A stretch of DNA of 64,000 bases from the NCBI GenBank assembly GCA_037783545.1, contig JBBELK010000837.1, forward strand, positions 124,001 to 188,000, written 5' to 3'. Numbering within the stretch: the stretch's first letter is position 1; each line of letters starts with the position of its first letter. This document shows positions 1 to 64,000 of the stretch, piece after piece. The notes beneath the pieces are model-generated. The model saw nothing but the letters and a program-made list of their open reading frames with translations. It searched no databases and had not been told where the DNA came from. This stretch comes from Henricia sp. BOLD:AAB3569 (lineage: Eukaryota; Echinodermata; Asteroidea; Spinulosida; Echinasteridae). The position numbers and the translations under genes were made by a program.

Positions 1-3000
1 CGGGGAGGTATTTTATATGATTGTTAACTTAGAACGAAATCCATTTTCTGGAGAGAAAAAAAATCTGAACAAGCTCCTTTAAGATATAATTAAAATATAT
101 TTAAAATATGCAGGGTGTCTCAAGATGGTAGTGAAATATCAAATGCTTCTTGAGTTGAATTATAGATTTTACAACTACAGCAGAAGATATTTTCATCCAA
201 GGTACATGAATAACATTGTCCTAAAAATGCCATTAAACAATATTATTGTTTACCTTGAATCCGGTCATTCAGACTGTTGAAGTAAAACCGTTAGCTCTTA
301 AATAGATAGAAATTGATAGTTCTCAAATAATTGTAATCACTTATTGCTCCATTGCATTTTCAATTAGGAAATTTATGCTCCGACGCCCTAAACGTGCCCC
401 GCCCCCTTTTCAAAACAGAGATCGCGGCGGGTTCTCTTCTGTTGGACTTTCCTTCGCATGCTTTATCCAGCAAATCTGCAATGCTTATCAACTTACCTGG
501 ACCCCACACAAATTGTGCTAACAATGACATAAGTATGTTCAATTAAGGTAGATCATTACCACCACTGTTCATTATGCAGTGGGCATTTGGCCCTTATTTT
601 CAAAAGTGGTAAGCGCTGATTTTAGTAATGACATTCTCGGAATAATGGTGCTCAGCCAACCATTACTCCGGTAGACAACCAAGATATTTTAGTTGGAATA
701 TCCATAATATTCTCGCATGAAGCGATCTTCATGTATGGTCACTCGATGGTCAATACCTAGAACTGTGAAAATGAGGGGCTGACCCCTCATTTAGTCCGAC
801 CAGTGGACATGATGTAAAGATCGTAACCAGAGATTTGTCTTACTCATTAGGGAAACACTTGATACAGTGCTTGCCCCCAACGCCGCCATGAGCCCTCAAT
901 CACCATTCCACTGGCCTACATCAACGTAAATTCATTACAAACGAAACCAATTGATGCCCGGGAGAAGACCTTTTCCGATGGATGGAGTCCGAAACACAAA
1001 TTACTATCTGGATCATCTTGCCCCTATCGGTAGCTAGAGTTGTGTTCCAGCCTCCGCGATTAAGACAACAAGATGCAACCGGATCCTGATGGAATTACGC
1101 ACAGCCTTCTAGCACACGCGTGTTCTCTTCTGCATCTTATCTGAGAGTAGAGGTTTTTCTACGGAAAGCAACAGTGGTTACCATCGGCCACACCCATACA
1201 TTAACGATCTGTATCCGACCAAATAACCATTTCTATACACATAACCAACATCATAATCCTTAAATGGATATGAGTTGCCCATTGACGACGCGATTTCGGA
1301 GGTGTGGTGCGTTAACAAAAGGGAAAAGTGTGTTGAAGGGCAGGGGAAGTGTAGGAATAGACAGCCGAAGTGTGACGTGTTTGCCGCGGTAATTGGCTGT
1401 TAACATCATGGCCGTCGGAAAAAGTACCATTGCAAAAGCACAGGGACACGGTTCGGTGATTTTTGTAGTATATAGGGCCATTGCCTAGGCAACTAACAAA
1501 ATATGACGTATTCACTTTGGCAGTCTATTGTATACGTTGTCTTTTGTAAACCCTCTTATTTAAATAATGACCCACAGGAATGAGAAACCTGACCTTGGAT
1601 ATGGCAAACACGCCGACGACCCCTTTCTTCAATACGCTGGATTTTTCCTTCGGGGATTTCTAGCTGTTTAATGGATAGTATTGTATTCGTCAATTGATAT
1701 TTAGAGGACAGCAGTACGCTACATGTAAAACCTGTCATAAAATATCCGTGTAAACTGGGTTTGTATGTTGATGTAGTTTGGTCTTAAAAGCCACACCACC
1801 ACTAGACATGATATCAAGTCGATATAGACAGTTGTACCACTCCTCCATGGTTGTACCTTGTCCGTCGACGCCTTTTTATTCCCCGAGCCACGTCCGTTTT
1901 TATGTGCAGCATACACATAGCACGGCGGTTCGCCCTCCAAAGAGATAACGGGCATTCACTTGGTCTGGTTCCCAGAAGAAAAAAGGTCTTACTATTTACA
2001 GACGACAGTGTGTTTTATCGTTAGCAGACAACGTTAGCTATGCTCAGCACGATTTGGGGCCTAAGGACTCCCCCTAACGCCCCTATATGACACAACACAC
2101 ACTTCCCTTTTGTTAACGCACCAACACCCTTGGATGTTTGAGACACAATGGGGGAACAATGGTAGGGGTGTACCCTCGGCCCCATATCGTGCTGCATATG
2201 TCGTTAGCAGTTTGAAAAATATAACCGGACCAAGAATACAAATAACATTTTGGGTCCTATAGATAAGACATATTTGGGTGCAAATCCCACTGTGAGACAT
2301 AGTAAGGCTAGATATTTTGAGGTCCTTTTTTGCGAAAATGATTTACATAATTTCGACTAAAGTGCAGTTTTAGGTCATCTTGTGGATTTACAAAACGCAC
2401 AATTTTGTTTTCATCAAAATGTTCATTCCAAAAAAATATTTCTCCAAAACCATCATTTCCCGTCATTATAACAATCTTTGTCGATAGCCATTCCAAACGT
2501 ATTCAGGCAATTAAAATATACTTTTTACTAAAAATTTGAATTTAAAAACCACGCATCGCAACGTAAGTCAAAATGAGCGATTACCGGCGACGCGAGTTTG
2601 CATTAAATATCGATTATTGGCGTTGAAATTGTTACGAATTGTCCAAACCACACGTAAGTGTACACTGTAGCGTGGCCATCATGTACTGCAGGCTGTATAA
2701 ACTAGACACTTTTACGCTAATTTCGCGCCAAATTTCAAAATTATTTAAAGGCACAGGTCGTTAGCAATGAGCACGCGCCAAACTCTTGCCACGAAATATG
2801 CAGCTTCATAGCAAAGGCATGGAGCTGCGTATTTTGTGGCACGAATATGGCGCGCGCGCATTGCTGATGAGCCTGTGCCTTCAAACACAAATAAAACATT
2901 TAAACAAATATGGCCTAATTGCCACGTTCAAATCCCATTTAGACACTGAAATGGTTGATCAAGAATTGCACAAAAAAAATGTCTCAATATTAGGAAAATA

Positions 3001-3238
3001 TGTCTTGCTAGCAATAAGGTAAATTTTCAAAAGAATTATTAAATAAAATCTAAAGGTCTTTAGTATAAAGTAACATTGTTCTTAAACTCACGAGCATTGC
3101 CGCATAAATAAATGTATAACAATATACATGTATAAAGAAAAATCTCCCCTATATAGGAAATTTAGGATATGTCGGGTACGATTTTTGAATTGACTTGTTA
3201 ACAAAAACGGGAACAACAAATTATCGGTATGAATAGCA
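1..3238. other. Left flank without recognisable genes
   Basis: Only short, unrelated open frames occur here and none resembles a known protein. A weak inverted pair of about 35 bp is visible (about 1301-1334 against 2094-2128, sharing GGTGCGTTAACAAAAGGGAA). No tRNA, rRNA or long tandem repeat was seen. Confidence 0.6.
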
Positions 3239-3241
3239 TAA

Positions 3242-3510
3242 AGGCCTCTCACACACGGAAAAATCGTATCAAACTATACCTAAACGCGTGTGATACAATT
3301 TGCTACGAGCTGTACGACTGTCCTACGATTTATATATACGAGTTGCATGAGTTTGCTTACGAGTTGGCAACAGGTGGCGCTGCTACGAATTGCTACGAGT
3401 TGTTACGAGCGGTGCGCGAGTTACACGAATATCTCGAGTTGTCACACGAGTTTTCCCGAGTGAAGCTCCTGCCGTTCGCGCCCGAGATTTTTCCCTGTGT
3501 GAGAGGCCCT
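3242..3510. mobile_element. PIF/Harbinger-like MITE, 269 bp
   Basis: The ends form a terminal inverted repeat: the left end reads AGGCCTCTCACACACGG and the right end, inverted, reads AGGGCCTCTCACACAGGG. The element is flanked by TAA at 3239-3241 and 3511-3513, a 3-bp duplication typical of the PIF/Harbinger superfamily. The interior is rich in TACGAG/CGAGTT words and stays open for 94 codons, but it encodes nothing recognisable. No transposase is present, so it is non-autonomous. The superfamily assignment rests on the TSD and the GGCC-type end and is an inference. Confidence 0.6.
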
Positions 3511-3513
3511 TAA

Positions 3514-4042
3514 TGGATACTGGTAGGCCCTCTGCACGAGGAAATGTAATTCACAAACACAAGCTTTTGAAAATGCGATACGAAATTTTAAGGAACGTGA
3601 CTAGATCACATTTTTGCCGAGACCCCCATTTTTCCCATGTGTGTTGAGATTTTGATACCATATCATTTAAAATATTTGTATCATTACAGTTCTGGAATTG
3701 TGCGAATCCAATCCACATTTTTGTGACCATAAAAATAAATCTGTGGCATTTCTACGCTCATTAAAATACCGAAATTCATAAAATTGTTAAGTTGCGTGGT
3801 AGGAAGGGTCTTGACGGACTGCCGGAAGAACTTACGCGCAGTGAATATTTAATACGCGTGGCTCAACGGCGTAGTAAGCGCGTCACGGCTTTCGTCACTT
3901 GTGAAATTGTGCCTGCCCACGGTATTTTTTAGATACACGGGTCATTTGTTCGGTCCGTGAGGTCGCGGTTTAGAGCGGTTAGCGAGAGAGCTGGATACGT
4001 GTTATATGTGTTGCACGCGGCCGGTGTGAAGTACCGAATCAA
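3514..4042. other. Intergenic, nothing recognised
   Basis: No gene or well-defined repeat was seen. The right part may be a very decayed continuation of the left palindrome arm (a TTAATACGCG-like word also occurs, inverted, near 9795-9804), but the match is too weak to assert. Confidence 0.4.
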
Positions 4043-4479
4043 TAGACCGTGTATATATAAATTGACCTCGAGAACTTGCGGTACGCTGCGAGATTCATCG
4101 GCTTCCGCGGAAAATGAGCTAAAGCGTGTGCAGCGATAGCCTTGTCCAAGGCTATGTATGAAATTGTGTGAATACGTGAAGAATTTGCCTGTATGCTATA
4201 TGCAGCGAAAGTGCGCCATCGCGCGGTGAATTGTAGCCAACTGCAAAATAGTCTGGTTACCAAAATATCTTGGTCTGAATCCTGACTTCTCGGGCGAGGC
4301 TGTATCATAGCCTTGTTCTTTCTGTATTCGATTTGTTAAGTGTTTCTTTATATCTGCGTTCGAAATCGGACGTAATTACTTATGCGAAACCCGAGTACTT
4401 AGAAATATTCATATCTTACATAACATCCTATCAACTTGAGATGACGAAGAAGGAGTTGCAGTTTTAGAAGTGGGATAAA

Positions 4480-4625
4480 AAAAACCAGAGAAATGCCCCA
4501 GGGGAAAACCCACGCGGTCAAGTAGGGACTGCAAACCCAATCTACATACACGCCCCGGATTCGAACCCGGGACGCGTAATTTTTTTTACACCACTGCGAG
4601 GGGAGACGATGCGGTTTGTACCTTT
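4480..4625 (-). repeat. tRNA-related SINE fragment, minus strand
   Basis: Read on the minus strand it contains the B-box-like CCCGGGTTCGAATCCGGGG near 4555-4573, followed by a conserved stretch (inverse of ACTGCAAACCCAATC at about 4528-4542). The ACTGCAAACCCAATC..CATACACGCCC block recurs at about 6630-6653. The T-run and the CACTGCGAGGGG segment at 4577-4607 recur inverted at about 4950-4979. The boundaries are uncertain. Confidence 0.4.
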
Positions 4626-4652
4626 TTAGCGTCTTGAGAGGAGACTATATAA

Positions 4653-4711
4653 TAGGTTAGGGTTCAGGGTTAGGGTTTAGGGTTGGTTATTTTAAAGGAA
4701 TTTAGGGTTTT
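4653..4711 (+). repeat. Degenerate TTAGGG-like stretch
   Basis: Four to five imperfect TTAGGG-type words occur (GGTTAGGGTTCAGGGTTAGGG and nearby TTTAGGGTT). This resembles the animal telomere repeat but is short and degenerate, and it lies inside the foldback element, so it does not mark a chromosome end. Confidence 0.35.
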
Positions 4712-4733
4712 GAATGCGGTCGGTTTGCAACCA

Positions 4734-4860
4734 GCTTCGTGGTCTGGTTAGAAGAGAGCTCGACTTGTAATCATAAGATCCCTGGTTCGAATCTATGCAT
4801 GTTTGGGATTTTCCGAAATTTCTCGGTTTCTTCTTTTTCTCTAATAGTGAGAGTAGGCCT
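4734..4860 (+). repeat. tRNA-derived SINE head (tRNA-Thr-like)
   Basis: The sequence has an A-box-like GTGGTCTGGTTAGA, a loop reading CTTGTAA (UGU, Thr-like) and a good B box, GGTTCGAATCT at 4783-4793. The acceptor ends do not pair into a cloverleaf. A T/C-rich segment follows, as in tRNA-derived SINEs. It lies within the interior of the foldback element. Confidence 0.5.
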
Positions 4861-6591
4861 AAGAGTTGTCACTATTTCCAAGATTGTCACTCGAGAAGTG
4901 TCAGTCATTGGAAACTTAGACTCTATTCGGGTTGAACAATTGGGGTGTACCCCTCGCTGCGGTGTAAAAAAAAACCACGCACCTGGGACCCCAGAGGTGA
5001 AAGGCGACGAAAGAACCCATACGCCAACCCGACCGCCCCTGCCATCATGTGTATTGTATGTAGGCCTGTCTGATGCAACTGAGGAAATCAACGGTAGTTT
5101 GAATTATGCAGCCTACAAATTGCAAATTGATGACTTTCACTCAGACCAGAAGATATCCCTCACATATTTTCTGTAAAGGTATGACGTGTTTGTGAACTTA
5201 CCAACTGGGTATATGCTATACGTACGGAAAATCTGCTATTTTTCAAACGGCACCGTATTGTTCTGTCAAAACAACCGTTAACCAATGAGCTTTCGCGTCT
5301 CGGTGCTCTGTTCGAAAAATTTGCATAAAGAGTCCCCGCCCATAAAACACATCGAATACAGAAAGAACAAGGCTATGATACAGCCTCGCCCGAGAAGTCA
5401 GGATTCAGACCAAGATGTTTTGGTAACCAGACTATTTTGCAGTTGGCTACAATTAACCGCGCGATGGCGCACTTTCGCTGCATAGCATACAGGCAAATTC
5501 TTCACGTATTCACACAATCTCATACATAGCCTTGGACAAGGCTAGTGCAGCGACCGTTTTTTTCTGTACCATTTTGGCTATGCGTCAAAATAAGCATTTT
5601 CACCAAACGAGTTTGGGGTCCACTTGAAAAAAATTTCAAACCCCATTACTTGTGGGAAAAATGAATTGGACACGTTCAAATTACGTCACTTCCTACAAAT
5701 CGCCACGTGCATCAGAATTTTGAGCGTATTTTTGTTTGTGACGCGCATCGGCTGCGCCGTATTTCGAACAAATTTCGAGCAACACGCGCGCGTGTTTGGA
5801 ACATGTTACAGCGTGTGCGTGCGCGTACTTGGTAGCGTTTAATACGCAGTAGCATTTCTTCCTACGAATAAACAGTTCATGAAAATATAAATCGGATCTT
5901 CTATTTCCGTCCCTGAGATAAACTGGTAACCCTGGACGTAATATAAAAACCACGCTGCGCATCGCTGGTAGTCCGCAAGTGGCGCGAATATTTTGGCGCC
6001 AGTGTTTTGACGCGAATACGATGCATTTATGGCCGTTTTCAAAATCACTTAATTCTGCTTCAGACAGTCTTTGCGATTTTCTGTCCTTGCCGTGTGTACT
6101 TTATTTTTTTTAGGTTTTTGTTGGTGGTTTCATCTACTCTCAACAAACGTGAACGACCAAGTTGACGTTCAAACCAGATAATTTTGTTTAACTAAGTTAT
6201 TATTTGTGAGATGCACCAAGCCAGAGCCTGTAATTTGCAAACGGGAAACTAAATGTTAATTATTTGTATTTGTTTGTGAGTTCATTTTATTTATTGAATG
6301 GGTAGAATTATATTATTGGCGTTTGGGCGCTAACAAACGTGGTATTGTAAAATGACAAACCAAATAATATCAAAACCCTATTGTCATTCCCCTACTTGAC
6401 CTGGAAGTGTGATCCCCCGCGAGACTTTACACGGTCTATACCGGATTCGCTGTAACAGAAATGGCAAAAAGCAAACAGACTGTGGTTTCTGGGTGGCGTG
6501 CGCCACGCAGCAATGGACCTCCACTTGAAAATGAAGAAATCGGGGCGCCATATAGGCAAAGGTTATACACACAAAAGGCCATGTAACCTAG

Positions 6592-6715
6592 TACTGGAAA
6601 ACCCACCCAGTCAATAAATTAAGCGACTGCAAACCCAATCCGCATACACGCCCAAGAAGAGAAACCCGGGCCGAGAGATGTGAAGGGAAAGAAACACTAC
6701 GCCAACCCGGAGTAC
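6592..6715. repeat. SINE-related fragment
   Basis: It shares the order GGAAAACCCAC, ACTGCAAACCCAATC, CATACACGCCC, CCCGGG and ACGCCAACCCG with sequence at about 4500-4580 and 4980-5035. It is a third copy of that small family and is unique to the left palindrome arm, so it probably inserted after the palindrome formed. Confidence 0.4.
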
Positions 6716-6984
6716 TTTTCGAAGGCTAAAAGTGAATTTTGACGTTTACATGTGCACGAAATGATTTACTCATCGCCATGTTGACATTTTTGCACGCGCT
6801 TTATAGTCAAAAAGCACATTTCTGAAATATCACCTTACAGTCAAAATCAAACATTAAAGGGCCCCTTATTTAGGATTTTTATCAATGAAATCTATTCTTT
6901 AAAACCACTCTACTCAGTTAAAGTCATAAAAATCCTATTGGGAGCTTGTTTTGGGGGTTAAAACAAAGGTTTTTAGTGTTTATG

Positions 6985-7350
6985 CTAATGCGAATATGCA
7001 TATTCATGACCAAGGTCACTATGTCACAAGAGGCAAACACAGGAAAATCACATTCAACTGTGCACAAAAGATTCCACTTTTTTCTCAATTTTCCTGAAAC
7101 TTTTGTAATCCATGGCAGTTTGAGTTTGTTTACATGTTGCCTGCTGTAAGCCATGACAAAACTGGGGGTAGAAACTGCAGCAATTTGCCACAAGTCCAAC
7201 TTGAAGTATTATGTTTTTTCTTAACTTTTCCCTTCTGTCTTCCTTATATGATGTACTCAAAACAGCGCCCTCTGTCTGTGATTTATTGCAGTGAAATCTT
7301 TAAAGTTGAAAAAGGCCACCTTTTATTGATTTTACATCCAAACGAACAAT
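6985..7350 (+). repeat. Dispersed repeat, copy 1 (family unknown)
   Basis: It matches 12850-13140 in inverted orientation. Shared words include AGGCAAACACAGGA, CATGGC or CATGGCTGCA, TTTGAGTTTGTTT followed by ACATGTTGC, and AAAGTTGAAAA. No termini, TIR or coding potential were recognised. It interrupts the left palindrome arm. Confidence 0.55.
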
Positions 7351-8267
7351 AGTATGTCTTGCTGAACAAGTAATCCGTCACTATGAAGCAAAGCTTAGGC
7401 ACAAAGTTGTTTAGCATGTCACAGCCCTTTAAAGAACATAACATAGAGGTCTTTGGAATCTCCACAATTCTGTGCAGTGGTCGGTTTTTCCCGATAAATC
7501 TTCGAAACAAAAACTTGTCCAACATATTTTGTCTTTAGATTTTCCCCATAATCTTGACTGCTTCGAACATCGACCGTCCGGCGCATTACGTCATTCCCCA
7601 AACAAAGCAATACCACAAGATGACGGGCTGTGGGGCTCATAGCTGCCACAGCTAAAAGCCAATCAGCGCATAGCGAGCTAGATTGGTTCCCGATCCTATG
7701 GCTTATTGCGAAAATATAAGGATCGGTAAAGGGCGGCCATGACGGGCAGAATTCTGCTCGTGGTCACGTGGTTATTAATATTTTATTTTTTAGTAAGTGC
7801 GTATATTTTTCATTGACATTTGTAACCCGGCTGTGCGTGTCGAACATATCCAAATGTAAATAAAGTAACATTGCCTAAAGCAAAGGGCTTCTTCAATTTT
7901 TAAATATAAAGCACACAATGTGCACGACCAATCACAGATCAAAATGAAGCGCCCTTTACCTGTCCTTATATCCTTCTATGTGGAATATGTGAACGGGAAC
8001 CAGTCTAATAGCGAGCATGGCGATCGGGAGAAAATAGCTAATCCGCTAAAAGTGAATTATTCCGTCCACATGTAAACGTCAAAAATTTACTTTTAGCCTT
8101 CTAAAAGTAAACCCGGAGTTTGGATCCAATTGTGCTTCTGTTATATCCCCTGCAATACCCAATAATACCACGGGCTTAACAGCCGCGGGCATTTTTCTCC
8201 GTATACACTGAACAACGATTTGAACTATAAGGGGGGTAAAATCTCAACAGGAAAATCATCTTCAATC

Positions 8268-8456
8268 TCCATTACGCACCCTGCACCTACAAAGGACTGC
8301 TACAAATATTCCTTTATTCCAAGAACAACAACTCCGTGGAACCTACTCGCTACAGATGTCAGGGAAGCTACTTAATCAGTGGAGTCCTTTAAATCAAAAC
8401 TTCAAGGGATACAACTGTCCTCAATTCTTCAGGGACACACTAACAAAATTATTTAA
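8268..8456 (+). pseudogene. C-terminal remnant of a non-LTR reverse transcriptase
   Basis: The frame reads a KYSFIPRTTTPWNLLATDVR-type stretch followed by an ESFKSKL motif, the characteristic tail of jockey/CR1-group reverse transcriptase polyproteins. An in-frame TAA at 8373-8375 breaks it, and the natural stop is 8454-8456. The upstream catalytic domain is absent. It is unrelated in sequence to the intact element at 37328-39505 beyond family resemblance. Confidence 0.6.
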
Positions 8457-8970
8457 AACGTCCCGCTAGCCACCCGCACCTGCAACCGTATATCCCGTTT
8501 GTCTAGTTTGTTTGCAGTATGCTACAGATACAGATGAAATTACATCCTGGAATCAACAAGTCATCCAATATACCGTGTAAATCTCGCGGTGGGTCACACT
8601 TCCGGGGACCTGTCAGGGAATGGCAATGGGGTTTTAACGTTGCGACGATCTTTTTTGAATTATCACTTTACCGTACATCGCGTTTGTAAACGCCCAGAAG
8701 CCAATAAATGGAAAAGGCACCTTAAAATCTATCGAGTCAATAAATAAAATGAAGAAAATGTTGTCCGAGTTTGTCACAAACAAATAAAAATGTTTGACCT
8801 TTTGTTTCCGGTTTGCAAGTACCTTTACGAATGACAGGCTCACTGGCTTGGTGCATCTCATAAATATTAGCGTTGCTAAATCAAATATCTGGTTTGAACG
8901 TCAACTTGAACGTTCACTTCTGTTAAGAGTATATAAAGCCACCAAAAATCCCAAACAAATAAAGTATACA

Positions 8971-9214
8971 CACTGCAAAAAATGTGGTGTTAAATTAACA
9001 CTAGTGGTGTTGTCTTAATAGATACCAAGCCTGGTGTTAAGATTTAACACCACAAGTATTAGTTTGTTAAAACACCTAGGGTGTTAAAAATAATGCATTT
9101 ATTCCAAGTGTGAAATTAAAAGTAACACCTATGGTGTTAAATTTTAACACCAGGCTTGGTATCTATATAAGACAACACCACCGCTGTTAATTTAACACCA
9201 CAGTTTTTGCAGTG
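8971..9214. mobile_element. 244-bp MITE with long inverted termini
   Basis: It begins CACTGCAAAAAATGTGGTGT and ends in the inverse, with TTAACACCACAGTTTTTGCAGTG. TGGTGTTAA words recur in both halves, so almost the whole element folds back. The homologous position in the left palindrome arm (about 6088-6096) lacks it, which shows it is an insertion. No convincing target-site duplication could be read, so the superfamily is unassigned. Confidence 0.75.
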
Positions 9215-9820
9215 AATAGACAGAAATCGTACAAGACGGAAATCGTACAAGATGGAAATCGCAAAGACCGTCTGGAGCCGAACGAGAACTTTTGAAAACG
9301 GCTATAATGCAACGTATTCGAGCCAACTACATGACGCCAAAATATTCGCGCCACTTGCGGACTACCAGCGACGCGCAGTCATGGCTGTGTGGTTTTTCTA
9401 TTTTCGTGTAGGGTTACCAGTTTATCTCAGAGACGGAAATAAAAAGGTCAAATTTTAAATTTTGTTAACTTTTTGCTCAATTAACCTTTCGCACGGGTGA
9501 TATATGGGATTTTAAGGTTTTGACAGTGGACCCCGAATCGGTAGGTGAAAATGCTAATTTTGACGTGGGGTGAAAATGGAACCGACAACACGGTCACTGA
9601 ATGTGTTAAAACTCATATACACGAGGTCCCAGGAAGTCGACGAGTCTTGCGGAGTACCGCACGCTCTCGAGGTCAACTTACACGGTCTATTCTAAGATAT
9701 ACTTCCCACTTGCATTTCTTTTGGAAATGTTGCATTTCTGATGAGATAAATAAATGACAAAATTAATGCACAAAATTACGGCGCGAGTGTTTCCGCGCGT
9801 ATTAAGTGCGACATTTTTAG

Positions 9821-10039
9821 ATGCACGTAAAACGCGAACGCGAACGCGAAATGGCTTGAGCATTGGTCATATTTTTAGAAGGTATCGGAACCCAGGTTTG
9901 AATTTTGGTCACGGCAAAAGAGTTATCTTGCCACGAAAGTCACATTTGTGGATTTCTGATTCCGTCTGTTCTAAGATTTCCTCAATGTAACGACCAAGTG
10001 CTCAAGCATTTCGCGTTCACGTTCGCGTTTTACGTGCAT
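9821..10039. mobile_element. 219-bp foldback MITE-like element
   Basis: The two ends are ~49-bp inverted repeats: ATGCACGTAAAACGCGAACG at the left and its inverse CGTTCGCGTTTTACGTGCAT at the right. Inside them CGAAATGGCTTGAGCATTGG (left) pairs with CCAAGTGCTCAAGCATTTCG (right). No clear target duplication was found. It is non-coding. Confidence 0.6.
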
Positions 10040-10600
10040 TTAAACCTCCCTAATAGAGGGCGCTGCGTCCACGCGCAAAAGGTTATCATGTGCACTAACT
10101 GAATGCAATTTTTGAAGGAGAAAATGTGCAAGCCTGAAGAAAATGTTTGAATTAGATTATCTGTTGATTGTAGTAAGTAATTTTCTTCAAACTGTAGATC
10201 GTGGAACGGGCTAAGGAAACAGTTGATACAGTTTACCTGATTTTAGTGCTTATTTTCCTTGACGTTTGTGTACAATTTTTTACAAAGAAAAACGACAGTC
10301 ATTGGAACGATTTAGCTGTAAAAAAAGAGAAAGAACATTTTGTGAGTAATTTTATACATTGAGAAATAATTATTATTTACACTAAAATAAAGAATGTTAT
10401 ACACTGTATTTATGCTGAGACAAACGAACGAGACAAAACGCCAAATGGTTTTTGTTCTGTCGGCGTACAAGGTTTTATTGAGTCTTCGTTAAAAACATGA
10501 CATGTGACCAAAAGTTTCAGATTTAGATGAATGCACAGCGGTTTACCAAAAAAGTGTTTATAGAATACACTGTACCAAATAACTGTTTAAAGAATACCGA
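10040..10600. other. AT-rich intergenic DNA
   Basis: No gene, RNA or repeat was recognised in this stretch. Confidence 0.5.
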
Positions 10601-10607
10601 AGATGGG

Positions 10608-11115
10608 CTAGGCTTATCAATACCCCCAGGGTAGGCATATCAATACCCTGCACAATACCCTATTTTACTCGATTACTTTTAATTACATTTAGTCTAGTTT
10701 ACTACAATTGATGAGATTGGGTAGGCTTATCAATACCCACAGGGTAGGCATATCAATACCCTGGACAATTACGTTTAAGGCACATGTAGGCCTACCTCAG
10801 GGTAGGCATATCAATACCCTGCACAATACCCTAGTTTACTCGATTACTTTAAATTACATTCAGTCTAGTTTACTACAACAGACTACAAAAGTGTGACGTC
10901 AGTTGCCAACACACAAAGGGTGACGTTTTCACCTTATCCCTGCGCAATTACGTTTAAGGCGCATCCATGTTCCGCAGCGGTACCTCAGCGGAAGTGAATG
11001 TGCTCTGTTAAGTCTACATGTAGTTTACTCGATAACTTTTGATTACATTTAGTCTAGTTTACTACGATTGATGATATTGGGTATTGCTTATCAATACATG
11101 TACCCTGCACATTAT
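10608..11115 (+). repeat. Tandem-like cluster of GGGTAGGCATATCAATACCC repeats
   Basis: Several partial units occur (near 10608, 10719, 10797 and 11021). Each combines the hairpin-forming GGGTAGGCATATCAATACCC with TTTACTCGATTACTTTTAAT and TTTAGTCTAGTTTACTAC. CAATTACGTTTAAGG occurs at about 10766 and 10947. Another isolated copy lies at about 16012-16042. The family is unknown. Confidence 0.65.
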
Positions 11116-11204
11116 CAATACATTAACCCACGCTGTTAAAGAAAGCAAGCTATATAAGAACCTACTGGAAGCATAAACCAGAATACATATAAAAACACAG
11201 AATA

Positions 11205-11248
11205 ATGCATAGAATATAAATGCATAGAATATAAATGCATAGAATTAA
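11205..11248 (+). repeat. 15-bp minisatellite, about 2.9 copies
   Basis: The unit ATGCATAGAATATAA is repeated at 11205-11219 and 11220-11234, followed by a partial third copy. Confidence 0.8.
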
Positions 11249-11601
11249 GCAAAATAAATAAGCCACCTCCTCTCAACTACCCCCGTTGGAGGTCTCCGAA
11301 CTGAAAAGGATGCAAACCTGTAAGAAATCACAGATTGCGGTAAAGAACGCCTACCGTACTTTCCGTCCAATGTCCCGTGAAAGTAACGACGTCAAACATT
11401 GAAACCACTATCCGCTATGCACTGCACCCCACCTAATACAATGCATTGCCTAGACTGGTCACACTGTCCTCACCAGTCAACGTCGTGGGCTACATGTGTT
11501 AAGTGGCATGCAAACGACCGCATGGACGGGGAGCAGTCCAAGCCAAGCATTGCCCGCGGGGCACGAAGGCGGCCGGCGCGCGGCTTCAATTCTAGTCCAG
11601 A
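11249..11601. other. Intergenic, nothing recognised
   Basis: A modest open frame crosses this stretch but shows no family resemblance and runs into the adjacent repeat element. Confidence 0.4.
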
Positions 11602-11698
11602 TTCTGGACTATATTATTGCGATATTGGATCGTAGCGCGGCCGACTATAGAGGGCGGAATATCGATATGATTTGGACAGCGCATAATATAGTCCAGAA
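11602..11698 (+). mobile_element. 97-bp MITE-like element, copy 1
   Basis: The ends are inverted repeats: TTCTGGACTATATTATTGCG and CGCATAATATAGTCCAGAA. The interior carries GGCCGACTATAGAGGGCGGA. A near-identical copy in opposite orientation lies at 15743-15839. Homology continues a few bases beyond both ends (AACTTAACCTC, and AGTCCAGA forming a further small palindrome), so the true boundaries may be wider. Confidence 0.65.
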
Positions 11699-11924
11699 CT
11701 TAACCTCCAGTTCCCTGAGAAATTTCAGGGAACTATAGCTCCGCCCACCTAGTCTGATTGGACGCAGCGCTTATCAATCATGTGTGTGAGGCGCGCCGAA
11801 TAATCGACGGTCTGGAATCGATTCTCGAAAATTGTCCGCGCAATGTACGCGTAGTCATTATAATATTATAATGTATACATATCGGCCTCCTATGCCGGCT
11901 AATGCGCTGTGCATTATGAAACGA

Positions 11925-11988
11925 ACAAACATACAGTATACACCTGCATGGCTATAGCCACGCATGCAGGTGTATACTGTATGTTTGT
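11925..11988. repeat. Perfect hairpin, 26-bp arms
   Basis: The arms at 11925-11950 and 11963-11988 are exact inverted repeats (ACAAACATACAGTATACACC..) around a 12-bp loop. No coding or RNA gene context was identified. Confidence 0.9.
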
Positions 11989-12214
11989 AGTAGTTGGAAA
12001 GATGAGTTGAGAAGTTGATCAGATTTTGTCTTCAAAAGTACTCATCAAGCATATCTGTACGTGCAGATTTGATGAAAAATATATAGGAGTGAGACAAACA
12101 AGATTTTGTGCGGAAACACTTCTTCATCCTGCCGTGTTCAAATTTTCTCACTTATAATTTTAGGTTTTTCCCATCAAATCAGTGCACTTTAGTTTAAAGA
12201 AACAAATCTTATCT

Positions 12215-12278
12215 ACTAAATTCTGACCTCTTGACCTTAAAAATAGCTATTTTTAAGGTCAAGAGGTCAGAATTTAGT
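12215..12278. repeat. Perfect 64-bp palindrome without spacer
   Basis: Two exact 32-bp arms meet at TAGCTA (12244-12249). Each arm carries AGGTCA-AG-AGGTCA, a direct repeat spaced by two bases, the form of nuclear-receptor DR2 sites. The palindrome itself is seen directly. A regulatory role is speculative. Confidence 0.9.
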
Positions 12279-12849
12279 CAAATAAAGACAGTGTGCTTTG
12301 TGTATTTTATTGCATGGTATTTAAGAAAAATGTACATGGTAAAATAAAGCCAGTTATTAGTTCCAACAAAAGCAGGTGTACTAGATTTGTTGACTAAATA
12401 TATGGCCACTTTAGTACAAAATCCTCTAGGGCCAGGAAATTTAGGCTCACGGCTACACAATAGGCAAAAAAAGGCCCATAGTATAGTTTCTATTGCAGTT
12501 ACCCATCATAAGTTTACTTCACAACTACACAAGAAAAACCAGACTAAAAGTGTAGATAACAATAACAAATTTTTAAACATCACATAATTTGTGGAAAAAA
12601 TTGCCAACTAAAGTATATTTTTTTTTACCATTCATTGACACAAAAACCATACATGTATTTGTTTAGGTTTTCTGAAGTATTACTGCATGCATCATTTGCT
12701 GAAATTTCTACCAGGCATTTTATCAACATTATTCTTTTAAAGCTTGACAGGGTGCTCCACATTACAAACATTAACAAATTTGCAAAGCAAATTGCACCCT
12801 GTTTTAAAAGCCATTAGCTTTTTGTTTATATACAGACATTGGTGCTGTT

Positions 12850-13140
12850 CATTTAAATTTTAAATGAATAAAATACAACATTTTCAACTTTGACAATTTG
12901 TTTACAAAAACTAAGAGAAAGTATAGAAAAACATGAATTCAAACTGGAGTTGTGCAAACTGCTGCGGTATTTTTTCCATTTTTTTTACAAGCAACATGTA
13001 AAACAAACTCAAATGATGCAGCCATGGGTTACAAGAGTTTCATCAAAGTTGGAGAAAATGGTGCAATATTTTGTGCAGAGTTTAGAGTGATCCTGTGTTT
13101 GCCTGATGTGATGTCATAACTTTGCTCATGAACATACAAA
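12850..13140 (-). repeat. Dispersed repeat, copy 2
   Basis: It is the inverted counterpart of 6985-7350, best conserved at 12980-13120. AT-rich unassigned DNA lies on both sides (12279-12849 and 13141-13762), with no genes seen. Confidence 0.55.
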
Positions 13141-13762
13141 TTCAAAAGCTTGATTTTTTTATACCATTTCAAAGACCCCTCAAATATTTGTTCCCACTGT
13201 TCCAATATTATGGACCCATAAAGAGGCAGATTGGGGGGTGGGGGCGGGGGCGTTCAGCTCTTACACCATTGCAACAATAGAAAATGTACATGTATTGCAT
13301 TATATGTGTCTGCCTTTCTGAAATTTCTGACATACATCAAATGATAGGATGAATGATCACTGCCCTGATTTGAAAAATCACTGACTAGTATATATAGTGT
13401 TATGTTTTTGAAGATGGTTCATTGTCTGTGCACTTTATCTCACCCTCTGAAAATATGTTACATTTGAACAGAAAATGCGGCATACCTTTCTGATTTGCTC
13501 TGCAGCTTTTTGGAGAAATTCCTGTACAAAAAAGGGGCAATTTTTACAACTTCCTGATCTGTGCAAAGCTGCATTAATTGTACACTTATATATTTTGTTG
13601 TCTACAAAGTAATTTTGCTCTAAATTTAATTACGGCAGATGCAGAAATTGTTCATATTTCATTCACAGAGAGTAATCCTCTGCATCAGCACGTATATGAA
13701 CATTCTGTGCATGGCTGCAGGTCACATTGAAAAATGAGTGTGAAAGGCAAATTGAACAATAG

Positions 13763-15230
13763 TAATAAACTCATGTGTGTAGCTCATTATTGCAGTTGTG
13801 CAGCTCAGAATGCATGTTTTTGAATCTTGATGTACTCCTACTGAATTCAGGAATTCAGTTTTGTTAAAAATTGCAACTGAAATATTAATAATTTCTTATT
13901 TTGCAGATTAACATTCCATTCTTTTGAAAGTACACTATGTTAATGAAAACCCTCATTGCAATTCAAGAATACTCATAATTGATTAGTTTTGTGTTTCACA
14001 TGTTGAGACACTGAACAATATGAGACTTCTAAATTTGAAGGAATGGAGTGCTCACTCGCAGTTTTGCTTCACACCCCATGCCATTTTTCAATGAATGTTC
14101 AGGTCATATAGGCCTACCTAGACAATTATACTGGCTGAGGATTGTTGTATCAACTATTACTAGGCCTAATTTGAAATGTTTGAACTTGAATAAATGTCTG
14201 GGAACTTATTTTGTTGAGTTTGTATTGAGGTGGCATAGTCATGAAGTCCCCCGGCCTGGCCTTTTTTTTCTACAGGAGGGAAACATTTCATGTGAATTGT
14301 GTGCCTGCTTATTTGCACATTGCAAACAAATGTCTGTTATCTGAAAGGTCCCTTCAAAAATACTGGATCATGCAAATGGAATTGAAGGATTTAACACAAA
14401 TAAACTCAAGTGTGTAACTCAGTCTTAATTCAAAATGCATTTTTAAAATCTTGATGTACTGTCATACTGAATTCAGTTTTATTAAAAATTGCAACTGAAA
14501 GATGAATAATTACTATTTTTTGTAGATTAACATTCCCATCTGTTAAAAGTAGGGATTGGCATTTACGGTTAATTCAGAAACCGGTTTGCAATTCTTTCCA
14601 GTGTCGGTTAACCGGTTAACCGTTCAGCCGACACCAAAGTTGTTGGTGTTGTTTTACTTTATAGATGCATTTGCAATGCACACAATACCCCTATAGGCCC
14701 CCAAAATAACCATTGAATCTTTATCGGGTGAAAATTTTACTACGACTCCATATACATTTATTTCAATTTCATGAAGTAAATACAAAAAACCTTTGAAAAC
14801 TATTGTAAATTCTTTAAAATTGGGTTTCGTTTAAACGTTCGGCAAATTGGTTTTTAATTTTTTCCCCGGTTAACCGGTTAAATGTCCAATCCCTGGTTGA
14901 AAGAGTGCATTATGTTAATGAAAACCCTCAAATCAAGCATCCTCATGATAATTTGATTAGTTTTGTGCTTCACAAGTTCAGACAGATACATGAGACTTCC
15001 AAATTTGAAGGAATGGATTCAATGGACTGCTCACTTAATTGCAGTTTTGCTTCACACCCCATGTCGTTGTTAAATGAATGTTCAGGTCATAATCCCATAT
15101 TACTATAGGTGACTCTTGTGTCAAATATTAATTTAAATAAGACTACCGAGGACTTATTTTGCTGAGTTGTGTGCCTGCTTCATTATTTTGTGCATTGCAA
15201 AACATGTCTTATCTGAAGCTCCCACCCGGC
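13763..15230 (+). repeat. Tandem duplication of a ~0.6-kb non-coding segment
   Basis: Segment 1 (about 13763-14390) and segment 2 (about 14397-15230) share, in order, TCTTGATGTACT, AAAAATTGCAACTGAAA, AGATTAACATTCC, ATGTTAATGAAAACCCTCA, AAATTTGAAGGAATGGA and GCAGTTTTGCTTCACACCCC. Segment 2 is longer because it contains a 346-bp MITE. There is no coding potential. Confidence 0.7.
14550..14895. mobile_element. hAT-like MITE, 346 bp
   Basis: The termini are inverted: TAGGGATTGGCATTTA at the left and TAAATGTCCAATCCCTG at the right, with GGTTAACCGGTTAA words just inside both ends. The flanks GTTAAAAG (14542-14549) and GTTGAAAG (14896-14903) form an 8-bp target duplication with one mismatch, as expected for hAT. 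The upstream tandem segment (around 13922-13940) provides the uninterrupted site. No transposase is present. Confidence 0.75.
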
Positions 15231-15742
15231 GGGCCACAAAAATATTAGATCTGCTACTACATTGTACATGTTGAACTTCAAGAAAAGGATAAACAAGAAC
15301 TGCAGTTGGTTTTTTATAATATTTTAGTTGTTTTGCACTTTTAGCGCATGAAACTGAAGTAAATGGCACAACAAGGAATAAGCTATATCCAAAAATTTTT
15401 TCCCATGTAGGACCCCACCCAATCACTCGCACCCCCCTCACAGTAAACCTCCCAGGTACATGCAGTACCCCCACCAGTCCCCCTACGCCCCACCCCCAAA
15501 GTGACCTACCGTACCCACGTACGTTCGTGCTAGCTATCTCTATTCTCGCTGCATGAGCTGAGTCACATACACACTGCATACAATACGCGATATGTGTACA
15601 GTACATACTCGTATGCAGTTTGCGCACACGTACATGCATGCTGCGCTGCAGATATCGATATCGCGGTATCGAACACCGCGACGTGAATGAATATTTATGA
15701 GCTCGATTGACCTTTGACCCCAGCGGGGAATTTGAGGTTAAG
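15231..15742. other. Intergenic, nothing recognised
   Basis: A long open frame covers this stretch on the minus strand (15154-15888), but it runs through the 97-bp repeat and has no recognisable domain. It is treated as chance. Confidence 0.4.
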
Positions 15743-15839
15743 TTCTGGACTATATTATGCGCTGTCCAAATCATATCGATATTCCGCCCTCTATAGTCGG
15801 CCGCGCCACGATCCAATATCGCAATAATATAGTCCAGAA
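15743..15839 (-). mobile_element. 97-bp MITE-like element, copy 2
   Basis: It is the inverted counterpart of 11602-11698, with only a few differences across the interior. The two copies lie about 4 kb apart. Confidence 0.65.
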
Positions 15840-15848
15840 TCTGGACTA

Positions 15849-16225
15849 CTTCAATTCCTGTATAGCCAACTGCCACATCGATGGTCATTCAACCATTCAG
15901 TTGTCACGTGAGCGCATGCCCATTCACATGTTTTAATTGGCGTGCGCATTTTTTTGACAAAAATTAACTGTTTAATAACATAAGTTAGAAAACCGAAGAT
16001 CGGCTGGACCGATCAATACCCACAGGGTAGGCATATCAATACCCACAACCATCAGCTTGACCTCAAGTGCAAAATGTACATGTTCAAGAAATGCGTGGCT
16101 TCAATTCTCAAATAGCCAACTGCAACTGCATATCTCATCAAGCGCACACACATGTACATACATGGTCAAACCATTAAGTGTCACGTGAGCGCATGCCCAT
16201 ACACAGGGTTTAATTGGCGTGCGCA
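15849..16225 (+). repeat. Imperfect direct repeat pair
   Basis: 15849-15950 and 16099-16225 share CTTCAATTC, ATAGCCAACTGC, GTCACGTGAGCGCATGCCCA and TTTAATTGGCGTGCGCA. The GGGTAGGCATATCAATACCC family sits between them (about 16012-16042). Confidence 0.65.
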
Positions 16226-16736
16226 AATTTCAGGGGGAAATTGGAGGAAAACTAACATTCCGGAAGGGGCGTGGCTTCCATGGGGAGGCGGAGACCACGC
16301 ACGCAAACTTCAACTTTTCATAGGATCGTTTTAAACACCACCGTACCATCGTCATCGTGCAAAATGCAATGCCAACAACATTTTAAATAGGCATCACAAT
16401 AACCAGTTTTGTTTGAAAAATTTACCTTGTTAATAGGTCAACAATTGTGGATAATAAACAAAAAAGAATCCAGGCAACATCTACCGAAGATGTACACATC
16501 CGCTTCGCTACTCGTTGCAGACTCGGTCAGGTCGCCGAGCGCGCGGCATGCACAGTACATAGTACATATACGTGCACTTGCGTGACAACTAGTCTCGCAC
16601 AAGTTTTCTTCGCAAAATTACTGAATCAATTGAGGGCGCTCGTTAAAAAGTATGGTGTGCAAAAAGGTGGCCAAAAACAAAACTAATAGAAAAAAACACA
16701 ATAGATCGCGGCCGCGGAGCCCACAACAACAATTCC
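16226..16736. other. Boundary DNA before the tRNA array
   Basis: No gene was recognised. Similarity to the array begins at about 16737 with the GCGCGGTTTTCAG that precedes every tRNA-Lys in the left part of the array. Confidence 0.5.
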
Positions 16737-16750
16737 GCGCGGTTTTCAGG

Positions 16751-16823
16751 GCCCGGTTAGCTCAGTCGGTAGAGCATCAGACTTTTAATCTGAGGGTCAA
16801 GGGTTCAAGTCCCTTATCGGGCG
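16751..16823 (+). tRNA. trnK-UUU: tRNA-Lys(UUU), copy 1
   Basis: Decodes AAA/AAG as lysine. The cloverleaf is complete: acceptor GCCCGGT/ATCGGGC with discriminator G73, D stem GCTC/GAGC, anticodon stem TCAGA/TCTGA with loop CTTTTAA (anticodon 16784-16786), T stem AAGGG/CCCTT with loop TTCAAGT. The internal A box (TTAGCTCAGTCGG) and B box (GGTTCAAGTCC) mark an RNA polymerase III type 2 promoter. It is close to the widespread animal tRNA-Lys(UUU) body and matches the array consensus at every base. It has no intron and no encoded CCA. Confidence 0.95.
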
Positions 16824-17139
16824 AGACGTTTGCAAAGACGGTTGAGCATCTACTCTTTTTCCAATTTTAGGAGGGTTTGCAGCGTACATTCTTGAAATCA
16901 GCAAGTGAACCTAACAACATCGCGAAGAACATTTCCATCTCAGACCGTCGTCACGAAAAAGAAGCATGCAGTAAAGGAAACATTGCCAGGCTGATTTAAT
17001 TTTCGTTCTCGGCTACAGCGAGGAGGGCACGTACATTTTGTTTAGAAGGGGATGAATCACACATGCAGGGACGTACTTGCGCATCCTGATGCCTCGCTTT
17101 GTGCCGTAACTACAAACCTAAATTTCAAAACGGAACAGT

Positions 17140-17222
17140 TCCTTCGAGCCGGATTTGAACTAGCGACCTATCGATATCAATTTTACTACGGTCCACCGCT
17201 CTACCAACTGAGCTATCGAAGG
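17140..17222 (-). tRNA. trnY-GUA: tRNA-Tyr(GUA) with intron, copy 1 (decayed)
   Basis: The consensus of this gene family has acceptor CCTTCGA/TCGAAGG with discriminator A73, D stem GCTC/GAGC, anticodon stem GTGGA/TCCAT, loop CTGTAG-A and T arm GCTGG-TTCAAAT-CCGGC. A 10-base intron, TAAAATTGAT, follows position 37, the usual place for metazoan tRNA-Tyr introns, and is removed by tRNA splicing endonuclease. This copy departs from the consensus at T33 to C (the normally invariant U33), C41 to G (breaks the anticodon stem) and G52 to A (breaks the T stem). It is probably non-functional. Confidence 0.75.
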
Positions 17223-17338
17223 AAGACGTGCATATCGCTGTCATCACTGCCCGGAATTTTTTAAACATGTCTGTATCGTCAGACGATGCTGGTAAAATGT
17301 AAGCTAATTTCTTGTTACATGCAGACGCGGTTTTCAGA

Positions 17339-17411
17339 GCCCGGTTAGCTCAGTCGGTAGAGCATCAGACTTTTAATCTGAGGGTCAAGGGTTCAAGTCC
17401 CTTATCGGGCG
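17339..17411 (+). tRNA. trnK-UUU: tRNA-Lys(UUU), copy 2
   Basis: Identical to the consensus. Confidence 0.95.
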
Positions 17412-17728
17412 AGACGCTTGCAAAGACGGTTGAGCATCTACTCTTTTTTCCAATTTTAGGAGGGTTTGCAGGGTACATTCTTGAAATCAGGAAGTGAACC
17501 TAACAACATCGCGAAGAACATTTTCATCTCAGACAGTCGTCACGAAAAAGAAGCATGCAATAAAGGAAACATTGCCACGCTGATTTCATTTTCGTTGTCG
17601 GCAACAGCGAGGAGTGCACGTACATTTTGTAAAGAAGGGGATGAATCACACATGCAGTGACGTACATGCGCATCCTGATGCCTCGCTTTGTGCCGTAACT
17701 ACAAACCTAAATTTAAAAACGGAACAGT

Positions 17729-17811
17729 TCCTTCGAGCCGGATTTGAACTAGCGACCTATCAATATCAATTTTACTACAGTCCACCGCTCTACCAACTGA
17801 GCTATCGAAGG
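17729..17811 (-). tRNA. trnY-GUA: tRNA-Tyr(GUA), copy 2 (decayed)
   Basis: C40 to T and C41 to G weaken the anticodon stem, and G52 to A breaks the T stem. The intron is intact. Confidence 0.75.
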
Positions 17812-17927
17812 AAGACATGCATATCGCTGTCATCACTGCCCGGAATTTTTCAAACATGTCTGTATCGTCAGACGATGCTGGTAAAATGTAAGCTAATTTA
17901 TTGTTACATGCAGACGCGGTTTTCAGA

Positions 17928-18000
17928 GCCCGGTTATCTCAGTCGGTAGAGCATCAGACTTTTAATCTGAGGGTCAAGGGTTCAAGTCCCTTATCGGGCG
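17928..18000 (+). tRNA. trnK-UUU: tRNA-Lys(UUU), copy 3, A-box variant
   Basis: G10 to T disrupts both the D stem and the A box; the rest is consensus. Confidence 0.8.
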
Positions 18001-18316
18001 AGACGCTTGCAAAGACGGTTGAGCATCTACTCTTTTTCCAATTTTAGGAGGGTTTGCAGGGTACATTCTTGAAATCAGCAAGTGAACCTAACAACATCGC
18101 GAAGAACATTTTCATCTCAGACCGTCGTCACGAAAAAGAAGCATGCAGTAAAGGAAGCATTGCCAGGCTGATTTCATTTTCGTTTTCGGCTACAGCGAGG
18201 AGGGCACGTACATTTTGTTTAGAAGGGGATGAATCACACATGCAGGGACGTACTTGCGCATCCTTATGCCTCGCTTTGTGCTGTAACTACAAACCTAAAT
18301 TTCAAAACGGAACAGT

Positions 18317-18402
18317 TCCTTCGAGCCGGATTTGAACTAGCGACCTATCGATATCAATTTTACTACTGCAGTCCACCGCTCTACCAACTGAGCTATCAAA
18401 GG
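18317..18402 (-). pseudogene. tRNA-Tyr copy 3 with 3-base insertion
   Basis: Three extra bases at the anticodon/intron boundary turn CTGTAG into CTGCAGTAG, so a normal 7-base loop would present GCA or require altered splicing. It also carries C41 to G, G52 to A and C5 to T. The locus is 86 bp long. Confidence 0.75.
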
Positions 18403-18516
18403 AAGACGTGCATATCGCTGTCGTCCCTGCCCGGAATTTTTTTAACATGTCTGTATCGTCAGACGATGCTGGTACAATGTAAGCTAATTTCTTGTTACAA
18501 GGAGGCGCATTTCAGA

Positions 18517-18589
18517 GCCCGGTTAGCTCAGTCGGTAGATCATCAGACGTTTAATCTGAGGGTCAAGGCTTCAAGTCCCTTATCGGGCG
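18517..18589 (+). pseudogene. tRNA-Lys copy 4, damaged
   Basis: T33 to G removes the invariant base before the anticodon, G24 to T breaks the D stem and G53 to C breaks the T stem. The UUU triplet remains. Confidence 0.7.
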
Positions 18590-18905
18590 AGACGCTTGCA
18601 AAGACGGTTGAGCATCTACTCTTTTTCCAATTTTAGGAGGGTTTGCAGGGTACATTCTTGAAATCAGGAAGTGAACCTAACAACATCGCGAAGAACATTT
18701 TCATCTGAGACAGTCGTCACGAAAAAGAAGCATGCAATAAAGGAAACATTGCCACGCTGATTTCATTTTCGTTGTCGGCAACAGCAAGGAGTGCACGTAC
18801 ATTTTGTAAAGAAGGGGATGAATCACACATGCAGTGACGTACATGCGCATCCTGATGCCTCGCTTTGTGCCGTAAATACAAACCTAAATTTAAAAACGGA
18901 ACAGT

Positions 18906-18988
18906 TCCTTCGAGCCGGATTTGAACTAGCGACCTATCGATATCAATTTTACTACAGTCCACCGCTCTACCAACTGAGCTATCGAAGG
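18906..18988 (-). tRNA. trnY-GUA: tRNA-Tyr(GUA), copy 4 (decayed)
   Basis: C41 to G and G52 to A, the same two lesions as the other left-edge copies. Confidence 0.75.
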
Positions 18989-19104
18989 AAGACATGCATA
19001 TCGCTGTCATCACTGCCCGGAATTTTTTAAACATGTCTGTATCGTCAAACGATGCTGGTAAAATGTAAGCTAATTTCTTGTTACATGCAGACGCGGTTTT
19101 CAGA

Positions 19105-19177
19105 GCCCGGTTAGCTCAGTCGGTAGAGCATCAGACTTTTCATCTGAGGGTCAATGGTTCAAGTCCCTTATCGGGCG
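19105..19177 (+). tRNA. trnK-UUU: tRNA-Lys, copy 5, variant
   Basis: A37 to C beside the anticodon and G51 to T in the T stem. Confidence 0.75.
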
Positions 19178-19496
19178 AGACGCTTGCAAAGACGGTTGAG
19201 CATCTACTCTTTTTTTTCCAATTTTAGGAGGGTTTGCAGGATACATTCTTGAAATCAGCAAGTGAACCTAACAACATCGCGAAGAACATGTTCATCTCAG
19301 ACAGTCGTCACGAAAAAGAAGCATGCAGTAAAGGAAACATTGCCACGCTGATTTCATTTTCGTTGTCGGCAACAGCGAGGAGTGCACGTACATTTTGTAA
19401 ACAAGGGGATGAATCACACATGCAGTGACGTACATGCGCATCCTGATGCCTCGCTTTGTGCCGTAAATACAAAGCTAAATTTCAAAACGGAAACGT

Positions 19497-19579
19497 TCCT
19501 TCGAGCCGGATTTGAACCAGCGCCCTATGGATATCAATTTTACTACAGTCCACCGCTCTACCAACTGAGCTATCGAAGG
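19497..19579 (-). tRNA. trnY-GUA: tRNA-Tyr(GUA), copy 5
   Basis: One change, T47 to G in the variable loop. This is the first copy from the left with intact anticodon and T stems. Confidence 0.88.
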
Positions 19580-19695
19580 AAGACATGCAGATCGTTGTCG
19601 TCACTCCCCGGAATTTTTTCAACATGTCTGTATCATCAGACGATGCTGGTAAAATGTAAGCTAATTTCTTGTTACATGGAGGCGCGGTTTTCAGA

Positions 19696-19768
19696 GCCCG
19701 GTTAGCTCAGTCGGTAGATCATCAGACTTTTAATCTGAGGGTCAAGGGTTCAAGTCCCTTATCGGGCG
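19696..19768 (+). tRNA. trnK-UUU: tRNA-Lys(UUU), copy 6, variant
   Basis: G24 to T breaks the D stem. Confidence 0.8.
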
Positions 19769-20084
19769 AGACGCTTGCAAAGACGGTTGAGCATCTACTC
19801 TTTTTCCAATTTTAGGAGGGTTTGCAGGGTACATTCTTGAAATTAGGAAGTGAACCTAACAACATCGCGAAGAACATTTTCATCTTAGACAGTCGTCACG
19901 AAAAAGAAGCATGCAGTAAAGGAAACATTGCCACGCTGATTTCATTTTCGTTGTCGGCTACAGCGAGGGGTGCACGTACATTTTGTAAACAAGGGGATGA
20001 ATCACACATGCAGTGACGTACATGCGCATCCTGATGCCTCGCTTTGTGCCGTAAATACAAAGCTAAATTTCAAAACGGAAACGT

Positions 20085-20167
20085 TCCTTCGAGCCGGATT
20101 TGAACCAGCGACCTATGGATATCAATTTTACTACAGTCCACCGCTCTACCAACTGAGCTATCGAAGG
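20085..20167 (-). tRNA. trnY-GUA: tRNA-Tyr(GUA), copy 6
   Basis: Identical to the consensus including the 10-base intron. Confidence 0.93.
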
Positions 20168-20283
20168 AAGACATGGAGATCGTTGTCGTCACTCCCCGGA
20201 ATTTTTTCAACATGTCTGTATCATCAGACGATGCTGGTAAAATGTAAGCTAATTTCTTGTTACCTGGAGGCGCGGTTTTCAGA

Positions 20284-20356
20284 GCCCGGTTAGCTCAGTC
20301 GGTAGATCATCAGACTTTTAATCTGAGGGTCAAGGGTTCAAGTCCCTTATCGGGCG
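20284..20356 (+). tRNA. trnK-UUU: tRNA-Lys(UUU), copy 7, variant
   Basis: G24 to T, as in copy 6. Confidence 0.8.
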
Positions 20357-20671
20357 AGACGCTTGCAAAGACGGTTGAGCATCTACTCTTTTTCCAATTT
20401 TAGGAGGGTTTGCAGGGTACATTCTTGAAATTAGGAAGTGAACCTAACAACATCGCGAAGAACATTTTCATCTTAGACAGTCGTCACGAAAAAGAAGCAT
20501 GCAGTAAAGGAAACATTGCCACGCTGATTTCATTTTCGTTGTCGGCTACAGCGAGGAGGGCACGTACATTTTGTAAAGAAGCTTGGAAGGAATCACACAT
20601 GCAGGGACATGCGCATACTGATGCCTCGCTTTGTGTCGTAACTACAAACCTAAATTTCAAAACGGAACAGT

Positions 20672-20754
20672 TCCTTCGAGCCGGATTTGAACCAGCGACC
20701 TATGGATAACAATTTTACTACAGTCCACCGCTCTACCAACTGACCTATCGAAAG
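20672..20754 (-). tRNA. trnY-GUA: tRNA-Tyr, copy 7, variant
   Basis: C11 to G breaks the D stem and A box; C2 to T gives a wobble; the intron is TAAAATTGTT. Confidence 0.78.
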
Positions 20755-20870
20755 AAGACGTGCAGATAGTTGTCGTCACTCCGCGGAATTTTTCGAACAT
20801 GTCTGTATCGTCGGTCGATGCTGGTACAATGTAAGCTAATTTATTGTTACATGGAGGCGCGGTTTTCAGA

Positions 20871-20943
20871 GCCCGGTTAGCTCAGTCGGTAGAGCATCAG
20901 ACTTTTAATCTGAGGGTCAAGGGTTCAAGTCCATTATCGGGCG
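20871..20943 (+). tRNA. trnK-UUU: tRNA-Lys(UUU), copy 8, variant
   Basis: C63 to A breaks one T-stem pair. Confidence 0.82.
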
Positions 20944-21261
20944 AGACGCTTGCAAAGACGGTTGAGCATCTACTCTTTTTTTCCAATTTTAGGAGGGTTT
21001 GCAGGGTACATTCTTGAAATCAGGAAGTGAACCTAACAACATCGCGAAGAACATTTTCATCTCAGACAGTCTTCACGAAAAAGAATCATGCTGTAAAGAA
21101 ACATTGCCACGCTGATTTCATTTTCGTTGTCGGCTAGAGCGAGGAGGGCAAGTACAATTTGTAAAGAAGGGGGATGAATCACACATGCAGGTACGTACAT
21201 GCGCATCCTGATGCCTCGCTTTGTGCCATAACTACAAACCTAAATTTCAAAACGGAACAGT

Positions 21262-21343
21262 TCCTTCGAGCCGGAATGAACCAGCGACCTATGGATATCA
21301 ATTTTACTACAGTCCACCGCTCTACCAACTGAGCTATCGAAGG
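21262..21343 (-). pseudogene. tRNA-Tyr copy 8, T-loop deletion
   Basis: A base is lost and another changed in the T loop (TTCATT), leaving a 6-base loop and a broken B box. The locus is 82 bp. Confidence 0.75.
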
Positions 21344-21459
21344 AAGACGTGCAGATCGTTGTCGTCACTCCCCGGAATTTTTCCAACATGTCTGTATCGT
21401 CGGACGATGCTGGTACAATTTAAGCTAATTTCTTGTTACATGGAGGCGCGGTTTTCAGA

Positions 21460-21532
21460 GCCCGGTTAGCTCAGTCGGTAGAGCATCAGACTTTTAATCT
21501 GAGGGTCATGGGTTCAAGTCCCTTATCGGGCG
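21460..21532 (+). tRNA. trnK-UUU: tRNA-Lys(UUU), copy 9, variant
   Basis: A50 to T in the T stem. Confidence 0.82.
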
Positions 21533-21848
21533 AGACGCTTGCAAAGACGGTTGAGCATCTATTCTTTTTCCAATTTTAGGAGGGTTTGCAGGGTACATTC
21601 TTGAAATCAGGAAGTGAACCTGACAACATCGCGAAGAATATTTTCATCTCAAACAGTCGTCACGAAAAAGAAGCATGCAGTAAAGGAAACATTGCCACGC
21701 TGATTTCATTTTCGTTGTCGGCAACAGCGAGGAGTGCACGTACATTTTGTAAAGAAGGGGATGAATCACACATGCAGGGACGTACATGCGCATCCTGATG
21801 CCTCGCTTTGTACCGTAACTACAAACCTAAATTTCAAAACGGAACAGT

Positions 21849-21931
21849 TCCTTCGAGCCATATTTGAACCAACGACCTATGGATATCAATTTTACTACAG
21901 TCCACCGCTCTACCAACTGAGCTATCGAAGG
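21849..21931 (-). tRNA. trnY-GUA: tRNA-Tyr(GUA), copy 9, weak T arm
   Basis: C50 to T, C61 to A and C62 to T leave a poorly paired T stem. Confidence 0.72.
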
Positions 21932-22047
21932 AAGACGTGCAGATCGTTGTCGTCACTGCCCGGAATTGTTCAAACATGTCTGTATCGTCAGACGATGCTG
22001 GTAAAATGTAAGCTAATTTCTTGTTACATGGAGGTGCGGTTTTCAGA

Positions 22048-22120
22048 GCCCGGTTAGCTCAGTCGGTAGAGCATCAGACTTTTAATCTGAGGGTCAAGGG
22101 TTCAAGTCCCTTATCGGGCG
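22048..22120 (+). tRNA. trnK-UUU: tRNA-Lys(UUU), copy 10
   Basis: Identical to the consensus. Confidence 0.95.
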
Positions 22121-22438
22121 AGACGCTTGCAAAGACGGTTGAGCATCTACTCTTTTTTTCCAATTTTAGGAGGGTTTGCAGGGTACATTCTTGAAATCAG
22201 GAAGTGAACCTAACACCATCGCGAAGAACATTTTCATCTCAGACAGTCTTCACGAAAAAGAATCATGCAGTAAAGAAACATTGCCACGCTGATTTCATTT
22301 TCGTTGTCGGCTAGAGCGAGGAGGCCAAGTACAATTTGTAAATAAGGGGGATGAATCACACATGCAGGTACGTACATGCGCATCCTGATGCCTCGCTTTG
22401 TGCCATAACTACAAACCTAAATTTCAAAACGGAACAGT

Positions 22439-22520
22439 TCCTTCGAGCCGGAATGAACCAGCGACCTATGGATATCAATTTTACTACAGTCCACCGCTCT
22501 ACCAACTGAGCTATCGAAGG
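22439..22520 (-). pseudogene. tRNA-Tyr copy 10, T-loop deletion
   Basis: Same 6-base T loop as copy 8. Confidence 0.75.
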
Positions 22521-22636
22521 AAGACGTGCAGATCGTTGTCGTCACTCCCCGGAATTTTTCCAACATGTCTGTATCGTCGGACGATGCTGGTACAATTTAA
22601 GCTAATTTCTTGTTACATGGAGGCGCGGTTTTCAGA

Positions 22637-22709
22637 GCCCGGTTAGCTCAGTCGGTAGAGCATCAGACTTTTAATCTGAGGGTCATGGGTTCAAGTCCCT
22701 TATCGGGCG
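22637..22709 (+). tRNA. trnK-UUU: tRNA-Lys(UUU), copy 11, variant
   Basis: A50 to T. Confidence 0.82.
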
Positions 22710-23025
22710 AGACGCTTGCAAAGACGGTTGAGCATCTATTCTTTTTCCAATTTTAGGAGGGTTTGCAGGGTACATTCTTGAAATCAGGAAGTGAACCTGA
22801 CAACATCGCGAAGAATATTTTCATCTCAAACAGTCGTCACGAAAAAGAAGCATGCAGTAAAGGAAACATTGCCACGCTGATTTCATTTTCGTTGTCGGCA
22901 ACAGCGAGGAGTGCACGTACATTTTGTAAAGAAGGGGATGAATCACACATGCAGGGACGTACATGCGCATCCTGATGCCTCGCTTTGTACCGTAACTACA
23001 AACCTAAATTTCAAAACGGAACAGT

Positions 23026-23108
23026 TCCTTCGAGCCATATTTGAACCAACGACCTATGGATATCAATTTTACTACAGTCCACCGCTCTACCAACTGAGCT
23101 ATCGAAGG
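23026..23108 (-). tRNA. trnY-GUA: tRNA-Tyr(GUA), copy 11, weak T arm
   Basis: C50 to T, C61 to A, C62 to T. Confidence 0.72.
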
Positions 23109-23224
23109 AAGACGTGCAGATCGTTGTCGTCACTGCCCGGAATTGTTCAAACATGTCTGTATCGTCAGACGATGCTGGTAAAATGTAAGCTAATTTCTTG
23201 TTACATGGAGGCGCGGTTTTCAGA

Positions 23225-23297
23225 GCCCGGATAGCTCAGTCGGTAGAGCATCAGACTTTTAATCTGAGGGTCAAGGGTTCAAGTCCCTTATCGGGCG
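23225..23297 (+). tRNA. trnK-UUU: tRNA-Lys(UUU), copy 12, variant
   Basis: T7 to A opens the last acceptor pair. The duplicated partner (copy 20) keeps T7, so this change postdates the 8-unit duplication or was removed from the partner. Confidence 0.83.
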
Positions 23298-23615
23298 AGA
23301 CGCTTGCAAAGACGGTTGAGCATCTACTCTTTTTTTCCAATTTTAGGAGGGTTTGCAGGGTACATTCTTGAAATCAGGAAGTGAACCTAACAACATCGCG
23401 AAGAACATTTTCATCTCAGACAGTCGTCACGAAAAAGAATCATGCAGTAAAGAAACATTGCCACGCTGATTTCATTTTCGTTGTCGGCTAGAGCGAGGAG
23501 GGCAAGTACAATTTGTAAAGAAGGGGGATGAATCACACATGCAGGTACCTACATGCGCATCCTGATGTCTCGCTTTGTGCCGTAACTACAAACCTAAATT
23601 TCAAAACGGAACAGT

Positions 23616-23698
23616 TCCTTCGAGCCAGATTTGAACCAGCGACCTATGGATATCAATTTTACTACAGTCCACCGCTCTGCCAACTGAGCTATCGAAGG
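23616..23698 (-). tRNA. trnY-GUA: tRNA-Tyr(GUA), copy 12, variant
   Basis: C62 to T (wobble) and T20 to C in the D loop. Confidence 0.8.
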
Positions 23699-23814
23699 AA
23701 GACGTGCAGATCGTTGTCGTCACTGCCCGGAATTTTTCCAACATGTCTGTATCGTCAGAAGATGCTGGTAAAATGTAAGCTAATTTCTTGTTACATGGAG
23801 GCGCGGTTTTCAGA

Positions 23815-23887
23815 GCCCGGTTAGCTCAGTCGGTAGAGCATCAGAGTTTTAATCTGAGGGTCAAGGGTTCAAGTCCCTTATCGGGCG
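23815..23887 (+). tRNA. trnK-UUU: tRNA-Lys(UUU), copy 13, variant
   Basis: C32 to G at the start of the anticodon loop. The downstream CTTGCAAAGACG is deleted. Confidence 0.82.
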
Positions 23888-24191
23888 AGACGGTTGAGCA
23901 TCTACTCTTTTTCCAATTTTAGAAGGGTTTGCAGGGTACATTCTTGAAATCAGGAAGTGAACCTGACAACATCGCGAAGAACATTTTCATCTCAGACAGT
24001 CATCACGAAAAAGAGGAATGCAGTAAAGGAAACATTGCCACGCTGATTTCATTTTCGATGTCGGCAACAGCGAGGAGTGCACGTACATTTTGTAAAGAAG
24101 GGGATGAATCACACATGCAGGGACGTACATGCGCATCCTGATGCCTCGCTTTGTACCGTAACTACAAACCTAAATTTCAAAACGGAACAGT

Positions 24192-24274
24192 TCCTTCGAG
24201 CCAGATTTGAACAAGCGACCTATGGATATCAATTTTACTACAGTCCACCCCTCTACCAACTGAGCTATCGAAGG
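24192..24274 (-). tRNA. trnY-GUA: tRNA-Tyr, copy 13, damaged
   Basis: C25 to G breaks the D stem, G52 to T breaks the T stem, and C62 to T. Confidence 0.72.
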
Positions 24275-24390
24275 AAGACGTGCAGGTCGTTGTCGTCACT
24301 GCTCGGAATTTTTCCAACATGTCTGTATCTTCGGACGATGCTGGTACAATGTAAGCTAATTTCTTGTTACATGGAGGCGCGGTTTTCAGA

Positions 24391-24463
24391 GCCCGGTTAG
24401 CTCAGTCGGTAGAGCATCAGACTTTTAATCTGAGGGTCAAGGGTTCAAGTCCCTTATCGGGCG
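24391..24463 (+). tRNA. trnK-UUU: tRNA-Lys(UUU), copy 14
   Basis: Identical to the consensus. Confidence 0.95.
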
Positions 24464-24779
24464 AGACGCTTGCAAAGACGGTTGAGCATCTATTCTTTTT
24501 CCAATTTTAGGAGGGTTTGCAGGGTACATTCTTGAAATCAGGAAGTGAACCTAACAACATCGCGAAGAACATTTTCATCTCAGACCGTCGTCACAAACAA
24601 GAGGAATGCAGTAAAGGAAACATTGCCACGCTGATTTCATTTTCGTTGTCGGCAACAGCGAGGAGTGCACGTACATGTTGTAAAGAAGGGGATGAATCAC
24701 ACATGCAGGGACGTACATGCGCATCCTGATGCCTCGCTTTGTACCGTAACTACAAACCTAAATTTCAAAACGGAACAGT

Positions 24780-24862
24780 TCCTTCGAGCCAGATTTGAAC
24801 CAGCGACCTTTGGATATCAATTTTACTACAGTCCACCGCTCTACCAACTGACCTATCGAAGG
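24780..24862 (-). tRNA. trnY-GUA: tRNA-Tyr, copy 14, variant
   Basis: C11 to G (D stem, A box), T43 to A and C62 to T. Confidence 0.74.
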
Positions 24863-24978
24863 AAGACGTGCAGATCGTTGTCGTCACTCCCCGGAATTTT
24901 TCCACTATGTCTGTATCGTCAGACGATGCTGGTAAAATGTAAGCTAATTTCTTGTTACATGGAGGCGCGGTTTTCAGA

Positions 24979-25051
24979 GCCCGGTTAGCTCAGTCGGTAG
25001 AGCATTAGACTTTTAATCTGAGGGTCAAGGGTTCAAGTCCCTTATTGGGCG
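24979..25051 (+). tRNA. trnK-UUU: tRNA-Lys(UUU), copy 15, variant
   Basis: C28 to T and C68 to T; both leave G-U wobbles. Confidence 0.86.
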
Positions 25052-25366
25052 AGACGCTTGCAAAGACGGTTGAGCATCTACTCTTTTTCCAATTTTAGAA
25101 GGGTTTGCAGGGTACAATCTTGAAATCAGGAAGTGAACCTGACAACATCGCAAAGAACATTTTCATCTCAGACAGTCATCACGAAAAAGAGGAATGCAGT
25201 AAAGGAAACATTGCCACGCTGATTTCATTTTCGTTGTCGGCTACAGCGAGGAGGGCACGTACATTTTGTAAAGAAGCTTGGAAGGAATCACACATGCAGG
25301 GACATGCGCATACTGATGCCTCGCTTTGTGTCGTTACTACAAACCTAAATTTCAAAACGGAACAGT

Positions 25367-25449
25367 TCCTTCGAGCCGGATTTGAACCAGCGACCTATGG
25401 ATAACAATTTTACTACAGTCCACCGCTCTACCAACTGACCTATCGAAAG
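25367..25449 (-). tRNA. trnY-GUA: tRNA-Tyr, copy 15, variant
   Basis: C11 to G, C2 to T and intron TAAAATTGTT, as in copy 7. Confidence 0.78.
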
Positions 25450-25565
25450 AAGACGTGCAGATAGTTGTCGTCACTCCGCGGAATTTTTCGAACATGTCTG
25501 TATCGTCGGTCGATGCTGGTACAATGTAAGCTAATTTATTGTTACATGGAGGCGCGGTTTTCAGA

Positions 25566-25638
25566 GCCCGGTTAGCTCAGTCGGTAGAGCATCAGACTTT
25601 TAATCTGAGGGTCAAGGGTTCAAGTCCATTATCGGGCG
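25566..25638 (+). tRNA. trnK-UUU: tRNA-Lys(UUU), copy 16, variant
   Basis: C63 to A, as in copy 8. Confidence 0.82.
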
Positions 25639-25956
25639 AGACGCTTGCAAAGACGGTTGAGCATCTACTCTTTTTTTCCAATTTTAGGAGGGTTTGCAGG
25701 GTACATTCTTGAAATCAGGAAGTGAACCTAACAACATCGCGAAGAACATTTTCATCTCAGACAGTCTTCACGAAAAAGAATCATGCTGTAAAGAAACATT
25801 GCCACGCTGATTTCATTTTCGTTGTCGGCTAGAGCGAGGAGGGCAAGTACAATTTGTAAAGAAGGGGGATGAATCACACATGCAGGTACGTACATGCGCA
25901 TCCTGATGCCTCGCTTTGTGCCATAACTACAAACCTAAATTTCAAAACGGAACAGT

Positions 25957-26038
25957 TCCTTCGAGCCGGAATGAACCAGCGACCTATGGATATCAATTTT
26001 ACTACAGTCCACCGCTCTACCAACTGAGCTATCGAAGG
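25957..26038 (-). pseudogene. tRNA-Tyr copy 16, T-loop deletion
   Basis: Duplicate of copy 8, 82 bp. Confidence 0.75.
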
Positions 26039-26154
26039 AAGACGTGCAGATCGTTGTCGTCACTCCCCGGAATTTTTCCAACATGTCTGTATCGTCGGAC
26101 GATGCTGGTACAATTTAAGCTAATTTCTTGTTACATGGAGGCGCGGTTTTCAGA

Positions 26155-26227
26155 GCCCGGTTAGCTCAGTCGGTAGAGCATCAGACTTTTAATCTGAGGG
26201 TCATGGGTTCAAGTCCCTTATCGGGCG
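26155..26227 (+). tRNA. trnK-UUU: tRNA-Lys(UUU), copy 17, variant
   Basis: A50 to T. Confidence 0.82.
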
Positions 26228-26543
26228 AGACGCTTGCAAAGACGGTTGAGCATCTATTCTTTTTCCAATTTTAGGAGGGTTTGCAGGGTACATTCTTGAA
26301 ATCAGGAAGTGAACCTGACAACATCGCGAAGAATATTTTCATCTCAAACAGTCGTCACGAAAAAGAAGCATGCAGTAAAGGAAACATTGCCACGCTGATT
26401 TCATTTTCGTTGTCGGCAACAGCGAGGAGTGCACGTACATTTTGTAAAGAAGGGGATGAATCACACATGCAGGGACGTACATGCGCATCCTGATGCCTCG
26501 CTTTGTACCGTAACTACAAACCTAAATTTCAAAACGGAACAGT

Positions 26544-26626
26544 TCCTTCGAGCCATATTTGAACCAACGACCTATGGATATCAATTTTACTACAGTCCAC
26601 CGCTCTACCAACTGAGCTATCGAAGG
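26544..26626 (-). tRNA. trnY-GUA: tRNA-Tyr(GUA), copy 17, weak T arm
   Basis: Duplicate of copy 9 (C50 to T, C61 to A, C62 to T). Confidence 0.72.
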
Positions 26627-26742
26627 AAGACGTGCAGATCGTTGTCGTCACTGCCCGGAATTGTTCAAACATGTCTGTATCGTCAGACGATGCTGGTAAA
26701 ATGTAAGCTAATTTCTTGTTACATGGAGGTGCGGTTTTCAGA

Positions 26743-26815
26743 GCCCGGTTAGCTCAGTCGGTAGAGCATCAGACTTTTAATCTGAGGGTCAAGGGTTCAA
26801 GTCCCTTATCGGGCG
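26743..26815 (+). tRNA. trnK-UUU: tRNA-Lys(UUU), copy 18
   Basis: Identical to the consensus. An 8-base T-run follows (about 26848-26855), the longest downstream of any Lys copy here. Confidence 0.95.
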
Positions 26816-27134
26816 AGACGCTTGCAAAGACGGTTGAGCATCTACTCTTTTTTTTCCAATTTTAGGAGGGTTTGCAGGGTACATTCTTGAAATCAGGAAG
26901 TGAACCTAACAACATCGCGAAGAACATTTTCATCTCAGACAGTCTTCACGAAAAAGAATCATGCAGTAAAGAAACATTGCCACGCTGATTTCATTTTCGT
27001 TGTCGGCTAGAGCGAGGAGGCCAAGTACAATTTGTAAATAAGGGGGATGAATCACACATGCAGGTACGTACATGCGCATCCTGATGCCTCGCTTTGTGCC
27101 ATAACTACAAACCTAAATTTCAAAACGGAACAGT

Positions 27135-27216
27135 TCCTTCGAGCCGGAATGAACCAGCGACCTATGGATATCAATTTTACTACAGTCCACCGCTCTACCA
27201 ACTGAGCTATCGAAGG
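27135..27216 (-). pseudogene. tRNA-Tyr copy 18, T-loop deletion
   Basis: Duplicate of copy 10. Confidence 0.75.
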
Positions 27217-27332
27217 AAGACGTGCAGATCGTTGTCGTCACTCCCCGGAATTTTTCCAACATGTCTGTATCGTCGGACGATGCTGGTACAATTTAAGCTA
27301 ATTTCTTGTTACATGGAGGCGCGGTTTTCAGA

Positions 27333-27405
27333 GCCCGGTTAGCTCAGTCGGTAGAGCATCAGACTTTTAATCTGAGGGTCATGGGTTCAAGTCCCTTATC
27401 GGGCG
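27333..27405 (+). tRNA. trnK-UUU: tRNA-Lys(UUU), copy 19, variant
   Basis: A50 to T. Confidence 0.82.
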
Positions 27406-27721
27406 AGACGCTTGCAAAGACGGTTGAGCATCTATTCTTTTTCCAATTTTAGGAGGGTTTGCAGGGTACATTCTTGAAATCAGGAAGTGAACCTGACAAC
27501 ATCGCGAAGAATATTTTCATCTCAAACAGTCGTCACGAAAAAGAAGCATGCAGTAAAGGAAACATTGCCACGCTGATTTCATTTTCGTTGTCGGCAACAG
27601 CGAGGAGTGCACGTACATTTTGTAAAGAAGGGGATGAATCACACATGCAGGGACGTACATGCGCATCCTGATGCCTCGCTTTGTACCGTAACTACAAACC
27701 TAAATTTCAAAACGGAACAGT

Positions 27722-27804
27722 TCCTTCGAGCCATATTTGAACCAACGACCTATGGATATCAATTTTACTACAGTCCACCGCTCTACCAACTGAGCTATCG
27801 AAGG
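27722..27804 (-). tRNA. trnY-GUA: tRNA-Tyr(GUA), copy 19, weak T arm
   Basis: Duplicate of copy 11. Confidence 0.72.
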
Positions 27805-27920
27805 AAGACGTGCAGATCGTTGTCGTCACTGCCCGGAATTGTTCAAACATGTCTGTATCGTCAGACGATGCTGGTAAAATGTAAGCTAATTTCTTGTTAC
27901 ATGGAGGCGCGGTTTTCAGA

Positions 27921-27993
27921 GCCCGGTTAGCTCAGTCGGTAGAGCATCAGACTTTTAATCTGAGGGTCAAGGGTTCAAGTCCCTTATCGGGCG
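27921..27993 (+). tRNA. trnK-UUU: tRNA-Lys(UUU), copy 20
   Basis: Identical to the consensus. Confidence 0.95.
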
Positions 27994-28311
27994 AGACGTT
28001 TGCAAAGACGGTTGAGCATCTACTCTTTTTTTCCAATTTTAGGAGGGTTTGCAGGGTACATTCTTGAAATCAGGAAGTGAACCTAACAACATCGCGAAGA
28101 ACATTTTCATCTCAGACAGTCGTCACGAAAAAGAATCATGCAGTAAAGAAACATTGCCACGCTGATTTCATTTTCGTTGTCGGCTAGAGCGAGGAGGGCA
28201 AGTACAATTTGTAAAGAAGGGGGATGAATCACACATGCAGGTACGTACATGCGCATTCTGATGTCTCGCTTTGTGCCGTAACTACAAACCTAAATTTCAA
28301 AACGGAACAGT

Positions 28312-28394
28312 TCCTTCGAGCCAGATTTGAACCAGCGACCTATGGATATCAATTTTACTACAGTCCACCGCTCTGCCAACTGAGCTATCGAAGG
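28312..28394 (-). tRNA. trnY-GUA: tRNA-Tyr(GUA), copy 20, variant
   Basis: C62 to T and T20 to C. Confidence 0.8.
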
Positions 28395-28510
28395 AAGACG
28401 TGCAGATCGTTGTCGTCACTGCCCGGAATTTTTCCAACATGTCTGTATCGTCAGAAGATGCTGGTAAAATGTAAGCTAATTTCTTGTTACATGGAGGCGC
28501 GGTTTTCAGA

Positions 28511-28583
28511 GCCCGGTTAGCTCAGTCGGTAGAGCATCAGAGTTTTAATCTGAGGGTCAAGGGTTCAAGTCCCTTATCGGGCG
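28511..28583 (+). tRNA. trnK-UUU: tRNA-Lys(UUU), copy 21, variant
   Basis: C32 to G; short downstream spacer as in copy 13. Confidence 0.82.
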
Positions 28584-28886
28584 AGACGGTTGAGCATCTA
28601 CTCTTTTTCCAATTTAGAAGGGTTTGCAGGGTACATTCTTGAAATCAGGAAGTGAACCTGACAACATCGCGAAGAACATTTTCATCTCAGACAGTCATCA
28701 CGAAAAAGAGGAATGCAGTAAAGGAAACATTGCCACGCTGATTTCATTTTCGATGTCGGCAACAGCGAGGAGTGCACGTACATTTTGTAAAGAAGGGGAT
28801 GAATCACACATGCAGGGACGTACATGCGCATCCTGATGCCTCGCTTTGTACCGTAACTACAAACCTAAATTTCAAAACGGAACAGT

Positions 28887-28969
28887 TCCTTCGAGCCAGA
28901 TTTGAACAAGCGACCTATGGATATCAATTTTACTACAGTCCACCCCTCTACCAACTGAGCTATCGAAGG
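28887..28969 (-). tRNA. trnY-GUA: tRNA-Tyr, copy 21, damaged
   Basis: C25 to G, G52 to T, C62 to T. Confidence 0.72.
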
Positions 28970-29085
28970 AAGACGTGCAGGTCGTTGTCGTCACTGCTCG
29001 GAATTTTTCCAACATGTCTGTATCTTCGGACGATGCTGGTACAATGTAAGCTAATTTCTTGTTACATGGAGGCGCGGTTTTCAGA

Positions 29086-29158
29086 GCCCGGTTAGCTCAG
29101 TCGGTAGAGCATCAGACTTTTAATCTGAGGGTCAAGGGTTCAAGTCCCTTATCGGGCG
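29086..29158 (+). tRNA. trnK-UUU: tRNA-Lys(UUU), copy 22
   Basis: Identical to the consensus. Confidence 0.95.
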
Positions 29159-29474
29159 AGACGCTTGCAAAGACGGTTGAGCATCTATTCTTTTTCCAAT
29201 TTTAGGAGGGTTTGCAGGGTACATTCTTGAAATCAGGAAGTGAACCTGACAACATCGCGAAGAACATTTTCATCTCAGACCGTCGTCACAAACAAGAGGA
29301 ATGCAGTAAAGGAAACATTGCCACGCTGATTTCATTTTCGTTGTCGGCAACAGCGAGGAGTGCACGTACATGTTGTAAAGAAGGGGATGAATCACACATG
29401 CAGGGACGTACATGCGCATCCTGATGCCTCGCTTTGTACCGTAACTACAAACCTAAATTTCAAAACGGAACAGT

Positions 29475-29557
29475 TCCTTCGAGCCAGATTTGAACCAGCG
29501 ACCTTTGGATATCAATTTTACTACAGTCCACCGCTCTACCAACTGACCTATCGAAGG
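29475..29557 (-). tRNA. trnY-GUA: tRNA-Tyr, copy 22, variant
   Basis: C11 to G, T43 to A, C62 to T. Confidence 0.74.
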
Positions 29558-29673
29558 AAGACGTGCAGATCGTTGTCGTCACTCCCCGGAATTTTTCCAC
29601 TATGTCTGTATCGTCAGACGATGCTGGTAAAATGTAAGCTAATTTCTTGTTACATGGAGGCGCGGTTTTCAGA

Positions 29674-29746
29674 GCCCGGTTAGCTCAGTCGGTAGAGCAT
29701 TAGACTTTTAATCTGAGGGTCAAGGGTTCAAGTCCCTTATCGGGCG
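29674..29746 (+). tRNA. trnK-UUU: tRNA-Lys(UUU), copy 23, variant
   Basis: C28 to T (wobble). Unlike its partner copy 15, C68 is retained. Confidence 0.88.
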
Positions 29747-30061
29747 AGACGCTTGCAAAGACGGTTGAGCATCTACTCTTTTTCCAATTTTAGAAGGGTT
29801 TGCAGGGTACAATCTTGAAATCAGGAAGTGAACCTGACAACATCGCAAAGAACATTTTCATCTCAGACAGTCATCACGAAAAAGAGGAATGCAGTAAAGG
29901 AAACATTGCCACGCTGATTTCATTTTCGTTGTCGGCAACAGCGAGGAGTGCACGTACATTTTGTAAAGAAGTGGGGAATCACACATGCAGGGACGTACAT
30001 GCGCATGCTGATGCCTCGCTTTGTGCCATAACTACAAACCTAAATTTCAAAACGGAACAGT

Positions 30062-30144
30062 TCCTTCGAGCCGGATTTGAACCAACGACCTATGGATATC
30101 AATTTTACTACAGTCCAGCGCTCTACCAACTCAGCTATCGAAGG
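30062..30144 (-). tRNA. trnY-GUA: tRNA-Tyr, copy 23, damaged
   Basis: C13 to G (D stem), G27 to C (anticodon stem) and C50 to T. Confidence 0.73.
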
Positions 30145-30260
30145 AAGACGTACAGATCGTTGTCGTCACTGCCCGGAATTTTTCCACTATGTCTGTATCG
30201 TCGGACGATGCTGGTAAAATGTAAGCTAATTTCTTGTTACATGGAGGCGCGGTTTTCAGA

Positions 30261-30333
30261 GCCCGGTTAGCTCAGTCGATAGAGCATCAGACTTTTAATC
30301 TGAGGGTCAAGGGTTCAAGTCCCTTATCGGGCG
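30261..30333 (+). tRNA. trnK-UUU: tRNA-Lys(UUU), copy 24, variant
   Basis: G19 to A removes one of the two conserved D-loop guanines. Confidence 0.82.
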
Positions 30334-30649
30334 AGACGCTTGCAAAGACGGTTGAGCATCTACTCTTTTTCAAATTTTAGAAGGGTTTGCAGGGTACATT
30401 CTTGAAATCAGGAAGTGAACCTGACAACATCGCGAAGAACATTTTCATCTCAGACAGTCGTCACGAAAAAGAAGCATGCAGTAAAGGAAACATTGCCACG
30501 CTGATTTCATTTTCGTTGTCGGCAACAGCGAGGTGTGCACGTACATTTTGTAAAGAAGGGGATGAATCACACATGCAGGGACGTACATGCGCATCCTGAT
30601 GCCTCGCTTTGTGCCATAACTACAAACCTAAATTTCAAAACGGAACAGT

Positions 30650-30732
30650 TCTTTCGAGCCGGATTTGATCCAGCGACCTTAGGATATCAATTTTACTACA
30701 GTCCACCGCTCTACCAACTGGGCTATCGAAGG
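30650..30732 (-). pseudogene. tRNA-Tyr copy 24, heavily changed
   Basis: T12 to C, A42 to T, T43 to A, T54 to A and G71 to A hit the D, anticodon, T-loop and acceptor elements. The GUA triplet and intron remain. Confidence 0.7.
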
Positions 30733-30848
30733 AAGACGTGCAGTTCGTTGTCGTCACTCCCCGGAATTGTTTCACTATGTCTGTATCGTCAGACGATGCT
30801 GGTAAAATGTAAGCTAATTTCTTGTTACATGGAGGCACGGTTTTCAGA

Positions 30849-30921
30849 GCCCGGTTAGCTCAGTCGGTAGAGCATCAGACTTTTAATCTGAGGGTCAAGG
30901 GTTCAAGTCCCTTATCGGGCG
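30849..30921 (+). tRNA. trnK-UUU: tRNA-Lys(UUU), copy 25
   Basis: Identical to the consensus. The following unit contains an internal partial duplication. Confidence 0.95.
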
Positions 30922-31064
30922 AGACCCTTGCAAAGACGGTTGAGCATCTATTCTTTTTCCAATTTTAGAAGGGTTTGCAGGGTACATTCTTGAAATCAGG
31001 AAGTGAACCTGACAACATCGCGAAGAACATTTTCATCTCAGACAGTCGTCACGAAAAAGAAGCA

Positions 31065-31300
31065 TGCAGTAAAGGAAACATTGCCATGCTGATTTCATTT
31101 TCGTTGTCGGCAACAGCGAGGAGTGCACGTACATTTTGTAAAGAAGGGGATGAATAACACATGCAGTGACGTACATGCGCAGGCACAGTAAAGGAAACAT
31201 TGCCACACTGATTTCATTTTCGTTGTCGGCTACAGCGAGGAGGGCACGTACATTTTGTAAAGAAGGGGATGAATCACACATGCAGGGACATGCGCATCCT
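31065..31300 (+). repeat. Internal partial duplication inside one unit
   Basis: The spacer from CAGTAAAGGAAACATTGCCA to the ATGCGCA region occurs twice in succession (from about 31066 and again from about 31186), making this unit 703 bp long. The junction is near 31180, at GTACATGCGCAGGCACAG. Confidence 0.85.
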
Positions 31301-31352
31301 GATGCCTCGCTTTGTGCCGTAACTACAAACCTAAATTTCAAAACGGAACAGT

Positions 31353-31435
31353 TCTTTCGAGCCGTATTTGAACCATCGACCTATGGATATCAATTTTACT
31401 ACAGTCCACCGCTCTACAAACTGAGCTATCGAAGG
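31353..31435 (-). tRNA. trnY-GUA: tRNA-Tyr, copy 25, damaged
   Basis: G18 to T, C50 to A, C61 to A and G71 to A. Probably inactive. Confidence 0.68.
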
Positions 31436-31551
31436 ACGACGTGCAGATCGTTGTCGTCACTCCCCGGAATTTTTCCACTATGTCTGGTTCGTCGGACGAT
31501 GCTGGTACAATGTAAGCTAATTGCTTGTTACATGGAGGCATATTTTTCAGA

Positions 31552-31624
31552 GCCCGGTTAGCTCAGTCGGTAGAGCATCATACTTTTAATCTGAGGGTCA
31601 AGGGTTCAAGTCCCTTATCGGGCG
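31552..31624 (+). tRNA. trnK-UUU: tRNA-Lys(UUU), copy 26, variant
   Basis: G30 to T breaks an anticodon-stem pair. Confidence 0.82.
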
Positions 31625-31921
31625 AGACGCTTGCAAAGACGGTTGAGCATCTACTCTATTTCCAATTTGAGGAGGGTTTGCAGGGTACATTCTTGAAATC
31701 AGCAAGTGAACCTAACTACATCGCAAAGAACATTTTTATCTCAGACCGTCGTCACGAAAAAGAAGCATGCAGTAAAGGAAACATTGCCACACTGATTTCA
31801 TTTTCGTTGTCGGCTACAGCGAGGAGGGCACGTACATTTTGTAAAGAAGCTTGGGATGAATCACACATGCAGGACATGCGCATCCTGATGCCTCGCTTTG
31901 TGCCGTAACTACAAACCTAAA

Positions 31922-31969
31922 TTTGAACCAGCGACCTGTTCACCGCTCTACCAACTGAGCTATCGAAGG
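31922..31969 (-). pseudogene. Truncated tRNA-Tyr, copy 26
   Basis: The D arm and 5' acceptor strand are intact, but the 3' acceptor strand and the anticodon loop with its intron are deleted. Sequence passes from the T-arm region (GAACCAGCGACCTG) directly to TTCACCGCTCTACC. Confidence 0.88.
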
Positions 31970-32084
31970 AAGACGTGCAGATCGTTGTCGTCACTCCCCG
32001 AAATTTTTCCAACATGTCTGTATCGTCGGCCGATGCTGGTCAATGTAAGCTAATTTCTTGTTACATGGGGGCGCGTTTTTCAGA

Positions 32085-32157
32085 GCCCGGTTAGCTCAGT
32101 CGGTAGAGCATCAGACTTTTAATCTGAGGGTCAAGGGTTCAAGTCCCTTATCGGGCC
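32085..32157 (+). tRNA. trnK-UUU: tRNA-Lys(UUU), copy 27
   Basis: The only difference is the discriminator, G73 to C. Confidence 0.9.
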
Positions 32158-32469
32158 AGACGCTTGCAAAGACGGTTGAGCATCTACTCCTTTTCCAATT
32201 TGAGGAGGGTTTGCAGGGTACATTCTTGAAATCAGCAGGTGAACCTAACAACATCGCGAAGAACATTTTCATCTCAGAACATCGTCACGAAAAAGAAGCA
32301 TGCAGCAAAGGAAACATTGCCGCGCTGATTTAATTTTCGTTGTCGGCTAAAGCGAGGAGGGCACGTACATTGTGTAAAGAATGGGATGAATCACACGTGC
32401 AGGGACATGCGCATCCTGATGCCTCGCTTTGTGCCGTAACTACAAACCTAAATTTCAAAACGGAACAGT

Positions 32470-32552
32470 TCCTTCGAGCCGGATTTGAACCAGCGACCTA
32501 TGGATATTAATTTTACTACAGTCCACCGCTCTACAAACTGAGCTATCGAAGG
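32470..32552 (-). tRNA. trnY-GUA: tRNA-Tyr(GUA), copy 27, variant
   Basis: G18 to T in the D loop; intron TAAAATTAAT. Confidence 0.8.
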
Positions 32553-32668
32553 AAGACGTGCAGATCGTTGTCGTCACTCCCCGGAATTTTTCGAACATGT
32601 CTGTTTCGTCGGACGATGCTGGTACAATGTAAGCTAATTGCTTGTTACATGGAGGCACAATTTTCAGA

Positions 32669-32740
32669 GCCGGTTAGCTCAGTCGGTAGAGCATCAGACT
32701 TTTAATCTGAGGGTCAAGGCTTCAAGTCCCATATCGGGCG
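32669..32740 (+). pseudogene. tRNA-Lys copy 28, acceptor deletion
   Basis: One C of the GCCC start is missing, giving a 72-base body with a 6-base acceptor strand. G53 to C and T64 to A also break the T stem. Confidence 0.8.
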
Positions 32741-33052
32741 AGACGCTTGCAAAGACGGTTGAGCATCTACTCTATTTCCAATTTGAGGAGGGTTTGCAGG
32801 GTACATTCTTGAAATCAGCAAGTGAACCTAACAACATCGCGAAGAACATTTTCATCTCAGACCGTCGTCACGAAAAAGAAGCATGCAGTAAAGGAAACAT
32901 TGCCACACTGATTTCATTTTCGTTGTCGGCTACAGCGAGGAGGGCACGTACATTTTGTAAAGAAGGGGATGAATCAAACATGCAGGGACATGCGCATCAT
33001 GATGCCTCGCTTTGTGCCGTAACTACAAACCTAAATTTCAAAAAGCAACAGT

Positions 33053-33135
33053 TCCTTCGAGCCGGATTTGAACCAGCGACCTATGGATATCAGTTTTACT
33101 ACAGTCCACCGCTTTACCAACTGAGCTATCGAAGG
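33053..33135 (-). tRNA. trnY-GUA: tRNA-Tyr(GUA), copy 28, variant
   Basis: G22 to A breaks the D stem; intron TAAAACTGAT. The downstream T4 terminator is changed (CAAAAAGCAAC in place of CAAAACGGAAC). Confidence 0.8.
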
Positions 33136-33251
33136 AAGACGTGCAGATAGTTGTCGTCACTCCCCGAAATTTGTCCACTATGTCTGTATCGTCAGACGAT
33201 GCTGGTAAAATGTAAGATAATTTCTTGTTACATGGAGGCGCGGTTTTCAGA

Positions 33252-33324
33252 GCCCGGTTAGCTCAGTCGATAAAGCATCAGACTTTTAATCTGAGGGTCA
33301 AGGGTTCAAGTCCCTTATCGGGCG
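33252..33324 (+). tRNA. trnK-UUU: tRNA-Lys(UUU), copy 29, variant
   Basis: G19 to A and G22 to A in the D arm. Confidence 0.8.
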
Positions 33325-33639
33325 AGACGCTTGCAAAGACGGTTGAGCATCTACTCTATTTCCAATTTGAGTAGGGTTTGCAGGGTACATTCTTGAAATT
33401 AGCAAGTGAACCTAACAACATCGCGAGGAACATTTTCACCTCAGACCGTCGTCACGAAAAAGAATCATGCAGTAAAGGAAACATTGCCACACTGATTTCA
33501 TTTTCGTTGTCGGCTACAGCGAGGAGGGCACGTACATTTTGTAAAGAAGCTTGGGATGAATCACACATGCAGGGACATGCGCGTCCTGATGCCTCGCTTT
33601 GTGCCGTAACTACAAACCTAAATTTCAAAAAGCAACAGT

Positions 33640-33722
33640 TCCTTCGAGCCGGATTTGAACCAGCGACCTATGGATATCAATTTTACTACAGTCCACCGCT
33701 CTACCAACTGAGCTATCGAAGG
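33640..33722 (-). tRNA. trnY-GUA: tRNA-Tyr(GUA), copy 29
   Basis: Identical to the consensus. Confidence 0.94.
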
Positions 33723-33838
33723 AAGACGTGCAGATAGTTGTCGTCACTCCCCGAAATTTTTCGAACATGTCTGTATCGTCGGACGATGCTGGTACAATGT
33801 AAGCTAATTTCTAGTTACATGGAGGCGCGTTTTTCAGA

Positions 33839-33911
33839 GCCCGGTTAGCTGAGTCGGTAGAGCATCAGACTTTTAATCTGAGGGTCAAGGGTTCAAGTCC
33901 CTTATCGGGCG
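33839..33911 (+). tRNA. trnK-UUU: tRNA-Lys(UUU), copy 30, variant
   Basis: C13 to G breaks the last D-stem pair. Confidence 0.82.
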
Positions 33912-34226
33912 AGACGCTTGCAAAGACGGTTGAGCATCTATTCTTTTTCCAATTTGAGGAGGGTTTGCAGGGTACATTCTTGAAATCAGGAAGAGAACCT
34001 GACAACATCGCAAAGAACATTTTCATCTCAGACCGTCGTCACGAAAAAGAAGCATGCAGTAAAGGAAACATTGCCACGCTGATTTCATTTTCGTTGTCAG
34101 CAACAGCGAGGAGGGCACGTACATTTTGTAAAGAAGGGGATGAATCACACATGCATGGACGTACATGCGCATCCTGATGTCTCGCTTTGTGCCGTAACTA
34201 CAAACCTAATTTCAAAACGGAACAGT

Positions 34227-34309
34227 TCCTTCGAGCCAGATTTGAATCAGCGACCTATGGATATCAATTTTACTACAGTCCACCGCTCTACCAACTGAGC
34301 TATCGAAGG
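34227..34309 (-). tRNA. trnY-GUA: tRNA-Tyr(GUA), copy 30, variant
   Basis: G53 to A and C62 to T weaken the T stem. Confidence 0.78.
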
Positions 34310-34389
34310 AAGACGTGCAGAGCGTTGTCGTCACTGCCCGGAATTTTGCCAACATGTCTGTATCGTCCGACGATGCTGGTACAATGTAA

Positions 34390-34412
34390 GCTAATTTCTT
34401 TTTCCAATTTGA
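34390..34412 (+). other. Deletion junction: unit lacking tRNA-Lys
   Basis: The upstream CTAATTTCTT is joined directly to the downstream TTTCCAATTTGAGGAGGG, removing the expected tRNA-Lys together with its flanks. The join falls in a CTTTTT-like T-run shared by both sides, which suggests microhomology-mediated or slipped deletion. Confidence 0.9.
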
Positions 34413-34676
34413 GGAGGGTTTGCAGGGTACATTCTTGAAATCAGCAAGTGAACCTAACAACATCGCGAAAACATTTTCATCTCAGAGCGTCGTCACGAAA
34501 AAGAAGCATGCAGTAAAGGAAACATTGCCACGCTGATTTCATTTGCGTTGTCGGCGACAGCGAGGAGGGCACGTACATTGTGTAAAGAATGGGATTAATC
34601 ACACATGCAGGGACATGCGCATCATGATGCCTCGCTTTGTGCCGTAACTACAAACCTAATTTCAAAACGGAACAGT

Positions 34677-34759
34677 TCCTTCGAGCCGGATTTGAACCAG
34701 CGACCTATGGATATCAATTTTACTACAGTCCACCGCTCTACCAACTGAGCTATCGAAGG
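34677..34759 (-). tRNA. trnY-GUA: tRNA-Tyr(GUA), copy 31
   Basis: Identical to the consensus. It belongs to the unit that lost its Lys gene. Confidence 0.95.
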
Positions 34760-34875
34760 AAGACGTGCAGATCGTTGTCGTCACTCCCCGGAATTTTTCG
34801 AACATGTCTGTTTCGTCGGACGATGCTGGTACAATGTAAGCTAATTTCTTGTTACATGGAGACACGTTTTTCAGA

Positions 34876-34948
34876 GCCCGGTTAGCTCAGTCGGTAGAGC
34901 ATCAGACTTTTAATCTGAGGGTCAAGGGCTCAAGTCCCTTATCGGGCG
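34876..34948 (+). tRNA. trnK-UUU: tRNA-Lys(UUU), copy 31, variant
   Basis: T54 to C changes the first T-loop base and the B box. Confidence 0.82.
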
Positions 34949-35259
34949 AGACGCTTTCAAAGACGGTTGAGCATCTACTCTTTTTCCAATTTGAGGAGGG
35001 TTTGCAGGGTACATTCTTGAAATCAGCAAGTGAACCTAACAACATCGCGAAAACATTTTCATCTCAGACCGTCGTCACGAAAAAGAAGCATGCAGTAAAG
35101 GAAACATTGCCACGCTGATTTCATTTTCGTTGTCGGCTACAGCGAGGAGGGCACGTACATTGTGTAAAGAATGGGATGAATCGCACATGCAGGGACATGC
35201 GCATCCTGATGCCTCGCTTTGTGCCGTAACTACAAACCTAAATTTCAAAACGGAACAGT

Positions 35260-35342
35260 TCCTTCGAGCCGGATTTGAACCAGCGACCTATGGATATCAA
35301 TTTTACTACAGTCCACCGCTCTACCAACTGAGGTATCGAAGG
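35260..35342 (-). tRNA. trnY-GUA: tRNA-Tyr(GUA), copy 32, variant
   Basis: G10 to C breaks the first D-stem pair and lies in the A box. This is the first of six copies with this lesion. Confidence 0.82.
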
Positions 35343-35458
35343 AAGACGTGCAGATCGTTGTCGTCACTCCGCGGAATTTTTCGAACATGTCTGTTTCGTC
35401 GGACGATGCTGGTACAATGTAAGCTAATTTCTTGTTACATGGAAGCCCGTTTTTCAGA
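35343..35458. promoter_or_regulatory. Divergent Tyr/Lys intergenic spacer (representative, 116 bp)
   Basis: Every complete unit has this ~116-bp segment between the 5' ends of tRNA-Tyr (leftward) and the next tRNA-Lys (rightward). Conserved words are CGTTGTCGTCACTCCCCGGAA, TCGTCGGACGATGCTGG (a small hairpin-like TCGTC/GACGA) and ACAATGTAAGCTAATTTCTT. It would hold any upstream elements that modulate both genes. No TATA box is evident. A regulatory role is inference. Confidence 0.4.
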
Positions 35459-35531
35459 GCCCGGTTAGCTCAGTTGGTAGAGCATCAGACTTTGAATCTG
35501 AGGGTCAAGGTTTCAAGTCCCTTATCAGGCG
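35459..35531 (+). tRNA. tRNA-Lys-derived copy 32 with UUG anticodon
   Basis: The anticodon loop reads CTTTGAA, so the anticodon (35492-35494) is UUG, which reads the glutamine codon CAA, on a lysine tRNA body. Other changes are C17 to T, G53 to T (T stem) and G69 to A (acceptor C4-G69 broken). The structural lesions make a decayed copy likelier than a functional glutamine tRNA. Confidence 0.8.
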
Positions 35532-35843
35532 AGACGCTTGCAAAGACGGTTGAGCATCTACTCTTTTTCCAATTTGAGGAGGGTTTGCAGGGTACATTCT
35601 TGAAATCAGCAAGTGAACCTAACAACATCGCGAAGAACATTTTCATCTCAGACCGTCGTCACGAAAAAGAAGCATGCAGTAAAGGAAACATTGCCACGCT
35701 GATTTCATTTTCGTTGTCGGCTACAGCGAGGAGGGCACGTACATTGTGTAAAGAATGGGATGAATCACACATGCAGGGACATGCGCATCCTGATGCCTCG
35801 CTTTGTGCCGTAACTACAAACCTAAATTTCAAAACGGAACAGT

Positions 35844-35926
35844 TCCTTCGAGCCGGATTTGAACCAGCGACCTATGGATATCAATTTTACTACAGTCCAC
35901 CGCTCTACCAACTGAGCTATCGAAGG
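35844..35926 (-). tRNA. trnY-GUA: tRNA-Tyr(GUA), copy 33
   Basis: Identical to the consensus. Confidence 0.95.
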
Positions 35927-36042
35927 AAGACGTGCAGATCGTTGTCGTCACTCCCCGGAATTTTTCGAACATGTCTGTTTCGTCGGACGATGCTGGTACA
36001 ATGTAAGCTAATTTCTTGTTACATGGAGACACGTTTTTCAGA

Positions 36043-36115
36043 GCCCGGTTAGCTCAGTCGGTAGAGCATCATACTTTTAATCTGAGGGTCAAGGGTTCAA
36101 GTCCCTTATCGGGCG
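36043..36115 (+). tRNA. trnK-UUU: tRNA-Lys(UUU), copy 33, variant
   Basis: G30 to T in the anticodon stem. Confidence 0.82.
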
Positions 36116-36411
36116 AGACGCTTTCAAAGACGGTTGAGCATCTACTCTTTTTCCAATTTGAGGAGGGTTTGCAGGGTACATTCTTGAAATCAGCAAGTGA
36201 ACCTAACAACATCGCGAAAACATTTTCATCTCAGACCGTCGTCACGAAAAAGAAGCATGCAGTAAAGGAAACATTGCCACGCTGATTTCATTTGCGTTGT
36301 CGGCACGTACATTGTGTAAAGAATGGGATGAATCACACATGCAGGGACATGCGCATCCTGATGCCTCGCTTTGTGCCGTAACTACAAACCTAAATTTCAA
36401 AACGGAACAGT

Positions 36412-36494
36412 TCCTTCGAGCCGGATTTGAACCAGCGACCTATGGATATCAATTTTACTACAGTCCACCGCTCTACCAACTGAGCTATCGAAGG
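36412..36494 (-). tRNA. trnY-GUA: tRNA-Tyr(GUA), copy 34
   Basis: Identical to the consensus. The preceding spacer is short by 16 bases (CTACAGCGAGGAGGG is missing near 36303). Confidence 0.95.
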
Positions 36495-36610
36495 AAGACG
36501 TACAGATCGTTGTCGTCACTCCCCGGAATTTTTCGAACATGTCTGTTTCGTTGGACGATGCTGGTACAATGTAAGCTAATTTCTTGTTACATGGAGACAC
36601 GTTTTTCAGA

Positions 36611-36683
36611 GCCCGGTTAGCTCAGTCGGTAGAGCATCAGACTTTTAATCTGAGGGTCAAGGGTTCAAGTCCCTTATCGGGCG
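36611..36683 (+). tRNA. trnK-UUU: tRNA-Lys(UUU), copy 34
   Basis: Identical to the consensus; B box at 36662-36672. Confidence 0.95.
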
Positions 36684-36715
36684 AGACGCTTGCAAAGACG
36701 GTTGAGCATCTACTC

Positions 36716-36720
36716 TTTTT
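36716..36720 (+). terminator. RNA polymerase III terminator of tRNA-Lys (representative)
   Basis: A T5 run (extended to T6-T8 in some units) begins 33 bases after the tRNA-Lys end. It is the first T4-or-longer run on this strand, so primary transcripts probably carry a ~35-base trailer. The same arrangement recurs in most units. Confidence 0.75.
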
Positions 36721-36982
36721 CCAATTTGAGGAGGGTTTGCAGGGTACATTCTTGAAATCAGGAAGTGAACCTAACAACATCGCGAAGAACATTTTCATCT
36801 CAGACCGTCGTCACGAAAAAGAAGCATGCAGTAAAGGAAACATTGCCACGCTGATTTCATTTTCGTTGTCGGCTACAGCGAGGAGGGCACGTACATTGTG
36901 TAAAGAATGGGATGAATCACACATGCAGGGACATGCGCATCCTGATGCCTCGCTTTGTGCCGTAACTACAAACCTAAATTTC

Positions 36983-36986
36983 AAAA
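36983..36986 (-). terminator. RNA polymerase III terminator of tRNA-Tyr (representative)
   Basis: On the minus strand, GTTTTG lies 10-13 bases past the tRNA-Tyr 3' end. A T4 run is the minimal terminator. It is conserved in most units. Confidence 0.7.
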
Positions 36987-36995
36987 CGGAACAGT

Positions 36996-37078
36996 TCCTT
37001 CGAGCCGGATTTGAACCAGCGACCTATGGATATCAATTTTACTACAGTCCACCGCTCTACCAACTGAGCTATCGAAGG
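36996..37078 (-). tRNA. trnY-GUA: tRNA-Tyr(GUA), copy 35
   Basis: Identical to the consensus. Confidence 0.95.
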
Positions 37079-37194
37079 AAGACGTACAGATCGTTGTCGT
37101 CACTCCCCGGAATTTTTCGAACATGTCTGTTTCGTTGGACGATGCTGGTACAATGTAAGCTAATTTCTTGTTACATGGAGACACGTTTTTCAGA

Positions 37195-37267
37195 GCCCGG
37201 TTAGCTCAGTCGGTAGAGCATCAGACTTTTAATCTGAGGGTCAAGGGTTCAAGTCCCTTATCGGGCG
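37195..37267 (+). tRNA. trnK-UUU: tRNA-Lys(UUU), copy 35
   Basis: Identical to the consensus. The retrotransposon begins 60 bases downstream. Confidence 0.95.
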
Positions 37268-37327
37268 AGACGCTTTCAAAGACGGTTGAGCATCTACTCT
37301 TTTTCCAATTTGAGGAGGGTTTGCAGG

Positions 37328-39505
37328 TCAGCGACGATCTGAGCGAAAATTCAAGACCACTGGTCTTGAGGTCCATAGACAAATTCACCAGCAGCATTGT
37401 AAGCTTTATAAATGTGGTCTTGATGATTCCAAGCGAAAATATCATCAGGATCAGATTCGTGATGCCAACAGTAAAGATCTATTTAACATCGTGAGCTCTC
37501 TATGCAACCCTGATTCTACCAGAAAGCTTCCATCCCATGATGATCCACAGGTACTTGCAGACAAATTTGCAGACTTCTTTGAGAACAAAATTGAAATCAT
37601 TCGCAACAACCTGGATTCCACAACTCTTCCTAAGATGTCAATTACACTTGATGAAATGTGCCTTTCTTCATTTAACACCTTTAATGAAGTGTCTGAAGAG
37701 ACGGTTAAGCAGCTCATCATGAAATCCCCGACAAAATCATGCTCTCTTGATGCAATACCTACTTGGTTGCTCAAAAAGTGTATGAATAGCTTAGTGCCAA
37801 CTATTACAAAGATCATCAATCTCTCACTTACAAACGGAGTTGTTCCTCATAGTTTCAAAATGGCCAGGGTCATTCCCCTTCTTAAAAAGTCCAATCTGGC
37901 CTGCGACAACCTTAAGAATTACCGGCCGATCTCACTCCTTATGTATATGTCCAAATTGTTGGAGAGATGCTGCCTGCTTCAGGTCAATAACTATCTTACC
38001 CAGAATGATTTGTATACGGGTGCTCAATCAGCATATCGTTCTCACCATTCTACGGAGACTGCACTGATCAAAATGCAGAATGATGTCCTGCGTGCAGTAG
38101 ACCACCATGATGAAGCAGTGCTGGTTCTCTTGGACCTAAGTGCTGCCTTTGACACCATTGATCATCATTTACTTCTCGATCGCCTCTATGAGCGATACGG
38201 TCTTGGTGGAACAGTCCTCAGCTGGTTTCGATCATATCTACAAGGACGTTCACAGGTGGTGGACATTGGATCTGGAACCTCCTCTGTGCATGGATTACCT
38301 TGGGGTGTACCACAAGGATCTGTTTGTGGACCACTACTTTTCACCCTTTACGTAGCTCCATTAAGTGATGTCATTCTTCAGCATGGCATTGAACATGTTA
38401 TGTATGCCGATGACACCCAAATCTACCTACTGTTCAAGCCATCTAATCACTCTCTTGCAACATCTCGCCTGGAAAGATGCATCAACGACATTAAAGCCTG
38501 GTCCACCATCAATAAGCTTCAGTTTAATGATGAGAAGACGGAAATAATTCATTTTTCTTCTCGCTTTGTTGCCCGCAACCAACTCCCTCCTCTCAAAATC
38601 GGGGATTCACTGATCCATCCCAGCAATGAGGTGCGTAACTTGGGTGTCGTTTTTGACAGCACACTTCAAATGAGAACTCACATTAGTAACATCTGCCGGG
38701 CTGGATGGGCTTGCCTTTCCAAGATTGGGAAAATACGATCTTATCTAGACAAGCAATCTACGGAAAAGCTTGTGCATGCCTTTATTTCCTCTCGGATCGA
38801 TGGCACCAATAGTTTGCTCGTCGGTCTTCCTGACTGTGACATTAATAAACTGCAACGTCTTCAAAATGCTGCGGCAAGACTTGTATGTCTGAGTAAACGT
38901 CACGAGAGCATCACACCGATTCTACGGGAGCTGCACTGGCTGCCCGTGTCTCAAAGAATAGAGTATAAAACACTTCTTGTAACATATAAAGCTATCCATG
39001 GTTTGGCTCCAATATATATACAAGACTTGATTACACCTTACTCTCCTGTTCGACGCCTTCGCTCTTCATCTCAGAATCTCCTACAACACATCTCTCCTCA
39101 ACCACGGGCATCTTCTTATGGCGGTCGGGCATTCTCTGTCATTGCCCCTCATATGTGGAACAGACTTCCACAAGACATGCGCAGCTCAAATACTGTTGCA
39201 AAGTTCAAGACGTCCCTGAAAACACATCTTTTTAAGAAATATTTTTCAACTAAGGCGTAGAATAATGTGCTATACATCATCTATTTGCTATATACGAGTA
39301 TTATATGGTATTTTATTTTATTGTATTTTTTACATTTAATATATATTTCTTACATTTAATATATATTTCTTAATATATATTTCTTAGACTTTTTTAAATT
39401 AATTGTTATTATATATGATGTACACGATGTTTTGATGTTAAGCGCCCAGAGGTTAATTTTTACGTATGGCGCTATATAAATGTCTTATTATTATTATTAT
39501 TATAT
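37328..39505 (+). mobile_element. 5'-truncated CR1/L2-like non-LTR retrotransposon
   Basis: It interrupts the array spacer between GGGTTTGCAGG (ending 37327) and TACATTC (from 39506). Compared with neighbouring units, 2,178 bases are gained and one G is lost, with no target-site duplication. The 3' end has the form GGCGCTATATAAATG..(TTA)n at about 39469-39503, a short microsatellite tail typical of CR1/L2-type elements. The 3' UTR (39261-39505) contains a 20-bp direct repeat, TACATTTAATATATATTTCT, at 39331-39370. The 5' part, including the endonuclease, is missing, as expected from incomplete target-primed reverse transcription. Confidence 0.93.
37329..39260 (+). CDS. Reverse transcriptase of a CR1/L2-like element (N-terminally truncated)
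   Basis: The frame is open from the truncation point to TAG at 39258-39260, 643 codons. It has no ATG at its 5' end; a GTG at 37491 is an internal valine, not a start. The N-terminal part is the basic linker that follows the apurinic endonuclease. Reverse transcriptase motifs follow in order: NYRPISLL (about 37917-37940); motif A, LDLSAAFDTIDH, with its catalytic aspartate at 38133-38135 (38130-38165); GVPQGSVCGP (38304-38333); and the catalytic YADD (38403-38414). The C-terminal LQNAAARLV and LHWLPVSQRIEYK segments are typical of the CR1/L2 group. Frame and catalytic residues are intact, so insertion is fairly recent. Without endonuclease or 5' end it cannot be autonomous. Confidence 0.93.
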   Translation, partial: QRRSERKFKTTGLEVHRQIHQQHCKLYKCGLDDSKRKYHQDQIRDANSKDLFNIVSSLCNPDSTRKLPSHDDPQVLADKFADFFENKIEIIRNNLDSTTLPKMSITLDEMCLSSFNTFNEVSEETVKQLIMKSPTKSCSLDAIPTWLLKKCMNSLVPTITKIINLSLTNGVVPHSFKMARVIPLLKKSNLACDNLKNYRPISLLMYMSKLLERCCLLQVNNYLTQNDLYTGAQSAYRSHHSTETALIKMQNDVLRAVDHHDEAVLVLLDLSAAFDTIDHHLLLDRLYERYGLGGTVLSWFRSYLQGRSQVVDIGSGTSSVHGLPWGVPQGSVCGPLLFTLYVAPLSDVILQHGIEHVMYADDTQIYLLFKPSNHSLATSRLERCINDIKAWSTINKLQFNDEKTEIIHFSSRFVARNQLPPLKIGDSLIHPSNEVRNLGVVFDSTLQMRTHISNICRAGWACLSKIGKIRSYLDKQSTEKLVHAFISSRIDGTNSLLVGLPDCDINKLQRLQNAAARLVCLSKRHESITPILRELHWLPVSQRIEYKTLLVTYKAIHGLAPIYIQDLITPYSPVRRLRSSSQNLLQHISPQPRASSYGGRAFSVIAPHMWNRLPQDMRSSNTVAKFKTSLKTHLFKKYFSTKA

Positions 39506-39755
39506 TACATTCTTGAAATCAGCAAGTGAACCTAACAACTTCGCGAAAACATTTTCATCTCAGACCGTCGTCACGAAAAAGAAGCATGCAGTAAAGGAAA
39601 CATTGCCACGCTGATTTCATTTGCGTTGTCGGCTACAGCGAGGAGGGCACGTACATTGTGTAAAGAATGGGATGAATCACACATGCAGGGACATGCGCAT
39701 CCTGATGCCTCGCTTTGTGCCGTAACTACAAACCTAAATTTCAAAACGGAACAGT

Positions 39756-39838
39756 TCCTTCAAGCCGGATTTGAACCAGCGACCTATGGATATCAATTTT
39801 ACTACAGTCCACCGCTCTACCAACTGAGCTATCGAAGG
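39756..39838 (-). tRNA. trnY-GUA: tRNA-Tyr(GUA), copy 36
   Basis: C67 to T leaves a G-U wobble in the acceptor; otherwise consensus. It belongs to the unit split by the retrotransposon. Confidence 0.9.
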
Positions 39839-39954
39839 AAGACGTGCAGATCGTTGTCGTCACTCCCCGGAATTTTTCGAACATGTCTGTTTCGTCGGAC
39901 GATGCTGGTACAATGTAAGCTAATTTCTTGTTACATGGAGACACGTTTTTCAGA

Positions 39955-40027
39955 GCCCGGTTAGCTCAGTCGGTAGAGCATCAGACTTTTAATCTGAGGG
40001 TCAAGGGTTCAAGTCCCTTATCGGGCG
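39955..40027 (+). tRNA. trnK-UUU: tRNA-Lys(UUU), copy 36
   Basis: Identical to the consensus. Confidence 0.95.
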
Positions 40028-40338
40028 AGACGCTTTCAAAGACGGTTGAGCATCTACTCTTTTTCCAATTTGAGGAGGGTTTGCAGGGTACATTCTTGAA
40101 ATCAGCAAGTGAACCTAACAACATCGCGAAAACATTTTCATCTCAGACCGTCGTCACGAAAAAGAAGCATGCAGTAAAGGAAACATTGCCACGCTGATTT
40201 CATTTGCGTTGTCGGCTACAGCGAGGAGGGCACGTACATTGTGTAAAGAATGGGATTAATCACACATGCAGGGACATGCGCATCCTGATGCCTCGCTTTG
40301 TGCCGTAACTACAAACCTAAATTTCAAAACGGAACAGT

Positions 40339-40421
40339 TCCTTCGAGCCGGATTTGAACCAGCGACCTATGGATATCAATTTTACTACAGTCCACCGCTC
40401 TACCAACTGAGGTATCGAAGG
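40339..40421 (-). tRNA. trnY-GUA: tRNA-Tyr(GUA), copy 37, variant
   Basis: G10 to C. Confidence 0.82.
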
Positions 40422-40537
40422 AAGACGTGCAGATCGTTGTCGTCACTCCCCGGAATTTTTCGAACATGTCTGTTTCGTCGGACGATGCTGGTACAATGTA
40501 AGCTAATTTCTTGTTACATGGAGACACGTTTTTCAGA

Positions 40538-40610
40538 GCCCGGTTAGCTCAGTCGGTAGAGCATCAGACTTTTAATCTGAGGGTCAAGGGTTCAAGTCCC
40601 TTATCGGGCG
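40538..40610 (+). tRNA. trnK-UUU: tRNA-Lys(UUU), copy 37
   Basis: Identical to the consensus. Confidence 0.95.
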
Positions 40611-40921
40611 AGACGCTTTCAAAGACGGTTGAGCATCTACTCTTTTTCCAATTTGAGGAGGGTTTGCAGGGTACATTCTTGAAATCAGCAAGTGAACCTA
40701 ACAACTTCGCGAAAACATTTTCATCTCAGACCGTCGTCACGAAAAAGAAGCATGCAGTAAAGGAAACATTGCCACGCTGATTTCATTTGCGTTGTCGGCT
40801 ACAGCGAGGAGGGCACGTACATTGTGTAAACAATGGGATGAATCACACATGCAGGGACATGCGCATCCTGATGCCTCGCTTTGTGCCGTAACTACAAACC
40901 TAAATTTCAAAACGGAACAGT

Positions 40922-41004
40922 TCCTTCGAGCAGGATTTGAACCAGCGACCTATGGATATCAATTTTACTACAGTCCACCGCTCTACCAACTGAGCTATCG
41001 AAGG
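40922..41004 (-). tRNA. trnY-GUA: tRNA-Tyr(GUA), copy 38, variant
   Basis: G63 to T breaks the T51-G63 wobble in the T stem. Confidence 0.84.
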
Positions 41005-41120
41005 AAGACGTGCAGATTGTTGTCGTCACTCCCCGGAATTTTTCGAGCATGTCTGTTTCGTCGGACGATGCTGGTACAATGTAAGCTAATTTCTTGTTAC
41101 GCGGAAGCCCGTTTTTCAGA

Positions 41121-41193
41121 GCCCGGTTAGCTCAGTCGGTAGAGCATCAGACTTTTAATCTGAGGGTCAAGGGTTCAAGTCCCTTATCGGGCG
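41121..41193 (+). tRNA. trnK-UUU: tRNA-Lys(UUU), copy 38
   Basis: Identical to the consensus; preceded by the CGCGGAAGCCC spacer type. Confidence 0.95.
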
Positions 41194-41505
41194 AGGCGCT
41201 TGCAAAGACGGTTGAGCATCTACTCTTTTTCCAATTTGAGGAGGGTTTGCAGGGTACATTCTTGAAATCAGGAAGTGAACCTAACAACATCGCGAAGAAC
41301 ATTTTCATCTCAGACCGTCGTCACGAAAAAGAAGCATGCAGTAAAGGAAACATTGCCACGCTGATTTCATTTTCGTTGTCGGCTACAGCGAGGAGGGCAC
41401 GTACATTGTGTAAAGAATGGGATGAATCACACATGCAGGGACATGCGCATCCTGATGCCTCGCTTTGTGCCGTAACTACAAACCTAAATTTCAAAACGGA
41501 ACAGT

Positions 41506-41588
41506 TCCTTCGAGCCGGATTTGAACCAGCGACCTATGGATATCAATTTTACTACAGTCCACCGCTCTACCAACTGAGCTATCGAAGG
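41506..41588 (-). tRNA. trnY-GUA: tRNA-Tyr(GUA), copy 39
   Basis: Identical to the consensus. Confidence 0.95.
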
Positions 41589-41704
41589 AAGACGTGCAGA
41601 TCGTTGTCGTCACTCCCCGGAATTTTTCGAACATGTCTGTTTCGTCGGACGATGCTGGTACAATGTAAGCAAATTTTTTGTTACATGGAGACACGTTTTT
41701 CAGA

Positions 41705-41777
41705 GCCCGGTTAGCTCAGTCGGTAGAGCATCAGACTTTTAATCTGAGGGTCAAGGGTTCAAGTCCCTTATCGGGCG
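41705..41777 (+). tRNA. trnK-UUU: tRNA-Lys(UUU), copy 39
   Basis: Identical to the consensus. Confidence 0.95.
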
Positions 41778-42089
41778 AGACGCTTTCAAAGACGGTTGAG
41801 CATCTATTCTTTTTCCAATTTGAGGAGGGTTTGCAGGGTACATTCTTGAAATCAGCAAGTGAACCTAACAACATCGCGAAGAACATTTTCATCTCAGGAC
41901 GTCGTCACGAAAAAGAAGCATGCAGTAAAGGAAACATTGCCACGCTGATTTCATTTGCGTTGTCGGCTACAGCGAGGAGGGCACGTACATTGTGTAAAGA
42001 ATGGGATGAATCGCACATGCAGGGACATGCGCATCCTGATGCCTCGCTTTGTGCCGTAACTACAAACCTAAATTTCAAAACGGAACAGT

Positions 42090-42172
42090 TCCTTCGAGCC
42101 GGATTTGAACCAGCGACCTATGGATATCAATTTTACTACAGTCCACCGCTCTACCAACTGAGGTATCGAAGG
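42090..42172 (-). tRNA. trnY-GUA: tRNA-Tyr(GUA), copy 40, variant
   Basis: G10 to C. Confidence 0.82.
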
Positions 42173-42288
42173 AAGACGTGCAGATTGTTGTCGTCACTCC
42201 CCGGAATTTTTCGAACATGTCTGTTTCGTCGGACGATGCTGGTACAATGTAAGCTAATTTCTTGTTACATGGAGACACGTTTTTCAGA

Positions 42289-42361
42289 GCCCGGTTAGCT
42301 CAGTCGGTAGAGCATCAGACTTTTAATCTGAGGGTCAAGGGTTCAAGTCCCTTATCGGGCG
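42289..42361 (+). tRNA. trnK-UUU: tRNA-Lys(UUU), copy 40
   Basis: Identical to the consensus. Confidence 0.95.
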
Positions 42362-42673
42362 AGACGCTTTCAAAGACGGTTGAGCATCTACTCTTTTTCC
42401 AATTTGAGGAGGGTTTGCAGGGTACATTCTTGAAATCAGGAAGTGAACCTAACAACATCGCGAAGAACATTTTCATCTCAGACCGTCGTCACGAAAAAGA
42501 AGCATGCAGTAAAGGAAACATTGCCACGCTGATTTCATTTTCGTTGTCGGCTACAGCGAGGAGGGCACGTACATTGTGTAAAGAATGGGATGAATCACAC
42601 ATGCAGGGACATGCGCATCCTGATGCCTCGCTTTGTGCCGTAACTACAAACCTAAATTTCAAAACGGAACAGT

Positions 42674-42756
42674 TCCTTCGAGCCGGATTTGAACCAGCGA
42701 CCTATGGATATCAATTTTACTACAGTCCACCGCTCTACCAACTGAGCTATCGAAGG
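42674..42756 (-). tRNA. trnY-GUA: tRNA-Tyr(GUA), copy 41
   Basis: Identical to the consensus. Confidence 0.95.
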
Positions 42757-42872
42757 AAGACGTGCAGATCGTTGTCGTCACTCCCCGGAATTTTTCGAAC
42801 ATGTCTGTTTCGTCGGACGATGCTGGTACAATGTAAGCAAATTTTTTGTTACATGGAGACACGTTTTTCAGA

Positions 42873-42945
42873 GCCCGGTTAGCTCAGTCGGTAGAGCATC
42901 AGACTTTTAATCTGAGGGTCAAGGGTTCAAGTCCCTTATCGGGCG
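42873..42945 (+). tRNA. trnK-UUU: tRNA-Lys(UUU), copy 41
   Basis: Identical to the consensus. Confidence 0.95.
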
Positions 42946-43257
42946 AGACGCTTTCAAAGACGGTTGAGCATCTATTCTTTTTCCAATTTGAGGAGGGTTT
43001 GCAGGGTACATTCTTGAAATCAGCAAGTGAACCTAACAACATCGCGAAGAACATTTTCATCTCAGGACGTCGTCACGAAAAAGAAGCATGCAGTAAAGGA
43101 AACATTGCCACGCTGATTTCATTTGCGTTGTCGGCTACAGCGAGGAGGGCACGTACATTGTGTAAAGAATGGGATGAATCGCACATGCAGGGACATGCGC
43201 ATCCTGATGCCTCGCTTTGTGCCGTAACTACAAACCTAAATTTCAAAACGGAACAGT

Positions 43258-43340
43258 TCCTTCGAGCCGGATTTGAACCAGCGACCTATGGATATCAATT
43301 TTACTACAGTCCACCGCTCTACCAACTGAGGTATCGAAGG
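43258..43340 (-). tRNA. trnY-GUA: tRNA-Tyr(GUA), copy 42, variant
   Basis: G10 to C. Confidence 0.82.
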
Positions 43341-43456
43341 AAGACGTGCAGATTGTTGTCGTCACTCCCCGGAATTTTTCGAACATGTCTGTTTCGTCGG
43401 ACGATGCTGGTACAATGTAAGCTAATTTCTTGTTACATGGAGACACGTTTTTCAGA

Positions 43457-43529
43457 GCCCGGTTAGCTCAGTCGGTAGAGCATCAGACTTTTAATCTGAG
43501 GGTCAAGGGTTCAAGTCCCTTATCGGGCG
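43457..43529 (+). tRNA. trnK-UUU: tRNA-Lys(UUU), copy 42
   Basis: Identical to the consensus. Confidence 0.95.
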
Positions 43530-43840
43530 AGACGCTTTCAAAGACGGTTGAGCATCTACTCTTTTTCCAATTTGAGGAGGGTTTGCAGGGTACATTCTTG
43601 AAATCAGCAAGTGAACCTAACAACTTCGCGAAAACATTTTCATCTCAGACCGTCGTCACGAAAAAGAAGCATGCAGTAAAGGAAACATTGCCACGCTGAT
43701 TTCATTTGCGTTGTCGGCTACAGCGAGGAGGGCACGTACATTGTGTAAAGAATGGGATGAATCACACATGCAGGGACATGCGCATCCTGATGCCTCGCTT
43801 TGTGCCGTAACTACAAACCTAAATTTCAAAACGGAACAGT

Positions 43841-43923
43841 TCCTTCGAGCAGGATTTGAACCAGCGACCTATGGATATCAATTTTACTACAGTCCACCGC
43901 TCTACCAACTGAGCTATCGAAGG
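43841..43923 (-). tRNA. trnY-GUA: tRNA-Tyr(GUA), copy 43, variant
   Basis: G63 to T. Confidence 0.84.
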
Positions 43924-44039
43924 AAGACGTGCAGATTGTTGTCGTCACTCCCCGGAATTTTTCGAGCATGTCTGTTTCGTCGGACGATGCTGGTACAATG
44001 TAAGCTAATTTCTTGTTACGCGGAAGCCCGTTTTTCAGA

Positions 44040-44112
44040 GCCCGGTTAGCTCAGTCGGTAGAGCATCAGACTTTTAATCTGAGGGTCAAGGGTTCAAGTC
44101 CCTTATCGGGCG
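44040..44112 (+). tRNA. trnK-UUU: tRNA-Lys(UUU), copy 43
   Basis: Identical to the consensus. Confidence 0.95.
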
Positions 44113-44424
44113 AGGCGCTTGCAAAGACGGTTGAGCATCTACTCTTTTTCCAATTTGAGGAGGGTTTGCAGGGTACATTCTTGAAATCAGGAAGTGAACC
44201 TAACAACATCGCGAAGAACATTTTCATCTCAGACCGTCGTCACGAAAAAGAAGCATGCAGTAAAGGAAACATTGCCACGCTGATTTCATTTTCGTTGTCG
44301 GCTACAGCGAGGAGGGCACGTACATTGTGTAAAGAATGGGATGAATCACACATGCAGGGACATGCGCATCCTGATGCCTCGCTTTGTGCCGTAACTACAA
44401 ACCTAAATTTCAAAACGGAACAGT

Positions 44425-44507
44425 TCCTTCGAGCCGGATTTGAACCAGCGACCTATGGATATCAATTTTACTACAGTCCACCGCTCTACCAACTGAGCTA
44501 TCGAAGG
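44425..44507 (-). tRNA. trnY-GUA: tRNA-Tyr(GUA), copy 44
   Basis: Identical to the consensus. Confidence 0.95.
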
Positions 44508-44623
44508 AAGACGTGCAGATCGTTGTCGTCACTCCCCGGAATTTTTCGAACATGTCTGTTTCGTCGGACGATGCTGGTACAATGTAAGCAAATTTTTTGT
44601 TACATGGAGACACGTTTTTCAGA

Positions 44624-44696
44624 GCCCGGTTAGCTCAGTCGGTAGAGCATCAGACTTTTAATCTGAGGGTCAAGGGTTCAAGTCCCTTATCGGGCG
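44624..44696 (+). tRNA. trnK-UUU: tRNA-Lys(UUU), copy 44
   Basis: Identical to the consensus. Confidence 0.95.
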
Positions 44697-45008
44697 AGAC
44701 GCTTTCAAAGACGGTTGAGCATCTATTCTTTTTCCAATTTGAGGAGGGTTTGCAGGGTACATTCTTGAAATCAGCAAGTGAACCTAACAACATCGCGAAG
44801 AACATTTTCATCTCAGGACGTCGTCACGAAAAAGAAGCATGCAGTAAAGGAAACATTGCCACGCTGATTTCATTTGCGTTGTCGGCTACAGCGAGGAGGG
44901 CACGTACATTGTGTAAAGAATGGGATGAATCGCACATGCAGGGACATGCGCATCCTGATGCCTCGCTTTGTGCCGTAACTACAAACCTAAATTTCAAAAC
45001 GGAACAGT

Positions 45009-45091
45009 TCCTTCGAGCCGGATTTGAACCAGCGACCTATGGATATCAATTTTACTACAGTCCACCGCTCTACCAACTGAGGTATCGAAGG
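45009..45091 (-). tRNA. trnY-GUA: tRNA-Tyr(GUA), copy 45, variant
   Basis: G10 to C. Confidence 0.82.
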
Positions 45092-45207
45092 AAGACGTGC
45101 AGATTGTTGTCGTCACTCCCCGGAATTTTTCGAACATGTCTGTTTCGTCGGACGATGCTGGTACAATGTAAGCTAATTTCTTGTTACATGGAGACACGTT
45201 TTTCAGA

Positions 45208-45280
45208 GCCCGGTTAGCTCAGTCGGTAGAGCATCAGACTTTTAATCTGAGGGTCAAGGGTTCAAGTCCCTTATCGGGCG
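45208..45280 (+). tRNA. trnK-UUU: tRNA-Lys(UUU), copy 45
   Basis: Identical to the consensus. Confidence 0.95.
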
Positions 45281-45591
45281 AGACGCTTTCAAAGACGGTT
45301 GAGCATCTACTCTTTTTCCAATTTGAGGAGGGTTTGCAGGGTACATTCTTGAAATCAGCAAGTGAACCTAACAACTTCGCGAAAACATTTTCATCTCAGA
45401 CCGTCGTCACGAAAAAGAAGCATGCAGTAAAGGAAACATTGCCACGCTGATTTCATTTGCGTTGTCGGCTACAGCGAGGAGGGCACGTACATTGTGTAAA
45501 GAATGGGATGAATCACACATGCAGGGACATGCGCATCCTGATGCCTCGCTTTGTGCCGTAACTACAAACCTAAATTTCAAAACGGAACAGT

Positions 45592-45674
45592 TCCTTCAAG
45601 CCGGATTTGAACCAGCGACCTATGGATATCAATTTTACTACAGTCCACCGCTCTACCAACTGAGCTATCGAAGG
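45592..45674 (-). tRNA. trnY-GUA: tRNA-Tyr(GUA), copy 46
   Basis: C67 to T (wobble), shared with copy 36 next to the retrotransposon. Confidence 0.9.
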
Positions 45675-45790
45675 AAGACGTGCAGATTGTTGTCGTCACT
45701 CCCCGGAATTTTTCGAGCATGTCTGTTTCGTCGGACGATGCTGGTACAATGTAAGCTAATTTCTTGTTACGCGGAAGCCCGTTTTTCAGA

Positions 45791-45863
45791 GCCCGGTTAG
45801 CTCAGTCGGTAGAGCATCAGACTTTTAATCTGAGGGTCAAGGGTTCAAGTCCCTTATCGGGCG
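45791..45863 (+). tRNA. trnK-UUU: tRNA-Lys(UUU), copy 46
   Basis: Identical to the consensus. Confidence 0.95.
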
Positions 45864-46175
45864 AGACGCTTGCAAAGACGGTTGAGCATCTACTCTTTTT
45901 CCAATTTGAGGAGGGTTTGCAGGGTACATTCTTGAAATCAGGAAGTGAACCTAACAACATCGCGAAGAACATTTTCATCTCAGACCGTCGTCACGAAAAA
46001 GAAGCATGCAGTAAAGGAAACATTGCCCCGCTGATTTCATTTTCGTTGTCGGCTACAGCGAGGAGGGCACGTACATTGTGTAAAGAATGGGATGAATCAC
46101 ACATGCAGGGACATGCGCATCCTGAAGCCTCGCTTTGTGCCGTAACTACAAACCTAAATTTCAAAACGGAACAGT

Positions 46176-46258
46176 TCCTTCGAGCCGGATTTGAACCAGC
46201 GACCTATGGATATCAATTTTACTACAGTCCACCGCTCTACCAACTGAGCTATTGAAGG
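46176..46258 (-). tRNA. trnY-GUA: tRNA-Tyr(GUA), copy 47, variant
   Basis: G6 to A breaks an acceptor pair. Confidence 0.84.
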
Positions 46259-46374
46259 AAGACGTGCAGATCGTTGTCGTCACTCCCCGGAATTTTTCGA
46301 ACATGTCTGTTTCGTCGGACGATGCTGGTACAATGTAAGCTAATTTCTTGTTACATGGAGACACGTTTTTCAGA

Positions 46375-46447
46375 GCCCGGTTAGCTCAGTCGGTAGAGCA
46401 TCAGACTTTTAATCTGAGGGTCAAGAGTTCAAGTCCCTTATCGGGCG
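46375..46447 (+). tRNA. trnK-UUU: tRNA-Lys(UUU), copy 47, variant
   Basis: G52 to A breaks a T-stem pair inside the B box. Confidence 0.83.
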
Positions 46448-46758
46448 AGACGCTTTCAAAGACGGTTGAGCATCTACTCTTTTTCCAATTTGAGGAGGGT
46501 TTGCAGGGTACATTCTTGAAATCAGCAAGTGAACCTAACAACATCGCGAAAACATTTTCATCTCAGACCGTCGTCACGAAAAAGAAGCATGCAGTAAAGG
46601 AAACATTGCCACGCTGATTTCATTTGCGTTGTCGGCTACAGCGAGGAGGGCGCGTACATTGTGTAAAGAATGGGATTAATCACACATGCAGGGACATGCG
46701 CATCCTGATGCCTCGCTTTGTGCCGTAACTACAAACCTAAATTTCAAAACGGAACAGT

Positions 46759-46841
46759 TCCTTCGAGCCGGATTTGAACCAGCGACCTATGGATATCAAT
46801 TTTACTACAGTCCACCGCTCTACCAACTGAGGTATCGAAGG
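46759..46841 (-). tRNA. trnY-GUA: tRNA-Tyr(GUA), copy 48, variant
   Basis: G10 to C. Confidence 0.82.
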
Positions 46842-46957
46842 AAGACGTGCAGATCGTTGTCGTCACTCCCCGGAATTTTTCGAACATGTCTGTTTCGTCG
46901 GACGATGCTGGTACAATGTAAGCTAATTTCTTGTTACATGGAGACACGTTTTTCAGA

Positions 46958-47030
46958 GCCCGGTTAGCTCAGTCGGTAGAGCATCAGACTTTTAATCTGA
47001 GGGTCAAGGGTTCAAGTCCCTTATCGGGCG
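46958..47030 (+). tRNA. trnK-UUU: tRNA-Lys(UUU), copy 48
   Basis: Identical to the consensus. Confidence 0.95.
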
Positions 47031-47341
47031 AGACGCTTTCAAAGACGGTTGAGCATCTACTCTTTTTCCAATTTGAGGAGGGTTTGCAGGGTACATTCTT
47101 GAAATCAGCAAGTGAACCTAACAACTTCGCGAAAACATTTTCATCTCAGACCGTCGTCACGAAAAAGAAGCATGCAGTAAAGGAAACATTGCCACGCTGA
47201 TTTCATTTGCGTTGTCGGCTACAGCGAGGAGGGCACGTACATTGTGTAAACAATGGGATGAATCACACATGCAGGGACATGCGCATCCTGATGCCTCGCT
47301 TTGTGCCGTAACTACAAACCTAAATTTCAAAACGGAACAGT

Positions 47342-47424
47342 TCCTTCGAGCAGGATTTGAACCAGCGACCTATGGATATCAATTTTACTACAGTCCACCG
47401 CTCTACCAACTGAGCTATCGAAGG
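47342..47424 (-). tRNA. trnY-GUA: tRNA-Tyr(GUA), copy 49, variant
   Basis: G63 to T. Confidence 0.84.
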
Positions 47425-47540
47425 AAGACGTGCAGATTGTTGTCGTCACTCCCCGGAATTTTTCGAGCATGTCTGTTTCGTCGGACGATGCTGGTACAAT
47501 GTAAGCTAATTTCTTGTTACGCGGAAGCCCGTTTTTCAGA

Positions 47541-47613
47541 GCCCGGTTAGCTCAGTCGGTAGAGCATCAGACTTTTAATCTGAGGGTCAAGGGTTCAAGT
47601 CCCTTATCGGGCG
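47541..47613 (+). tRNA. trnK-UUU: tRNA-Lys(UUU), copy 49
   Basis: Identical to the consensus. Confidence 0.95.
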
Positions 47614-47925
47614 AGACGCTTGCAAAGACGGTTGAACATCTACTCTTTTTCCAATTTGAGGAGGGTTTGCAGGGTACATTCTTGAAATCAGGAAGTGAAC
47701 CTAACAACATCGCGAAGAACATTTTCATCTCAGACCGTCGTCACGAAAAAGAAGCATGCAGTAAAGGAAACATTGCCACGCTGATTTCATTTTCGTTGTC
47801 GGCTACAGCGAGGAGGGCACGTACATTGTGTAAAGAATGGGATGAATCACACATGCAGGGACATGCGCATCCTGATGCCTCGCTTTGTGCCGTAACTACA
47901 AACCTAAATTTCAAAACGGAACAGT

Positions 47926-48008
47926 TCCTTCGAGCCGGATTTGAACCAGCGACCTATGGATATCAATTTTACTACAGTCCACCGCTCTACCAACTGAGCT
48001 ATCGAAGG
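47926..48008 (-). tRNA. trnY-GUA: tRNA-Tyr(GUA), copy 50
   Basis: Identical to the consensus. Confidence 0.95.
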
Positions 48009-48124
48009 AAGACGTGCAGATCGTTGTCGTCACTCCCCGGAATTTTTCGAACATGTCTGTTTCGTCGGACGATGCTGGTACAATGTAAGCAAATTTTTTG
48101 TTACATGGAGACACGTTTTTCAGA

Positions 48125-48197
48125 GCCCGGTTAGCTCAGTCGGTAGAGCATCAGACTTTTAATCTGAGGGTCAAGGGTTCAAGTCCCTTATCGGGCG
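48125..48197 (+). tRNA. trnK-UUU: tRNA-Lys(UUU), copy 50
   Basis: Identical to the consensus. Confidence 0.95.
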
Positions 48198-48509
48198 AGA
48201 CGCTTTCAAAGACGGTTGAGCATCTATTCTTTTTCCAATTTGAGGAGGGTTTGCAGGGTACATTCTTGAAATCAGCAAGTGAACCTAACAACATCGCGAA
48301 GAACATTTTCATCTCAGGACGTCGTCACGAAAAAGAAGCATGCAGTAAAGGAAACATTGCCACGCTGATTTCATTTGCGTTGTCGGCTACAGCGAGGAGG
48401 GCACGTACATTGTGTAAAGAATGGGATGAATCGCACATGCAGGGACATGCGCATCCTGATGCCTCGCTTTGTGCCGTAACTACAAACCTAAATTTCAAAA
48501 CGGAACAGT

Positions 48510-48592
48510 TCCTTCGAGCCGGATTTGAACCAGCGACCTATGGATATCAATTTTACTACAGTCCACCGCTCTACCAACTGAGCTATCGAAGT
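48510..48592 (-). tRNA. trnY-GUA: tRNA-Tyr(GUA), copy 51, variant
   Basis: C1 to A opens the terminal acceptor pair. Confidence 0.85.
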
Positions 48593-48708
48593 AAGACGTG
48601 CATATCGTTGTCGTCACTCCCCGGAATTTTTCGAACATGTCTGTTTCGTCGGACGATGCTGGTACAATGTAAGCTAATTTCTTGTTACATGGAGACACGT
48701 TTTTCAGA

Positions 48709-48781
48709 GCCCGGTTAGCTCAGTCGGTAGAGCATCAGACTTTTAATCTGAGGGTCAAGGGTTCAAGTCCCTTATCGGGCG
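48709..48781 (+). tRNA. trnK-UUU: tRNA-Lys(UUU), copy 51
   Basis: Identical to the consensus. Confidence 0.95.
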
Positions 48782-49094
48782 AGACGCTTTCAAAGACGGT
48801 TGAGCATCTACTCTTTTTTCCAATTTGAGGAGGGTTTGCAGGGTACATTCTTGAAATCAGCAAGTGAACCTACCAACATCGCGAAGAACATTTTCATCTC
48901 AGACCGTCGTCACGAAAAAGAAGCATGCAGTAAAGGAAACATTGCCACGCTGATTTCATTTTCGTTGTCGGCTACAGCGAGGAGGGCACGTACATTGTGT
49001 AAAGAATGGGATGAATCACACATGCAGGGACATGCGCATCCTGATGCCTCGCTTTGTGCCGTAACTACAAACCTAAATTTCAAAACGGAACAGT

Positions 49095-49177
49095 TCCTTC
49101 GAGCCGGATTTGAACCAGCGACCTATGGATATCAATTTTACTACAGTCCACCGCTCTACCAACTGAGCTATCGAAGG
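49095..49177 (-). tRNA. trnY-GUA: tRNA-Tyr(GUA), copy 52
   Basis: Identical to the consensus. Confidence 0.95.
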
Positions 49178-49293
49178 AAGACGTGCAGATCGTTGTCGTC
49201 ACTCCCCGGAATTTTTCGAACATGTCTGTTTCGTCGAACGATGCTGGTACAATGTAAGCTAATTTCTTGTTACATGGAAGCCCGTTTTTCAGA

Positions 49294-49366
49294 GCCCGGT
49301 TAGCTCAGTCGGTAGAGCATCAGACTTTTAATCTGAGGGTCAAGGGTTCAAGTCCCTTATCGGGCG
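49294..49366 (+). tRNA. trnK-UUU: tRNA-Lys(UUU), copy 52
   Basis: Identical to the consensus. Confidence 0.95.
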
Positions 49367-49678
49367 AGACGCTTGCAAAGACGGTTGAGCATCTACTCTT
49401 TTTCCAATTTGAGGAGGATTTGCAGGGTACATTCTTGAAATCAGCAAGTGAACCTAACAACATCGCGAAGAACATTTTCATCTCAGACCGTCGTCACGAA
49501 AAAGAAGCATGCAGTAAAGGAAACATTGCCACGCTGATTTCATTTTCGTTGTCTGCTACAGCGAGGAGGGCACGTACATTGTGTAAAGAATGGGATGAAT
49601 CACACATGCAGGGACATGCGCATCCTGATGCCTCGCTTTGTGCCGTAACTACAAACCTAAATTTCAAAACGGAACAGT

Positions 49679-49761
49679 TCCTTCGAGCCGGATTTGAACC
49701 AGCGACCTATGGATATCAATTTTACTACAGTCCACCGCTCTACCAACTGAGCTATCGAAGG
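49679..49761 (-). tRNA. trnY-GUA: tRNA-Tyr(GUA), copy 53
   Basis: Identical to the consensus. Confidence 0.95.
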
Positions 49762-49877
49762 AAGACGTGCAGATCGTTGTCGTCACTCCCCGGAATTTTT
49801 TAAACATGTCTGTTTCGTCGGACGATGCTGGTACAATGTAAGCTAATTTCTTGTTACACGGAAGACCGTTTTTCAGA

Positions 49878-49950
49878 GCCCGGTTAGCTCAGTCGGTAGA
49901 GCATCAGACTTTTATTCTGAGGGTCAAGGGTTCAAGTCCCTTATCGGGCG
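49878..49950 (+). tRNA. trnK-UUU: tRNA-Lys(UUU), copy 53, variant
   Basis: A38 to T at the 3' end of the anticodon loop. Confidence 0.86.
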
Positions 49951-50261
49951 AGACGCTTGCAAAGACGGTTGATCATCTACTCTTTTTCCAATTTGAGGAG
50001 GGTTTGCAGGGTACATTCTTGAAATCAGCAAGTGAACCTAACAACATCGCGAAGAACATTTTCATCTCACACGTCGTCACGAAAAAGAAGCATGCAGTAA
50101 AGAAAACATTGCCACGCTGATTTCATTTTCGTTGTCGGCTACAGCGAGGAGGGCACGTACATTGTGTCAAGAATGGGATGAATCACACATGCAGGGACAT
50201 GCGCATCCTGATGCCTCGCTTTGTGCCGTAACTACAAACCTAGATTTCAAAACGGAACAGT

Positions 50262-50344
50262 TCCTTCGAGCCGGATTTGAACCAGCGACCTATGGATATC
50301 AATTTTACTACAGTCCACCGCTCTACCAACTGAGCTATCGAAGG
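50262..50344 (-). tRNA. trnY-GUA: tRNA-Tyr(GUA), copy 54
   Basis: Identical to the consensus. Confidence 0.95.
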
Positions 50345-50460
50345 AAGACGTGCAGATCGTTGTCGTCACTCCCCGGAATTTTTCGAACATGTCTGTTTCG
50401 TCGAACGATGCTGGTACAATGTAAGCTAATTTCTTGTTACATGGAAGCCCGTTTTTCAGA

Positions 50461-50533
50461 GCCCGGTTAGCTCAGTCGGTAGAGCATCAGACTTTTAATC
50501 TGAGGGTCAAGGGTTCAAGTCCCTTATCGGGCG
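50461..50533 (+). tRNA. trnK-UUU: tRNA-Lys(UUU), copy 54
   Basis: Identical to the consensus. Confidence 0.95.
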
Positions 50534-50844
50534 AGACGCTTGCAAAGACGGTTGAGCATCTACTCTTTTTCCAATTTGAGGAGGATTTGCAGGGTACATT
50601 CTTGAAATCAGCAAGTGAACCTAACAACATCGCGAAAACATTTTCATCTCAGACCGTCGTCACGAAAAAGAAGCATGCAGTAAAGGAAACATTGCCACGC
50701 TGATTTCATTTGCGTTGTCGGCTACAGCGAGGAGGGCACGTACATTGTGTAAAGAATGGGATGAATCACACATGCAGGGACATGCGCATCCTGATGCCTC
50801 GCTTTGTGCCGTAACTACAAACCTAAATTTCAAAACGGAACAGT

Positions 50845-50927
50845 TCCTTCGAGCCGGATTTGAACCAGCGACCTAAGGATATCAATTTTACTACAGTCCA
50901 CCGCTCTACCAACTGAGCTATCGAAGG
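50845..50927 (-). tRNA. trnY-GUA: tRNA-Tyr(GUA), copy 55, variant
   Basis: A42 to T breaks an anticodon-stem pair. Confidence 0.83.
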
Positions 50928-51043
50928 AAGACGTGCAGATCGTTGTCGTCACTCCCCGGAATTTTTTAAACATGTCTGTTTCGTCGGACGATGCTGGTAC
51001 AATGTAAGCTAATTTCTTGTTACATGGAAGACCGTTTTTCAGA

Positions 51044-51116
51044 GCCCGGTTAGCTCAGTCGGTAGAGCATCAGACTTTTAATCTGAGGGTCAAGGGTTCA
51101 AGTCCCTTATCGGGCG
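51044..51116 (+). tRNA. trnK-UUU: tRNA-Lys(UUU), copy 55
   Basis: Identical to the consensus. Confidence 0.95.
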
Positions 51117-51428
51117 AGACGCTTGCAAAGACGGTTGAGCATCTACTCTTTTTCCAATTTGAGGAGGATTTGCAGGGTACATTCTTGAAATCAGCAAGTG
51201 AACCTAACAACATCGCGAAGAACATTTTCATCTCAGACCGTCGTCACGAAAAAGAAGCATGCAGTAAAGGAAACATTGCCACGCTGATTTCATTTTCGTT
51301 GTCGGCTACAGCGAGGAGGGCACGTACATTGTGTAAAGAATGGGATGAATCACACATGCAGGGACATGCGCATCCTGATGCCTCGCTTTGTGCCGTAACT
51401 ACAAACCTAAATTTCAAAACGGAACAGT

Positions 51429-51511
51429 TCCTTCGAGCCGGATTTGAACCAGCGACCTATGGATATCAATTTTACTACAGTCCACCGCTCTACCAACTGA
51501 GCTATCGAAGG
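51429..51511 (-). tRNA. trnY-GUA: tRNA-Tyr(GUA), copy 56
   Basis: Identical to the consensus. Confidence 0.95.
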
Positions 51512-51627
51512 AAGACGTGCAGATCGTTCTCGTCACTCCCCGGAATTTTTCGAACATGTCTGTTTCGTCGGACGATGCTGGTACAATGTAAGCTAATTTA
51601 TTGTTACATGGAGACACGTTTTTCAGA

Positions 51628-51700
51628 GCCCGGTTAGCTCAGTCGGTAGAGCATCAGACTTTTAATCTGAGGGTCAAGGGTTCAAGTCCCTTATCGGGCG
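51628..51700 (+). tRNA. trnK-UUU: tRNA-Lys(UUU), copy 56
   Basis: Identical to the consensus; short downstream spacer. Confidence 0.95.
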
Positions 51701-52000
51701 AGACGGTTGAGCATCTACTCTATTTCCAATTTGAGGAGGGTTTGCAGGGTACATTCTTGAAATCAGCAAGTGAACCTAACAACATCGCGAAGAACATTTT
51801 CATCTCAGACCGTCGTCACGAAAAAGAAGCATGCAGTAAAGGAAACATTGCCACGCTGATTTCATTTGCGTTGTCGGCTACAGCGAGGAGGGCACGTACA
51901 TTGTGTAAAGAATGGGTTGAATCACACATGCAGGGACATGCGCATCCTGATGCCTCGCTTTGTGCCGTAACTACAAACCTAAATTTCAAAACGGAACAGT

Positions 52001-52083
52001 TCCTTCGAGCCGGATTTGAACCAGCGACCTAAGGATATCAATTTTACTACAGTCCACCGCTCTACCAACTGAGCTATCGAAGG
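52001..52083 (-). tRNA. trnY-GUA: tRNA-Tyr(GUA), copy 57, variant
   Basis: A42 to T. Confidence 0.83.
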
Positions 52084-52199
52084 AAGACGTGCAGATCGTT
52101 GTCGTCACTCCCCGGAATTTTTTAAACATGTCTGTTTCGTCGGACGATGCTGGTACAATGTAAGCTAATTTCTTGTTACATGGAAGACCGTTTTTCAGA

Positions 52200-52272
52200 G
52201 CCCGGTTAGCTCAGTCGGTAGAGCATCAGACTTTTAATCTGAGGGTCAAGGGTTCAAGTCCCTTATCGGGCG
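52200..52272 (+). tRNA. trnK-UUU: tRNA-Lys(UUU), copy 57
   Basis: Identical to the consensus. Confidence 0.95.
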
Positions 52273-52585
52273 AGACGCTTGCAAAGACGGTTGAGCATCT
52301 ACTCTTTTTTCCAATTTGAGGAGGGTTTGCAGGGTACATTCTTGAAATCAGCAAGTGAACCTAACAACATCGCGAAGAACATTTTCATCTCAGACCGTCG
52401 TCACGAAAAAGAAGCATGCAGTAAAGGAAACATTGCCACGCTGATTTCATTTTCGTTGTCGGCTACAGCGAGGAGGGCACGTACATTGTGTAAAGAATGG
52501 GAAGAATCACACATGCAGGGACATGCGCATCCTGATGCCTCGCTTTGTGCCGTAACTACAAACCTAAATTTCAAAACGGAACAGT

Positions 52586-52668
52586 TCCTTCGAGCCGGAT
52601 TTGAACCAGCGACCTATGGATATCAATTTTACTACAGTCCACCGCTCTACCAACTGAGCTATCGAAGG
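52586..52668 (-). tRNA. trnY-GUA: tRNA-Tyr(GUA), copy 58
   Basis: Identical to the consensus. Confidence 0.95.
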
Positions 52669-52784
52669 AAGACGTGCAGATCGTTGTCGTCACTCCCCGG
52701 AATTTTTCGAACATGTCTGTTTCGTCGAACGATGCTGGTACAATGTAAGCTAATTTCTTGTTACATGGAAGCCCGTTTTTCAGA

Positions 52785-52857
52785 GCCCGGTTAGCTCAGT
52801 CGGTAAAGCATCAGACTTTTAATCTGAGGGTCAAGGGTTCAAGTCCCTTATCGGGCG
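52785..52857 (+). tRNA. trnK-UUU: tRNA-Lys(UUU), copy 58, variant
   Basis: G22 to A breaks the last D-stem pair. Confidence 0.83.
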
Positions 52858-53169
52858 AGACGCTTGCAAAGACGGTTGAGCATCTACTCTTTTTCCAATT
52901 TGAGGAGGATTTGCAGGGTACATTCTTGAAATCAGCAAGTGAACCTAACAACATCGCGAAGAACATTTTCATCTCAGACCGTCGTCACGAAAAAGAAGCA
53001 TGCAGTAAAGGAAACATTGCCACGCTGATTTCATTTTCGTTGTCGGCTACAGCGAGGAGGGCACGTACATTGTGTAAAGAATGGGATGAATCACACATGC
53101 AGGGACATGCGCATCCTGATGCCTCGCTTTGTGCCGTAACTACAAACCTAAATTTCAAAACGGAACAGT

Positions 53170-53252
53170 TCCTTCGAGCCGGATTTGAACCAGCGACCTA
53201 TGGATATCAATTTTACTACAGTCCACCGCTCTACCAACTGAGCTATCGAAGG
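53170..53252 (-). tRNA. trnY-GUA: tRNA-Tyr(GUA), copy 59
   Basis: Identical to the consensus. Confidence 0.95.
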
Positions 53253-53368
53253 AAGACGTGCAGATCGTTCTCGTCACTCCCCGGAATTTTTCGAACATGT
53301 CTGTTTCGTCGGACGATGCTGGTACAATGTAAGCTAATTTATTGTTACATGGAGACACGTTTTTCAGA

Positions 53369-53441
53369 GCCCGGTTAGCTCAGTCGGTAGAGCATCAGAC
53401 TTTTAATCTGAGGGTCAACGGTTCAAGTCCCTTATCGGGCG
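53369..53441 (+). tRNA. trnK-UUU: tRNA-Lys(UUU), copy 59, variant
   Basis: G51 to C breaks a T-stem pair; its block partner, copy 56, is consensus. Confidence 0.83.
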
Positions 53442-53741
53442 AGACGGTTGAGCATCTACTCTATTTCCAATTTGAGGAGGGTTTGCAGGGTACATTCTTG
53501 AAATCAGCAAGTGAACCTAACAACATCGCGAAGAACATTTTCATCTCAGACCGTCGTCACGAAAAAGAAGCATGCAGTAAAGGAAACATTGCCACGCTGA
53601 TTTCATTTGCGTTGTCGGCTACAGCGAGGAGGGCACGTACATTGTGTAAAGAATGGGTTGAATCACACATGCAGGGACATGCGCATCCTGATGCCTCGCT
53701 TTGTGCCGTAACTACAAACCTAAATTTCAAAACGGAACAGT

Positions 53742-53824
53742 TCCTTCGAGCCGGATTTGAACCAGCGACCTAAGGATATCAATTTTACTACAGTCCACCG
53801 CTCTACCAACTGAGCTATCGAAGG
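53742..53824 (-). tRNA. trnY-GUA: tRNA-Tyr(GUA), copy 60, variant
   Basis: A42 to T. Confidence 0.83.
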
Positions 53825-53940
53825 AAGACGTGCAGATCGTTGTCGTCACTCCCCGGAATTTTTTAAACATGTCTGTTTCGTCGGACGATGCTGGTACAAT
53901 GTAAGCTAATTTCTTGTTACATGGAAGACCGTTTTTCAGA

Positions 53941-54013
53941 GCCCGGTTAGCTCAGTCGGTAGAGCATCAGACTTTTAATCTGAGGGTCAAGGGTTCAAGT
54001 CCCTTATCGGGCG
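53941..54013 (+). tRNA. trnK-UUU: tRNA-Lys(UUU), copy 60
   Basis: Identical to the consensus. Confidence 0.95.
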
Positions 54014-54326
54014 AGACGCTTGCAAAGACGGTTGAGCATCTACTCTTTTTTCCAATTTGAGGAGGGTTTGCAGGGTACATTCTTGAAATCAGCAAGTGAA
54101 CCTAACAACATCGCGAAGAACATTTTCATCTCAGACCGTCGTCACGAAAAAGAAGCATGCAGTAAAGGAAACATTGCCACGCTGATTTCATTTTCGTTGT
54201 CGGCTACAGCGAGGAGGGCACGTACATTGTGTAAAGAATGGGAAGAATCACACATGCAGGGACATGCGCATCCTGATGCCTCGCTTTGTGCCGTAACTAC
54301 AAACCTAAATTTCAAAACGGAACAGT

Positions 54327-54409
54327 TCCTTCGAGCCGGATTTGAACCAGCGACCTATGGATATCAATTTTACTACAGTCCACCGCTCTACCAACTGAGC
54401 TATCGAAGG
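54327..54409 (-). tRNA. trnY-GUA: tRNA-Tyr(GUA), copy 61
   Basis: Identical to the consensus. Confidence 0.95.
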
Positions 54410-54525
54410 AAGACGTGCAGATCGTTGTCGTCACTCCCCGGAATTTTTCGAACATGTCTGTTTCGTCGAACGATGCTGGTACAATGTAAGCTAATTTCTT
54501 GTTACATGGAAGCCCGTTTTTCAGA

Positions 54526-54598
54526 GCCCGGTTAGCTCAGTCGGTAAAGCATCAGACTTTTAATCTGAGGGTCAAGGGTTCAAGTCCCTTATCGGGCG
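54526..54598 (+). tRNA. trnK-UUU: tRNA-Lys(UUU), copy 61, variant
   Basis: G22 to A. Confidence 0.83.
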
Positions 54599-54910
54599 AG
54601 ACGCTTGCAAAGACGGTTGAGCATCTACTCTTTTTCCAATTTGAGGAGGATTTGCAGGGTACATTCTTGAAATCAGCAAGTGAACCTAACAACATCGCGA
54701 AGAACATTTTCATCTCAGACCGTCGTCACGAAAAAGAAGCATGCAGTAAAGGAAACATTGCCACGCTGATTTCATTTTCGTTGTCGGCTACAGCGAGGAG
54801 GGCACGTACATTGTGTAAAGAATGGGATGAATCACACATGCAGGGACATGCGCATCCTGATGCCTCGCTTTGTGCCGTAACTACAAACCTAAATTTCAAA
54901 ACGGAACAGT

Positions 54911-54993
54911 TCCTTCGAGCCGGATTTGAACCAGCGACCTATGGATATCAATTTTACTACAGTCCACCGCTCTACCAACTGAGCTATCGAAGG
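54911..54993 (-). tRNA. trnY-GUA: tRNA-Tyr(GUA), copy 62
   Basis: Identical to the consensus. Confidence 0.95.
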
Positions 54994-55109
54994 AAGACGT
55001 GCAGATCGTTCTCGTCACTCCCCGGAATTTTTCGAACATGTCTGTTTCGTCGGACGATGCTGGTACAATGTAAGCTAATTTCTTGTTACATGGAGACACG
55101 TTTTTCAGA

Positions 55110-55182
55110 GCCCGGTTAGCTCAGTCTGTAGAGCATCAGACTTTTAATCTGAGGGTCAAGGGTTCAAGTCCCTTATCGGGCG
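55110..55182 (+). tRNA. trnK-UUU: tRNA-Lys(UUU), copy 62, variant
   Basis: G18 to T removes a conserved D-loop guanine. The next spacer lacks CGCGAAGAA. Confidence 0.83.
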
Positions 55183-55482
55183 AGACGCTTGCAAAGACGG
55201 TTGAGCATCTACTCTTTTTTCCAATTTGAGGAGGGTTTGCAGGGTACATTCTTGAAATCAGCAAGTGAACCTAACAACATTTTCATCTCAGACCGTCGTC
55301 ACGAAAAAGAAGCAGCAGTAAAGGAAACATTGCCACGCTGATTTCATTTTCGTTGTCGGCTACAGCGAGGAGGGCACGTACATTGTGTAAAGAATGGGAT
55401 GAATCACACATGCAGGGACATGCGCATCCTGATGCCTCGCTTTCTGCCGTAACTACAAAAATAAATTTCAAAACGGAACAGT

Positions 55483-55565
55483 TCCTTCGAGCCGGATTTG
55501 AACCAGCGACCTATGGATATCAATTTTACTACAGTCCACCGCTCTACCAACTGAGCTATCGAAGG
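55483..55565 (-). tRNA. trnY-GUA: tRNA-Tyr(GUA), copy 63
   Basis: Identical to the consensus. Confidence 0.95.
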
Positions 55566-55681
55566 AAGACGTGCAGATTGTTGTCGTCACTCCCCGGAAT
55601 TTTTCGAACATGTCTGTTTCGTCGGACGATGCTGGTACAATGTAAGCTAATTTCTTGTTACATGGAGACACGTTTTTCAGA

Positions 55682-55754
55682 GCCCGGTTAGCTCAGTCGG
55701 TAGAGCATCAGACTTTTAATCTGAGGGTCAAGGGTTCAAGTCCCTTATCGGGCG
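55682..55754 (+). tRNA. trnK-UUU: tRNA-Lys(UUU), copy 63
   Basis: Identical to the consensus. Confidence 0.95.
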
Positions 55755-56053
55755 AGACGGTTGAGCATCTACTCTTTTTCCAATTTGAGGAGGGTTTGCA
55801 GGGTACATTCTTGAAATCAGCAAGTGAACCTAACAACATCGCGAAGAACATTTTCATCTCACACGTCGTCACGAAAAAGAAGCATGCAGTAAAGGAAACA
55901 TTGCCACGCTGATTTCATTTTCGTTGTCGGCTACAGCGAGGAGAGCACGTACATTGTGTAAAGAATGGGATGAATCACACATGCAGGGACATGCGCATCC
56001 TGATGCCTCGCTTTGTGCCGTAACTACAAACCTAAATTTCAAAACGGAACAGT

Positions 56054-56136
56054 TCCTTCGAGCCGGATTTGAACCAGCGACCTATGGATATCAATTTTAC
56101 TACAGTCCACCGCTCTACCAACTGAGCTATCGAAGG
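56054..56136 (-). tRNA. trnY-GUA: tRNA-Tyr(GUA), copy 64
   Basis: Identical to the consensus. Confidence 0.95.
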
Positions 56137-56252
56137 AAGACGTGCAGATCGTTCTCGTCACTCCCCGGAATTTTTCGAACATGTCTGTTTCGTCGGACGA
56201 TGCTGGTACAATGTAAGCTAATTTCTTGTTACATGGAGACACGTTTTTCAGA

Positions 56253-56325
56253 GCCCGGTTAGCTCAGTCTGTAGAGCATCAGACTTTTAATCTGAGGGTC
56301 AAGGGTTCAAGTCCCTTATCGGGCG
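56253..56325 (+). tRNA. trnK-UUU: tRNA-Lys(UUU), copy 64, variant
   Basis: G18 to T, as in copy 62. Confidence 0.83.
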
Positions 56326-56626
56326 AGACGCTTGCAAAAACGGTTGAGCATCTACTCTTTTTTCCAATTTGAGGAGGGTTTGCAGGGTACATTCTTGAAA
56401 TCAGCAAGTGAACCTAACAACATTTTCATCTCAGACCGTCGTCACGAAAAAGAAGCATGCAGTAAAGGAAACATTGCCACGCTGATTTCATTTTCGTTGT
56501 CGGCTACAGCGAGGAGGGCACGTACATTGTGTAAAGAATGGGATGAATCACACATGCAGGGACATGCGCATCCTGATGCCTCGCTTTGTGCCGTAACTAC
56601 AAACCTAAATTTCAAAACGGAACAGT

Positions 56627-56709
56627 TCCTTCGAGCCGGATTTGAACCAGCGACCTATGGATATCAATTTTACTACAGTCCACCGCTCTACCAACTGAGC
56701 TATCGAAGG
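56627..56709 (-). tRNA. trnY-GUA: tRNA-Tyr(GUA), copy 65
   Basis: Identical to the consensus. Confidence 0.95.
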
Positions 56710-56825
56710 AAGACGTGCAGATTGTTGTCGTCACTCCCCGGAATTTTTCGAACATGTCTGTTTCGTCGGACGATGCTGGTACAATGTAAGCTAATTTCTT
56801 GTTACATGGAGACACGTTTTTCAGA

Positions 56826-56898
56826 GCCCGGTTAGCTCAGTCGGTAGAGCATCAGACTTTTAATCTGAGGGTCAAGGGTTCAAGTCCCTTATCGGGCG
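56826..56898 (+). tRNA. trnK-UUU: tRNA-Lys(UUU), copy 65
   Basis: Identical to the consensus. Confidence 0.95.
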
Positions 56899-57197
56899 AG
56901 ACGGTTGAGCATCTACTCTTTTTCCAATTTGAGGAGGGTTTGCAGGGTACATTCTTGAAATCAGCAAGTGAACCTAACAACATCGCGAAGAACATTTTCA
57001 TCTCACACGTCGTCACGAAAAAGAAGCATGCAGTAAAGGAAACATTGCCACGCTGATTTCATTTTCGTTGTCGGCTACAGCGAGGAGAGCACGTACATTG
57101 TGTAAAGAATGGGATGAATCACACATGCAGGGACATGCGCATCCTGATGCCTCGCTTTGTGCCGTAACTACAAACCTAAATTTCAAAACGGAACAGT

Positions 57198-57280
57198 TCC
57201 TTCTAGCCGGATTTGAACCAGCGACCTATGGATATCAATTTTACTACAGTCCACCGCTCTACCAACTGAGCTATCGAAGG
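57198..57280 (-). tRNA. trnY-GUA: tRNA-Tyr(GUA), copy 66, variant
   Basis: C67 to A breaks an acceptor pair; first of five copies with this lesion. Confidence 0.83.
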
Positions 57281-57396
57281 AAGACCTGCAGATCGGTGTC
57301 GTCACTCCCCGGAATTTTTCGAACATGCCTGTTTCGTCGAACGATGCTGGTACAATGTAAGCTAATTTCTTGTTATATGGAAGCCCGTTTTTCAGA

Positions 57397-57469
57397 GCCC
57401 GGTTAGCTCAGTCGGTAGAGCATCATACTTTTAATCTGAGGGTCAAGGGTTCAAGTCCCTTATCGGGCG
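57397..57469 (+). tRNA. trnK-UUU: tRNA-Lys(UUU), copy 66, variant
   Basis: G30 to T. Confidence 0.82.
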
Positions 57470-57782
57470 AGACGCTTGCAAAGACGGTTGAGCATCTACT
57501 CTTTTTTCCAATTTGAGGAGGGTTTGCAGGGTACATTCTTGAAATCAGCAAGTGAACCTAACAACATCGCGAAGAACATTTTCATCTCAGACCGTCGTCA
57601 CGAAAAAGAAGCATGCAGTAAAGGAAACATTGCCACGCTGATTTCATTTTCGTTGTCGGCTACAGCGAGGAGGGCACGTACATTGTGTAAAGAATGGGAT
57701 GAATCACACATGCAGGGACATGCGCATCCTGATGCCTCGCTTTGTGCCGTAACTACAAACCTAAATTTCAAAACGGAACAGT

Positions 57783-57865
57783 TCCTTCGAGCCGGATTTG
57801 AACCAGCGACCTATGGATATCAATTTTACTACAGTCCACCGCTCTACCAACTGAGCTATCGAAGG
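57783..57865 (-). tRNA. trnY-GUA: tRNA-Tyr(GUA), copy 67
   Basis: Identical to the consensus. Confidence 0.95.
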
Positions 57866-57981
57866 AAGACGTGCAGATCGTTGTCGTCACTCCCCGGAAT
57901 TTTTCGAACATGTCTGTTTCGTCGAACGATGCTGGTACAATGTAAGCTAATTTCTTGTTACATGGAAGCCCGTTTTTCAGA

Positions 57982-58054
57982 GCCCGGTTAGCTCAGTCGG
58001 TAGAGCATCAGACTTTTAATCTGAGGGTCAAGGGTTCAAGTCCCTTATCGGGCG
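57982..58054 (+). tRNA. trnK-UUU: tRNA-Lys(UUU), copy 67
   Basis: Identical to the consensus. Confidence 0.95.
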
Positions 58055-58366
58055 AGACGCTTGCAAAGACGGTTGAGCATCTACTCTTTTTCCAATTTGA
58101 GGAGGATTTGCAGGGTACATTCTTGAAATCAGCAAGTGAACCTAACAACATCGCGAAGAACATTTTCATCTCAGACCGTCGTCACGAAAAAGAAGCATGC
58201 AGTAAAGGAAACATTGCCACGCTGATTTCATTTTCGTTGTCGGCTACAGCGAGGAGAGCACGTACATTGTGTAAAGAATGGGATGAATCACACATGCAGG
58301 GACATGCGCATCCTGATGCCTCGCTTTGTGCCGTAACTACAAACCTAAATTTCAAAACGGAACAGT

Positions 58367-58449
58367 TCCTTCTAGCCGGATTTGAACCAGCGACCTATGG
58401 ATATCAATTTTACTACAGTCCACCGCTCTACCAACTGAGCTATCGAAGG
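58367..58449 (-). tRNA. trnY-GUA: tRNA-Tyr(GUA), copy 68, variant
   Basis: C67 to A. Confidence 0.83.
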
Positions 58450-58565
58450 AAGACGTGCAGATCGTTGTCGTCACTGCCCGGAATTTTTCGAACATGCCTG
58501 TTTCGTCGAACGATGCTGGTACAATGTAAGCTAATTTCTTGTTACATGGAAGCCCGTTTTTCAGA

Positions 58566-58638
58566 GCCCGGTTAGCTCAGTCGGTAGAGCATCAGACTTT
58601 TACTCTGAGGGTCAAGGGTTCAAGTCCCTTATCGGGCG
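58566..58638 (+). tRNA. trnK-UUU: tRNA-Lys(UUU), copy 68, variant
   Basis: A38 to C in the anticodon loop. Confidence 0.85.
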
Positions 58639-58952
58639 AGACGCTTGCAAAGACGGTTGAGCATCTACTCTTTTTTTCTAATTTGAGGAGGGTTTGCAGG
58701 GTACATTCTTGAAATCAGCAAGTGAACCTAACAACATCGCGAAGAACATTTTCATCTCAGACCGTCGTCACGAAAAAGAAGCATGCAGTAAAGGAAACAT
58801 TGCCACGCTGATTTCATTTTCGTTGTCGGCTACAGCGAGGAGGGCACGTACATTGTGTAAAGAATGGGATGAATCACACATGCAGGGACATGCGCATCCT
58901 GATGCCTCGCTTTGTGCCGTAACTACAAACCTAAATTTCAAAACGGAACAGT

Positions 58953-59035
58953 TCCTTCGAGCCGGATTTGAACCAGCGACCTATGGATATCAATTTTACT
59001 ACAGTCCACCGCTCTACCAACTGAGCTATCGAAGG
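58953..59035 (-). tRNA. trnY-GUA: tRNA-Tyr(GUA), copy 69
   Basis: Identical to the consensus. Confidence 0.95.
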
Positions 59036-59151
59036 AAGACGTGCAGATCGTTGTCGTCACTCCCCGGAATTTTTCGAACATGTCTGTTTCGTCGAACGAT
59101 GCTGGTACAATGTAAGCTAATTTCTTGTTACATGGAAGCCCGTTTTTCAGA

Positions 59152-59224
59152 GCCCGGTTAGCTCAGTCGGTAGAGCATCAGACTTTTAATCTGAGGGTCA
59201 AGGGTTCAAGTCCCTTATCGGGCG
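59152..59224 (+). tRNA. trnK-UUU: tRNA-Lys(UUU), copy 69
   Basis: Identical to the consensus. Confidence 0.95.
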
Positions 59225-59536
59225 AGACGCTTGCAAAGACGGTTGAGCATCTACTCTTTTTCCAATTTGAGGAGGGTTTGCAGGGTACATTCTTGAAATC
59301 AGGAAGTGAACCTAACAACATCGCGAAGAACATTTTCATCTCAGACCGTCGTCACGAAAAAGAAGCATGCAGTAAAGGAAACATTGCCACGCTGATTTCA
59401 TTTTCGTTGTCGGCTACAGCGACGAGGGCACGTACATTTTGTAAAGAATGGGATGAATCACACATGCAGGGACATGCGCATCCTGATGCCTCGCTTTGTG
59501 CCGTAACCACAAACCTAAATTTCAAAACGGAACAGT

Positions 59537-59619
59537 TCCTTCGAGCCGGATTTGAACCAGCGACCTATGGATATCAATTTTACTACAGTCCACCGCTCTA
59601 CCAACTGAGATATCGAAGG
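59537..59619 (-). tRNA. trnY-GUA: tRNA-Tyr(GUA), copy 70, variant
   Basis: G10 to T breaks the first D-stem pair. Confidence 0.82.
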
Positions 59620-59735
59620 AAGCCGTGCAGATCGTTGTCGTCACTCCCCGGAATTTTTCGAACATGTCTGTTTCGTCGGACGATGCTGGTACAATGTAAG
59701 CTAATTTCTTGTTACATGGAGACACGTTTTTCAGA

Positions 59736-59808
59736 GCCCGGTTAGCTCAGTCGGTAGAGCATCAGACTTTTAATCTGAGGGTCAAGGGTTCAAGTCCCTT
59801 ATCGGGCG
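59736..59808 (+). tRNA. trnK-UUU: tRNA-Lys(UUU), copy 70
   Basis: Identical to the consensus. Confidence 0.95.
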
Positions 59809-60120
59809 AGACGCTTGCAAAGACGGTAGAGCATCTACTCTTTTTCCAATTTGAGGAGGGTTTGCAGGGTACATTCTTGAAATCAGCAAGTGAACCTAAC
59901 AACATCGCGAAGAACATTTTCATCTCAGACCGTCGTCACGAAAAAGAAGCATGCAGTAAAGGAAACATTGCCACGCTGATTTCATTTTCGTTGTCGGCTA
60001 CAGCGAGGAGAGCACGTACATTGTGTAAAGAATGGGATGAATCACACATGCAGGGACATGCGCATCCTGATGCCTCGCTTTGTGCCGTAACTACAAACCT
60101 AAATTTCAAAACGGAACAGT

Positions 60121-60203
60121 TCCTTCTAGCCGGATTTGAACCAGCGACCTATGGATATCAATTTTACTACAGTCCACCGCTCTACCAACTGAGCTATCGA
60201 AGG
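60121..60203 (-). tRNA. trnY-GUA: tRNA-Tyr(GUA), copy 71, variant
   Basis: C67 to A. Confidence 0.83.
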
Positions 60204-60319
60204 AAGACGTGCAGATCGTTGTCGTCACTGCCCGGAATTTTTCGAACATGCCTGTTTCGTCGAACGATGCTGGTACAATGTAAGCTAATTTCTTGTTACA
60301 TGGAAGCCCGTTTTTCAGA

Positions 60320-60392
60320 GCCCGGTTAGCTCAGTCGGTAGAGCATCAGACTTTTACTCTGAGGGTCAAGGGTTCAAGTCCCTTATCGGGCG
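60320..60392 (+). tRNA. trnK-UUU: tRNA-Lys(UUU), copy 71, variant
   Basis: A38 to C. Confidence 0.85.
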
Positions 60393-60706
60393 AGACGCTT
60401 GCAAAGACGGTTGAGCATCTACTCTTTTTTTCTAATTTGAGGAGGGTTTGCAGGGTACATTCTTGAAATCAGCAAGTGAACCTAACAACATCGCGAAGAA
60501 CATTTTCATCTCAGACCGTCGTCACGAAAAAGAAGCATGCAGTAAAGGAAACATTGCCACGCTGATTTCATTTTCGTTGTCGGCTACAGCGAGGAGGGCA
60601 CGTACATTGTGTAAAGAATGGGATGAATCACACATGCAGGGACATGCGCATCCTGATGCCTCGCTTTGTGCCGTAACTACAAACCTAAATTTCAAAACGG
60701 AACAGT

Positions 60707-60789
60707 TCCTTCGAGCCGGATTTGAACCAGCGACCTATGGATATCAATTTTACTACAGTCCACCGCTCTACCAACTGAGCTATCGAAGG
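60707..60789 (-). tRNA. trnY-GUA: tRNA-Tyr(GUA), copy 72
   Basis: Identical to the consensus. Confidence 0.95.
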
Positions 60790-60905
60790 AAGACGTGCAG
60801 ATCGTTGTCGTCACTCCCCGGAATTTTTCGAACATGTCTGTTTCGTCGAACGATGCTGGTACAATGTAAGCTAATTTCTTGTTACATGGAAGCCCGTTTT
60901 TCAGA

Positions 60906-60978
60906 GCCCGGTTAGCTCAGTCGGTAGAGCATCAGACTTTTAATCTGAGGGTCAAGGGTTCAAGTCCCTTATCGGGCG
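60906..60978 (+). tRNA. trnK-UUU: tRNA-Lys(UUU), copy 72
   Basis: Identical to the consensus. Confidence 0.95.
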
Positions 60979-61290
60979 AGACGCTTGCAAAGACGGTTGA
61001 GCATCTACTCTTTTTCCAATTTGAGGAGGGTTTGCAGGGTACATTCTTGAAATCAGGAAGTGAACCTAACAACATCGCGAAGAACATTTTCATCTCAGAC
61101 CGTCGTCACGAAAAAGAAGCATGCAGCAAAGGAAACATTGCCACGCTGATTTCATTTTCGTTGTCGGCTACAGCGACGAGGGCACGTACATTTTGTAAAG
61201 AATGGGATGAATCACACATGCAGGGACATGCGCATCCTGATGCCTCGCTTTGTGCCGTAACTACAAACCTAAATTTCAAAACGGAACAGT

Positions 61291-61373
61291 TCCTTCTAGC
61301 CGGATTTGAACCAGCGACCTATGGATATCAATTTTACTACAGTCCACCGCTCTACCAACTGAGCTATCGAAGG
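61291..61373 (-). tRNA. trnY-GUA: tRNA-Tyr(GUA), copy 73, variant
   Basis: C67 to A. Confidence 0.83.
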
Positions 61374-61489
61374 AAGACCTGCAGATCGGTGTCGTCACTC
61401 CCCGGAATTTTTCGAACATGCCTGTTTCGTCGAACGATGCTGGTACAATGTAAGCTAATTTCTTGTTATATGGAAGCCCGTTTTTCAGA

Positions 61490-61562
61490 GCCCGGTTAGC
61501 TCAGTCGGTAGAGCATCATACTTTTAATCTGAGGGTCAAGGGTTCAAGTCCCTTATCGGGCG
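61490..61562 (+). tRNA. trnK-UUU: tRNA-Lys(UUU), copy 73, variant
   Basis: G30 to T. Confidence 0.82.
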
Positions 61563-61875
61563 AGACGCTTGCAAAGACGGTTGAGCATCTACTCTTTTTT
61601 CCAATTTGAGGAGGGTTTGCAGGGTACATTCTTGAAATCAGCAAGTGAACCTAACAACATCGCGAAGAACATTTTCATCTCAGACCGTCGTCACGAAAAA
61701 GAAGCATGCAGTAAAGGAAACATTGCCACGCTGATTTCATTTTCGTTGTCGGCTACAGCGAGGAGGGCACGTACATTGTGTAAAGAATGGGATGAATCAC
61801 ACATGCAGGGACATGCGCATCCTGATGCCTCGCTTTGTGCCGTAACTACAAACCTAAATTTCAAAACGGAACAGT

Positions 61876-61958
61876 TCCTTCGAGCCGGATTTGAACCAGC
61901 GACCTATGGATATCAATTTTACTACAGTCCACCGCTCTACCAACTGAGCTATCGAAGG
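61876..61958 (-). tRNA. trnY-GUA: tRNA-Tyr(GUA), copy 74
   Basis: Identical to the consensus. Confidence 0.95.
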
Positions 61959-62074
61959 AAGACGTGCAGATCGTTGTCGTCACTCCCCGGAATTTTTCGA
62001 ACATGTCTGTTTCGTCGAACGATGCTGGTACAATGTAAGCTAATTTCTTGTTACATGGAAGCCCGTTTTTCAGA

Positions 62075-62147
62075 GCCCGGTTAGCTCAGTCGGTAGAGCA
62101 TCAGACTTTTAATCTGAGGGTCAAGGGTTCAAGTCCCTTATCGGGCG
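62075..62147 (+). tRNA. trnK-UUU: tRNA-Lys(UUU), copy 74
   Basis: Identical to the consensus. Confidence 0.95.
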
Positions 62148-62459
62148 AGACGCTTGCAAAGACGGTTGAGCATCTACTCTTTTTCCAATTTGAGGAGGAT
62201 TTGCAGGGTACATTCTTGAAATCAGCAAGTGAACCTAACAACATCGCGAAGAACATTTTCATCTCAGACCGTCGTCACGAAAAAGAAGCATGCAGTAAAG
62301 GAAACATTGCCACGCTGATTTCATTTTCGTTGTCGGCTACAGCGAGGAGAGCACGTACATTGTGTAAAGAATGGGATGAATCACACATGCAGGGACATGC
62401 GCATCCTGATGCCTCGCTTTGTGCCGTAACTACAAACCTAAATTTCAAAACGGAACAGT

Positions 62460-62542
62460 TCCTTCTAGCCGGATTTGAACCAGCGACCTATGGATATCAA
62501 TTTTACTACAGTCCACCGCTCTACCAACTGAGCTATCGAAGG
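62460..62542 (-). tRNA. trnY-GUA: tRNA-Tyr(GUA), copy 75, variant
   Basis: C67 to A. Confidence 0.83.
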
Positions 62543-62658
62543 AAGACGTGCAGATCGTTGTCGTCACTGCCCGGAATTTTTCGAACATGCCTGTTTCGTC
62601 GAACGATGCTGGTACAATGTAAACTAATTTCTTGTTACATGGAAGCCCGTTTTTCAGA

Positions 62659-62731
62659 GCCCGGTTAGCTCAGTCGGTAGAGCATCAGACTTTTACTCTG
62701 AGGGTCAAGGGTTCAAGTCCCTTATCGGGCG
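62659..62731 (+). tRNA. trnK-UUU: tRNA-Lys(UUU), copy 75, variant
   Basis: A38 to C. Confidence 0.85.
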
Positions 62732-63045
62732 AGACGCTTGCAAAGACGGTTGAGCATCTACTCTTTTTTTCTAATTTGAGGAGGGTTTGCAGGGTACATT
62801 CTTGAAATCAGCAAGTGAACCTAACAACATCGCGAAGAACATTTTCATCTCAGACCGTCGTCACGAAAAAGAAGCATGCAGTAAAGGAAACATTGCCACG
62901 CTGATTTCATTTTCGTTGTCGGCTACAGCGAGGAGGGCACGTACATTGTGTAATAAATGGGATGAATCACACATGCAGGGACATGCGCATCCTGATGCCT
63001 CGCTTTGTGCCGTAACTACAAACCTAAATTTCAAAACGGAACAGT

Positions 63046-63128
63046 TCCTTCGAGCCGGATTTGAACCAGCGACCTATGGATATCAATTTTACTACAGTCC
63101 ACCGCTCTACCAACTGAGCTATCGAAGG
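63046..63128 (-). tRNA. trnY-GUA: tRNA-Tyr(GUA), copy 76
   Basis: Identical to the consensus. Confidence 0.95.
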
Positions 63129-63244
63129 AAGACGTGCAGATCGTTGTCGTCACTCCCCGGAATTTTTCGAACATGTCTGTTTCGTCGAACGATGCTGGTA
63201 CAATGTAAGCTAATTTCTTGTTACATGGAAGCCCGTTTTTCAGA

Positions 63245-63317
63245 GCCCGGTTAGCTCAGTCGGTAGAGCATCAGACTTTTAATCTGAGGGTCAAGGGTTC
63301 AAGTCCCTTATCGGGCG
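63245..63317 (+). tRNA. trnK-UUU: tRNA-Lys(UUU), copy 76
   Basis: Identical to the consensus. Confidence 0.95.
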
Positions 63318-63629
63318 AGACGCTTGCAAAGACGGTTGAGCATCTACTCTTTTTCCAATTTGAGGAGGGTTTGCAGGGTACATTCTTGAAATCAGGAAGT
63401 GAACCTAACAACATCGCGAAGAACATTTTCATCTCAGACCGTCGTCACGAAAAAGAAGCATGCAGTAAAGGAAACATTGCCACGCTGATTTCATTTTCGT
63501 TGTCGGCTACAGCGACGAGGGCACGTACATTTTGTAAAGAATGGGATGAATCACACATGCAGGGACATGCGCATCCTGATGCCTCGCTTTGTGCCGTAAC
63601 TACAAACCTAAATTTCAAAACGGAACAGT

Positions 63630-63712
63630 TCCTTCGAGCCGGATTTGAACCAGCGACCTATGGATATCAATTTTACTACAGTCCACCGCTCTACCAACTG
63701 AGATATCGAAGG
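63630..63712 (-). tRNA. trnY-GUA: tRNA-Tyr(GUA), copy 77, variant
   Basis: G10 to T, as in copy 70. Confidence 0.82.
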
Positions 63713-63828
63713 AAGCCGTGCAGATCGTTGTCGTCACTCCCCGGAATTTTTCGAACATGTCTGTTTCGTCGGACGATGCTGGTACAATGTAAGCTAATTT
63801 CTTGTTACATGGAGACACGTTTTTCCGA

Positions 63829-63901
63829 GCCCGGTTAGCTCAGTCGGTAGAGCATCAGACTTTTAATCTGAGGGTCAAGGGTTCAAGTCCCTTATCGGGC
63901 G
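63829..63901 (+). tRNA. trnK-UUU: tRNA-Lys(UUU), copy 77
   Basis: Identical to the consensus; the usual upstream TTTTCAGAG is TTTTCCGAG. The unit is cut by the end of the window. Confidence 0.95.
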
Positions 63902-64000
63902 AGACGCTTGCAAAGACGGTAGAGCATCTACTCTTTTTCCAATTTGAGGAGGGTTTGCAGGGTACATTCTTGAAATCAGCAAGTGAACCTAACAACATCG

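Follow-up and report, generated by a model that had tools for sequence, protein, structure and literature searches.

A head-to-tail array of paired tRNA-Lys and tRNA-Tyr genes as a candidate in-use RNA polymerase III gene family

Why genomes retain large redundant clusters of tRNA genes is an open question, and one on which the 64,000-nucleotide stretch of DNA analysed here (the window) bears. It carries a compact two-gene array of 77 units in which one can ask whether selection acts on single genes or on the whole array. Note that many of these units have private bases, so that one can also ask which copies are transcribed.

The first-pass annotation had described at least 77 repeated units of about 584-589 bp reaching the window edge, each with a Lys and an intron-bearing Tyr tRNA gene on opposite strands, with internal boxes and terminators. 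Our results confirmed the count, since 77 plus-strand genes were located by ARAGORN and 77 Lys copies by blastn, and the unit length, which we measured at 583-591 bp; the gene identities, strands, intron, boxes and terminators were all recovered by Rfam, blastn and gene alignment (Table 1). The units run head to tail for about 47 kb, from approximately position 16738 up to the window edge, and the Lys-to-Lys spacing is 533-591 bp in 73 of the 77. The four exceptions are units of 703, 1037 and 2760 bp and the last one, which is clipped at the edge. The two genes of a unit, which together make up about 27% of its 584 bp, lie head to head with 116 bp between them, and the typical unit is free of short tandem repeats.

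Table 1. Positions of the array, of one representative unit and of the rearranged or inserted segments. Positions are those of the window.
Feature	Positions	Strand	Basis
Tandem Lys/Tyr array, 77 units, continuing past the window edge	16738..64000	.	ARAGORN, Rfam, blastn, unit alignment
Representative unit, 584 bp	47541..48124	.	blastn, unit comparison
tRNA-Lys(UUU) of this unit; identical sequence in 40/77 copies	47541..47613	+	Rfam, gene alignment
Lys terminator T5, 32 nt past the gene	47646..47650	+	gene alignment
3'-3' (convergent) spacer	47614..47925	.	unit alignment, Rfam scan
Tyr terminator	47913..47916	-	gene alignment
tRNA-Tyr(GUA) of this unit; consensus mature sequence in 26/76 full copies	47926..48008	-	Rfam, gene alignment
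Tyr intron, 10 nt, beginning one base past the anticodon	47962..47971	-	gene alignment
5'-5' (divergent) spacer, highest diversity across 73 aligned units	48009..48124	.	unit alignment
More decayed left part (zone counted to 31000)	16751..30848	.	gene alignment
Segment of eight complete units (about 5 kb), present twice	20212..29971	.	unit alignment, block comparison
Truncated Tyr remnant, within a 533-bp unit	31938..31969	-	blastn, unit alignment
450-bp partial duplication (1037-bp unit), second Tyr without Lys	33941..34850	.	ARAGORN, Rfam, unit alignment
Non-LTR retrotransposon inserted in a 3'-3' spacer; 5' end apparently truncated	37328..39505	+	RVT_1 open frame, ATT-rich 3' tail

The left border of the array is sharp: only 12 bp of unit likeness (16738-16749) precede the first Lys gene, and blastn found no other unit fragment in positions 1-16750. 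A tRNA-derived SINE, that is, a dispersed element with a tRNA head, an unrelated body and a 3' tail, was rejected because the units are contiguous, contain two tRNA genes and have no match in this flank. The flank reading frames at 4706-5173, 5693-6100, 7419-7763 and 15154-15888 matched no Pfam family, and the miRNA families suggested at 11919-12367 were discarded as weak matches on inverted repeats, below their gathering scores. As a separate observation, the motif TAGGCCTA occurs four times in the flank, with 0.2 occurrences expected.

Are these sequences tRNA genes? The Rfam tRNA model scored 153 matches, all above its gathering score of 29, which settles in the affirmative the covariance-model check that had been proposed. 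Among the 150 matches listed, 77 are on the plus strand and 73 on the minus strand; the three others probably correspond to the Tyr copies at 29475, 30650 and 31353. The best scores were 74.2 bits for Lys and 61.8 bits for Tyr. On the plus strand, ARAGORN called 76 Lys(TTT) genes and one named Gln(TTG), at 35459, which we rejected as a tRNA-Gln: this copy has four changes, which include the loss of an invariant base and the disruption of two stem pairs. A run of at least four T follows the Lys gene in 72 of the 77 copies (4-8 T, at +32/33 in 68 copies and at +20 in 4), and the remaining 5 have no T run within 90 nt downstream. Blastn identified 76 full tRNA-Tyr(GUA) copies on the minus strand, 71 of them indel-free, plus a 32-base remnant; ARAGORN, in bacterial mode, reported no Tyr gene. 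The Tyr intron has a consensus length of 10 nt and an identical sequence in 67 of the 71 indel-free copies, and a run of 4-5 T lies 8-9 nt past the gene in all 76 full copies. We scored a gene as intact when all 21 stem pairs and the 11 checked invariant bases were present. By this simple cloverleaf rule 49 of the 77 Lys copies are intact, as are 31 of the 76 Tyr copies, the other 45 Tyr copies not being fully intact.

Apart from the tRNAs, nothing else in the unit behaved as a gene. A permissive Rfam scan of about four units (40000-42400) identified no other RNA family in the convergent spacer, the two families matched there besides tRNA being far below their gathering scores, and an extra small RNA was thus rejected. 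Many units also contain a 209-aa open frame. We rejected it as a protein because, of 112 types of change counted over the convergent spacer, 15 were synonymous (0.13, with 0.22 expected). A database search with this frame gave 21 weak matches spanning 6-27% of it, and its use as bait for sister arrays found none among these 21.

The array is a multigene family in concerted evolution, because near-identical blocks recur at several offsets (2, 3, 5, 6, 7, 8 and 11 units, among others) and its right part is homogeneous. The block duplications span 1-5 kb; in the largest one listed in Table 1, the offset is 4695-4696 bp and the three matched pieces have 99.2-99.7% identity. Smaller events account for the unusual units: a 119-bp duplication produced that of 703 bp and the retrotransposon insertion that of 2760 bp. 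Among the 120 listed of 7936 matches to this retrotransposon, the named ones are from a brittle star, Amphiura filiformis (50%), and a coral, Oculina patagonica (50 and 47%), in support of an animal host. The left edge is decayed, and in the left zone just 12 of the 25 Lys genes and 4 of the 24 Tyr genes are intact. Broken Tyr genes were copied along in the left eight-unit duplication.

Our preferred reading, which we hold as probable, takes the array for a real multigene family of RNA polymerase III, located in the nuclear genome of a eukaryote that is most likely an animal, with members that are candidate in-use genes. A nuclear location is suggested by the flank, by the retrotransposon and by the intron in the Tyr gene. 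One head-to-head Lys(UUU)-Tyr(GUA) pair would have been amplified as a 584-bp unit, and the units would then have been kept similar by unequal exchange, gene conversion or both, while blocks as large as eight units were duplicated inside the array and decay rose towards its left edge. Each intact gene would carry a separate internal promoter, made of A and B boxes, and a separate terminator. The genes may serve bulk supply, or a stage or tissue in which demand is high; any single copy would be dispensable, and selection would act on the number of good copies per array. On this reading the array is a reservoir of redundant RNA polymerase III genes, putatively selected as a whole.

The main competitor, which we consider rather unlikely, is a mostly silent, heterochromatic satellite made of tRNA genes, that is, a selfish or neutral expansion of the pair whose genes would still be intact solely owing to the youth and homogenisation of the array. 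In support of this, the block structure is like that of satellites, and the large-cluster tRNA genes of zebrafish chromosome 4, to which the array would then be comparable, are described as near-completely CpG-methylated (PMC11574265).

We compared genes and spacers across 73 aligned units, which contain 24 distinct Lys and 25 distinct Tyr sequence types. In the whole array the density of variable sites is alike in both: 0.356 per base in Lys, 0.392 in Tyr and 0.300 in the Tyr intron, and 0.244, 0.356 and 0.426 in the Lys trailer, convergent spacer and divergent spacer, respectively. Gene variants are, however, present in fewer copies, with a mean minor-allele count of 1.81 in Lys and 2.79 in Tyr (1.33 in the Tyr intron), against 6.00, 4.15 and 7.90 in the same three non-gene regions, and this wider spread of spacer variants argues against a silent satellite. 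With the Tyr intron grouped with the non-gene rest, none of 583 label rotations and none of 2000 permutations matched the gene-minus-rest difference in minor-allele count; the difference in diversity was matched in 10 rotations and 6 permutations. In the same direction, the majority gene sequences of the left and right zones are identical, while the spacers differ at 15 sites; all 15 major-allele differences are thus in spacers, with 4.0 expected in genes, although just 3 of the 15 are fixed, and an absence from genes was likewise seen in 33 of 583 rotations. Within zones the gene-versus-rest signal is weak (matched by 41 of 583 rotations on the left and 122 of 583 on the right): in the right zone, Tyr variants have a mean count of 3.50, no lower than the 2.79 of the convergent spacer, and Tyr diversity in the left zone (0.054) equals that of this spacer (0.051).

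Other data favour the satellite. Change types that break the cloverleaf or the anticodon occur at no less than the chance rate (22 of 30 in Lys and 24 of 31 in Tyr, with a proportion of 0.64 expected), some are present in 4-6 copies, and those in Lys have a copy number (1.64) no lower than that of harmless changes (1.50); moreover, 20 of the 24 left-zone Tyr genes are not intact. The 45 Tyr copies short of full intactness and the broken Tyr genes carried along by the left block duplication also speak against our preferred reading. What may speak against it is that CpG is not depleted, the observed/expected ratio being 1.05 and 1.09 in the two parts of the array and 0.95 in the flank, and that C>T/G>A types are just 1.6-1.9 times commoner at CpG than at other C/G positions, a mild excess. 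DNA methylation should cost CpG in the long run; repeats are little methylated in many invertebrates. Taken together, the sequence leans towards genes maintained by array-level selection over a decaying satellite.

Less probable again is a stage- or tissue-specific reserve, silent elsewhere, which might serve the oocyte, the embryo or a gland making a Lys/Tyr-rich protein, much as the Ser-Tyr-Tyr (SYY) cluster of Arabidopsis is activated in the root cap. The high copy number, the single unit with tRNAs for two amino acids, and the core of good copies beside variable, pseudogene-bearing regions, an arrangement also described for SYY, are consistent with it, but plain concerted evolution yields an identical layout. 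Note that this reserve is a special case of the preferred reading, and so their odds overlap. In a narrower and slightly more doubtful form, the array would be a specialised Lys/Tyr tRNA supply, the animal counterpart of SYY, on only where the animal floods a Lys/Tyr-rich protein (for example in the egg or an adhesive or sclerotising secretion) and selected for the number of good pairs. Finally, an assembly artefact inflating a smaller array is very improbable: some whole units are exact copies, such as those at 20871 and 25566, but the aligned units lie 5-70 columns off the consensus, duplicated blocks have private changes and one retrotransposon sits inside, which argues against copying of an artefact.

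Since tandem tRNA arrays are already known, the Lys/Tyr array adds to a known kind. In Xenopus laevis, a 3.2-kb tandem repeat contains mixed tRNA genes, Lys and Tyr among them; it has about eight genes per unit and is far longer than the Lys/Tyr unit. The titles and abstract starts listed on tandem tRNA, Lys/Tyr and echinoderm arrays, a set to which most subscription journals are external, contained no report of this Lys/Tyr unit, and a literature search on mutation in tRNA gene flanks found nothing. The array had been called unusual, and this holds for the gene pair and its orientation; it does not hold for the general kind, for which closer precedents exist, chiefly the Arabidopsis cluster. 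SYY, on chromosome 1 of A. thaliana, contains 54 clustered Tyr genes, and is described as highly methylated and silenced in most tissues and switched on in root-cap cells (PMC12308677). As in our array, the account of SYY gives a tandemly repeated unit whose tRNAs serve two amino acids, an intron-bearing Tyr, growth by tandem duplication, and a core of major-type copies with flanking variable regions richer in pseudogenes (PMC12308677). It differs in having a three-gene unit, Ser instead of Lys and a plant host, and in its high methylation (PMC12308677), whereas the Lys/Tyr array shows no CpG loss.

The Entamoeba arrays are also reported as tandem units, there with as many as five tRNA genes each, and concerted evolution is given as the most likely cause of their homogenisation; this protist has almost all of its tRNA genes in arrays, which fall into 25 types and have very AT-rich spacers (PMC2652664). 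Here, in contrast, a single unit type is seen, in an apparently animal genome, and the typical unit lacks short tandem repeats. Among animals, the human 1q23.3 variable-number tandem repeat is likewise a tandem tRNA repeat, described as having 9-43 units in an allele and as showing signs of instability; its unit is 7.3 kb, GC-rich and CTCF-binding, and tRNA genes make up less than 6% of it (PMC4041453), compared to about 27% of 584 bp here. The zebrafish chromosome 4 clusters are, like the Lys/Tyr array, very large animal tRNA gene clusters, with 5227 genes in the published description, in which CpG methylation is nearly complete (PMC11574265).

Along the forward strand of the window, ARAGORN called 77 tRNA genes between 16751 and 63901, 76 of them Lys(TTT) and one Gln(TTG). 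The Rfam tRNA model gave 153 matches at gathering score in the window; the 150 listed comprise 77 forward-strand and 73 reverse-strand matches, with top scores of 74.2 and 61.8 bits respectively, and the remaining three presumably fit known Tyr copies. By blastn there are 77 Lys and 76 full Tyr genes, together with a Tyr remnant of 32 bases (31938-31969) and a separate 18-base match within a Lys gene. In the same searches the units were contiguous from 16751 to the window edge, and just 12 matching bases were found upstream of the first unit. Since the array runs past that edge, it contains at least 77 units. Lys-to-Lys spacing is mostly 587-591 bp in the left part and mostly 583-586 bp in the right. 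Note that the Gln(TTG) call, a Lys copy at 35459-35531, was rejected: it carries four changes, including broken stem pairs, and is likely a pseudogene.

In the typical unit, Tyr and the next Lys stand head to head over the short (divergent) spacer, and Lys and Tyr tail to tail over the long (convergent) one. The Lys consensus pairs at 21 of 21 checked stem positions, with standard A and B boxes; folded alone, its minimum-energy structure keeps three arms and shifts the anticodon arm. The mature Tyr consensus, with anticodon GUA, is likewise paired at 21/21 stem positions, its minimum-energy fold is a cloverleaf, and its 10-nt intron begins one base past the anticodon. A run of 4-5 T lies 8 or 9 nt past the gene in all 76 full Tyr copies, and a run of at least 4 T lies within 90 nt of the 3' end in 72 of 77 Lys copies, at +32/33 in 68 of these. 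A permissive Rfam scan of about four units revealed no further prominent RNA family. Many units share an open frame of 209 aa, which was rejected as a gene: in its convergent-spacer part, 15 of 112 change types are synonymous, against an expected fraction of 0.22.

Representative unit, inserted element and intact tRNA gene copies along the array
Feature	Position	Description	Intact Lys	Intact Tyr
Typical unit	47541-48124	Lys (+), 312 bp, Tyr (-), 116 bp, next Lys
Non-LTR retrotransposon, apparently 5'-truncated	37328-39505	within convergent spacer of one unit
Left zone	to 31000		12/25	4/24
Middle	to 39000		3/10	5/10
Right zone	rest of array		34/42	22/42
Whole array			49/77	31/76

The retrotransposon has a still uninterrupted open frame of 648 aa with an RVT_1 domain (6e-31) and an ATT-rich tail. 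Among the matches listed, many relatives are about 1000 aa long and additionally carry endonuclease-type domains (PF03372, PF14529), and the named ones are from a coral and a brittle star (~50% identity), which makes an animal source of the DNA likely. In the left flank, two strong inverted repeats (11919-11996 and 12211-12282) gave weak miRNA-family matches below gathering scores, and another, rich in GTGTTAA (8985-9220), resembles by eye a miniature transposable element. tRNA-like stretches at 4555-4800 look by eye like pieces of tRNA-derived SINEs; neither ARAGORN nor Rfam at E up to 1 reported them.

Self-comparison of the array produced 57 ungapped matches of at least 900 bases; the 40 listed are 98.4-99.8% identical, at offsets including 2, 3, 5, 6, 7, 8 and 11 units. 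The segments 20284-24978 and 24979-29673 correspond unit for unit at an eight-unit shift, with 0-13 differences per pair. In the alignment of 73 of the 77 units (omitting the edge unit and three others that contain insertions), units up to 30261 differ from the consensus at 23-42 columns, and those from 34876 onward at 5-23. This picture matches an array shaped by unequal exchange or conversion whose edge is older. Scored by a simple rule for intactness (21 standard pairs plus 11 invariant bases), the copies differed between left and right zones (Lys, P 0.007; Tyr, P 0.005) and between Lys and Tyr (P 0.006) in Fisher tests, which assume an independence that array copies violate.

Are the genes under selection? 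Across the 73 units they are as rich in variable sites as the spacers (density 0.356 in Lys and 0.392 in Tyr; 0.356 in the convergent spacer, 0.426 in the divergent spacer and 0.244 in the Lys trailer). Variants in the genes, however, are present in fewer copies: mean minor-allele counts are 1.81 and 2.79 in Lys and Tyr, against 4.15, 7.90 and 6.00 in the same three regions, a gene-versus-rest gap matched by 0/583 rotations and 0/2000 permutations of the labels. Within single zones, 41/583 (left) and 122/583 (right) rotations matched it; most of the signal is therefore due to variants distinguishing one zone from another. Comparing the left with the right majority sequence gives 15 differing sites, of which 3 are fixed and none lies in a gene (4.0 expected); 33/583 rotations also place none in genes. 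Genes of the right zone have a slightly lower density of variable sites (79/583 rotations), and Tyr variants in that zone are no rarer than convergent-spacer variants. For the left zone, Tyr and convergent-spacer diversity are equal.

Change types that disrupt a stem pair, an invariant position or the anticodon show no deficit (22/30 in Lys, 24/31 in Tyr; expected 0.64). In Lys, the copy number of such types is no lower than that of harmless ones (1.64 versus 1.50); in Tyr the figures are 2.33 versus 3.43. Moreover, broken Tyr genes were copied along in the left-zone block duplication. These structure-breaking changes and copied broken genes count against selection on single copies. Gene-biased conversion could yield the same variant picture. 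Our own reading is that gaining or losing a single copy has no consequence, and that bad versions are kept from taking over the array.

Regarding activity, the two array parts have CpG observed/expected ratios of 1.05 and 1.09, compared with 0.95 for the flank and 0.69 for the retrotransposon. The share of positions with C>T/G>A change types is 0.37-0.39 at CpG and 0.21-0.23 at other C/G positions. These ratios and rates speak against heavy germline methylation of long standing; other silencing would still be compatible with them. The most diverse 20-base bin (pi 0.136) lies just upstream of Lys, at unit positions 561-580 from the first Lys base (48101-48120 in the representative unit). Mutation is fast around strongly expressed tRNA genes; a literature search on mutation in such flanks found no paper. 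Since the peak has no counterpart on the 3' side and no supporting literature, we give it no interpretation.

Tandem tRNA arrays are an established class, and the Henricia array belongs to this known kind. Other cases are the Entamoeba arrays (PMC2652664), the human 1q23.3 repeat (PMC4041453) and the zebrafish chromosome 4 clusters (PMC11574265). In a survey of eukaryotic tRNA genes, adjacent clustered pairs are mostly parallel (almost all such pairs in Xenopus, zebrafish and Arabidopsis), and among antiparallel pairs the head-to-head orientation is preferred in certain species, primates for example (PMC2888827); the antiparallel Lys/Tyr unit is thus less usual. The closest known system is the Arabidopsis SYY cluster, which has good copies in its core and flanks richer in pseudogenes, is active in root-cap cells and silent across most tissues, and whose deletion altered a transgenic Ser/Tyr/Pro-rich protein in root-cap cells (PMC12308677).
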